Source: Pseudovibrio axinellae
Lineage (GTDB): Bacteria; Pseudomonadota; Alphaproteobacteria; Rhizobiales; Stappiaceae
DNA length: 38,964 nt
Assembly (NCBI RefSeq): GCF_900110875.1
Contig: NZ_FOFM01000020.1
Location: 1-38,964 of the forward strand
Reading direction: 5' to 3'
Shown here: in pieces, positions 1-38,964 of the stretch
How the letters are laid out: the number at the start of each line of letters is the position of its first letter
How positions within the stretch are numbered: position 1 is the stretch's first letter
Made by a program: the position numbers and the translations under genes
Notes under the pieces: generated by a model
The model's database searches: none
What the model was told of the DNA's origin: nothing
What the model saw: the letters and a program-made list of their open reading frames with translations, nothing else

Positions 1-326
1 CGGGACAGTGTCGAAAAGTCTGGAACTAACAAATCAATTTTCATCAATCGGACCACAGAGCGCATTAATCCTTGCGTCTGCCGCAACGCCAGGGCATACA
101 CGCTACGCAGTGTCAGCCACGCCTCAATGGCCAAATCAGAATACTTGCGTTGCCCTCCGCGAGTGGTCCGGCGCTGCGCTGACCACTCCTTCCCAATCTC
201 ACCGTTGACCCAGATCGTCAAATCACCACGATTACGAAGACTTTCGTTATAGGCACGCCAGTTCGTGACACGATATTTCTTCTTGTCAAATTTGTGACGA
301 CGGCTGGCGTTGAATTTGTGGGGCAT
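1..326 (-). CDS. IS5-family transposase, N-terminal part (cut by window edge)
   Basis: Read on the minus strand from an ATG at 324-326, the frame is open to base 1 and gives the N-terminal 108 residues of an IS5-family DDE transposase, beginning MPHKFNASRRHKF and containing RRTTRGGQ, ALRQTQGLMRS and VPDFSTLSR. The same motifs occur in the two transposases at the right end of the window, which makes the assignment firm. The catalytic DDE residues lie in the missing part. It differs clearly in sequence from the right-hand copies, so it is a related but distinct element. Nothing links it to the biosynthetic operon except proximity. Confidence 0.85.
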   Translation of the reverse strand, partial: MPHKFNASRRHKFDKKKYRVTNWRAYNESLRNRGDLTIWVNGEIGKEWSAQRRTTRGGQRKYSDLAIEAWLTLRSVYALALRQTQGLMRSVVRLMKIDLLVPDFSTLS

Positions 327-374
327 CGGATCGCTTTATGAAGACGAACAAGCCTTCTAATTACAGACACTGAG

Positions 375-393
375 CGACCCCTGCAACAAGGCC
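375..393 (-). repeat. Terminal inverted repeat of the left IS5-family element
   Basis: Read on the minus strand, TTGTTGCAGGGGTCG (375-389) lies about 50 bases upstream of the transposase start. The right-hand IS5-family element has TTGTTGCAGGGATCG in the same relative position (from 38299), so this is probably the element's outer end. The exact terminal base is uncertain by a few positions and I did not identify a target duplication. Confidence 0.6.
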
Positions 394-611
394 CGACTGT
401 AGTGTCGTCGACATTGGTCCAGTCTTCGACAAATCTACCTGCGCAGCGAACGCTGCAAATCTGTAGTGCCACCTCAAGGCAAACAGACTGGGGCAGCGAC
501 GATAGAAAATCCATATCCTGAAAAGACAAGCTCAAATCGCGTGCCGCGCTATTATCCATCTACCCAACAACAAAATACTGCATGAAAGCAAATGGCTACG
601 GGTTTTCGTGA
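394..611. other. Unassigned spacer between IS remnants
   Basis: This 218-bp stretch lies between the left IS5 end and the ISKra4-like frame. A minus-strand reading frame crosses it and runs on into the IS5 end, but it matches nothing I recognise and lacks a convincing ribosome binding site. It is most likely residual target DNA or the degraded end of the ISKra4-like element. Confidence 0.4.
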
Positions 612-1883
612 TTAGCACAACATCAATCGTTCACAAATGTTCTGAATCTTGGCCACTTTTGCACGTTCGAGCCCCTTGGGCCTTGCAGGCATTGTGGGTC
701 TCGGCTGCGAAGTAAAGGCACGTTCCCAATCCGTTATCGGACTGTCTTCGGCGACATCAATATGAAAAGCCCACGTTTTTATTATTGCCAATGCGCTCAA
801 AGTAATGCCAGAACCTTCAGCCCGCTCAAGTCATTGTTGCCGGACCATATCGCTCCGGAGTTGACTTACCTGGAAACCAAATGGGCTTCGCTGGTCTCCT
901 TTGGCATTACCGTTGATCTGCTCAAAGAAGTGCTGCCCATCAACGCTAGTCTTTGCGCAGAAAGCGTGCGTAATCACTTGCATAAGAGCGCCAGACGGCT
1001 GGAAGCGGAACTGGGCGAAGAACAGCTGTTCTTCGTTGAGACCAGGCAATCCACTCGTGCGGCCCTGCCTGTTCCTGAAGGGCCGATCACTGTTGGCATC
1101 GATGGCGGTTATGTTCGTTGTCGAGATAACGGCCAAAGCCATTTTGAGGTGGTGGTGGGTAAGTCCATTCCTCAAGACCGTCCCGACCGCTACCTTGGTC
1201 TGGTGCAGACCCATGACGCCAAACCACGCCGGCGCCTGCATGAACTACTCAAAGATCAAGGCTGGCAGGAAAACCAGTGCGTGACCTTCATGACTGACGG
1301 CGGCGATAGTGTCCGCGACTTGGCGTGGCACATGGCACCAGCCTCAGAGCACATTCTTGATTGGTTCCACATCACCATGCGCCTTACTGTCATAGGCCAG
1401 TATGTCAAAGGTCTCAATCACGTGAATCCAAAAGACGGTGAACAGATCGGCCGTCTGCTGCGTCAGATCAAGGGCTATTTGTGGAACGGTAATCTTCACG
1501 AAGGCAAGATTGTTATTGAGGATCTGACCTGTGATCTGGAAGAGGTTGAAACCAGCTATGCCAGCATCAAAGCTTTAAGAAAGGCAGCAGCCGAGTTCCA
1601 GACTTACATTGAAAATAATGCCGACATGATCCCGAACTACGCTGAGCGCAGGCGTTACGGGGAGCGGGTCTCAACCGGTTTTGTTGAAAGCACAGTTAAT
1701 GCGGTTGTCGGCAAGCGCTTTGGCAAAAAACAGCAGATGCGCTGGTCAAAGTCAGGTGCCCACCTCTTGCTGCAAACCCGGACACGGGCACTGGATGGAA
1801 CACTTAGGCAGAAGTTCGAGCAATGGTATCCCGGCATGAAATGCGAAACACAAGATCCGGCATTCGATAAACTTGCCGCCTGA
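612..1883 (+). pseudogene. ISKra4-like transposase lacking its N-terminus
   Basis: The frame is open from just after a TGA at 609-611. Its first residues include a zinc-ribbon-like PCRHCG stretch and RTVFGDINMKSPRFYYCQC, the conserved N-terminal region of ISKra4-family transposases. The first in-frame ATG is at 762, inside that conserved region, so translation from it would give a truncated protein. Downstream the DDE core looks intact: GIDGGYVR, MTDGGDSVR and STGFVESTVN, the last followed by the GKRFGKKQQMRW block typical of the family. I could not find the missing N-terminal segment in another frame upstream, so I treat it as a 5'-truncated pseudogene. It is followed directly by an unrelated IS6 remnant. 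Confidence 0.75.
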
Positions 1884-1913
1884 TTGCCCCACGCTTTTTG
1901 GTGCTCTCCTAGC

Positions 1914-2234
1914 TCCAATATTCTGCCGGAGAAAGTCGTCATGGACAAGAGCGGAGCCAACCGCGCCGGGTTGACGAACACCAACCTGTATTTGCTCCTC
2001 ACCGGATACTGGTGGTCTTTCATCGAGATCCTGCAGGTCAAATACCTGAACAATATCATTGAGCAAGACCACCGTTTCATCAAACGCCTGACAAGGCCGA
2101 TGATGGGTTTCAAAGCCTTCCATTCAGCCCAGGCCACCCTTGAGGGTATCGAAACTGCCCACTTGATCAGAAAAGGGCAACTCAACCAGGAGGGTGTTCC
2201 AGCCTACCGCCAATTCATGGCGCTCGCAGGCTGA
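1914..2234 (+). pseudogene. IS6-family transposase, C-terminal fragment
   Basis: This is the last 105 or so residues of an IS6/IS26-type DDE transposase: EKVVMDKSGAN (second catalytic Asp), KYLNNIIEQDHRFIKR (catalytic Glu region), RPMMGFKAFHSA and GIETAHLIRKGQL. The N-terminal half, with the zinc finger, first Asp and start codon, is absent. The fragment follows the ISKra4-like stop codon in the same frame, but similarity begins only near 1914. It is evidently a relic of an IS6 element whose left part was lost when the locus was rearranged. Confidence 0.85.
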
Positions 2235-2272
2235 ATCTGGCCAGAGCGAAGGTGCATTCTACTTTGACGCGA

Positions 2273-2288
2273 AGTTTGCGACACAACC
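2273..2288 (+). repeat. Putative right inverted repeat of the IS6 remnant
   Basis: AGTTTGCGACACAACC lies about 40 bases downstream of the IS6 transposase stop. Its reverse complement, GGTTGTGTCGCAAACT, resembles the GGTTCTGTCGCAAA-type terminal repeats of IS6-family elements. Bases 2289-2355, up to the phosphopantetheinyl transferase gene, hold nothing further that I recognise. Confidence 0.5.
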
Positions 2289-2355
2289 GCATAAAATTCG
2301 CTCAAAGTGAACTCTTGAAACTTACTCAAAATAAGTTGGCAAGGCCCCTATCAAT

Positions 2356-3075
2356 TCACCTTTCATGGTGATGAGCTGCAAAAATAACCTCTGCCAGATG
2401 GCAAGCATGCAGGACAGGCGCCTTGAGAGGGTTGATGCCAACCATAGCCAAAGCCGCTGACAGATTTTCTTCAAGATGTAGGTCGATCAGCTGAATTGGT
2501 ACCGGGTCGCTGTCCACCTTGGCATCAATGTTGCGCCATGTTTCAAAAACTGGTGCTGGATGACCAACGTTGAAACTAGAAGGGTCCAGATGCAAGCCCA
2601 GACCGAGCGATTTCATGACAGCTTCTTTGCGCGCCCAGAATCGGAAAAGGTCATCCGGTTGCCTCTCAAGAGATGAAAATACCAATCTCTCCTGAGGAGA
2701 AAAGGCTGCTCCAAGTGTGTCTGGAGACATATCCTTCAGCACCTCAATATCCACTCCGACCTGATGGGTGGCGCTGACAGCCAGAGCAACATATGGGCCG
2801 GAGTGGCTCAGGTTAATCTGAGGGCCTTCCAGCAGGTATGGTTTGCCATAAGCACCATGAAAAAATTGCAGTTTTCCCGGAGGGTGCAGCATAAGCAGCG
2901 AAAGAACAGCGCGCATAAATATGTGTGCCAATGCATAAAGCCGCGCATGTTCGGGAAACACAAACCTGTCTGCTTTGTCCTGCTCTTCCGCACTCAACCA
3001 GTGGCGGTGGTCTTCCGGATTGATCCCACTTGTGTCGAGCCGGCTCCAAAAAACCAGCGGCGCTGAAGAGTGCAT
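2356..3075 (-). CDS. Sfp-type 4'-phosphopantetheinyl transferase
   Basis: This 239-residue enzyme should transfer phosphopantetheine from coenzyme A to the conserved Ser of the carrier domains in the three megasynthases. The family signature is present: QINLSHSG, then QVGVDIEVL (magnesium-binding acidic pair), then FWARKEAVMKSLGLGL. Length is typical for the Sfp/HetI class that acts on secondary-metabolite carriers, and longer than AcpS. The gene is divergent from the PKS operon and shares its promoter region. The start is the ATG at 3073-3075; no strong Shine-Dalgarno sequence precedes it, so expression may be modest or the start slightly different. The IS6 remnant ends about 70 bp beyond its stop codon. 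Confidence 0.93.
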   Translation of the reverse strand: MHSSAPLVFWSRLDTSGINPEDHRHWLSAEEQDKADRFVFPEHARLYALAHIFMRAVLSLLMLHPPGKLQFFHGAYGKPYLLEGPQINLSHSGPYVALAVSATHQVGVDIEVLKDMSPDTLGAAFSPQERLVFSSLERQPDDLFRFWARKEAVMKSLGLGLHLDPSSFNVGHPAPVFETWRNIDAKVDSDPVPIQLIDLHLEENLSAALAMVGINPLKAPVLHACHLAEVIFAAHHHER

Positions 3076-3111
3076 GTCAGAGTATGGTCCGTACCTACTA
3101 TATCAGAGATG

Positions 3112-3137
3112 AATTAGAGTCTTACCAAACTCTATTT
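3112..3137. promoter_or_regulatory. Imperfect palindrome, candidate operator
   Basis: TAGAGT (3115-3120) and ACTCTA (3129-3134) form a perfect inverted repeat around an 8-base centre. One-mismatch extension gives 9-base arms (AATTAGAGT and ACTCTATTT). It lies in the divergent region between the phosphopantetheinyl transferase and the first PKS gene, where an operator for one of the downstream LysR-type regulators would be expected. The assignment to a particular regulator is inference. Confidence 0.4.
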
Positions 3138-3150
3138 GAAAGTAAATGCA

Positions 3151-3177
3151 TCCTTCATGAAACTCACCCGTGAAGGA
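3151..3177. promoter_or_regulatory. Second inverted repeat in the divergent promoter region
   Basis: TCCTTCA (3151-3157) pairs with TGAAGGA (3171-3177) across a 13-base loop. It could be a protein-binding site or a leader hairpin. It lacks a following T-run, so it does not look like an intrinsic terminator. Confidence 0.3.
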
Positions 3178-3278
3178 GTTGGTTGGCAGCACTCGTACGT
3201 ACCTTGGGCAGCTGAGGTTATGCAGGAGGTATGCCCAATCGAGGATCTATCTATAAAACGTAATATTGTCATATAGTT

Positions 3279-3282
3279 AGGA
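3279..3282 (+). promoter_or_regulatory. Ribosome binding site of the first PKS gene
   Basis: AGGA lies 8 bases before the ATG at 3291 in an AT-rich leader. It supports that ATG as the start of the operon's first gene. A convincing -35/-10 pair could not be fixed; TATAAA and TAATAT hexamers occur at about 3252-3266. Confidence 0.55.
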
Positions 3283-3290
3283 ATTTTTAA

Positions 3291-6200
3291 ATGGGTGTGT
3301 CTTCGCAAACCGCTACTCCTGGCAACTCAGCATATGAGTGGGTCCGCGCTGATGTGGTCAGGGCCATTTGCAAAGAGACGGGGTTGTCTCCGCAAGATAT
3401 GTCTGATGAAACGTCATTCCAGGATGTGGGTGTCGAATCTGTATTGAGCGTTGCAGTTGTGGAAACGCTGGAAAGCACTTACGGCCCACTGAGCAAGGCG
3501 CTTTTGTTTGAATTCTCCACTGTGGGAAAGCTGACTGCTCATCTGGTAACGGTGAGTGGGGCCATTGAAGAGCAGGCTCAGGAGAGCCAAAGCGCACTCG
3601 TGCATGCAGAGAAAGAGTTAACACAGACCACACCACCAACTTTCTCTTCTGAGGAGGGAGGCATTGTCCCGGACGTATTCCAGAGTATAAGTACCCCTAA
3701 ACCTGAGGTAGGCGATCACACTGCTAAGGTTGTCCCAACCATAATCCCAGCCCCTTCCAGAAAAAACACTGCAGAAGACGACGACGCGATAGCAATCGTC
3801 GGTATGGCTGGTCAGTTCCCGGATGCAGACAGCATTGAGAGCTTTTGGGAGCATCTTCTGGAAGGCGCAGACAACATATCAGTTATTCCTGAGCGGCTTT
3901 GGGACTGGCAGGAGTTTTGGGAGGAGCGGGCAGGCCATCCGGGCAAGTCCTACAGCAAATGGGGCGGTTTTTTACCGGATCATCGCCTCTTTGATCCCAT
4001 GTTCTTTCGCATGTCCAAGCTTGAGGCTGAAGCAATCGACCCGCAGGAAAGGGTTTTTCTGGAAACAGTTTATCTTGCGTTGGAAGATGCCCAGTCTACA
4101 CGCAAGAAAAGAGATGGAAAACGCTGCGGACTATATGTTGCAATCATGTGGGGGTCTTACCAGCATTATGGCTCTATGGATGCCAGCGCGGGCGCCTCTT
4201 ATGCCACAATTGCTAACCGCGCGTCCTTTGCGCTGGACCTGACCGGGCCAAGCATTCCGATAGACACAATGTGTTCAGGCTCACTGACCACACTTCACAT
4301 GGCCGCGCAGAGTATCCGCAATGGTGAGTGCGAGATGGCTGTTGCCGGTGGGGTTAACCTGACCACTCATCCAAACAAGTACTTCGTCCTCAGCAAGACG
4401 GGTTTCGCCGCAGCTGATGGACGTTGCAAACCCTTCAGCTCAGATGCTGATGGGTATGTTCCCTCTGAGGGCAGCGGAGCGCTCGTTCTCAAAAAACTGA
4501 GTGATGCACGCAAAGATGGCGACAAGGTCTATGCCATCTTACGCAGCTCGGCAGTCAACCATGGCGGGGCTGTCAATAACCTGACAATGCCGAATGTTGA
4601 CAGTCAGGAAGAGTTGATTGAGACTAGTTTTACCGGCACAGATATCACACCTGACCAAATCGGCTATGTGGAAGCACATGCGCCGGGCACCAGCCTGGGG
4701 GACCCCATTGAGGTTCGTGCGCTCTCCAACGTCTTTGGGCGACAGGGTATGACGGCTGGCGATGTTGCTATCGGGTCCGTCAAGTCGAACATCGGCCATC
4801 TTGAATCGGCAGCAGGGGTCGCAAGTGTTGTCAAAGTGATCCAGCAAATGCGGAACCGGCAGCTGGTCCCTTCAATCCATGCTGAAACACGCAACCCAAA
4901 TATCAACTTCGACGTCTCTCCCTTTGCGCTTCAGGAAAGCTTGAGCGCATGGACACCGGTTCTTAACAAAACCGGTGTTGAAGAGCCGCTTCGTGCCATG
5001 ATCAATTGCTTTGGCGCAGGGGGCACAAACGCGCATGCGCTTTTGGAGGCCGGGCAAACCAGACCGGACCTGGCGTTGGCAGGTGAGGATGCACCGCAGC
5101 TCTTCCTGTTTTCTGCTCGCACGAAAACTGCACGACACGCTTTGTTGGTGCGGATGCGCAAGGCACTTGCTGCACATGATGCACGCCATGATAGCCCAAG
5201 GGCGCAGGAGCTGGCACACGCCGTCTATCAGGCGGTGGCCGAGGCCTCCGGTGTTGATCGGAAGCACCTGGAGCAGGATGACAGCCTGAGTGACCTGCTG
5301 AATGATCCTGCAAAATGGCAGGCACTGCCTGCGGCATTGGCCCAAACCAGCGGAGTGTGGCCAACGACAGACGAGCTGGCTGGGATGAAAACGGTTCTTG
5401 AGCTGAGCGAACTGATACAGCGGATTGCCATACCTGACTTTGTACCAGCGGGTGAGCGTTGGGAGCGTGCCTATTTTCAGGGTCTCGCCAAAGCCACACA
5501 AACAGGCCGGGATCCTCAGCAGGAGCGTGTTGCAATTGTCGCTCGCGACCTTGAAGAGCTCAAAACCATACTGGATGAGTTGATAACGGGTAGTGAGAAG
5601 GCTTCGGGCTATTCCGCCAGCGGTACCGCGACGCCAAAAGATACTGTGCGCCTGCGTGGTGAGCTGACAGAGGGATATGTTCACGAGCTTACAGCAAACC
5701 GCCGTTTGGAGAAGCTGGCGAAGCTGTGGGTTAAAGGCCTGAGCGTGAACTGGGCCAGTGCGTTTCCGGTTTCACCACTGCGGGTGGACCTTCCGCTTTA
5801 CCCGTTTGACCATGAAATCTGCTGGGCTCCTCAGGAACGCCCCGACGCAAGCTGGCAGACGCCGCGCGGTGTTGTGACTGTGGCTCCAGGTGCGGTACTG
5901 GACCTGAAGCGCAGCCTTTCTGATGATCAGCTGTTCTTCTCGCTGGAAAAAAGCGATCAATACTCAGAGCAGATCCAGACACTTGCTGAGATGGCAAGAC
6001 TGGTTCTGGAAGGGGCAGCCTTACCAGCCGTCGCGCAGATCGAACAATGGGCGGATCTGACCGCATCCTCCATTCCAGATAGTATTTTGATTAAGCGCAG
6101 AGCTGATGGTGGGGTCGTGGCTCTGGCTCAGTGTGATGGCCACCCGGCAGCAGAGATGGTGGTGCGCTCAGGCTATGCTACCCACACCGTGAGTGCGGCC

Positions 6201-9200
6201 CCTGTTTCCAAAATGATCGAGCAGGCAGAGGCTTCTGGTGGAGCCTTGGGAAATCAGGCGCAGGTTGTTCAGGGCGGCGTAGTTTCCCGCTTGCGGCTCA
6301 CCAGAGAAGGCGACCATGCCGGGTTGATGCAGGCTGTCACGGATGTTGCGCGTTCGTTGGGCGAGGTCGGGCACGAACCATTGTTGCTTGGACAGCTTTG
6401 CCAGATTACGGAGTTGCCGAAAGAGGGCTGGATTTGTTTGACAAGTGCCTCTGAGGATCAAGCAGGGGACGCTGAACAAGAGGCCTTTATCTTCAATAAT
6501 GAGCACCAGCTGGTGGCGCATTTCTCGCGGGTGGTCTACGGGTTACGGCCTCAGGTTGCCCCGCTACGCCCGCAAGTCCGGCAATTTGAGGAGCAGTGGA
6601 ACCTGCTGCCTGCACTGCCAAAACGGGCTCTTGAGCGTGATCGCAAATTGTTGGTCATTGCACCGACGGATGCCGACATACAGGCATCAGATGAGCTGTT
6701 TGCTGTTTCTCAAAAGCAGGTGATTACCTATCAGCGTAAGGGCATCAGCCAGCTGCAGGAGAACGGGCACTGGGTGCTGAACGTTGACGATATGGCGGCT
6801 TGCAAAGCGTGCTTCCAGTTGTTTGACGACCCGGATGCGGTTGTTTTTGTCAGCAGCAGCGATCCGGCGATGGCAACGGTAGAACTCAGCCTTATACACG
6901 CTCTTTCCCGCGAGATGATCCACCGCAATCTGTTCCGTCGCTCTGGCTTCAACTTCCATGTGGTGACACGAGGTGCGCTGATGGGAGATGGTGCAGAAGC
7001 TGGTGAGGTCAGGCCCTCAGCTATTCCCGGTTATCTGCGTACGTTGCGCCGCGAGACCAACGGCCAGATCTTTTTGGCGGACTTTGACCCGTCCAGCGCA
7101 CTTGCGACACTACCCAAAGATCAGGCCATGGCATTCTGGCGGCAAGCCGGCGAACCGAAAGCCACAGAGATCGCCGTGCGCGGAAACAGCGTTTACGGGC
7201 CAACCGTTGAGGAAGTCCCGCATGGTTCCATACCTTCAGCCGCTTTTTCTCATAACGGGGTTTATGTGCTGTTTGGTGGCAATGGAACAATTGGCCAGCG
7301 TTTCAGTCTGGAACTGGCAACTCAATATGGTGCGCGGCTGGTGTGGGTTTCCAGATCTGACCTGACGGAGGAAGCCAGCGCAGTGGCGGACCGTATCCGC
7401 GCGGCGGGTGGGGAACTCACTCACGTTAAAGCTGATGTCTCCGATGCTGCTGCGGTACAGGAAACACTCAGTCAGGTGGAAACTCAGTATGGCCGGATCG
7501 ATGGTGTTTTGAACCTGACCATGGTGCGCGATATCCGCCGGATTGCAGACCTGCCAGAAGAGATGATGCCAGAGCTGATCAAAAGCAAGATGGAGGGAAC
7601 CGACAACATAATTGCGGCCTGTGCGTCTGTTCAGCCCGGTTTTGTCCTGCTGTTTTCATCAATTGATGTGTTCGTTGGCAGCGTCGGTTGGTCCGCTTAC
7701 ACAGCAGCCTGTTCTTATCAGGTGTCTGCAAGCTGGAAGGCGCGACAAAGCAGCCTGCCGGTTCATGTGATTAACTGGGGTTTTTGGGAAGGCATTGATG
7801 ACGATATCGCCGCAAATCTGGCGGAGAAGGGCATCGGCCTCTTAACAGTTACGGATGGCCTGTCGGCGACAGCGTGTGCGCTGCAATCTGGCAATACCGC
7901 GCCTGTGTTTACCGTGGCTTCAGATGAAATGCTCTCGCGTGTCGGGTTCAAGCTGCTGCCGAAAGAAACAGCAAACACGGCGCAATCGCAATCTGTACCA
8001 GCTCCGCAGCAAGAGGCTGCCGTCAGTATTGCCCCTGTTTTTGAGCCCAAGGCCGCGCCAGCACCGGTTCCAGCGCAAAATCAGGTTCAGCCGGTGGTGG
8101 TTACCGCGCCCGTTCGTGCAGAGCCGCAAGGAGTGGAGGAGCAAGCCGGGCAAATGCTGGGGAGCCTGCGCAACCTGTTTGCCGATATTTTGAAGCTGGA
8201 CCCGGACGCACTGGACCCAGAGGCGGATCTGCTCAACTACGGCGTAGATTCTCTGATTGTCGTCAACATTCAAACTGCACTGGAAGAACAGGTGGGAGCA
8301 ATTCCAACTGGTGTTCTTTTGGAAAACTCTACGCTGGTTCAGATCGCGCAAGCTATAGCGCGGGATCATCCTGAGGCCGCGCGTGCTTTGTTGCCTGACC
8401 AGCCGCAAGTCAGCACCGCCGCAGTTGCCGTTGAGCCTGCTGTTGCCCCACAGCCGGTTGCGCAACTTCAAGCACCGTCTCCGATACGGGTTCTGCATCA
8501 GGTTCCTGCCAATGATATTGAGGCGTTTCTTCACTCCTACGCAGAGAGTTACGACGCCAAAACGCTGGAAAATGAAAGCTCTGAGGCAGCTCGTTTTGTG
8601 CCCACAGACGATGGCAGTCTTCAACATGCCATGGTGAAGACTGAGAGCGGAGAGGTTGAGGTCTTTTCCGTTGGTAACGGGGGTACGCCGATTGTCATGT
8701 TCTCAGCCGTTGCATTGACAGTTCCAACATGGACACCGCTTCTCACATCCAGCTTGACGCAGTCACATCAGCTCATTGTGGTGCATCAACCCGGGTATGG
8801 CTTAAGTGCCCCGGTTTCTGAGTGCAATAACCAGCGTGTGGCGGCTATTACCCGCAAGACCCTGCACCAGATTGGAGTAACAGGGCCGGTTCATGTCTTT
8901 GGGTCTTGTCTGGGCTCAGTCCCCGCGATGCATTTTGCGGCTGACTTCCCACAGGATACAGCCTCGCTAACCTTGTTCGGGGCTTTCCATGATGCCTCTG
9001 ATCTGAATGCGGGGGATCCCTCCACCATGAGTTCGCAGGAGTTTGCCGAACTTGCGCAAACGGCTGTTGCAACGTTGGAGCGCGACTTCGACATGGTCGC
9101 CAAAGCTGAAGCCTCTGCTAGTGAAAACAGCAGCGAAGAACGTGACCGGGCTGTGGCGTACGTCAACGCGTGCCGAGCACTTCTTATGGGGTCGCAGAAG

Positions 9201-9512
9201 GTGAACTTTCTGGTAGCGCTGCGTTACCTCAACGAGATGATGTCGCTTTCCATGATGCCAGTACTGGAGCGGATTTCCTGCCGCTGCCTGTGCGTTGTGG
9301 GCAACCGTGACCAGATCATTGAGCCACGTCACTCAACGGAGATCGCGTCAGCGCTGAAGGAGGCTGAACTGGTGGAAATCGACCGGTCCGGGCACTTCCC
9401 TTACCTCACTCATCCTCATGATGTTCTTCCGGTGCTGCGGACGTTTCTTGACCGCACTCAGGCGTCCACCAGTACCGAATCAGCACAAACACTCGTGAGC
9501 GCCCATGATTGA
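3291..9512 (+). CDS. Trans-AT PKS: ACP-KS-(DH-like)-KR-ACP-thioesterase
   Basis: Domains of this 2073-residue protein, in order: ACP (about 18-85, Ser50 in GVES); KS (about 163-590) with Cys328, His463 and His503; an ACP-like stretch without a modifiable Ser (about 645-715); a post-KS linker ending near 845 (LPLYPFDHE); a region resembling a dehydratase but lacking HxxxGxxxxP (about 860-1130); KR (about 1130-1570) with GGNGTIG, Ser1457 and Tyr1470; ACP (about 1610-1680, Ser1654 in GVDSL); and a C-terminal alpha/beta-hydrolase (about 1790-2060). There is no AT, so malonyl units must come from the discrete transferase at 14403. The N-terminal ACP probably completes the carrier-less module at the end of the 26882 protein, making this the last assembly-line protein although it is encoded first. 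Oddities: the KS has EAHAPGT instead of EAHGTGT, the KR has Cys1474 where the usual Asn sits, and the hydrolase nucleophile is Cys1873 (GSCLG) with Asp2007 and His2035. Confidence 0.92.
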   Translation: MGVSSQTATPGNSAYEWVRADVVRAICKETGLSPQDMSDETSFQDVGVESVLSVAVVETLESTYGPLSKALLFEFSTVGKLTAHLVTVSGAIEEQAQESQSALVHAEKELTQTTPPTFSSEEGGIVPDVFQSISTPKPEVGDHTAKVVPTIIPAPSRKNTAEDDDAIAIVGMAGQFPDADSIESFWEHLLEGADNISVIPERLWDWQEFWEERAGHPGKSYSKWGGFLPDHRLFDPMFFRMSKLEAEAIDPQERVFLETVYLALEDAQSTRKKRDGKRCGLYVAIMWGSYQHYGSMDASAGASYATIANRASFALDLTGPSIPIDTMCSGSLTTLHMAAQSIRNGECEMAVAGGVNLTTHPNKYFVLSKTGFAAADGRCKPFSSDADGYVPSEGSGALVLKKLSDARKDGDKVYAILRSSAVNHGGAVNNLTMPNVDSQEELIETSFTGTDITPDQIGYVEAHAPGTSLGDPIEVRALSNVFGRQGMTAGDVAIGSVKSNIGHLESAAGVASVVKVIQQMRNRQLVPSIHAETRNPNINFDVSPFALQESLSAWTPVLNKTGVEEPLRAMINCFGAGGTNAHALLEAGQTRPDLALAGEDAPQLFLFSARTKTARHALLVRMRKALAAHDARHDSPRAQELAHAVYQAVAEASGVDRKHLEQDDSLSDLLNDPAKWQALPAALAQTSGVWPTTDELAGMKTVLELSELIQRIAIPDFVPAGERWERAYFQGLAKATQTGRDPQQERVAIVARDLEELKTILDELITGSEKASGYSASGTATPKDTVRLRGELTEGYVHELTANRRLEKLAKLWVKGLSVNWASAFPVSPLRVDLPLYPFDHEICWAPQERPDASWQTPRGVVTVAPGAVLDLKRSLSDDQLFFSLEKSDQYSEQIQTLAEMARLVLEGAALPAVAQIEQWADLTASSIPDSILIKRRADGGVVALAQCDGHPAAEMVVRSGYATHTVSAAPVSKMIEQAEASGGALGNQAQVVQGGVVSRLRLTREGDHAGLMQAVTDVARSLGEVGHEPLLLGQLCQITELPKEGWICLTSASEDQAGDAEQEAFIFNNEHQLVAHFSRVVYGLRPQVAPLRPQVRQFEEQWNLLPALPKRALERDRKLLVIAPTDADIQASDELFAVSQKQVITYQRKGISQLQENGHWVLNVDDMAACKACFQLFDDPDAVVFVSSSDPAMATVELSLIHALSREMIHRNLFRRSGFNFHVVTRGALMGDGAEAGEVRPSAIPGYLRTLRRETNGQIFLADFDPSSALATLPKDQAMAFWRQAGEPKATEIAVRGNSVYGPTVEEVPHGSIPSAAFSHNGVYVLFGGNGTIGQRFSLELATQYGARLVWVSRSDLTEEASAVADRIRAAGGELTHVKADVSDAAAVQETLSQVETQYGRIDGVLNLTMVRDIRRIADLPEEMMPELIKSKMEGTDNIIAACASVQPGFVLLFSSIDVFVGSVGWSAYTAACSYQVSASWKARQSSLPVHVINWGFWEGIDDDIAANLAEKGIGLLTVTDGLSATACALQSGNTAPVFTVASDEMLSRVGFKLLPKETANTAQSQSVPAPQQEAAVSIAPVFEPKAAPAPVPAQNQVQPVVVTAPVRAEPQGVEEQAGQMLGSLRNLFADILKLDPDALDPEADLLNYGVDSLIVVNIQTALEEQVGAIPTGVLLENSTLVQIAQAIARDHPEAARALLPDQPQVSTAAVAVEPAVAPQPVAQLQAPSPIRVLHQVPANDIEAFLHSYAESYDAKTLENESSEAARFVPTDDGSLQHAMVKTESGEVEVFSVGNGGTPIVMFSAVALTVPTWTPLLTSSLTQSHQLIVVHQPGYGLSAPVSECNNQRVAAITRKTLHQIGVTGPVHVFGSCLGSVPAMHFAADFPQDTASLTLFGAFHDASDLNAGDPSTMSSQEFAELAQTAVATLERDFDMVAKAEASASENSSEERDRAVAYVNACRALLMGSQKVNFLVALRYLNEMMSLSMMPVLERISCRCLCVVGNRDQIIEPRHSTEIASALKEAELVEIDRSGHFPYLTHPHDVLPVLRTFLDRTQASTSTESAQTLVSAHD

Positions 9513-11025
9513 TCTTCTGGAAAAAACAACCGTCGCCGGTTTTACCTCTCGTGAGGCCAAGAACAAGCTGGAGCGGAGCACTGCTCAAGGCCTTTGGACT
9601 GGCGAACGACTGATCGAAAGTTTGCGGGATGGTCGCAAGGTCTATCACGAAGGTGAGCTGGTGGATGTTACAAAGCATCCCAACTTCACCGCGCCGCTTT
9701 CGCATCTGGCCTCTCTTCAGGACTGGCAGCACAAGGACGGTGTTCGGGAGGCTGTGAGCTTTGAGACGGAAAGCGGAGTGCGGGCCTCCATGTCTTACGC
9801 TTTGCCGCACACCCACGAAGAGCTTGAGCAAAAGGTTGCGGCCTCTCATGAGTGGATGGCAGCGACCCACGGTTTAATGCCACGCCTGCCGGATTTCATG
9901 TCCAACGTTATGGTGGGGCTTTGGGATTTTCGTGAGCGTCTGGCTCGTGTGAACCCGGATTTTGCTGAAAGTGTTGAGGCGTACTATGCCTACTGCCGCG
10001 ACAACGACATTATCCTGACACACGCCATAGGTGACCCGCAGATGGATCGCTCGGTCAGGATAACCGAGAACCCGGATATGGCCTTGCGTGTGGTGGAGCG
10101 CAGCTCCGATGGTATTGTTGTGCGCGGAGCCAAGCAACTGGCGACCCTTGCGCCTTACTGTCATGACGCTCTGGTCTATCTGTCGCCAACGTATGCGCGG
10201 CGGGAACTGCCTGACTACGTCTGCTGGTTTTCTGTGCCGATGAATGCAGAGGGGTTGTCCATGCTGGCCCGGCCCTCCATGGCTGGTCGGCGTGCGGGAA
10301 GCCCCCACGAGCTGGCAGACAGGTTTGAAGAACACGACGCTATGATTTTCTTTGATGATGTTTTCATACCCAAAGAGCGAGTGTTCCTGCTGGATGATGC
10401 GCAGACCGCGCTGGATGGGTTCTGGCACCTGAACCGCTGGTCACTTTATGTGGGGCAAATCCGGTTTTACCACCGCTTGCGCTTCATGCTTGGGGTGGCG
10501 CGATTGGCAGCGCGGGCTATCGGAGTATCAGAGTTTCGCGAGATCAAGTCTGATCTGGGCGAGCTTGCGCAGTACTGCGAGTTGTCGCGGTTGGGGCTGA
10601 AGGCAACACTAGCTGAGAGTGACCCCACTGGCTATGGCCTTATTGCGCCGGGCTCTACCCTTGCGCTGGATACCTATGCGGCGCAAATCAGCGGGCGGCT
10701 GACAGAAATTCTGACCAAGATCAGTGGGTCTGGTTCGGTTATGCAGGCGTGCGCGGTGGACTTTGCTGATGAAGGACTTGCGGCGCTGATTGAGCGGTAC
10801 ATGCACGGCCATAAAACCTCTGCAAAGCAAAAGGCCGCGATTTTTCATCTGGTGCGCAACCTTGTGGCAGACAGCTTCGGCGGGCGCCAACACATCTATG
10901 AGCTATGGAACAGAGGCGACCCGGTACGCAACCGGATGACTCTGGCCGATGCTCTGCCTGATCTTGATCAGCTGGAGCAGAATATTCTTGAAGAATTCAG
11001 TTTTGCGGAGCCGAAAGCACAATGA
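9505..11025 (+). CDS. HpaB-type FADH2-dependent monooxygenase
   Basis: This 506-residue protein belongs to the 4-hydroxyphenylacetate 3-monooxygenase large-subunit (HpaB/PvcC) family, two-component enzymes that use reduced flavin to hydroxylate phenols ortho to the OH. Family blocks visible are DGIVVRGAKQLATLAPY, FFDDVFIPKERVF and GRQHIYELWNRGDP. Its ATG overlaps the end of the PKS gene by 8 nt, implying translational coupling. No flavin reductase partner is encoded in the window, so a general cellular reductase is probably used. The obvious substrate is the aminohydroxybenzoate ring, free or carrier-bound, but N-oxidation or action on a late intermediate cannot be excluded. Confidence 0.88.
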   Translation: MIDLLEKTTVAGFTSREAKNKLERSTAQGLWTGERLIESLRDGRKVYHEGELVDVTKHPNFTAPLSHLASLQDWQHKDGVREAVSFETESGVRASMSYALPHTHEELEQKVAASHEWMAATHGLMPRLPDFMSNVMVGLWDFRERLARVNPDFAESVEAYYAYCRDNDIILTHAIGDPQMDRSVRITENPDMALRVVERSSDGIVVRGAKQLATLAPYCHDALVYLSPTYARRELPDYVCWFSVPMNAEGLSMLARPSMAGRRAGSPHELADRFEEHDAMIFFDDVFIPKERVFLLDDAQTALDGFWHLNRWSLYVGQIRFYHRLRFMLGVARLAARAIGVSEFREIKSDLGELAQYCELSRLGLKATLAESDPTGYGLIAPGSTLALDTYAAQISGRLTEILTKISGSGSVMQACAVDFADEGLAALIERYMHGHKTSAKQKAAIFHLVRNLVADSFGGRQHIYELWNRGDPVRNRMTLADALPDLDQLEQNILEEFSFAEPKAQ

Positions 11026-12323
11026 AAATTCAGTCAATTGCGATCCCCATCTTCATTGACATGATCCTGACGTTCTCGATGTTCTTCGTCGATACGCTGT
11101 TCTTAAGTCAGATCTCTGATGAAGCTGCTGCAGGTGTTGGAACAACCATTCCTGTTTTTGTTATCTGCGTGATCCTCTTCCTCATGACTTCGCAGGGGGC
11201 TGCCAACGTTGCCAGCCAAAGGCTGGGCGCTGGTAAAGCGGAAACTCTGCCCGCTGTATATGGCGCCGCGCTTGTGATTGCGCTTGGTCTGGGCGTTGTG
11301 GTTGTGTTTGTTGTTTCAGGCCTCATGCCACTTGTTTTTTCTCAACTGGGCATGCCCGGAGATACAGGTTCTTTTGCTGGCATCTACCTGCGTTTTATCT
11401 CCATTGCGCTGGTGTTTTATGGCCTGCGGACTGTGATAGGTGCAGTCTGCATGACGCAAGGCAGGCCAGACATAAACATGTATGTTGGCATCACTTCGGC
11501 AGCGCTTAACATTCCGCTCAACTTCTTCTTCATGTTCTCATTGGGGCTTGGAATTTACGGCGTTATTCTGGCTACGATACTGGCTCAGGTGGTTGCGGTT
11601 GCTCTGGGTGCCTTCTTCATCTTTGCAAGGTTGAAGGTGCGGATCTCGCCTGTTGCAGCATTTACGCAAGGTGCAAACACCATAAAGGTTGCTCTTCGCT
11701 TTGGCCTGCCTGCTGCTGTTCAACCAATATCAGCTGAGCTGTTGATGCTTGCAGTTGCTTTCGCCGCCGTTCAGCTGGGAACTGTGGAGATGGCAGCCCG
11801 TATCTACGTGATGAACTTCATGACCATAGCAATCTGTTGGTCTTCTGCGTGGTCAATCGGCAATCAGATTGTGCTTGCTGGTGCCGTTGGTGGTGGCAAC
11901 CACGACGGCGCACATGAACTGATGCACCGCCATCTCTTAAAGGGTGTTCTTTCAACGCTGTTGATTGTGGCTGTGCTTTGGGCATTCGGGAAACCGCTGC
12001 TGGGGCTGTTTACTCAATCTCCTGAGATCATTCAACTGGGCCTGGTCCTGATGGCCCTCAGCCTTATCCATGAGCCGCTCAAAGCTGCGGCAATGATCAT
12101 CTCCTTCAGCCTGAAGGCCAGTGGGGATACAGTGTACCCTGCACAAGTTTCCGTGGCTGTTAACTGGCTGATTTCGTTGCCGGTTGCCTACCTTCTGGCC
12201 TTCGAGAGCGGGTTGGGAATCGTCGGGTTATGGCTGGCGCTTATTCTTGATGAGCTGTTGCGCAGCACGATCAACTACCTCAGATGGCGCAAGGGTGGAT
12301 GGCGACAGCTTGAAACCGCCTAG
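11022..12323 (+). CDS. MATE-family multidrug/product exporter
   Basis: A 433-residue, highly hydrophobic protein with about 12 predicted membrane segments and two homologous halves, as in MATE cation-coupled antiporters. Typical features are the start directly in TM1, the TQGRPDINMYVGITSAALNIPLN-type loop region (cut here to TQGRPDINMYVG and LNIPLNFFF), and LKASGDTVYPAQV in the second half. The ATG overlaps the monooxygenase stop (ATGA). Located in the inner membrane inside the operon, it is the only transporter present and so the best candidate for product export and self-protection. Confidence 0.9.
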   Translation: MKIQSIAIPIFIDMILTFSMFFVDTLFLSQISDEAAAGVGTTIPVFVICVILFLMTSQGAANVASQRLGAGKAETLPAVYGAALVIALGLGVVVVFVVSGLMPLVFSQLGMPGDTGSFAGIYLRFISIALVFYGLRTVIGAVCMTQGRPDINMYVGITSAALNIPLNFFFMFSLGLGIYGVILATILAQVVAVALGAFFIFARLKVRISPVAAFTQGANTIKVALRFGLPAAVQPISAELLMLAVAFAAVQLGTVEMAARIYVMNFMTIAICWSSAWSIGNQIVLAGAVGGGNHDGAHELMHRHLLKGVLSTLLIVAVLWAFGKPLLGLFTQSPEIIQLGLVLMALSLIHEPLKAAAMIISFSLKASGDTVYPAQVSVAVNWLISLPVAYLLAFESGLGIVGLWLALILDELLRSTINYLRWRKGGWRQLETA

Positions 12324-12367
12324 ACCGCGTTTTCCATATGGACACATGAAACCGGAAAGTGATTTGC

Positions 12368-13600
12368 ATGCAAAAGCTTCTTGTCAAAAAAGAACAGCCG
12401 TCGATGGTAACACGCGCCTCAGCAAAACGGGATCAGGGGTGGAACCGTTCCACTGCATTGCTGCCCGACCTTTGGTACGACACGCGCGGAATTGCTAATG
12501 CCTTTGATGCGGACAGCGTTTTCTCGCGTGCTGCACGTGAGCACTATAGTGGTGTTCTTGTGGATGCGGCACAGCTGGATAAGGTGGCATCTCCACAATT
12601 TGACAGGTTGTTGAAAGTGGTTGCCGTGTCTAACTCAGAAGACATTGCCGCTGTCAAAAAACTGGGTGGCGCGAAATCTGAGTCCTACGTAATCATGCAC
12701 CAAGATGCTGAGATGCTGGCGCAAGCAAAAAAGGCAAAGCTGCGCAATTGTCGCGATATCAACGTAGTGGACCGCGCGACGTTGGAGGCCTCCTGCCAAA
12801 ACAGCGCTGGCACGGATTTTCTATCCGTCAGTTTTAAAGATCCGACGAACATACCACTGGAGCTGGTGGTTGCAGAATCGCAGGATTCACCTCTGGTCGT
12901 GCTCAAACATATCCCTGACCCCGATAACATTGATGATGCGCTGAACTCTCTGTGCGTAATGGAGTTTGGGGTTGAGGGGCTGGTGTACTCTCCGCGCTCC
13001 CATGCAGTGTTGGATCGGCTCAACGCATGGTTGACCGAGCGCCAGCGGTCAGAACTAAAACTGGAGGCGGCAACGGTTGAAAGTTCCGTTCCCGTTGGGA
13101 TGGGCATTCGCAGCTGTATTGATGTTGCCACGCTGTTCACCGACAGGGAGGGAATGCTGATCGGCCTGACATCGTCTGGCGGCATCATGTCGTGTCCTGA
13201 GGTGTTTGACCTGCCCTACATGGACTTGCGGCCTTTCCGGGTAAACGCTGGCAGCACCGCAAGTTATGTCTACGGCATGAACAACAGAACCAACTACATG
13301 TCCGAGCTGCGTGCAGGGTCGCAGGCAATGATCGTTGGACATGACGGCAAGGTATACAAAGCGCCGATCTCGCGCATGAAAACGGAGCGCCGTCCGTTAC
13401 GGCTGATCACTGCCCGGTTCGACAGCGGTGTGGAGGTTTCTGTGATGATGCAGGATGACTGGCATGTCCGCCTTTATTCAGCAGATGGCAGCCCCCGGAA
13501 CCTGACTGAAATTGCCGTTGGTGAAAAGCTGATGGCGTATCAGGCGCAGCCCGGTCGTCATGTAGGTGTTCCAGTAAACGAGTTTATCGAAGAACGATGA
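12368..13600 (+). CDS. 3-dehydroquinate synthase II homologue (GriH-like)
   Basis: This 410-residue protein matches the archaeal-type DHQ synthase II family (MJ1249), not bacterial AroB. Diagnostic blocks are VGMGIRSCIDVATLF, GMLIGLTSSGGIMS, LRPFRVNAGSTASYVYG, YMSELRAGSQ and MKTERRPLRLITA. In bacteria such homologues occur as GriH, which with the aldolase GriI forms 3-amino-4-hydroxybenzoate; that aldolase partner is encoded at 15964. I chose the ATG at 12368 because GGAAAG lies 8 bases upstream, although an in-frame GTG exists at 12359. Its stop overlaps the next ATG by 4 nt. Presence in a biosynthetic operon with the aldolase argues for aromatic-precursor supply rather than the shikimate pathway. 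Confidence 0.9.
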   Translation: MQKLLVKKEQPSMVTRASAKRDQGWNRSTALLPDLWYDTRGIANAFDADSVFSRAAREHYSGVLVDAAQLDKVASPQFDRLLKVVAVSNSEDIAAVKKLGGAKSESYVIMHQDAEMLAQAKKAKLRNCRDINVVDRATLEASCQNSAGTDFLSVSFKDPTNIPLELVVAESQDSPLVVLKHIPDPDNIDDALNSLCVMEFGVEGLVYSPRSHAVLDRLNAWLTERQRSELKLEAATVESSVPVGMGIRSCIDVATLFTDREGMLIGLTSSGGIMSCPEVFDLPYMDLRPFRVNAGSTASYVYGMNNRTNYMSELRAGSQAMIVGHDGKVYKAPISRMKTERRPLRLITARFDSGVEVSVMMQDDWHVRLYSADGSPRNLTEIAVGEKLMAYQAQPGRHVGVPVNEFIEER

Positions 13601-14406
13601 TAGAAACCGGTACATATCTTTCTGCGCCGCGTGTCGCTGAACAGACCAATCCATGGGTTGGTCTTCACCGACCTGCGACGGCGTCTCAGGCGCAGATTGT
13701 TATTGCCCCCTATGCAGGAGGCAATGCCTCCGGGTTCTTCTCATGGATGAAAGAGGTTGGAGCTGAAGACTGGCTGGACGTCATCATTTTGCAACCCCCC
13801 GGCCGTGGCGCTCGCCATCGCGAGGAGCCGGTCAGCTCTTTGGAAGCGTATGCAGAGCAAGTTGCAGATTTGCTGGTGCAAAGCCAATCCGGTCTGCCTG
13901 TTTTCCTGATGGGCTATTCCATGGGCGCTATTGTCTGCCATCTTGTTTCGCAGCGGCTTTTTGCTTTGGGCGCTGCCCTGCCAAAAGGATTGATTGTGGC
14001 AGCGCGAAAGGCACCGCAATACCAACGAACATCAGGAGGTGGGCCGCTTACCCGTGATCAGATTCTGGCGCGGCTCAAAAGGTTGCAGGGCACACCAGAG
14101 GCTCTTTTGAACAATCGGGAGATGCTGGACCCATATCTTGATAGCATCTCCGCAGAGTTTCACATCGTCGACAATTTCGTTCCACGGCCTTCGCGCTCGT
14201 TGCCCATACCGGTGGCAGCTATTTCCGGGCTGGATGACCCTGAAACCCCGCTGATGGAGGTGTTCGGGTGGCGTCAGCACAGCTCAGCCGAGTTTGAAGC
14301 TCATTTCATCGAAGGCGGTCACTTTTTCATGAACTCAAACCGCGCAGAATTCATTGACCTCGCATTGCGCTTTATTCGCAAACACAAACAAGGAGCTACA
14401 CCATGA
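13597..14406 (+). CDS. Type II (editing) thioesterase
   Basis: A 269-residue alpha/beta-hydrolase of the GrsT/RifR type. It has the GYSMGA nucleophile elbow (Ser108), an aspartate-containing SGLDDPETP segment and EGGHFF with His242, plus an N-terminal VIAPYAGGNASGF block typical of type II thioesterases. Such enzymes remove stalled or wrong acyl groups from carrier domains. It overlaps the preceding and following genes by 4 nt each, so it is translationally coupled to the precursor enzyme and to the acyltransferase. It uses a normal Ser, unlike the Cys in the integrated thioesterase of the first PKS. Confidence 0.93.
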   Translation: MIETGTYLSAPRVAEQTNPWVGLHRPATASQAQIVIAPYAGGNASGFFSWMKEVGAEDWLDVIILQPPGRGARHREEPVSSLEAYAEQVADLLVQSQSGLPVFLMGYSMGAIVCHLVSQRLFALGAALPKGLIVAARKAPQYQRTSGGGPLTRDQILARLKRLQGTPEALLNNREMLDPYLDSISAEFHIVDNFVPRPSRSLPIPVAAISGLDDPETPLMEVFGWRQHSSAEFEAHFIEGGHFFMNSNRAEFIDLALRFIRKHKQGATP

Positions 14407-15281
14407 TCACCTTTGTGTTTCCAGGGCAAGGGGCTCAATACAGTGGTATGGGTCAGGCTCTTATGGATCATTTTCCGCAGGAGCTTGCCACGGCAGACCG
14501 CATTATCGGCGGGTCGGCACGGACGCTTTGCTCATCAGACGATGCTGTTTTGCGGCAAACGGAAAATACTCAGCCTGCGCTTTACCTGATCAATGCGCTA
14601 TTCCTCAAGAATGCTCAGCGTATGGGGCTCCACCCCAGCATGACTGCGGGACACTCGCTGGGGGAGTTGAACGCGCTGCAAGCTGCAGGCGTATTCGACT
14701 TTGAAACCGGTTTGCGCATTGCTGTTGAACGCGGAAAGGCGATGGGCTCTGCGGAGGAAAATCCGTTTCAAGGGGGGATGGTGGCTGCAACCTCCGTCTC
14801 GGATCTGGCTAAGCTGGAAGCCTTTATGGCCTCACAGTTTCCCGAGTTTGATATTGCGACCCGCAATTCTCCCAGTCAGGTCGGCCTTTCTGGCCCACGG
14901 GAGAAGCTGAAAGAGCTTTGCGAAGCTCTGCATGCGGAGGGGCTGGCACGGGCTATTGTGCTCAATGTCGGGTGTGCCTTTCACAGTCGCTATATCGAGC
15001 CGTCGACGCATCGGTTTCGCAACTGGCTGGAGACTGCTCCGCTCCAGATTGAGGCTCCGCGATTCGACGTAATTTCAAATGTGACGGCTGCACCCTTCCC
15101 AAAGGAGAGGCAAGAAATCATAGAACTTCTCGTACAATCCCTTATTTCTCCTGTTCGCTGGCTGGAAACTGTGCAGACCATTGCACAGCGTGGCCATGTC
15201 CTGTTTCATGAGTTGGGCCCACGCTCTGTGCTCACGCATCTTATCAAAGATGTGTTTGCAGCAGAAAGGGCGGAAAGCTGA
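14403..15281 (+). CDS. Discrete malonyl-CoA:ACP acyltransferase (trans-AT)
   Basis: A 292-residue FabD-type acyltransferase that should load extender units onto the AT-less PKS modules. It has the FPGQGAQYSGMG oxyanion loop, AGHSLGE with nucleophile Ser85, and GCAFHS with His194; the AFHS motif fits malonyl rather than methylmalonyl specificity. It sits between the editing thioesterase (4-nt overlap) and the SAP-like gene (13 nt away). It is the only acyltransferase in the window, so all KS modules presumably share it. Confidence 0.93.
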   Translation: MITFVFPGQGAQYSGMGQALMDHFPQELATADRIIGGSARTLCSSDDAVLRQTENTQPALYLINALFLKNAQRMGLHPSMTAGHSLGELNALQAAGVFDFETGLRIAVERGKAMGSAEENPFQGGMVAATSVSDLAKLEAFMASQFPEFDIATRNSPSQVGLSGPREKLKELCEALHAEGLARAIVLNVGCAFHSRYIEPSTHRFRNWLETAPLQIEAPRFDVISNVTAAPFPKERQEIIELLVQSLISPVRWLETVQTIAQRGHVLFHELGPRSVLTHLIKDVFAAERAES

Positions 15282-15294
15282 TGAAAGGATACTT

Positions 15295-15945
15295 ATGACT
15301 GTTGTTGCAAAAAATTTTGTCCAGGAGGCAAGTGGCCAGCCCAAACTGCACCCTGGAATGTCTGTCGAGGAGTTTGATGGCGGGTATTTCTACGCAGCTG
15401 ACCTTAAAGAGTTCGCCCGGGAGATCGGCATAAGTGTCGGCAACTTTCGCAAGATCGAATTGGAAGAGCTGATACGGGAATACTTGCAGACGGGCGTTGT
15501 GCCGAGCCGCAAACCCGTGCCTCCACGCAAGGCCGGGGCAGAGCGCGACGAGCTGCGCGCCGACAATCCGATTGTCAATTATGTGGGAGATCGCAAAACC
15601 AAAGCGTTCCTATACGAGCTGATTGCAGACAAAGCAGAAGGACTCCGAGATAAATCTGGCCAATGGTACTGGCTAAATGACTGGCGCCGCAAACAACAAG
15701 AAGCCAACCAGCGGTTTACTTATCAGGATCTTGCGGACCGCCTTTACGAGCTGATGACAACGAAGGGCCGTCTGCCCCAGATCCCATCTGCGCGCATGAA
15801 CAATTTTATTACCGATTTTCGTAATGACCCCGCCAATGCTGGCGTACCGCGAGCAGAGATTTTGGAGGCGTGGGAGGTCCTGAAGCGCCAACCGGGCCCG
15901 AATACCTACGAGGAATACCTGAACTCAGTAAGACTAAAGAATTAA
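15295..15945 (+). CDS. SAP-like domain protein, function unknown
   Basis: A 216-residue soluble, charged protein. Residues about 35-65 (FAREIGIS, then RKIELEELIREYL) resemble the helix-extension-helix of SAP-like domains, followed by a basic proline-rich linker (PSRKPVPPRK). The C-terminal part contains FTYQDLADRLYELM and a terminal helical region ending in TYEEYLNS. The ATG at 15295 is preceded by AAAGGA at 15284-15289, a good spacing; upstream in-frame codons would overlap the acyltransferase and are not needed. It could bind nucleic acid or be a structural or regulatory partner. I do not know any role for it in polyketide assembly. Confidence 0.75.
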   Translation: MTVVAKNFVQEASGQPKLHPGMSVEEFDGGYFYAADLKEFAREIGISVGNFRKIELEELIREYLQTGVVPSRKPVPPRKAGAERDELRADNPIVNYVGDRKTKAFLYELIADKAEGLRDKSGQWYWLNDWRRKQQEANQRFTYQDLADRLYELMTTKGRLPQIPSARMNNFITDFRNDPANAGVPRAEILEAWEVLKRQPGPNTYEEYLNSVRLKN

Positions 15946-15963
15946 ACCCCAGGGAGTTGCCAA

Positions 15964-16833
15964 ATGGAAACCGGCCTGAAACGACGTCTGGCAAGGTTGC
16001 AAAATACCAAAAGTGAGAGATCGCTTTTCATTGCAATGGATCATGGTTTTACCACTGGTCCTCTGCCCGGCTTTGAACACTACCGTCTTGCCCGTAAATG
16101 GGCGGGCCACTCGGCGATTGACGGTTTGTTGATGCACAAAGGTGCTCTGAAGGCCTTTACCAATTACGATATGGCTCTTCCCAAGTCTGTTATTTTGCAG
16201 GCCAATGGGATGTCAAAACATGCTGCGAACCCCTCTGATAAACCTATGATGGTTGAGGTGGAAGACGCGTTGCGGTTGGGCGCTGATGCTATCAGTGTGG
16301 AATTTTCAGCACAGCTGAGCAGCTTTGGCGACAACCTGAAGGACATTTCAGCTCAGATCAATGCAGCGGACCGCATGAACCTGCCGGTTATGGTGATGCT
16401 GGGGATTAATCAGGCTCCCAGTGAGAGTGAAGCCTGGGTTAAACTCCACCGGGATGTTACGCGGGCGCTGATTGAAATTGGCGCTTCCATCATAAAACTA
16501 CGCCAGCCTCCTCATGCGGATGATTGGGAGGCGATGCTGGACGGGCTGCATCAGGACGTTCGTATCGTGATGGCTGGTGGTAGCCGGGATTCTGACGAGA
16601 CTGTTTTGAAGCGTGCGCGGATTGGCCTGAAGGCTGGAGCCGCAGGCATGTGCATTGGTCGTAACGTATTCCAGAACGGGCAGCCTAACGACTTTATCGA
16701 TAGTCTGGCTGATGTACTCAACACGGTGGATCCCGCTGAGCAAACTGTCTCCGTTGATATTTTCGATCCGAAGTTCCGCAGTAAAGCGGGAGAGGCGCGG
16801 ATCAGCAATGAACTTGTTGGAGAGCCGCTATGA
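15964..16833 (+). CDS. Class I aldolase, DhnA/LsrF type (GriI-like)
   Basis: A 289-residue TIM-barrel aldolase of the FbaB/LsrF/2-amino-3,7-dideoxy-heptulosonate synthase group. Recognisable parts are the N-terminal FIAMDHGF, DAISVEF, the Schiff-base strand with Lys178 (GASIIKL), MAGGSRDS and GAAGMCIGRNVFQ. In grixazone-type pathways GriI condenses aspartate semialdehyde with DHAP, and the GriH homologue aromatises the C7 product to 3-amino-4-hydroxybenzoate; both homologues are in this operon. AGGGAG at 15952-15957 supports the ATG. The residues after Lys178 (RQPPHADDW) differ from the YYTGD-like continuation of many relatives, so substrate may differ. Its stop overlaps the ligase start. Confidence 0.87.
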   Translation: METGLKRRLARLQNTKSERSLFIAMDHGFTTGPLPGFEHYRLARKWAGHSAIDGLLMHKGALKAFTNYDMALPKSVILQANGMSKHAANPSDKPMMVEVEDALRLGADAISVEFSAQLSSFGDNLKDISAQINAADRMNLPVMVMLGINQAPSESEAWVKLHRDVTRALIEIGASIIKLRQPPHADDWEAMLDGLHQDVRIVMAGGSRDSDETVLKRARIGLKAGAAGMCIGRNVFQNGQPNDFIDSLADVLNTVDPAEQTVSVDIFDPKFRSKAGEARISNELVGEPL

Positions 16834-18533
16834 ACAAATTCACGCCGCTTAGCGAAGAGATCCTGTCCTCTATCAGCGTGATGGAACTGAAGCTTTTGCA
16901 TCTGGACCCCAGCGTGGGTGCTGGCAACTTTGCTGAAAAAGCGTTGGCCGTGTCGCTTAACCCTGATCAGCCTTGCTTGCTTCAAACTGAGGCTGAAAGT
17001 CTGGCCAAAGGGGTTCAGGTTGAGCAATTGTCACTTGCTGAGCTTGTGGACCTTTCCCACCGGTGGGCCAGCTGGTACTGGAAAAAAGGCATTCGGGCGC
17101 ACGATGTTGTTGCCGTTTACGCCAATGATGGCCTGACACAAATTGTGCATTTTTGTGCTTTGACGTTGATCGGGGCCGTGGCCGCTGTAACAAACGGCGC
17201 CATGCCGGGCGATGTGGCCAGCGCTCATTTTCGTCACCTGCGGGTGAGGGGGATTGTTACCTCTGCCAAGCAGAAGGCGGCTTTGGACCCTGCGCTGCGC
17301 AATGAGGTTGGTTTTTGTATCGAAATTGCCAAAACGGCAATACCGCGCAAGCCAGAGGAGTTCACCCGGCACCGCCACGATGCAACGGACCCGGTGATGA
17401 TCACCCACAGTTCTGGTACGACAGGACGCCCCAAGCCGGTGACGCTGGCTCATGGGCAGTGGTTCCACGGTATTCGTGATAACCTTGCCCGGCAAGGCGA
17501 GCGCACAGGCGAGCGGCGGCTTTTGTCTTTGCCAGCCTCGCACAACTCCTCCATAGCGTTCATCATACATGCCGTTCTGGATGGCAGTCAGGTGCTGGTT
17601 GCCCACACTCAAAGCGGTGATTTTGCCGCCGAGGCCATTGAACGGTTCCAACCCTCTACTGTGGCTGCATTTCCAATCACATACGTTACACTGGCCTTGA
17701 GGTATGCGGGAAGTGCTGATTTCAGTTCCGTCCGGTATTGGGTCAACAGCGGGGATGCTGCCCACGAAAAGCACATCCGGCGTTTGGTTGCCCATGGCAC
17801 AACGCCCCATGATGGCGGTTTGGTGGTTGGGTCAACCTTTGTGGATGGGCTTGGCTCTTCGGAAATGGGACATATCAGTTTCCCGGTCCAGCACACGAAG
17901 GAGAGCAGCATATATGGGCGCTGCATTGGAAGGCCGCACCACTGGGTTGATGCTCAGGTCTTTCTGGAGGATGGACACCGGGCAAAAACCAATGAAGTCG
18001 GGCGGCTGGGGATCAAGTCTCCCTCCATCACACCGGGGTATTGGAACGATTCTGACCTGACAGCCCGAAGCCGGATTGATGGCTATTTCCTCACAGGTGA
18101 TCTGGTTTATCGCGATGAGGGCGGGCGGTTTTTCCATGTCGACCGCACGTCTGATGTGATCCGCACCGGGGAAGGGCCGTGTTACAGCCTGCTGAGCGAA
18201 GAGCTGCTGATGAAGCTCGACGAGATCGTGGATGACTGCATTCTCTCAAGCATAGATGGCAAGGATGGGATGAGCCTCCCCGTCGCGGTGGTGTGGTCCG
18301 AACGCGCAGCAACAATGCTTGCCGACCCGCTTCTGGAAACCTTTAACGAGACTTTGAAGGATCAGAACATGCCGCAGCTTTATGCGGTGGCTGTTGTTGA
18401 GAGTGCTGCTATTCCACGAGGTATTACGGGCAAAGTGCTGAAGCGCACCTTGAAAGAAAACATTGCTGAGGCCATCAAAGATCAGGCCAGCGCAAGCTGG
18501 CTTCTGGATTTTGAAAAGATTGATAATGACTGA
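16830..18533 (+). CDS. Stand-alone acyl-AMP ligase (ANL superfamily)
   Basis: A 567-residue adenylating enzyme. Core motifs are present: THSSGTTGRPKPV (A3), GLGSSEMGH (A5), YFLTGDLVYRDEGG (A7) and GITGKVLKR with the C-terminal catalytic Lys. It has no fused carrier. It overlaps the aldolase gene by 4 nt, so the natural inference is that it activates the aminohydroxybenzoate produced by the aldolase/DHQS II pair, either as CoA thioester or directly onto a carrier. The substrate pocket is not readable with confidence. An alternative is that the N-terminal A domain of the 19074 protein loads the starter and this ligase handles another acid. Confidence 0.87.
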   Translation: MNKFTPLSEEILSSISVMELKLLHLDPSVGAGNFAEKALAVSLNPDQPCLLQTEAESLAKGVQVEQLSLAELVDLSHRWASWYWKKGIRAHDVVAVYANDGLTQIVHFCALTLIGAVAAVTNGAMPGDVASAHFRHLRVRGIVTSAKQKAALDPALRNEVGFCIEIAKTAIPRKPEEFTRHRHDATDPVMITHSSGTTGRPKPVTLAHGQWFHGIRDNLARQGERTGERRLLSLPASHNSSIAFIIHAVLDGSQVLVAHTQSGDFAAEAIERFQPSTVAAFPITYVTLALRYAGSADFSSVRYWVNSGDAAHEKHIRRLVAHGTTPHDGGLVVGSTFVDGLGSSEMGHISFPVQHTKESSIYGRCIGRPHHWVDAQVFLEDGHRAKTNEVGRLGIKSPSITPGYWNDSDLTARSRIDGYFLTGDLVYRDEGGRFFHVDRTSDVIRTGEGPCYSLLSEELLMKLDEIVDDCILSSIDGKDGMSLPVAVVWSERAATMLADPLLETFNETLKDQNMPQLYAVAVVESAAIPRGITGKVLKRTLKENIAEAIKDQASASWLLDFEKIDND

Positions 18534-18558
18534 CTGGTTTGAATAAAGGAAAATTTTG

Positions 18559-19014
18559 ATGAACACATCTGCCAAAACAAAGCTTGCAGAATTTACTGTA
18601 GACGCCAACTGGGCTGGCGACATGATGTCCGGCGGCGGACAGTTGAATGCGCCAGACCTTAACAGCCCGATTTCTGTGCCAACCAAACTGGGTGGACCCG
18701 GCAATGCCACCAACCCGGAAGAGCTGCTTGCTGCTGCGTCCTCCAGTTGTGCGCTGATCACAGCCGTTGCCATTTTGCAGTTTCATGGTGTTCCTGCAAT
18801 GCCGGTGAGCTGCCGTACGACAACTGAGTTTGAGCAAACGCCAAACGGCCCCAAAGCGGTGAGTGTTACTCACAATATTGAGCTGGATTCTGTTCCTGAT
18901 CAGATTGGACTGGAGAAGCTGGCACAGATGGTTGAGGGCGGCTGCATGGTTTCTCAGGCGATGCGTGGCAACGTTGAGACCAAGGCTCAGGTAAAGATCC
19001 GCGAGACCGTCTAG
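18559..19014 (+). CDS. OsmC-family protein
   Basis: A 151-residue protein with the OsmC/Ohr fold signature: GPGNATNPEELLAAASSSC with Cys64 and VEGGCMVSQAMRGN with Cys129, the usual pair of peroxidatic and resolving cysteines. AAAGGA at 18546-18551 supports the ATG at 18559. Known relatives reduce organic hydroperoxides in the cytoplasm. Inside a cysteine-using NRPS/PKS operon it could protect against peroxides from the flavin and heme oxygenases or act on a thiol or disulfide intermediate. That role is inference. Confidence 0.85.
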   Translation: MNTSAKTKLAEFTVDANWAGDMMSGGGQLNAPDLNSPISVPTKLGGPGNATNPEELLAAASSSCALITAVAILQFHGVPAMPVSCRTTTEFEQTPNGPKAVSVTHNIELDSVPDQIGLEKLAQMVEGGCMVSQAMRGNVETKAQVKIRETV

Positions 19015-19073
19015 CGACCGCCAACAGTAGTATCAGTTAAGCACCTGGCTCCTTGGCCGGGATAGGGACAGCT

Positions 19074-22000
19074 ATGCCTAATCGCACCTTGCATGATCTG
19101 TTTTCTCAGGCCGTATCCAACGGGGCAGACCGAACCGCCCTTATCTGTGATGATGGGCGAGAGATCACCTTTCGCTCGCTCTTGGCACGCGCTGGTGCGA
19201 TTGCTGGCTGGCTGGATAAAAACGGGGTCGTGCCGGGTGATCGGATTGGCTTGCATTCAGATGTTTCTCCCGAGCTGATCGCAGGCTATCTGGCATGCAT
19301 GTCGCGGGGGCTGATTGCAGTCCCGCTGGACCCGACTTTCCCAGAAAGCTATCGCCAGCAACTGATACAGCGGGCAGGGACACGGTTCGTTCTGACACAT
19401 ACGCCGGAACTATCCTGTGAGGCTGAATTTGTGCAGGCTGATGCAGGTATGGAAGACGGGCTTCAAACGGGCTTTCAATTTGGCACAGATACGCCGTTTC
19501 TCCTGATGTTTACCTCAGGGTCCACCGGTGTGCCCAAAGGGGTTTTGCATAGCCACCAGCAACCAGTAAACCGGCTGGAGTGGATATGGCGACAGTTCCC
19601 CTTTCAGCCCACAGACCTTTGCGCAGCCCGCCCAACACCGGGCATAATGCCATCGATCTGGGAGATCTTTGGCGGACTATGTGCAGGCCATACAACGGCA
19701 TTGATGACGCGAAGTCACCTTCAGAACCCTCAGTCAATGCTGGACTTTCTGGCTCAAACCAGAGCAACCTATGTAACCTTGACACCAGCGCTGCTGCGTC
19801 TTGTGCTGGGTGTCCTTGAACAGGGTTACCGACCAGCATTGTCCCTGCGTTTTGTCACAATCGGCGGCGAACGCCTTGCTGATAGTCTGGTGCATCGGTT
19901 CCATAAAGCGTTGCCCGGTTGTGATTTGATGGAGGACTACGGCGCAACCGAGGTAAACACGATCGGTTACGGTTTGCGTGAAAAAGATGGCCGCCCGGTA
20001 TACGCCCCCATCGAGGGGATAAACCTTAAGATCACGGATGACGATCAACGGGAAGTCGGCGTTGGAGCTGAAGGGATGCTCCATGTTTCCGGTAACTCTC
20101 TGGCCCTGGGGTATTGGGGTGATCCAGAGCAAAGCGAGGCAACTTTTGGTGGAGCTGGCAACGGGCGCGCTTATAAAACACGGGATCGTGCCCGCTGGCT
20201 GCAAGATGGCCGCTTCGAGATGCTTGGCCGTGTTGGCACACTGGTCAAAATCAACGGGTTGAGTGTAGACCTTGTTGAGGTTGAAGCCGCTCTTACCAGC
20301 TTTAACGGTGTTATGTCTGCTGCGGCATTAAAGGATGGGGAAGACTGGCCTCGACTGGTTGGTTTCATCACTGGAGATGAAGGGCTTGATACGGCCCGTT
20401 TGCAAAAGCAGTTAGGGGAGCTTTTGCCTGCCCACATGGTACCCAGCGAGATCCGCAGGTTGGGCTCTTTACCCCGGCTCACCTCTGGCAAACCGGATCG
20501 GGCAGCTCTGGCTTTGATGGCGCAGGAAAGACCGCAGCCCGTACCTCCCCCGGATATGCTGGATGCAGTGGACCGACCAACTTTAAAAACAGTTCTTTCT
20601 GAGACCCTTTACAGCATAACAGGCCAGTCACTGAGTGCTGGTGACTGGGATCGGGGTTGGGATCAGCTTGGCCTCAACTCACTAAGTACTGTGGCGTTTG
20701 CTCAGGCCCTGACATCGGAACCCAAAATTCCTGGCCCGGTGAGTTTTACTGACTTGTTCGACCACCCCACCGCTGAGCGGCTTTTGGAACACTTGCAAAA
20801 ACGCACGCCTGAAGCCCCGAAAAGTGCAGAACCAAACATGCCTGAAGGAGGGAGCTCCGCCAAAGAGCAGGTTGCGATCACAGGCATGTCCATCTGCGTA
20901 CCTGATGCAAACAACCTGCAAGCTTTTTGGAAAATGGTTCGTGATGGTTTGACGGCGACGCCTCGGGTGCCTGTTGAGCGCTGGCAGGATGCCGACCACC
21001 ATGACGCGCAACTGCGCGGAACATATCTGGATGATGCGTTTGTCCTGAACGCTGCGCTGCATGACCTTTCCCCCGCAGAGGCTGAGGCTGCTGACCCACA
21101 GCTGCGTATGGTGCTGAGGCTGGTTCGCACATGCTTGCAGGATGCGGGGCTGGCTCTCCGAGACGTTAAAGGAAAGCGCGTTGGGGTCTTTATGGGTGCC
21201 CGTCCCGCCAACTATTTTGCCCTTACCCCTGAAGGGGCTGACCGGCTTGCGCCAGACCTGTTTTTAGGCAGTGATGAGGCGATGATCGCGGGGCGCATTG
21301 CTCACAATCTGGACCTGCACGGCCCCGCCGTTGTGGTGAACACAACCTGCTCTTCGTCTTTGGTTGCTTTGCATATGGCACGTAAAGCACTGGAAGATGG
21401 TGAATGCGACATGGCCTTTGTTGGTGGGGTCTGCGTGATGTGTGATCCCGATTTCCTTCGCAAAACCAATCGTCTGGGCGTGACCTCCGGGTCCGGTAAA
21501 TGTCGGCCATTTGATGAGCAGGCGGATGGATTTGTTCCTGCCGAGGGGGCCGGAGTGGTTTTGCTGGAACCCGTTTCAGCCGCGACCACTAGCCATCGGC
21601 ATATATATGCCAGTCTTCATGGGACTGCACTCAATCACGATGGTTTGTCCAAGTCTTTAACTGCACCAAATGGCGGTGCTCAACGTGCCCTCTTGCAAAG
21701 CATTTACGGCAAGGGGCAAGGGCTTGCTGATCGTGTTGCGTATATTGAGGCTCACGGGACAGGTACAGCTCTGGGTGACCCGATTGAGCTTGAGGCCCTG
21801 ACTGCTGTTTTGGAAGAAACGCGGGAAAACAAGGGTGTGCCGGTGGCACTTGGTTCGGTGAAGGCCAATATCGGGCATTCCAATGCGGCTGCGGGAATTA
21901 TCAGCCTCATCAAAACAGCGCTGTGCCTCACCCATGAAACCATACCGCCCCTAACCAATTTCTCTGCCCCTAATCCGCACTTTTCAAAGGCGGCATTAAC

Positions 22001-25000
22001 TGCACTGTCTTTTCCAAAAACCGCGCATCAATGGCCTGCGCAACGCCCGCTTGCCGGGGTGAGTTCGTTTGGAATGAGCGGCTGTAACGCGCATTGTATT
22101 CTGGAGCGCAGTAGTCAGCCCGAACCTGTAGATTGTCCTCTTTCCGAAGCGGTTGTCGTTTGTGTCTCTGCTCCGGATGAAATGGTTTTGCGGGCGCATT
22201 GTGGCCAGTTGGCAGAGTATCTGCAAAGTGAGAACGGCTCGCTGGCGTCCATTGCAGAAGCACTCAACCGCCGCGAGGTTGAAGAGTGCACCGTCTACGT
22301 TTCTTGTCGCCGGCCAGAAGAGCTGATCACCCAGTTTTTGAGATTGGCTGATGGGGACGAGCTGCCTCAGCCATTACATCCAGTGGCCTCGCGATTTGCT
22401 GGGGTTTTGCCCGTTTCACTGCCAACAAGCGGGGAAGGGGGGCAAGCCTATTTCCTGAAAGGGATGCTGGCGCACAAAGAGCAAAGGTCAGTTTCCCAGC
22501 CTGCAGAAAAGCGTGGCCGCACACTAACGGAGATCTGCACTTCGGTTCTTGGGCCGCAGGACTGGTCAGCCCTTCGCGATGAGAGTTTCCGCTCCCTTGG
22601 GCTTGATTCAATCAAAGTGCTGGCGTTCCGGGATGCACTGAAAAACGAACTTGATCTGGAGGTCTCAGAATACGACCTTTTGGAGGTGGCTGGCCTTGCT
22701 ACGCTGGAAAAGCTGTTGCCCATGGGCAGCGGTACTTCAAACCCTCCTTTAGCGGATGCTGGCTTAAACGGTCATGTTGCCCGGATAGCACACGTTCTTC
22801 CCACAATACCAACAGACCCGGTTCGTGCGCCGCTGACTGACCTGCAATCGGTTTACCTGACAAGTAAGCTTGTTGGCACCAGTCTGGCTGAACGGGTTGG
22901 CGCGTGGAACCTGACTGCCTTTGATGTTTTGGAAAGGCTGGATCTGAACAGGTTTCGGCAGGCGTGGACTAAGATAACCCAGCGCCACCCCATGTTAAGG
23001 GCCCGCCTGACCCGCTCTGGACAACAAGAAATTGTGGCACAGGATCAGGCGACGGTGCAGGTTGAAACTCTTGCACCCAACGCAGACATGGAAACCGCGT
23101 ATAAGCGGATTAAGGAGGCTCTTTTTGCAAAGGCGGCGGATGCCACACGCAGTCCGATGGTTGATGTGTGTTTACTGCGGCAACCCGGGAGGCCTGACAG
23201 GCTGCTGCTGGCTATTGAATCTCTCATAGCAGATGCCAAAAGCACGCAGACACTGCTTGAAGAGCTCTGGCAGCTTTATGACAAACCCGACCTGACCCTG
23301 AAGCCAATTGCTCTGAGTTTCTTTCAGGCCGATGCCCTGCGCCGCGGCGCACTTTCAACGCAGGACCGGAAAGCAGATCTGTCCTATTGGCAACGCAGGT
23401 TAGCGGGGCATGAGGGTGCAAGGCTTCCCTGCGAAACTGGCGGTGAAACGCTGCTTCGCTCCGTTGGTTGGATGCGTTTGGAAAAAACACTTCCTGAAAA
23501 GTTGTGCCTGGCTCTGGAAGCTAAAGCAGATTGCGAAAGAGTGCCCGTGACCACGTGTTGCTTGAGCAACTTTCTCAGTTTTCTGGCACAGCACTGTGCA
23601 CAGGATGGCTTCATTGGGTTGACGGTTAACGACCGCCCTGCATTGCACCCTGATATCGACCGAATTGTCGGGCCTTTCACGACGATGATGCCCTGCACCT
23701 TTGCAAAGAACAGGGCCGTTGCACCCACCGTGGTTCATAAGCAACTCGTGGAGGACCTCAGGCACCGGGCGTTTTCTGGAACCGAAGTCCTACGCCATAT
23801 CAAGTCCTCCCCGCCGCGGATCGCGTTTTCAGGTGTGACGCAAAAGGAGGCGGACCCACGGGCGGCAACCCCGGTGGATGCACTCAGTGTCACCTCCGGG
23901 CTGGATCTGCATTGCCATGTGGTCCGCTCTGAAAAAGGTGACTTACATCTGGCGTGGGACGTGAATCTTGCAGAAAAAACCGAAGCCGCCGCACGTGCTG
24001 GCTTTGATGAGTTTATCGCCCTCCTTTGGGAGCTTGCCGGAGAGGAACAGCCCGCCCCTCAGTCTGCGCTCCAACCTGCACAGGATCAGCCTTCAGGTGG
24101 TCATGCATTGGCGGTCCTGAACGGGGAGACCCGACAAGCGCCTTTAACACGAGCGCAGCGCAGCTATTTTGCTGTAAAGGCGCTACGCCATCAAGGGGAT
24201 AAAGCAGCCTCCTACGCTTTCCGTGTCTATCCCATAGCATCCAGTGACTATGATCGGGTTGAAGATGCTCTGGCGCAGGTCATCGCCAGTCACGGGGCAT
24301 TATCTACACTCTTGAGCCCAAGCGGGCAGGTGTTACCGCAACCCTGCGTAGCGCTGGCAGAGGTTGCTCAGCTTCAGCCAAGCCCCATGGAGCCGCGAGA
24401 CATCTGGTTTCGCCGGATTGAGGGAGAAATGGGCGCTGCAATCAAAGGCGGAGCATGGGCCCCTTTACGGGTTGCAAAAGGGCGCTATGAAGGTGAAGCC
24501 TTTGTGTTTTTTGTGTTTGACTGCATCGCATTGGACGCCCCCAGCACACTGGCGCTTCCTGATCACCTGTTTAGTGCACTTGCCAATGTGCCCTCAAACC
24601 AGAACAACAAAGAGCAGGCACTGGACTATGCCAGTTGGCAAAACAGCCAAAAGGCAGGAGATCCGGGATACTGGGCAACCAAGCTGGCAGAATTACCCCG
24701 GTGGGCCGCAACGGCACCTCGCCAGTCTCCTCCGGGTGAGTATCGTATGCTGCATGCTGGCTTTGAGAACAGCGACAAGCCCTCCCGCATGTCTGTCTTT
24801 GTTCTCCAGCAGTTTGCCCGCGCCATAAGACCGCTTGCGGGGCTTGCCGGTGTGCCCGTTCTGACTGTCAATTATGATGACAGAAATGAGCAGCCGGGCT
24901 GGGTAGATGCACTTGGCGATTTCACCACGTTTGGTCTTTTGCCTCCGGGCTGCGAAATTCAGTCTGTTGATGCTGTTGCAGCAGAGCTGGAGGCAGACAG

Positions 25001-26879
25001 GCGTAACAGGCGCGAGGATTGGTTTCCAAGGTTGGCACCTCATGTCACCTCAGAGCGAGCTTTACTTCCTGCGGTCTTTACTGATGTGCTTGGGTCATGG
25101 AAACGGCCCAATGTGAACCCGGCTGGTTCAGCTATTTATGCCGGATCGCGAACACTTGGTCCGCAGATTGATTGCTTCATCTATGCCTCGCCGCAAGGGG
25201 TTGAGGTGGAATGGTCTTATGACAGCGGTGTGCTGGATACTGCCAGTGTGACCCAAGCCTTTGATGGGTTTGCAAAGGCTGTTCGCTCAGCTTTGCCATC
25301 TGCCCCCAAACAAGGGGGACAGGAAGCAAGGAACTGGCTGGAAACTCAGAATAATACGGCAGCACCTTATGACCAGCAATCAACCATGGTTCAGTTTTTT
25401 GATGAAGCTGCACGTACCTATCCTGAGCGAAAGGCCCTGATTGATGACAAGGGCAGCATAACGTTTCGTGAGCTGTCAGAGGAGGTCATGCGGCTTGCCC
25501 ACGCGATGCAAGCTCAGTTTAACATCGCTCCGGGACAGGTTGTTGCTGTGCGCCTTGAGCGTAATCGACATTTGCCTGCGATGCTTCTTGCGATTTTGCG
25601 TCTGGGTGCAACCTTTTTGCCTCTCAATACGACTGATCCGGCAACACGGCAAAGCACCATGCTGGAGCGGGCTGATGCGAAACTTCTGGTCTCCGATGCT
25701 TTTGTTGAGGGGTTGAAGGCTGAAAAGTCTGTTGAGCTTGCAAACCTGCTCGCCCACCCAAAGCCATCGCATTTTCCAGCGGATCTTTCTCATCCTGATG
25801 GATTGGCCTACATCATCTTCACAAGTGGCAGCACAGGAGAACCCAAAGGGGTGATGGTGCGCCACCGCCCTGTCATCAATCTTTTTGAAGACCTGCAAAA
25901 GAGGTTTCCCTTAGGCCCTCAGGACAGGGGTATATGGGTCAACGCAGTTGGGTTTGATCTTTCAATCTTCGACATATTCGGCCTGCTCTCAAGAGGAGCC
26001 AGTTTGCGCATTGTGAGCGAGGTGGATCGCACGGACCCTGCCCGTATCGCGAAGATGATTGCGCAGGAAGGCATAACCTTCTGGAACTCCGCTCCGGTCT
26101 ACTTCCAGACGGTCGCCGTTAGGCTGACTTCACCCCGTTTTGGGCAACGGTGCCCTTTGCGTCTGGCGTTTTTAAGTGGTGACTGGGTGCCGCTTGATCT
26201 GGCGCGTGAATGCCTTGCTCATTTGCCGGAGATGCGGCTAATCGCGCTGGGAGGAGCAACAGAAGCAGTGGTCTGGTCCAACTACCATGAGGTGAAGGTC
26301 GTTCCTGACAATTGGACGAGCATCCCATATGGGCGGCCAATCCAGAATGCCTGTTACTATGTGTTGGATGAGGAGCTGAATCCTTTGATGCCGGGAGAAG
26401 ATGGTGACCTTTACATCGGCGGGGAATGCCTGAGCGACGGTTACATTAACGCCCCGGACCTGACAGAACGAGCCTTTGTCGACGATCCCTTTAACTCTGG
26501 TCTCATGTACCACACGGGCGACCGGGCTCGTTTTATGGACAATGGCGAGATTGAGTTTTTGGGCCGACTTGATGGTCAGGTTAAAATCCGGGGGCATCGC
26601 ATAGAACTTTCTGAGGTGGAGCGGGCTATGGAAGGCGCAGGTTTTAACTCGCCGATTGTTCTGGCCACAGAAGGGGGACAGGACAAAATCGTCTCCCGTC
26701 ATCTTGTCGGGTTCCATGTCGGTCCGGGTGTGCCGCATGGATCGGATGATCTGGCCACTTTATTACCTGCTTACATGGTCCCCCAACATCTGGTGCAGGT
26801 CTCTCACTATCCAACGACGACCAACGGCAAGCTCGACCGGAAATCACTCCTCGCTCTGGCTCAAAGAGGGAAGCGCTAA
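19074..26879 (+). CDS. NRPS-PKS hybrid: A-T-KS-T-Cy-Cy-A
   Basis: Domains of this 2601-residue protein: A1 (about 1-480, FTSGSTGVPKG); carrier (about 505-580, Ser536 in GLNS); KS (about 600-1020) with Cys759, His894 and His935; carrier (about 1140-1205, Ser1179 in GLDS); heterocyclization domain Cy1 (about 1245-1670) with Glu1382-Asp1387-Ser1390; Cy2 (about 1690-2090) with Asp1816-Asp1821-Ser1824; A2 (about 2110-2595, FTSGSTGEPKG, terminal GKLDRK). No carrier follows A2; one begins the next protein. A1 has Met where amino-acid-activating domains have Asp235, so it probably activates a non-amino (for example aryl) acid. A2 reads about D-L-F-N-F-S-L-V-W-K, close to the cysteine code. This looks like the initiating protein: starter acid, one trans-AT C2 extension, then Cys heterocyclization. 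AGGGA at 19064-19068 supports the ATG at 19074 over an upstream TTG. Confidence 0.92.
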   Translation: MPNRTLHDLFSQAVSNGADRTALICDDGREITFRSLLARAGAIAGWLDKNGVVPGDRIGLHSDVSPELIAGYLACMSRGLIAVPLDPTFPESYRQQLIQRAGTRFVLTHTPELSCEAEFVQADAGMEDGLQTGFQFGTDTPFLLMFTSGSTGVPKGVLHSHQQPVNRLEWIWRQFPFQPTDLCAARPTPGIMPSIWEIFGGLCAGHTTALMTRSHLQNPQSMLDFLAQTRATYVTLTPALLRLVLGVLEQGYRPALSLRFVTIGGERLADSLVHRFHKALPGCDLMEDYGATEVNTIGYGLREKDGRPVYAPIEGINLKITDDDQREVGVGAEGMLHVSGNSLALGYWGDPEQSEATFGGAGNGRAYKTRDRARWLQDGRFEMLGRVGTLVKINGLSVDLVEVEAALTSFNGVMSAAALKDGEDWPRLVGFITGDEGLDTARLQKQLGELLPAHMVPSEIRRLGSLPRLTSGKPDRAALALMAQERPQPVPPPDMLDAVDRPTLKTVLSETLYSITGQSLSAGDWDRGWDQLGLNSLSTVAFAQALTSEPKIPGPVSFTDLFDHPTAERLLEHLQKRTPEAPKSAEPNMPEGGSSAKEQVAITGMSICVPDANNLQAFWKMVRDGLTATPRVPVERWQDADHHDAQLRGTYLDDAFVLNAALHDLSPAEAEAADPQLRMVLRLVRTCLQDAGLALRDVKGKRVGVFMGARPANYFALTPEGADRLAPDLFLGSDEAMIAGRIAHNLDLHGPAVVVNTTCSSSLVALHMARKALEDGECDMAFVGGVCVMCDPDFLRKTNRLGVTSGSGKCRPFDEQADGFVPAEGAGVVLLEPVSAATTSHRHIYASLHGTALNHDGLSKSLTAPNGGAQRALLQSIYGKGQGLADRVAYIEAHGTGTALGDPIELEALTAVLEETRENKGVPVALGSVKANIGHSNAAAGIISLIKTALCLTHETIPPLTNFSAPNPHFSKAALTALSFPKTAHQWPAQRPLAGVSSFGMSGCNAHCILERSSQPEPVDCPLSEAVVVCVSAPDEMVLRAHCGQLAEYLQSENGSLASIAEALNRREVEECTVYVSCRRPEELITQFLRLADGDELPQPLHPVASRFAGVLPVSLPTSGEGGQAYFLKGMLAHKEQRSVSQPAEKRGRTLTEICTSVLGPQDWSALRDESFRSLGLDSIKVLAFRDALKNELDLEVSEYDLLEVAGLATLEKLLPMGSGTSNPPLADAGLNGHVARIAHVLPTIPTDPVRAPLTDLQSVYLTSKLVGTSLAERVGAWNLTAFDVLERLDLNRFRQAWTKITQRHPMLRARLTRSGQQEIVAQDQATVQVETLAPNADMETAYKRIKEALFAKAADATRSPMVDVCLLRQPGRPDRLLLAIESLIADAKSTQTLLEELWQLYDKPDLTLKPIALSFFQADALRRGALSTQDRKADLSYWQRRLAGHEGARLPCETGGETLLRSVGWMRLEKTLPEKLCLALEAKADCERVPVTTCCLSNFLSFLAQHCAQDGFIGLTVNDRPALHPDIDRIVGPFTTMMPCTFAKNRAVAPTVVHKQLVEDLRHRAFSGTEVLRHIKSSPPRIAFSGVTQKEADPRAATPVDALSVTSGLDLHCHVVRSEKGDLHLAWDVNLAEKTEAAARAGFDEFIALLWELAGEEQPAPQSALQPAQDQPSGGHALAVLNGETRQAPLTRAQRSYFAVKALRHQGDKAASYAFRVYPIASSDYDRVEDALAQVIASHGALSTLLSPSGQVLPQPCVALAEVAQLQPSPMEPRDIWFRRIEGEMGAAIKGGAWAPLRVAKGRYEGEAFVFFVFDCIALDAPSTLALPDHLFSALANVPSNQNNKEQALDYASWQNSQKAGDPGYWATKLAELPRWAATAPRQSPPGEYRMLHAGFENSDKPSRMSVFVLQQFARAIRPLAGLAGVPVLTVNYDDRNEQPGWVDALGDFTTFGLLPPGCEIQSVDAVAAELEADRRNRREDWFPRLAPHVTSERALLPAVFTDVLGSWKRPNVNPAGSAIYAGSRTLGPQIDCFIYASPQGVEVEWSYDSGVLDTASVTQAFDGFAKAVRSALPSAPKQGGQEARNWLETQNNTAAPYDQQSTMVQFFDEAARTYPERKALIDDKGSITFRELSEEVMRLAHAMQAQFNIAPGQVVAVRLERNRHLPAMLLAILRLGATFLPLNTTDPATRQSTMLERADAKLLVSDAFVEGLKAEKSVELANLLAHPKPSHFPADLSHPDGLAYIIFTSGSTGEPKGVMVRHRPVINLFEDLQKRFPLGPQDRGIWVNAVGFDLSIFDIFGLLSRGASLRIVSEVDRTDPARIAKMIAQEGITFWNSAPVYFQTVAVRLTSPRFGQRCPLRLAFLSGDWVPLDLARECLAHLPEMRLIALGGATEAVVWSNYHEVKVVPDNWTSIPYGRPIQNACYYVLDEELNPLMPGEDGDLYIGGECLSDGYINAPDLTERAFVDDPFNSGLMYHTGDRARFMDNGEIEFLGRLDGQVKIRGHRIELSEVERAMEGAGFNSPIVLATEGGQDKIVSRHLVGFHVGPGVPHGSDDLATLLPAYMVPQHLVQVSHYPTTTNGKLDRKSLLALAQRGKR

Positions 26880-26881
26880 CC

Positions 26882-29800
26882 ATGATGCTCGATACACCGA
26901 TACTCTCCCCAGATGGCCTGCGACAGGCCGTTCTTGGTAACGTGGCAGAGCTTCTTAACTGCCCTGTGGAGTCGCTAGATCTTGATCTGGGTCTGGGACA
27001 TCAGGGTTTCAACTCGTTGCACTATGCCTTGCTTTCCACCTCACTTGGAGATCTTGTTGGGCGGGATATCCGCACCTCTGACCTTCTGGCGGTGAGTTCT
27101 TTAAATGAATTACTTGCCTTCGCGCAGGAAGCAGCTCCTTCAAGGCCCGCAATTCCTGTTGAGCCAGAAGCTCTGGTTGAGACTGGGCCTGTCTCAAGCC
27201 AGCAGGACACTCAGGAAGACGATATCGCTGTCATCGGGCTTTATTGCCGGATGCCACAGGCGGACGGGCCTGATGCGTTTTGGCAAAATATTGTTAATGG
27301 TCGTGATTGCATTACACAGATCCCTGGGGACCGTTGGGACTGGCGCACCTTTTACGGAAATGATCCGGAGCGCAACGAAAGTCAGATCCGGTGGGGTGGG
27401 TTCCTTTCTGACATCGATTGTTTTGACCCCACGCGGTTCAACATTTCCCCGCGTGAAGCAAATGCCATGGACCCGCGCCAGCGCTTACTTCTGGAGGGCA
27501 GCTGGGGCCTTATGGAAGATGCAGGTTATGCCCCGCAAACAGGAACCTCAGAGAGGGTGGGTGTTTTCCTTGGCGTAACGGGTGATGAGTACGGCTCAAT
27601 GCTGGCAGCATCCGGCGCAGCTCAGGACCAGCTGACGTTAATAGGGACGGGACGGTCTTTCATCGCCAACCGCGTCAACTATGCCTTCAACTGGTCAGGC
27701 CCCAGTGAGGTGATTGATACAACGTGTTCCAGCTCGCTCGTTGCTATCCACCATGCCGTGAATGCGCTCAAGAATGGTGATTGTAATATGGCAGTTGCAG
27801 GGGGCATATCTGTCCTGATTGACCCCTTGCCGCACATTGCCCTTTCCAAGGTTGGTGTGCTGGCTGAAGATGGCCGCTGCAAAACATTTGATGATCGGGC
27901 GAATGGCTATGTCCGTAGTGAAGGGCTGGGGCTGGTCCTGCTTAAGCCGCTGGCTCAGGCTCTTGAGGATGGTGACAATGTGCAGGCGGTCATAAAGGCC
28001 TGCCGCATCAACCATGGCGGGCGCTCTTCTGCCATGACGGCGCCAAACGTTGCGGCCCAAAAGGCGCTGCTGAGTGAAACATTTGTAGAGGTGGACGGTG
28101 GAATAGGCGGGCTTGGCTATCACGAGTCCCACGGAACAGGCACGCGCCTTGGGGATCCCATTGAGATCACGGCATACGGGCAGGCCGTAGCTGGACAAAT
28201 TGCAGATGAGGGGTTGTCGCTACTAGATCAGCACATCTCCGTTGGATCGGTCAAGACCAGCATCGGCCATTGTGAAGCGGCGGCTGGGGTGGCGGGTTTC
28301 ATCAAGGCGATGCTGGCGCTCAAGCACTCCGTCAAACCGCCACTAGTGCATTTTAAAGACCAAAATACCGAGATTTCAACTGCGGGTACTCCACTCACTT
28401 TCGAGAGTTCAGCACGGGAATGGCAAGCCTCAATCGGCCCGCAAGGGTTGCCGCGTGCCCGGTGCGCCAGCCTTAGCGCCTTTGGGTTTGGTGGGGTAAA
28501 CGCCTGCGCTGTGATTGAGGAGGCTCCTCAGTCAAAACTTGGTAAGCCGATCAGGCTGGCTGGCCCTCAACTTTTCTTGCTCAGTGGACGAACGCCGGAA
28601 CTGTTGCGCAGCTCAGTACAAGACCTGCTCGACTGGCTGCCCGGTGCAGACGGGCGTGCCGCACGTCTGATCGACATAGCCTTCACGCTTCAACAAGGAC
28701 GGGTGCATGACAAACACCGTCTAGCAGTCGTGGCTGAAACAGCTGAAGATCTGACCAGACAGCTTTCGGCAGCGCTCATGGCAGGTTTGGGGGACCTGAA
28801 ACATGATAAACACCAGAATGAGGCTTTGCGCCGGGCTCTTGACGTGAATGATTTGCACGCCGCAGCGAAAGCATGGGAGCAGGGCGGCGCGGTGAACTGG
28901 CCTGAATGGGCAAGGCAGCTTTGCCCAGATGGCATTCGGATTTCACTGCCCAAAAGCCAATTCTTGCGCAAACGGTATTGGTTGCCGCAGCTTGAACAGA
29001 CCAAACGGGACGGGCTTACCGGCTGGGCAGAAGCTGATGACCTGAAAGACAACGGTTTAAGACTACGCTTAACCTCGCGCGATGGATTTTACGCGCAACA
29101 TGTGATCGCAGGTTCTCTGCTGCTTCCAGGTGCCGGGTTTCTATCGGCCATTGAGTTGGCGTGCCACCGCCACAAAACAACGTATGCGCCTGTCCATCTG
29201 GAGGATATCACCTTTCGCCAGCCCTTCAGCTTGAAAGAGGCTCCCGCAGCGGACCTTCTTGTCCTTCTTGAAGACGGCGAAGGGGCTACAAACGTAAGTG
29301 TGACGGCAAATGATGAGACGCATTCTCTTTGCACCGCCCGACTGAAAGAGGACGCTATGGCATCCCGCAAAAGTGGACTTGCGGAAGCGCGACGAGCCTA
29401 TGCGAATGTTACGACCGCAGCCCAACGTGAGAAGATCTTCACAGATCTTGGGATCTCGTATGGTCCGCTCTTTCAAGTGATCACAGATATGTGGTGGTCG
29501 GGGGATGAAGCTCTGGCAAGGGTTAGCATACCGGACCTGCCCTCCGCTGAACCCGGTTGCGGAGTTTCCATTCCGCTGTTGGATGGGCTCTTCCAGACCA
29601 TTTTGCTGCATCAGTCCTTTTCTGCCGGTACTGAAGAAACGCGGGTTCCCTTTAATATAAGCACACTTTGCGTTTACTCGCAGCCCGGCACAAATGGTTA
29701 CGTTCGTGTGCGTCCGGTTCGTGATGCGAGCGGCCAGAGACAGCGCTATGACGCACTGCTTTATGATAAGGAGGGCGCGCTTTCCATTGAAATGCTTGGC

Positions 29801-31189
29801 GTGCTTGGTCATCAGATACCCGCGCAAAACCCTGCTTCCGACAAGGGGGAAGTTGTCCCCCTTGTTCCGGCTTGGGCATCTATACAAGCCATAAATTCGA
29901 GCACACCGGCGAGAATGGCACTGCTGGATTTGTCTGGCTCTTTTGAACCAGATGCGCTGCTGTCTGGGGGTGAGTTTGTCCAGATCACTGCTGAGCTGAG
30001 TGAGGCTGCGGCAACGGACTGGCTGAAAAGCGGTGAGGAAAAACTAACTGTCTTGCTAGGGGCTGGTGGCAGGTATGAGGGCGACTTCCTCAAACAAGCG
30101 GCTTTATTCCTCAAAGCATGTTTGTCTCAGCCTGTGCCCAACAGCCGTTCTGTACTGTTTGTTGAGCTTGAACGCAGTCTGAAGGATCAATCTGTCATTG
30201 AAGGTCTTGCAGCTCTTGGCAAGGCTGTGGAGCTGGAGAACCCGGCCTTTTCTGTCAAAACCTTGCAAGTAGATCCGTTGGCGGCCCCTCAGCTGAATGC
30301 GGTTCTGGCTCCTGTGCATGAGTTGAAACACTCCAACAGCTTTCGATTAATGCCGCGAGGTTTGCAACAAAGAGTGTTGCGCTCAGCAGATCTGACCTCA
30401 AAGACTAAAGGGATGGTTGAACCGGAAGGAGGCCTTTATCTGGTAACGGGTGGTTTTGGAGCAATTGGGCGCCATTTCGTGTCTAATCTGGCCAAGGCGG
30501 GGGCAACGGTGCTGGCCCTTGGCCGCAGTCCGCAAGCCGAAGAAAACCTGACTCGGGAAGAGGCAACAGCCGAGCGCATTCATTACGCACAGGTGGATTG
30601 CTCTCATTATGAATCCCTACAGGCTGCAATTTCAAACGCGCGGATGCAGTTCGGTCCTGTGCGCGGGGTGCTGCATTGTGCCGGGATAACTCCGGGCGGT
30701 TTGCTGGTGCGCCGTACCTCTGCAGAAATTGCGATGCAGATTGCCGTCAAACTCGATGCTGTGCGTTACCTTGACGAGATAACAGCAGATGACGCACCAA
30801 ATCTGTTCGCTGCCTTCTCATCCCTCATTGCGCACTCGGGTATTATTGGATGCAGTGATTATGCTCTGGCAAACAGGGCAATGGAGGCCTATGTCGCACA
30901 ACGCGCCTCCAGCCGTTCTGGACGCAGTTTTTCAATAGCCTGGTCTGCGTGGCCTGAGGGCGGTATGAGCCTGCGTCCTGAGCAAGAAGGACGGATTCGG
31001 CGTGAGGGAATTTTGCCGATACCACCACAAGCTGCCATCGCTGCCGCAGAAGCAGTGTTTGCGACGCCTGATCTTACAACAGCTGTGCTCCCTTACGGAC
31101 ATTCTGATCTCATCATCAAACGTTTTACTGAGAATTTCATGACGCAGGACAGGGGCACTTCCTCTGCCGCGAGAGGAGGTATGCAATGA
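26882..31189 (+). CDS. Trans-AT PKS: T-KS-DH-KR
   Basis: Domains of this 1435-residue protein: carrier (about 8-80, Ser45 in GFNS); KS (about 115-555) with Cys282, His417 (ESHGTGT) and His463; post-KS linker; DH (about 715-985) with His740 in HVIAGSLLLP and Asp901 in DGLFQ, apparently competent; KR (about 1020-1400) with TGGFGAIG, Ser1314, Tyr1327 and Asn1331, apparently competent. There is no AT and no carrier after the KR. The N-terminal carrier probably receives cysteine from A2 of the preceding protein, 2 nt upstream, and the N-terminal ACP of the 3291 protein probably receives this module's product. DH plus KR predicts an enoyl C2 unit. The stop overlaps the radical SAM gene by 4 nt. Confidence 0.92.
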   Translation: MMLDTPILSPDGLRQAVLGNVAELLNCPVESLDLDLGLGHQGFNSLHYALLSTSLGDLVGRDIRTSDLLAVSSLNELLAFAQEAAPSRPAIPVEPEALVETGPVSSQQDTQEDDIAVIGLYCRMPQADGPDAFWQNIVNGRDCITQIPGDRWDWRTFYGNDPERNESQIRWGGFLSDIDCFDPTRFNISPREANAMDPRQRLLLEGSWGLMEDAGYAPQTGTSERVGVFLGVTGDEYGSMLAASGAAQDQLTLIGTGRSFIANRVNYAFNWSGPSEVIDTTCSSSLVAIHHAVNALKNGDCNMAVAGGISVLIDPLPHIALSKVGVLAEDGRCKTFDDRANGYVRSEGLGLVLLKPLAQALEDGDNVQAVIKACRINHGGRSSAMTAPNVAAQKALLSETFVEVDGGIGGLGYHESHGTGTRLGDPIEITAYGQAVAGQIADEGLSLLDQHISVGSVKTSIGHCEAAAGVAGFIKAMLALKHSVKPPLVHFKDQNTEISTAGTPLTFESSAREWQASIGPQGLPRARCASLSAFGFGGVNACAVIEEAPQSKLGKPIRLAGPQLFLLSGRTPELLRSSVQDLLDWLPGADGRAARLIDIAFTLQQGRVHDKHRLAVVAETAEDLTRQLSAALMAGLGDLKHDKHQNEALRRALDVNDLHAAAKAWEQGGAVNWPEWARQLCPDGIRISLPKSQFLRKRYWLPQLEQTKRDGLTGWAEADDLKDNGLRLRLTSRDGFYAQHVIAGSLLLPGAGFLSAIELACHRHKTTYAPVHLEDITFRQPFSLKEAPAADLLVLLEDGEGATNVSVTANDETHSLCTARLKEDAMASRKSGLAEARRAYANVTTAAQREKIFTDLGISYGPLFQVITDMWWSGDEALARVSIPDLPSAEPGCGVSIPLLDGLFQTILLHQSFSAGTEETRVPFNISTLCVYSQPGTNGYVRVRPVRDASGQRQRYDALLYDKEGALSIEMLGVLGHQIPAQNPASDKGEVVPLVPAWASIQAINSSTPARMALLDLSGSFEPDALLSGGEFVQITAELSEAAATDWLKSGEEKLTVLLGAGGRYEGDFLKQAALFLKACLSQPVPNSRSVLFVELERSLKDQSVIEGLAALGKAVELENPAFSVKTLQVDPLAAPQLNAVLAPVHELKHSNSFRLMPRGLQQRVLRSADLTSKTKGMVEPEGGLYLVTGGFGAIGRHFVSNLAKAGATVLALGRSPQAEENLTREEATAERIHYAQVDCSHYESLQAAISNARMQFGPVRGVLHCAGITPGGLLVRRTSAEIAMQIAVKLDAVRYLDEITADDAPNLFAAFSSLIAHSGIIGCSDYALANRAMEAYVAQRASSRSGRSFSIAWSAWPEGGMSLRPEQEGRIRREGILPIPPQAAIAAAEAVFATPDLTTAVLPYGHSDLIIKRFTENFMTQDRGTSSAARGGMQ

Positions 31190-33210
31190 TGGATACTGCC
31201 ATGGTCCGGCGCCAACAGGCTCTTTTGGTCCACATCAATGCCATGAAAGGGATCACGCCGCTGGTCGGAGGCTATTTGAAAGCCTATGCCTTTAAAGACG
31301 AGGACATACAAAGCTCGTGGCAGATTGAGTTGCTGAGTGTAACGATAGAGCGTTCAGTTGATGAAATTGTTGCAGAAGTGCTGGAGCGTTGCGGTCCTGC
31401 ACCCTCTGCAATCGGCTTCAGCACCTATGTCTGGAATATTAAACTGGTGCAAGGGGCGCTGGAGAAACTTCGAAGCATATTGCCGAAGGAGACAGTTTAT
31501 ATTCTGGGTGGTGTTGAGGCTATGAACCGGGCCGAGGAGCTGATTACTCCGGATGATGAAAATATCTTGATCTGCAATGGTGAGGGTGAAATCACGTTCT
31601 GCGAGTTGCTTAACGAAATCAACAAAGACAGCCCGGATTTCACGCGTGTTGGCGGGATTAGTTTTTATCAAAATGGGGAGCTGGTTCATACACCTGACCA
31701 CAAAAGGATCAAGTCTCTCGATGAAATCCCGTCACCGTTTCTGGCGGGGTATTTTGAGCCTCAGGATATGGCGATTGCGTTGTTGGAGACCAATCGTGGT
31801 TGTCCCTATCAATGTTCCTATTGTTTTTGGGGCGGTGCTGTTGGGCAAAAGATCAACAGGATCAGCAAAACGCGCATTGAGCAGGAAATTGAGTATCTGG
31901 GGCAAAACAACTGCCGCTCAGTTCTGCTGTGCGATGCCAATTTCGGCATATTCCCCAATGATGTGGAACATGCGAAGCAATTCGTAGCGGCCAAAAAGAA
32001 ATATGGCTTTCCGATGCGGGTCAGATACTCGTCTGCCAAGAACAACCTGGAACGCTCGCTGGAGATCGCTTCAATTCTGGCTGAGGGCGATGTGCTTACC
32101 TGCCAGCCAATCTCCTTGCAAACCCTCTCTCCTGTCGCTTTGAAGAAAGCCAATCGTGATAACATAGATCTTCAGACCTACTTTGGTTTGCAAAAGCGCA
32201 CCAATGAGCTGGGGATCTCGTCGTTTATTGAGATCATATGGCCATTGCCGGGGGAGACCCTTGCCAGTTTTAAAGATGGTTTGGCGCAACTGTGCCGCCG
32301 GGGGGCTCAGGCGTTCGCCGTATATCCGTTACTCTGGCTAAACAATGTCGGGTTTCAGGGGCAGGAGCAGGCTCTTGGTGTTCAAACATGGAAAGATGCT
32401 GATGAGTCTGGCTCTGGCCGCAATGTTATCGCGACCAAAGAAGTGCCGTTTGATGATTATCTGGACGGGCTGATGTATGCAGCAGCTTTACAGGTACTGC
32501 ATGACGCGAGAACATTTGACCACACGCTGAGACTGCTTGATGCCCTTGGGTCCGCGTCGATCAGAAGCGTTTGTGACCTTTTTGTCACCTTCATAGATGC
32601 CAAGCAGGGAGTTGGCGGGTTTGCTGCCCTTTGGGAAGAAGGCCGTGACCGGTTTCGGGAAACTCGCTCCAACATCACTTGGCCGGGATCGCTGGTTTTT
32701 CATGCACTCCATGAAGACCGGGCTGGATTTGACAGTTTACTGCGCGAGTTCGTTTCTGAAAATCGGGCATTGTTCTCCTTTGCACCCGACGCCCCCGATG
32801 GCATTGCTGTGTCTCGCCTGATCGATACAACCCTCGATTTTGACCTTCTGGCCCGGCCTTATGTTTATAACAACACGCCCATGCGCAGCGACATGACGTT
32901 GAAACATATGATCGTGAAGAATGTCGGCAAGCGGGCTTATGACGCACAGGGGCCGATTGATATCGAAGCCATTCTTCAGTCCATCCAGAACCAGAATGCA
33001 ACTGGACAAACCGAACCGCTTGGAGAAAGCAACACGGCTTATCGGTTCGATCATTCGATCAACCAAGGGTTCCTGATGGCATCAAAGTCACGGGAGGACC
33101 ACTTTGACGAATGTCGTCTCTTTGCCACTGAGATCGGAAACTTCAGCCAGACCTGGCAAACTGCAGAAACATCCAACTCTCTTCCAACCCACGAAACCGA
33201 AAGAGCATGA
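31186..33210 (+). CDS. Cobalamin-type radical SAM enzyme (class B-like)
   Basis: A 674-residue protein. The N-terminal about 150 residues resemble a cobalamin-binding Rossmann domain (IGFSTYVWNIKLV, YILGGVEA) without the DxHxxG histidine, as in many class B radical SAM methyltransferases. The radical SAM core follows with ETNRGCPYQCSYCFWGG: Cys206, Cys210 and Cys213 bind the 4Fe-4S cluster. The C-terminal about 250 residues are not assigned. Enzymes of this architecture methylate unactivated carbons or rearrange rings, so methylation of the assembled scaffold is the likeliest role; none of the megasynthases contains a methyltransferase domain. It overlaps the PKS gene before it and lies 3 nt from the next gene. 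Confidence 0.87.
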   Translation: MMDTAMVRRQQALLVHINAMKGITPLVGGYLKAYAFKDEDIQSSWQIELLSVTIERSVDEIVAEVLERCGPAPSAIGFSTYVWNIKLVQGALEKLRSILPKETVYILGGVEAMNRAEELITPDDENILICNGEGEITFCELLNEINKDSPDFTRVGGISFYQNGELVHTPDHKRIKSLDEIPSPFLAGYFEPQDMAIALLETNRGCPYQCSYCFWGGAVGQKINRISKTRIEQEIEYLGQNNCRSVLLCDANFGIFPNDVEHAKQFVAAKKKYGFPMRVRYSSAKNNLERSLEIASILAEGDVLTCQPISLQTLSPVALKKANRDNIDLQTYFGLQKRTNELGISSFIEIIWPLPGETLASFKDGLAQLCRRGAQAFAVYPLLWLNNVGFQGQEQALGVQTWKDADESGSGRNVIATKEVPFDDYLDGLMYAAALQVLHDARTFDHTLRLLDALGSASIRSVCDLFVTFIDAKQGVGGFAALWEEGRDRFRETRSNITWPGSLVFHALHEDRAGFDSLLREFVSENRALFSFAPDAPDGIAVSRLIDTTLDFDLLARPYVYNNTPMRSDMTLKHMIVKNVGKRAYDAQGPIDIEAILQSIQNQNATGQTEPLGESNTAYRFDHSINQGFLMASKSREDHFDECRLFATEIGNFSQTWQTAETSNSLPTHETERA

Positions 33211-33213
33211 CCG

Positions 33214-33993
33214 ATGACACTTGTTCACCAGAATGAAATAGACACCTCATCGCTTCTGCTCTGGCAACAGTCGTCTTTTGCGGAAGTCCGCAGCCGGCTG
33301 TCTGACGGAACTGAATTTCCATGTCTTTTTGCGCAGAACGCATTCCGGCGGGAAATCGTCAAGATCTCTTTTGTGGAGACCCTAGATGATGTTGGATTGG
33401 AAAAAGCCCGCAGTGATTTGCTCGAATATGTCAAACGCTGTGAACATTGGGACGGCAAGGTGAACTCTGCTGAGCCATTACTGATGATTTTCAACCCGGA
33501 GAACGTCTCAAGTGACAGTGTTGAAGATTATCACAAGCTAGGCTGGCAGGTTCTCCAGTATTTCCATGACAACGATGACATGCCCTGGCCCGAAGGCACA
33601 GCACAGGCCCCCAATAGTCCGTATTGGTCAATGGCGTTTCACGGGCTCCAGTTGTTTGTGAACATGAGCAGCCCCGCCCACCAAGTGCGCAAAAGCAGAA
33701 ATCTGGGAGCGGCACTCACGCTTGTTATCAATCCGCGCGAGCGGTTCGACATTGTTGCCGGTGAGACAGAAGAGGGCCGCAGAACCCGCGCGAAAATCCG
33801 CCGCCGCGTGGAGGTGTATGATGGCTATTCGCATTGCCCCCAGTTGGGCAGCTATGCAGCAGGCGAGATTGAATGGTGGCAATACGGCATCATTGAAGAG
33901 AACAGGGACCGCACAGACCGTTGCCCACTGCACCAGCGTGCCGATGCAAAAGACGAACAGGAACCACACCTTGCTGAAGAGGAGCTTGCATGA
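33214..33993 (+). CDS. YqcI/YcgG-family heme N-hydroxylase homologue
   Basis: A 259-residue protein with the YqcI/YcgG family layout: FPCLFAQNAFRR near residue 35, YWSMAFHGLQLFVNM in the middle and LVINPRERFD. Characterised relatives DcsA (D-cycloserine pathway) and GntA (guanitoxin pathway) are heme proteins that N-hydroxylate arginine-type guanidines. Here the substrate could be a guanidine, an amine or the arylamine of the aminohydroxybenzoate unit; the sequence does not decide. The C-terminal about 30 residues are highly charged and probably disordered. It is coupled to the following hydrolase by an ATGA overlap, which suggests the two act in sequence, as DcsA and its hydrolase do. Confidence 0.8.
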   Translation: MTLVHQNEIDTSSLLLWQQSSFAEVRSRLSDGTEFPCLFAQNAFRREIVKISFVETLDDVGLEKARSDLLEYVKRCEHWDGKVNSAEPLLMIFNPENVSSDSVEDYHKLGWQVLQYFHDNDDMPWPEGTAQAPNSPYWSMAFHGLQLFVNMSSPAHQVRKSRNLGAALTLVINPRERFDIVAGETEEGRRTRAKIRRRVEVYDGYSHCPQLGSYAAGEIEWWQYGIIEENRDRTDRCPLHQRADAKDEQEPHLAEEELA

Positions 33994-34565
33994 CCTGCCT
34001 TATTCTTATCGACTGGCAAAAAGGCTTCAGGCAACTTGATTACTGGGGCAAACGTAATGGACAGGATGCTGATAAGAACGCAGCTCAACTCCTCAAGGCA
34101 TGGCGGGATAATGCTGGACAGGTAGTTCATATCCGGCATGACTCTGTTGAAGCTGGGTCACCCTTGCGGCCGGAATTACCTGGAAATGAGTTTGAAAACT
34201 TTGCGCAGCCTCTGAGGGAGGAAAAGGTTTACTCCAAGTCCGTGAACTCCGGCTTTATTGGCACAACCTTGAACGAAGATTTGCAGCGCGAAGGCATCCG
34301 ACGCTTGGTTTTGACAGGAGCAACGACGGACCATTGCGTGAACACCACGGCTCGAATGGCTGGAAACCTTGGCTATAAGGTGATTATAGCCAGCGATGCG
34401 TGTTTTACATTTGAGCGAAAAGCTCCGACTGGCGAGCAGCTTGATCCGCAGCTGGTTCACAATGTTCATCTGGCTAGTCTGGATCAAGAATTTGCTCAGG
34501 TTTTAAAAACCCAGGACATTCTCCAGACTGAATTCCCACATGTCTATAAGGAAACAGCTTTATGA
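33990..34565 (+). CDS. Isochorismatase-fold cysteine hydrolase
   Basis: A 191-residue member of the isochorismatase-like family. The family's catalytic triad is visible: Asp8 (LILIDWQKGF), Lys83 (KVYSKSVNSGF) and Cys116 (GATTDHCVNTTARMA). With a Cys nucleophile, relatives hydrolyse amides, N-carbamoyl groups or nicotinamide, whereas true isochorismatases usually lack it. AGGAG just upstream supports the ATG. It overlaps both neighbours by 4 nt. Following an N-hydroxylase homologue, cleavage of an N-hydroxylated amide, urea or guanidine-derived intermediate is plausible but unproven. Confidence 0.9.
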   Translation: MTCLILIDWQKGFRQLDYWGKRNGQDADKNAAQLLKAWRDNAGQVVHIRHDSVEAGSPLRPELPGNEFENFAQPLREEKVYSKSVNSGFIGTTLNEDLQREGIRRLVLTGATTDHCVNTTARMAGNLGYKVIIASDACFTFERKAPTGEQLDPQLVHNVHLASLDQEFAQVLKTQDILQTEFPHVYKETAL

Positions 34566-34990
34566 CAGCCTCTGATAATGATCACAGAATTTCCGAAAAA
34601 TCCAGCACCGGTATGAGCCGCACACTCCGCTATCTGCGAGTCTTTCTGGGCGTGTTTACACTGTTTTTCGGGGTTAACCGTATATTTCATTTTCTGCCGG
34701 AACCACCTTGGCCCGTTGATGCACAATCCTTTCTGGCCGCTCTTTATGCCAGCGGTTACATGTCCAGCCTCATCACAATGAGTGACATCTTTGTGGGCGC
34801 CTTGCTGATCTTGAATCTTGCAGGCCGAGCCGCCCTGATTATGGCTTTGCCGATCTATCTGCACTCCATGTTGTTTCACGTCTTTCTGGCGCCAGAAACT
34901 ATGTTGTTCGCGCTTATTGGCTTACTGCTGAATATCGGCCTGATTGTGGGATACTTCCCAGCTTACCGCAGTCTTATGAAACCGCTTTAA
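34562..34990 (+). CDS. DoxX-like small membrane protein
   Basis: A 142-residue protein with about four hydrophobic segments (around 20-38, 63-80, 85-103 and 110-135). The arrangement LGVFTLFFGVNRIFHF at the N-terminus and a polar VDAQSFLAALYASGYM loop are typical of DoxX-like inner-membrane proteins. Function in this pathway is unknown; relatives are linked to redox or quinone metabolism. AAGGA precedes the ATG, which overlaps the hydrolase stop. It is the last gene of the operon, 5 bp before a strong hairpin. Confidence 0.78.
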   Translation: MTASDNDHRISEKSSTGMSRTLRYLRVFLGVFTLFFGVNRIFHFLPEPPWPVDAQSFLAALYASGYMSSLITMSDIFVGALLILNLAGRAALIMALPIYLHSMLFHVFLAPETMLFALIGLLLNIGLIVGYFPAYRSLMKPL

Positions 34991-34995
34991 AAGCT

Positions 34996-35032
34996 GTGCC
35001 AGCCACCCGTTTGCTCATAAGGTGGCTGGCAC
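34996..35032. terminator. Hairpin terminator between convergent genes
   Basis: GTGCCAGCCACC (34996-35007) pairs perfectly with GGTGGCTGGCAC (35021-35032) across a 13-base loop, giving a GC-rich 12-bp stem. Only a short GTTT follows on the plus strand, so it may act weakly alone. It lies in the 44-bp gap between the end of the biosynthetic operon and the convergent LysR gene, consistent with a bidirectional terminator. Confidence 0.75.
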
Positions 35033-35034
35033 GT

Positions 35035-35979
35035 TTATGCACCAACAGATATTCCTGAGTAGGTGGGACAACATCGCTCTATCTCTCCCAACTCAAATGC
35101 CAGGTGGTTTTTAAGAGATGTCACGAAGTGATGCGAGGTAGCCTTATGCGGTGTGTTCTCAGAAGAGACCAACGACAAATTGATGCGGGCTGAACTTTCA
35201 AACCGGCGCATACACAACCCGAAGTCCACAAAGTCCATCGCCGTTAGAGGATTGGTGAGCGCTATACCAAGGTTAGCAACCGCCATCCGGCAAGCAGCTT
35301 CGCTGGAACACACTTCGATATACGATTTAATTTGGGTCCCCTTTGCAGCAAGAACCATCTCAAAGCGTTTTCTGCATGGATCACTGGCATCTTGAAGGAC
35401 GAGTTCCTGATCTTGCAGGTCTGCAACCGATATAACAGTTTTTCCTGCTAGAGTATGATCCTGACTGAGTACCAAAACTTGATTGACGCTGGCGATGCAC
35501 TCGCAAAGCACGCTTGCATCAGAAAGCCCGCGTGATGTTAACCCGAAATCGATTTCACGGGTTTGTGTTGCAGTGAGCATGTCCTGACCTTTCAGAGGTT
35601 TAAGGATCAAACGGTCTCGGTTGTTCACCAGCTGCATCCGGCGGACGATCTTGGCAAGAAACCCAAGCGCAATGTCTGGAGTATATCCAATGCGCAAGAT
35701 GCCTTCTTTCTGAGCGCGGAGATCCTCGGCTGCGGTCTGGATTCGTTCAATTCGGATATAACATTCACTCACCACTGTATTGAGTTCGTACGCTTCGCTG
35801 GTCGGGCGTAACCGATTGCCATTGCGTTCAAACAAAACAAGCCCTGTTGCCGCCTCAAATTGCTGAAGGGCGCGGCTGATAGATGGTTGAGAGGTATTGA
35901 GAGCATCTGCGGCTCCAGACGTGGTACCAACTTCCATAACTGCCGAGAATGCATCTAGTTGTGTCGTTGTGATCTTCAA
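35035..35979 (-). CDS. LysR-type transcriptional regulator
   Basis: A 314-residue LysR-family protein: N-terminal winged helix-turn-helix (FSAVMEVGTTSGAADALNTSQPSISRALQQFE, cited here as SAADAL-type helix plus SQPSISRAL) and a C-terminal effector-binding domain (GILRIGYTPDIALGFLAK, GIALTNPLTAMDFV). The start is a TTG at 35977-35979: an in-frame TGA immediately precedes it and a strong AAAGGAGG lies 5-6 bases upstream. It is convergent with the biosynthetic operon and probably controls it or responds to its product or a precursor. Confidence 0.9.
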   Translation of the reverse strand: MKITTTQLDAFSAVMEVGTTSGAADALNTSQPSISRALQQFEAATGLVLFERNGNRLRPTSEAYELNTVVSECYIRIERIQTAAEDLRAQKEGILRIGYTPDIALGFLAKIVRRMQLVNNRDRLILKPLKGQDMLTATQTREIDFGLTSRGLSDASVLCECIASVNQVLVLSQDHTLAGKTVISVADLQDQELVLQDASDPCRKRFEMVLAAKGTQIKSYIEVCSSEAACRMAVANLGIALTNPLTAMDFVDFGLCMRRFESSARINLSLVSSENTPHKATSHHFVTSLKNHLAFELGEIERCCPTYSGISVGA

Positions 35980-35987
35980 TCAATCCT

Positions 35988-35995
35988 CCTTTACA
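35988..35995 (-). promoter_or_regulatory. Strong ribosome binding site before a TTG start
   Basis: On the minus strand AAAGGAGG precedes TTG at 35979 with proper spacing. The in-frame TGA directly upstream rules out a longer protein, so this site fixes the unusual start codon of the LysR regulator. Confidence 0.75.
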
Positions 35996-36474
35996 ATAGC
36001 TCTCAGGTGCCCGGACTGCTGATTGCATCATTTGTTTTTTGGGTACAAAGCAGTAAAAGTCTGGCCCCTTCAGACGTAATAACCGCTCGCACAAAATCCC
36101 ATTGTTAACGGTTTGACCCTTTCTCACGAGTCTGTCACCGCTCGCGAAAAACTGGCTCATATGATCAAACTGTGCGGTACTGGGGAAGCACATGGAAAGC
36201 GAGGAGGTTACAACTTCGCGGATGACACACATGAGCGAAGGTGTTTGAACTGCCCTCTGTAACAGCAACGCCTATTGTGGGCGCCCCTGATGCAATTGCT
36301 TTTCCCACTATCAAATTAGCCAGGAGGATCGCATTCATTCATATTTGGCAAGCTTCGGATTTCTATTCGTTCGGATGCGAGTTGAAAATTGTATGGTTTG
36401 TAAAGATGCAAACTCTTTGAGTTGAAGTCTTTCCGTCTAAATACTCTAGATAGATGAAAGTTATTAAGTATACA

Positions 36475-36497
36475 TATCTAATGATATATTATAGATA
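36475..36497. promoter_or_regulatory. Inverted repeat, candidate LysR operator
   Basis: TATCTA (36475-36480) and TAGATA (36492-36497) form an inverted repeat with an 11-base spacer, about 40 bases upstream of the second LysR gene. The size and AT-rich nature suit a LysR autoregulatory site (dyad with T-N11-A geometry). In such AT-rich DNA the repeat could also be chance. Confidence 0.35.
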
Positions 36498-36535
36498 ATT
36501 ATCCTAACTCTGCGTGATTATTGCGAAAGTGTGGG

Positions 36536-37438
36536 ATGAATAATAGTAAAGTGAATGCGCGGTTACACCCTTTGTTGAAAGGTCTTAATTTTTTTGCTTC
36601 GGCGGCTAAGTTTGAAAGCTTCAAGAGAGCTGCTGACGAGCTTTGTGTAACAGAAAGTACAGTCTCCAAGCAAATCAGGCAGGCTGAGCAATTTTATGGA
36701 AAACAATTGTTCCGCCGCGGTCATCGTTGCGTTCAGTTAACGGAAGACGGCAAGCGGCTCTATGACGTTGTGGACCAATTTCTTTATGATCTTTCCAAAA
36801 TAATGGAAGATCTGGAAAACTCTGGTGCCACTATCCGGTTAAAATCAGTCCCCACGCTCGGAACGCGCTGGCTTTTGACACGTATTGCAGACTTCAACTC
36901 GCGGACGTCATCCATTCAGGTTGAGGTCAGTGTCAGTGGACAACCTGTCAGCTTCTCCAGTGAAGACTATGACTGCGGCCTTATATATGGCGATTGTGAG
37001 GATCGGTTTGCGACCAGCATCCCTTTGTTTCAGGAGCGAGCTACCCCGTGCTGTACACCTGATATTGCCGCACAGCTGTTCACCCCTGAAGACCTTTATG
37101 GCCAGACGCTTTTGCTGAACACGGCAGACGCTTGGGATTGGAAAAAGTGGTTTCGGGAGATGACACTTGTTTGGATGAACCCACAAAATAAGTATGTGTT
37201 TGAGTGTGATGATCAGGCGATTAACGCAGCAATCCATGGGCTGGGAGTGGGACTGGTGGATCCGTTGTTTGTCAGAAATGAGCTTGAGTGTGGGGCTCTC
37301 GTGTTGCCATTTGGAAAGAAAAGCACAATTGAATTAAGGGTTTGCAATTTGATCTTCCCAAGGCATCGCGCACAGAGAGAAGGCTTTCGGAGATTTAAAG
37401 ACTGGATGATTAAAGAAACAATCGATATCAGGTGCTGA
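36536..37438 (+). CDS. LysR-type regulator, GcvA-like
   Basis: A 300-residue LysR-family protein with an N-terminal helix-turn-helix (SFKRAADELCVTESTVSKQI) and a substrate-binding domain whose layout (LFRRGHRCVQLTEDG, LKSVPTLGTRWLL, a GLGVGLVDPLFV block near the end) fits the GcvA/AmpR-like subgroup. I chose the ATG at 36536; an upstream in-frame TTG at 36521 would add five residues. Neither start has a clear Shine-Dalgarno sequence. It is divergent from the other LysR gene and is followed by an IS5 end, so its regulatory target may be the biosynthetic operon or something lost to IS rearrangement. Confidence 0.88.
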   Translation: MNNSKVNARLHPLLKGLNFFASAAKFESFKRAADELCVTESTVSKQIRQAEQFYGKQLFRRGHRCVQLTEDGKRLYDVVDQFLYDLSKIMEDLENSGATIRLKSVPTLGTRWLLTRIADFNSRTSSIQVEVSVSGQPVSFSSEDYDCGLIYGDCEDRFATSIPLFQERATPCCTPDIAAQLFTPEDLYGQTLLLNTADAWDWKKWFREMTLVWMNPQNKYVFECDDQAINAAIHGLGVGLVDPLFVRNELECGALVLPFGKKSTIELRVCNLIFPRHRAQREGFRRFKDWMIKETIDIRC

Positions 37439-37481
37439 TCTGGCTCCCCACTCATTCCTGTAATTGTACGTGGTGGGGCAA

Positions 37482-37500
37482 GGCGCTGTTGCACAATTCG
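37482..37500 (+). repeat. Terminal inverted repeat of the minus-strand IS5-family element
   Basis: GGCGCTGTTGCACAATTCG lies just beyond the 3' end of the minus-strand transposase. The TGTTGCA core also occurs in the other IS5-type ends in this window (375-389 and from 38299), which supports its being the element's outer end. Confidence 0.6.
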
Positions 37501-37537
37501 AAATTAGCTTGCAGCTTGCCCAATCCCATGCATCTGA

Positions 37538-38298
37538 TCATGCAGAAACCTTCTCGAACGTGGCACGTCCGAGGGCCGTCATTGTGTTGAGAACGGCGAC
37601 GCCAAGTTTTGCCTCTGTCCTCTGATTGTTCAACTTTCGTGACCTGAGCGTGGTCCCGATCACCTGCTTAAAGCGGCCCATCAAGGTTTCGCTTCGAGAC
37701 CTTCGGCCATATCCGGTTTGCTTTTGCCAAGACATCTTGCCGTTCTTTTGAAGGGCAAGAATATCCCGGTCGCGAGCAGTGGGAGCGGTCGCAGCCTGTG
37801 GGCCGAGGATAGCTGTTTTGGGAGGTGGAATGATGACCTCAATACCTTCAAAACGGTCTGCTAATTTTTGTCTCACAGGCGTCCCATCATAAGCGCCATC
37901 ACCGAGAAATGTAGCAACTGTATCTTCGATCTGATCCAACAGATCCGGCACAGCGGTTGGATCGGCAACCGTATCCTCAGTCAGTTCAGAACATACGATT
38001 TCGCCGGCATTAAGATCAAGGTGAAGTTTGCGCCAAGTTCTGCGCTTTATCCTGGTTCCATGCTTGGTTTCCTGCCATTCTCCGGCACCAAAGATCTTAA
38101 CGCCTGTACTATCGATTACCAGCTCTACTGGCTCTGAGTTCATTCGCGGTTTGGGATTTGAAAGTTTCAAGCCATCTGCGCGGCGCGACAGGGTTGAAAA
38201 GTCAGGAACCGGTAAAACCAACTCCATCAAATGGAACACAGACCTCACAAACCCTTGAGTCTGCCTCAAAGCAAGACCGAATACGACCCGGATCGACG
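37538..38298 (-). pseudogene. IS5-family transposase, N-terminus interrupted
   Basis: On the minus strand this frame encodes the last about 250 residues of an IS5-family transposase. The DDE residues are all present: VIDSTGVKIFGAG, FLGDGAYDG and SRSETLMGRFKQ. Similarity to the copy at 38361 starts at RVVFGLALRQTQG, near 38290, and the N-terminal about 90 residues that should precede it are replaced by the end of the next IS element. It is therefore broken, most simply by insertion of that second element. Confidence 0.85.
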
Positions 38299-38964
38299 TT
38301 GTTGCAGGGATCGTGATTTGAAGCTAATTTACTGAAGTCCTGCCAACATTTCAGATTTATATGCCTTATAAATTCAACGCCTCACGTCGCCATAAATTTG
38401 TCAAACCTCGGTTCCGCGTCACGAACTGGAGCGAATACAACGAAAGTTTGCGCCGCCGTGGAGATGTCACAGTTTGGATCAGTGATGCTGTTGCCCATCA
38501 GTGGGCAGCAGATCGGCGAACCACGCGGGGCGGACAGGCAAAATATTCTTCACTTGCCATTGAGACTTGCCTGACTGTGCGTGTGGTCTTTGGCCTTGCC
38601 CTGCGCCAGACGCAGGGATTTATGCGCTCACTGCTGCAGCTTATGAAGCTGGATCTGGTGGTACCCGATTTTTCAACGCTGTCGCGCCGGGCTGGCAAGC
38701 TGGATTTTGAACAGCTAAAGCAGCAGGCTAAATCTGAGCCGGTTCACCTTGTGGTCGACAGCACCGGATTGAAAGTATTCGGGGCCGGAGAGTGGCAGGA
38801 AAACAAGCACGGAACGGCAGTCAAGCGCCGATCATGGTGCAAGCTGCACCTGGGTATGAATCTGGACACTGGCGAAATTCTGTGTTCTGACTTGACTGAG
38901 GAGCGCGCTGCTGATCCCACGGTGTTGCCGGATCTGCTGGACCAGATCGAGGGGGTGGTTGCTA
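38296..38964 (+). mobile_element. IS5-family element, left end and partial body (runs off window)
   Basis: The terminal repeat TTGTTGCAGGGATCG starts at 38299, 62 bases before the transposase ATG. The boundary coincides with where the minus-strand IS5 transposase loses similarity, which marks this as an insertion into it. The right end and any target duplication are outside the window. Confidence 0.7.
38361..38964 (+). CDS. IS5-family transposase (cut by window edge)
   Basis: An ATG at 38361 opens 201 residues of an IS5-family transposase, starting MPYKFNASRRHKF and containing RRTTRGGQ, LALRQTQGFMRS, VPDFSTLSRR and the first catalytic Asp in VVDSTGLKVFGAG. The frame is intact to the window edge; the second Asp and the Glu would lie beyond it. 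It is clearly related to, but not the same as, the truncated transposase at 1-326 and the broken one at 37538-38298, so three IS5-family members are present. Confidence 0.88.
   Translation, partial: MPYKFNASRRHKFVKPRFRVTNWSEYNESLRRRGDVTVWISDAVAHQWAADRRTTRGGQAKYSSLAIETCLTVRVVFGLALRQTQGFMRSLLQLMKLDLVVPDFSTLSRRAGKLDFEQLKQQAKSEPVHLVVDSTGLKVFGAGEWQENKHGTAVKRRSWCKLHLGMNLDTGEILCSDLTEERAADPTVLPDLLDQIEGVVA

Follow-up and report, generated by a model that had tools for sequence, protein, structure and literature searches.

The systems closest to the locus reported here are the ava and cma clusters, for avenalumic acid and p-coumaric acid, and the cremeomycin (cre) cluster. The first two share with it AvaH/AvaI-type synthesis of 3,4-AHBA and an ATP-dependent diazotase; according to passages of PMC10777205, they rely on a KS-CLF system of type II, carry nitrite genes of the CreE/CreD type and have AvaA7/CmaA7 as a denitrifying reductase, and 72 of 134 ava-like clusters are without nitrite genes. 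Cremeomycin, whose CreM-type diazotase also acts on an amino-hydroxybenzoate, is a single benzoate unit with nitrite supplied by CreE/CreD (passages of PMC11705231). In the crx cluster, the CreM homologue CrxM is required for two of three products, while the purified products carry no diazo group (passages of PMC11429834). The 3,4-AHBA/diazotase clusters described in these passages are actinobacterial and rely on type II or simple systems.

Here we describe a locus in a stretch of 38,964 nucleotides from Pseudovibrio axinellae (contig NZ_FOFM01000020.1, positions 1 to 38,964; hereafter the window). Unlike ava/cma, it encodes a modular type I AT-less PKS/NRPS, with no CreE and no AvaA7-like gene seen among the window proteins scanned; unlike cremeomycin, its aryl unit starts an assembly line. 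With a probability of about 0.65, judged from the sequence, it is an operon of a recurring family that builds a diazotised, C-methylated aryl-C2-thiazoline-C2-C2 polyketide with a diazotase step.

Results

Organization of the locus

Sixteen genes at positions 3291-34990 form an operon-like, intact-looking block, with the PPTase gene divergent from it (Table 1). Because neighbouring genes overlap or are separated by at most 59 bases, their co-transcription is plausible. A preliminary description had named as components of this block three AT-less megasynthases with a discrete AT, a GriI/GriH-like pair, a flavin hydroxylase, a cobalamin-type radical SAM enzyme, a DcsA/GntA-family protein, a PPTase and an exporter, and each was found in its place by Pfam and NCBIfam scans. 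The exporter is a MATE protein, the PPTase belongs to the ACPS family and the DcsA/GntA relative is a YqcI/YcgG protein. Absent from that description were the diazotase-like ligase and the SAP_new25, OsmC and isochorismatase-like proteins.

Table 1. Predicted genes of the locus, with window positions and supporting evidence
Feature	Position	Strand	Evidence
4'-Phosphopantetheinyl transferase (PPTase)	2356..3075	-	Pfam ACPS E 1.9e-12
Terminal PKS, ACP-KS-(degenerate DH region)-KR-ACP-TE	3291..9512	+	Pfam, motifs, KR/DH alignments
HpaB-type flavin-dependent aromatic hydroxylase	9505..11025	+	Pfam HpaB_N 1.2e-76
MATE exporter	11022..12323	+	Pfam MatE; TIGR00797 above cut-off
GriH-like DHQS II (3,4-AHBA synthase)	12359..13600	+	Pfam DHQS 1.1e-73; BagC/FevH model 197 bits, below the cut-off of 750 (NCBIfam)
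Type II (editing) thioesterase	13597..14406	+	Pfam Thioesterase 6.2e-32
Discrete malonyl-type acyltransferase (AT)	14403..15281	+	Pfam Acyl_transf_1; FabD model 243 bits
SAP_new25 protein, no assigned function	15295..15945	+	Pfam 6.8e-11
GriI-like DhnA/DeoC aldolase	15964..16833	+	Pfam DeoC 3.2e-18; BagB/FevI model 98.6 bits, below the cut-off of 500 (NCBIfam)
ATP-dependent arylamine diazotase-like stand-alone AMP-ligase	16830..18533	+	NCBIfam AvaA6 380 bits; tree
OsmC/Ohr-like protein	18559..19014	+	Pfam OsmC
First megasynthase, A(aryl)-ACP-KS-ACP-Cy-Cy-A(Cys)	19074..26879	+	Pfam, motifs, A-domain alignment
Second megasynthase, PCP-KS-DH-KR	26882..31189	+	Pfam, motifs
Cobalamin-type radical SAM, KedN5/CysS-like C-methyltransferase	31186..33210	+	KedN5 321 bits, subfamily cut-off of 700 not reached (NCBIfam); CysS 361 bits
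YqcI/YcgG heme enzyme, probable arginine N-hydroxylase	33214..33993	+	Pfam 3.3e-55; AglA alignment
Isochorismatase-family cysteine hydrolase	33990..34565	+	Pfam 2.8e-31
Small membrane-protein-like ORF, final operon gene	34562..34990	+	No family match

The assembly line and its aryl starter

Pfam finds no AT domain in any of the three megasynthases, and the combination of modules without an integrated AT and a discrete AT marks the locus, at the sequence level, as a trans-AT PKS. Tandem Cy domains had been assigned to the first megasynthase, whose ORF as listed begins at 19053, from which residues are numbered here. One Condensation stretch is indeed detected by Pfam, whereas the second domain is assigned from two motifs, ESLIADAKS (around residue 1390, its first Asp replaced by Glu) and DCIALDAPS (residue 1823), and from the S. 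medicae counterpart, in which Pfam finds two Condensation stretches and both Cy motifs are intact. The code of the Cys A domain, at what we take to be the code positions in the alignment, reads DLFNFSLVWK, as compared with DLYNLSLIWK in PchE/HMWP2. Both the DH and KR motifs are intact in the second megasynthase; in the terminal PKS, the motif search and the KR/DH alignments showed an absent DH motif and a KR in which Asn is changed to Cys. The first Cy and the last KR are therefore uncertain, owing to the replacement of Asp by Glu and of Asn by Cys, respectively. The core predicted earlier (an aryl acid, an unreduced C2 unit, a Cys heterocycle, an enoyl C2 unit and a further C2 unit) fits this domain order, which recurs in two other bacteria.

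The DHQS II and the DhnA-type aldolase are encoded together, and the pair is also present in the S. medicae and Sediminibacterium clusters described below. For the radical SAM enzyme, KedN5 is the best model by far and CysS the closest solved structure; the CxxxCxxC motif is present as CPYQCSYC. Its B12-binding region scores 21.1 against a Pfam cut-off of 32.1, while that of the S. medicae homologue is above the cut-off. A radical SAM scan of the genome contig collection returned no relative.

A diazotase-like ligase

The stand-alone ligase matches AvaA6 with 380 bits (169 for the next model), and since the equivalog cut-off of 975 is not reached, we do not class it as AvaA6 proper. AvaA6 is likewise the best model for nine of its relatives, at 382-476 bits. 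In a tree, 107 diazotase-like rows fall on one side of a branch and eight CoA-ligase/A-domain outgroups on the other (SH-aLRT 99), a separation that is partly by construction because the rows were picked by likeness to the window ligase, with 26 near-copies dropped, long branches meeting and no named, assayed diazotase among the rows. A single Leisingera row lies between the two sets. The ligases of the window, S. medicae and Sediminibacterium clusters are all within a 50-row group (support 83), together with many others and not as a group of their own. Glu345 is invariant across 20 rows and is a candidate counterpart of the Mg/ATP glutamate E352 of CreM. As the ligase is encoded beside the 3-amino-4-hydroxybenzoate pair, diazotisation of the aryl starter is predicted, which amends the previously proposed chemistry from 'further oxidised and methylated' to one that includes a diazotised product.

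Related clusters in other bacteria

The preliminary description had not recognised this combination of genes and had suggested looking for it in other genomes. No characterised cluster of this make-up was found in the open-access literature, as judged from titles and abstract openings, and that part stands; however, the set is not unique, as its core recurs in Sinorhizobium medicae and Sediminibacterium magnilacihabitans. GriH, GriI, the diazotase, HpaB, the SAP/DUF6434 protein and the PPTase are shared by all three clusters, as is the module order A-ACP-KS-ACP-Cy-Cy-A(Cys)-PCP-KS-DH-KR-ACP-KS-KR-ACP-TE.

The S. medicae clusters are on conjugative plasmids (six records matched; two, pWSM1115_3 and the T10 plasmid, were read) and also share the B12 radical SAM enzyme (47% identity to the window protein) and OsmC, here fused to the diazotase; HpaB is 46% and the PPTase 30% identical. 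They have an extra SagB dehydrogenase, and their cluster DNA gave no match to the MATE, YcgG, isochorismatase-like, AT or second TE proteins. The S. magnilacihabitans cluster (PVEQ01000018), which a transposase and a group II intron interrupt, additionally shares MATE (42%) and, further along the contig, the discrete AT (37%), with HpaB at 49% and the PPTase at 27%; no match to the radical SAM, OsmC, YcgG, isochorismatase-like or second TE proteins was found in it. It also carries a heme-oxygenase-like/cupin protein, encoded by a gene overlapping that of the AT, and a GyrI-like gene.

Six records of the plasmid collection, all from S. medicae, match the SAP protein, and the same six give the best radical SAM and HpaB matches; a megablast search of that collection with the 20-kb core gave no match, and a 14-kb query likewise matched no plasmid. 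Within the host family, 4 of 87 genomes gave matches (at most 15 candidates were scored per genome), and within the host class 2 of 385 did (at most three scored), both counts including the host's own. Among 80 diazotase loci, GriH was matched in 20, a CreE-like protein in 22 and a CreD-like one in 20. The cluster family, which occurs in Pseudomonadota and Bacteroidota, is recurring and uncharacterised, and no known product was found for it.

Possible sources of nitrite

CreE/CreD nitrite genes are absent from the window and from the S. medicae and Sediminibacterium clusters. CreE had no match in the P. axinellae or Sediminibacterium genomes, the controls being the genome from which the query came and one further genome, and the CreD query retrieved only lyases at 31% and 30%. 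Because the aspartate-nitrosuccinate route is missing, nitrite would come either from the host nitrate reductase NapA (1578 bits), the simpler source, or from the YcgG enzyme, which may supply it.

The latter protein scores 187.6 bits against a family cut-off of 27 (Pfam) and is of the same family as AglA, ChmN, DcsA and GntA, here in the context of a diazotase cluster. Its Cys37 aligns with the heme-ligand Cys44 of AglA, and most substrate-pocket residues of AglA are shared, with Arg and Glu at the positions of K196 and K225. This alignment makes arginine a likelier substrate than the aryl chain, whose tailoring had been the role proposed for the N-hydroxylase, and the enzyme is probably a free-arginine N-hydroxylase.

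A heme-oxygenase-like N-oxygenase is encoded close to the diazotase in four other Gram-negative loci, including Sediminibacterium; in one of the four, Photorhabdus, it is a domain fused to the diazotase, and in Sediminibacterium and Pseudoalteromonas it is paired with a cupin. For chalkophomycin, a YcgG enzyme (ChmN) has already been proposed as a stand-in for such a domain. We tentatively suggest that Gram-negative diazotase clusters without CreE/CreD might bring their own N-oxygenase as a nitrogen-oxide source, a heme-oxygenase-like diiron protein in some and here a YcgG enzyme oxidising free L-arginine, followed by an isochorismatase-type hydrolase that would cleave the N-hydroxyguanidine. 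YcgG as a family-wide nitrite source is not supported: a search of the ORFs in the 80 diazotase loci (flanks of up to 10 kb) and in the related clusters gave no YcgG match except the window's own. An isochorismatase-like match was found at none of the 17 other YcgG loci of the class (14 genomes), within ~2.5-3.6 kb around each, and a whole-genome YcgG search of three genomes, run without a positive control, was empty.

Discussion

The substrates, the order of tailoring, the timing of diazotisation, the retention of the diazo group, the nitrite source and the product in the following scheme are those that we infer. The GriI- and GriH-like enzymes would make 3-amino-4-hydroxybenzoate, which the first A domain would load onto the ACP. 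One unreduced malonyl unit, supplied by the discrete AT, would be added by the KS, after which Cy-Cy-A(Cys) would incorporate cysteine and close the thiazoline. The second PKS would add an enoyl C2 unit and the last one a C2 unit that is keto-reduced at most, and the TE would free the chain. Hydroxylation of the phenol ring may be the task of HpaB, and C-methylation that of the B12 radical SAM enzyme. The diazotase, possibly assisted by OsmC, would activate nitrite with ATP and turn the amine of the aryl unit into a diazo group of the o-quinone diazide type, either retained as a reactive group or consumed later, and MATE would export the product.

Consumption of the diazo group is the most serious alternative, although a distinctly less probable one: diazotisation could be cryptic, with the diazo intermediate reduced off, displaced or coupled to leave a diazo-free product. 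The ava and cma pathways to avenalumic and p-coumaric acid offer precedents (passages of PMC10777205), as do the diazo-free crx products, two of three of which still need CrxM (passages of PMC11429834). However, no window protein scanned had a family match to the AvaA7-type epimerase-like reductase, whereas such a gene does accompany GriH, GriI and the diazotase on a Klebsiella michiganensis plasmid.

It is unlikely that the stand-alone ligase is instead an enzyme activating 3-amino-4-hydroxybenzoate or another acid as a CoA or ACP thioester. It is an ANL-family enzyme under the AvaA6 cut-off, and several relatives are labelled CoA ligases by their sources, but the first megasynthase already has its own loading A domain, generic CoA-ligase models reach less than half of the AvaA6 score and the tree places the protein with the diazotase-like rows. 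Fused forms such as the OsmC one of S. medicae and the heme-oxygenase-like one of Photorhabdus would, in our judgement, also be odd for a CoA ligase. Still less probable is that the product is a metallophore resembling yersiniabactin or pyochelin, with a phenol-thiazoline core and ligands added by N-hydroxylation; this would account for the phenol, the Cy-made thiazoline, the dedicated PPTase and an N-oxygenase family common to graminine siderophores (passages of PMC11177257), but not for the unreduced C2 unit between the aryl unit and the heterocycle, the lack of a YcgG match in the related clusters or the absence of receptor, siderophore-uptake and SznF-like families among the window proteins scanned.

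The diazotised aryl-thiazoline polyketide thus preferred would mean that the family couples an AHBA starter and a diazotase to a trans-AT PKS/NRPS line, unlike the actinobacterial type II or simple systems in the passages cited above. Diazo metabolites are rare and reactive compounds that readily escape notice in extracts. Since the family occurs in Pseudomonadota, in Bacteroidota and on conjugative rhizobial plasmids, a new class of compounds can be sought in named strains, namely S. medicae WSM1115 and T10 and S. magnilacihabitans DSM 22423. The diazotase-OsmC fusion, the diazotase/heme-oxygenase-like fusion and the SAP/DUF6434 gene provide three testable partners. The finding also bears on the published open question of ava-like clusters without nitrite genes. 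A dedicated N-oxygenase, if truly the source, would provide a second route besides that through aspartate and nitrosuccinate, and would place a diazo group on a C-methylated aryl-thiazoline polyketide.

Locus organization

The window, C32:1-38964 of a 5.13-Mb genome, is apparently one entire contig (the longest contig measures 38964 bases); transposase genes lie at both of its ends, and the gene cluster probably lies on a mobile or repeat-bounded segment. The operon at 3291-34990 is strand-coherent, with adjacent genes overlapping or 2-59 bases apart, and encodes in order the terminal PKS, HpaB, MATE, GriH-like, TE, AT, SAP_new25, GriI-like, AMP-ligase, OsmC, first PKS/NRPS, second PKS, radical SAM, YcgG and isochorismatase-like hydrolase proteins and a small ORF; two LysR genes follow downstream. 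This gene order and domain content bear out the operon and components proposed in the preliminary description (a trans-AT PKS-NRPS and aminohydroxybenzoate locus with radical SAM and N-hydroxylase tailoring), but its gene list overlooked the AMP-ligase, whose best model is the AvaA6 diazotase. The family of the SAP_new25 protein is widespread but has no assigned function, and the confident AlphaFold model of the protein found no convincing structural match.

Coordinates of features in the window and in other diazotase loci
Feature	Locus and position	Strand	Remarks
Transposase	window 3-326	-	
Transposase, ISKra4-type	window 762-1883	+	
PPTase	window 2356-3075		divergent from operon
Terminal PKS	window 3291-9512		
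SAP_new25 protein	window 15295-15945		
AMP-ligase (diazotase-like)	window 16830-18533		567 aa
YcgG	window 33214-33993		
Transposase	window 37541-38269	-	
Transposase	window 38361-38963	+	
Heme-oxygenase-like/cupin	L096:10911-12071		Sediminibacterium; 386 aa; overlapped by discrete AT gene
Diazotase-OsmC fusion	L102:19959-22088		S. medicae; 709 aa
Haem_oxygenas_2-diazotase fusion	L033:9278-11713		Photorhabdus akhurstii; diazotase at residues 242-792 of 811
Separate cupin	L033:15977-16447		P. akhurstii; GriH and GriI nearby
Heme-oxygenase-like with cupin	L015:16892-18091		Pseudoalteromonas; near diazotase
Heme-oxygenase-like	L086:17153-17899		Pseudoduganella; near diazotase

Recurrence of the core

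The combination of genes, not recognized in the preliminary description, is indeed unusual, but its core is not unique: the same set occurs in Sediminibacterium magnilacihabitans and Sinorhizobium medicae. In the former (Bacteroidota; contig PVEQ01000018, loci L068, L095 and L096), the cluster encodes GriH (43% identical to the window protein), GriI (33%), diazotase (44%), HpaB (49%), MATE (42%) and SAP/DUF6434 (26%), together with a PPTase and a GyrI-like protein; beyond a transposase and a group II intron lie, on the same strand, a heme-oxygenase-like/cupin protein, a discrete AT (37%) and a metallo-hydrolase. Six records of S. medicae conjugative plasmids, two of which supply the detail, were matched by GriH (40%), radical SAM (47%), HpaB (46%) and SAP/DUF6434 (31%); they also carry GriI (33%), a SagB dehydrogenase and a PPTase, and their natural diazotase-OsmC fusion hints that OsmC works together with the diazotase. 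Within the plasmid collection, SAP matches were confined to these six records, and the radical SAM and HpaB matches of ~47% were followed by listed full-length or partial ones at 28-35%, with one at 26%. YcgG, the hydrolase, the last ORF and the second TE had no match in either cluster. This recurrence marks the core as a conserved gene set.

Assembly line

The megasynthases of the window read A-ACP-KS-ACP-Cy-Cy-A (first), PCP-KS-DH-KR (second) and ACP-KS-x-KR-ACP-TE (terminal). Those of S. medicae are A-ACP-KS-ACP-Cy-Cy (PKSa) and A-PCP-KS-DH-KR-ACP-KS-x-KR-ACP-TE (PKSb), and those of Sediminibacterium are A-ACP-KS-ACP-ACP (PKS1), two condensation-type stretches followed by A-PCP-KS-DH-KR (PKS2), and KS-x-KR-ACP-TE (PKS3; 39% to the window over the KS half). 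The Cys-His-His residues are present in all three KS domains of the window. In all three clusters the amine-binding Asp of amino-acid A domains is replaced by Met in the first A domain, which fits an aryl acid substrate; the second A domain of the window and S. medicae shares a Cys-type pocket, at positions read by eye and presumed to be those of the cysteine code. The DH of the second PKS carries HxxxGxxxxP and Dxxx(Q/H); a motif check found no HxxxGxxxxP in the last module of any of the three clusters, where the catalytic Asn of the KR is changed to Cys. From these domains, the simplest skeleton before tailoring would be aryl-CO-CH2-thiazoline-CH=CH-CH(OH)-CH2-COOH. Behind the last-module KS of all three clusters, alignment by eye shows a segment that resembles a carrier protein but has no obvious phosphopantetheine serine (in the window, about residues 640-710, in the KS-KR gap).

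Among the tailoring enzymes, the radical SAM protein has CysS (361 bits, solved structure) and the KedN5 model (321 of 700 cut-off bits) as its nearest matches, a likeness that makes it a probable C-methyltransferase. The expected role of HpaB is ring hydroxylation; the window encodes no flavin reductase partner for it.

The diazotase-like ligase

The AMP-ligase scores 380 bits with the AvaA6 '3-aminoavenalumate diazotase' model (NCBIfam), against a cut-off of 975 and 169 for the runner-up model. Nine relatives, including proteins named from Xenorhabdus, Regiella, Bacillus, Bradyrhizobium, Nitrospira and Streptomyces, share this pattern at 382-476 bits. In a tree of 116 rows, picked by likeness and freed of 26 near-copies, in which long branches meet, one branch (SH-aLRT 99) parts 107 diazotase-like rows from eight CoA-ligase or A-domain rows, with one Leisingera row in between. 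The closest proteins among the rows are P0122-P0127 (54-70%), followed by a group including Xenorhabdus and Regiella. AvaA6 and CmaA6 have been described to use ATP and nitrite for the diazotisation of o-aminophenols of this kind (PMC10777205), and by analogy we infer that the arylamine of the window pathway would be diazotised too. For the crx cluster, CreM-type genes were reported to be no guarantee of a diazo product (PMC11429834).

At least 80 diazotase loci were drawn from named genomes; of the 80 listed, GriH is matched in 20 (in 19 also GriI), CreE-like proteins in 22 and CreD-like proteins in 20, a second lyase query also giving 20. Loci L008 and L009 (Moorena, cyanobacteria) combine GriH, GriI and diazotase, with no CreE- or CreD-like match within the locus DNA. 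L100, on a plasmid of Klebsiella michiganensis from an oriental fruit fly, groups GriH and GriI with a diazotase and an epimerase-like reductase; it is likely a coumarate-type diazotisation-deamination cluster outside actinomycetes. In L089 and L091, from relatives in the host genus or class, a benzoate-CoA-ligase-like domain is joined in one protein to a domain resembling the diazotase (33-34% to the window ligase; domains scanned in L089, comparison made in these two); L088 and L090 have open frames of equal size.

Source of the nitrogen oxide

One known route joins enzymatically produced nitrite to ATP-dependent ligases (PMC13061610; trans-AT, thiazole and Sinorhizobium are unmentioned in it by word search). 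CreE had no match in the host or Sediminibacterium genome; as controls, the genome that supplied the query and one further genome did give matches. CreD found only lyases of 31% and 30% in the host. A strong ornithine/lysine-oxygenase match on host contig C53 belongs to a different family. The host NapA scores 1578 bits (cut-off 930), and nitrate/nitrite reductases have been proposed as the nitrite source for alanosine (PMC11705231), so that NapA would be the simplest source here.

A dedicated N-oxygenase, either a candidate heme-oxygenase-like protein or, here, YcgG, might instead supply the nitrogen oxide in Gram-negative clusters lacking CreE/CreD. Eight Gram-negative diazotase loci were compared (L011, L015, L033, L068/L095/L096, L086, L100, S. 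medicae and the window): CreE- and CreD-like matches are absent from the short flanks of all eight, four (L015, L033, L086 and L096) encode a heme-oxygenase-like protein, the window alone encodes YcgG, and three have neither. The other 75 diazotase loci, of Actinomycetota or cyanobacterial title, gave no heme-oxygenase-like match. These finds at CreE/CreD-less loci raised the N-oxygenase reading from improbable to tentative, and we still consider it doubtful. SznF unites a heme-oxygenase-like domain and a cupin in one protein (PMC11705231), and ChmN was proposed to replace such a domain (PMC11177257); the Sediminibacterium protein matched solved structures only weakly, and SznF was not one of them.

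ChmN hydroxylates free L-arginine (PMC11177257), and the same is predicted for YcgG. In a HMMER alignment to the K196R chain of AglA, its Cys37 corresponds to the heme ligand Cys44, and Phe148, Arg162, Arg175, Phe178, Arg196 and Gln223 to Phe152, Arg166, Arg179, Phe182, Arg200 and Gln228, with Asn173 for Gln177, Arg192 for Lys196 and Glu220 for Lys225. In AglA, K196R and K225E, and more so the double change, were reported to enable Ndelta-hydroxylation of free arginine (PMC12866846). YqcI/YcgG domains also occur in L118 and L119, within open frames of 6,502 and 8,199 aa that are apparently parts of giant synthetases.

The operon is real, and its gene set is unusual yet recurring. It places the AHBA/diazotase logic on a trans-AT PKS/NRPS scaffold, a novel arrangement of a known kind of pathway, whose product is probably an aryl-thiazoline polyketide, with a diazo group that arises on the way and is perhaps retained.
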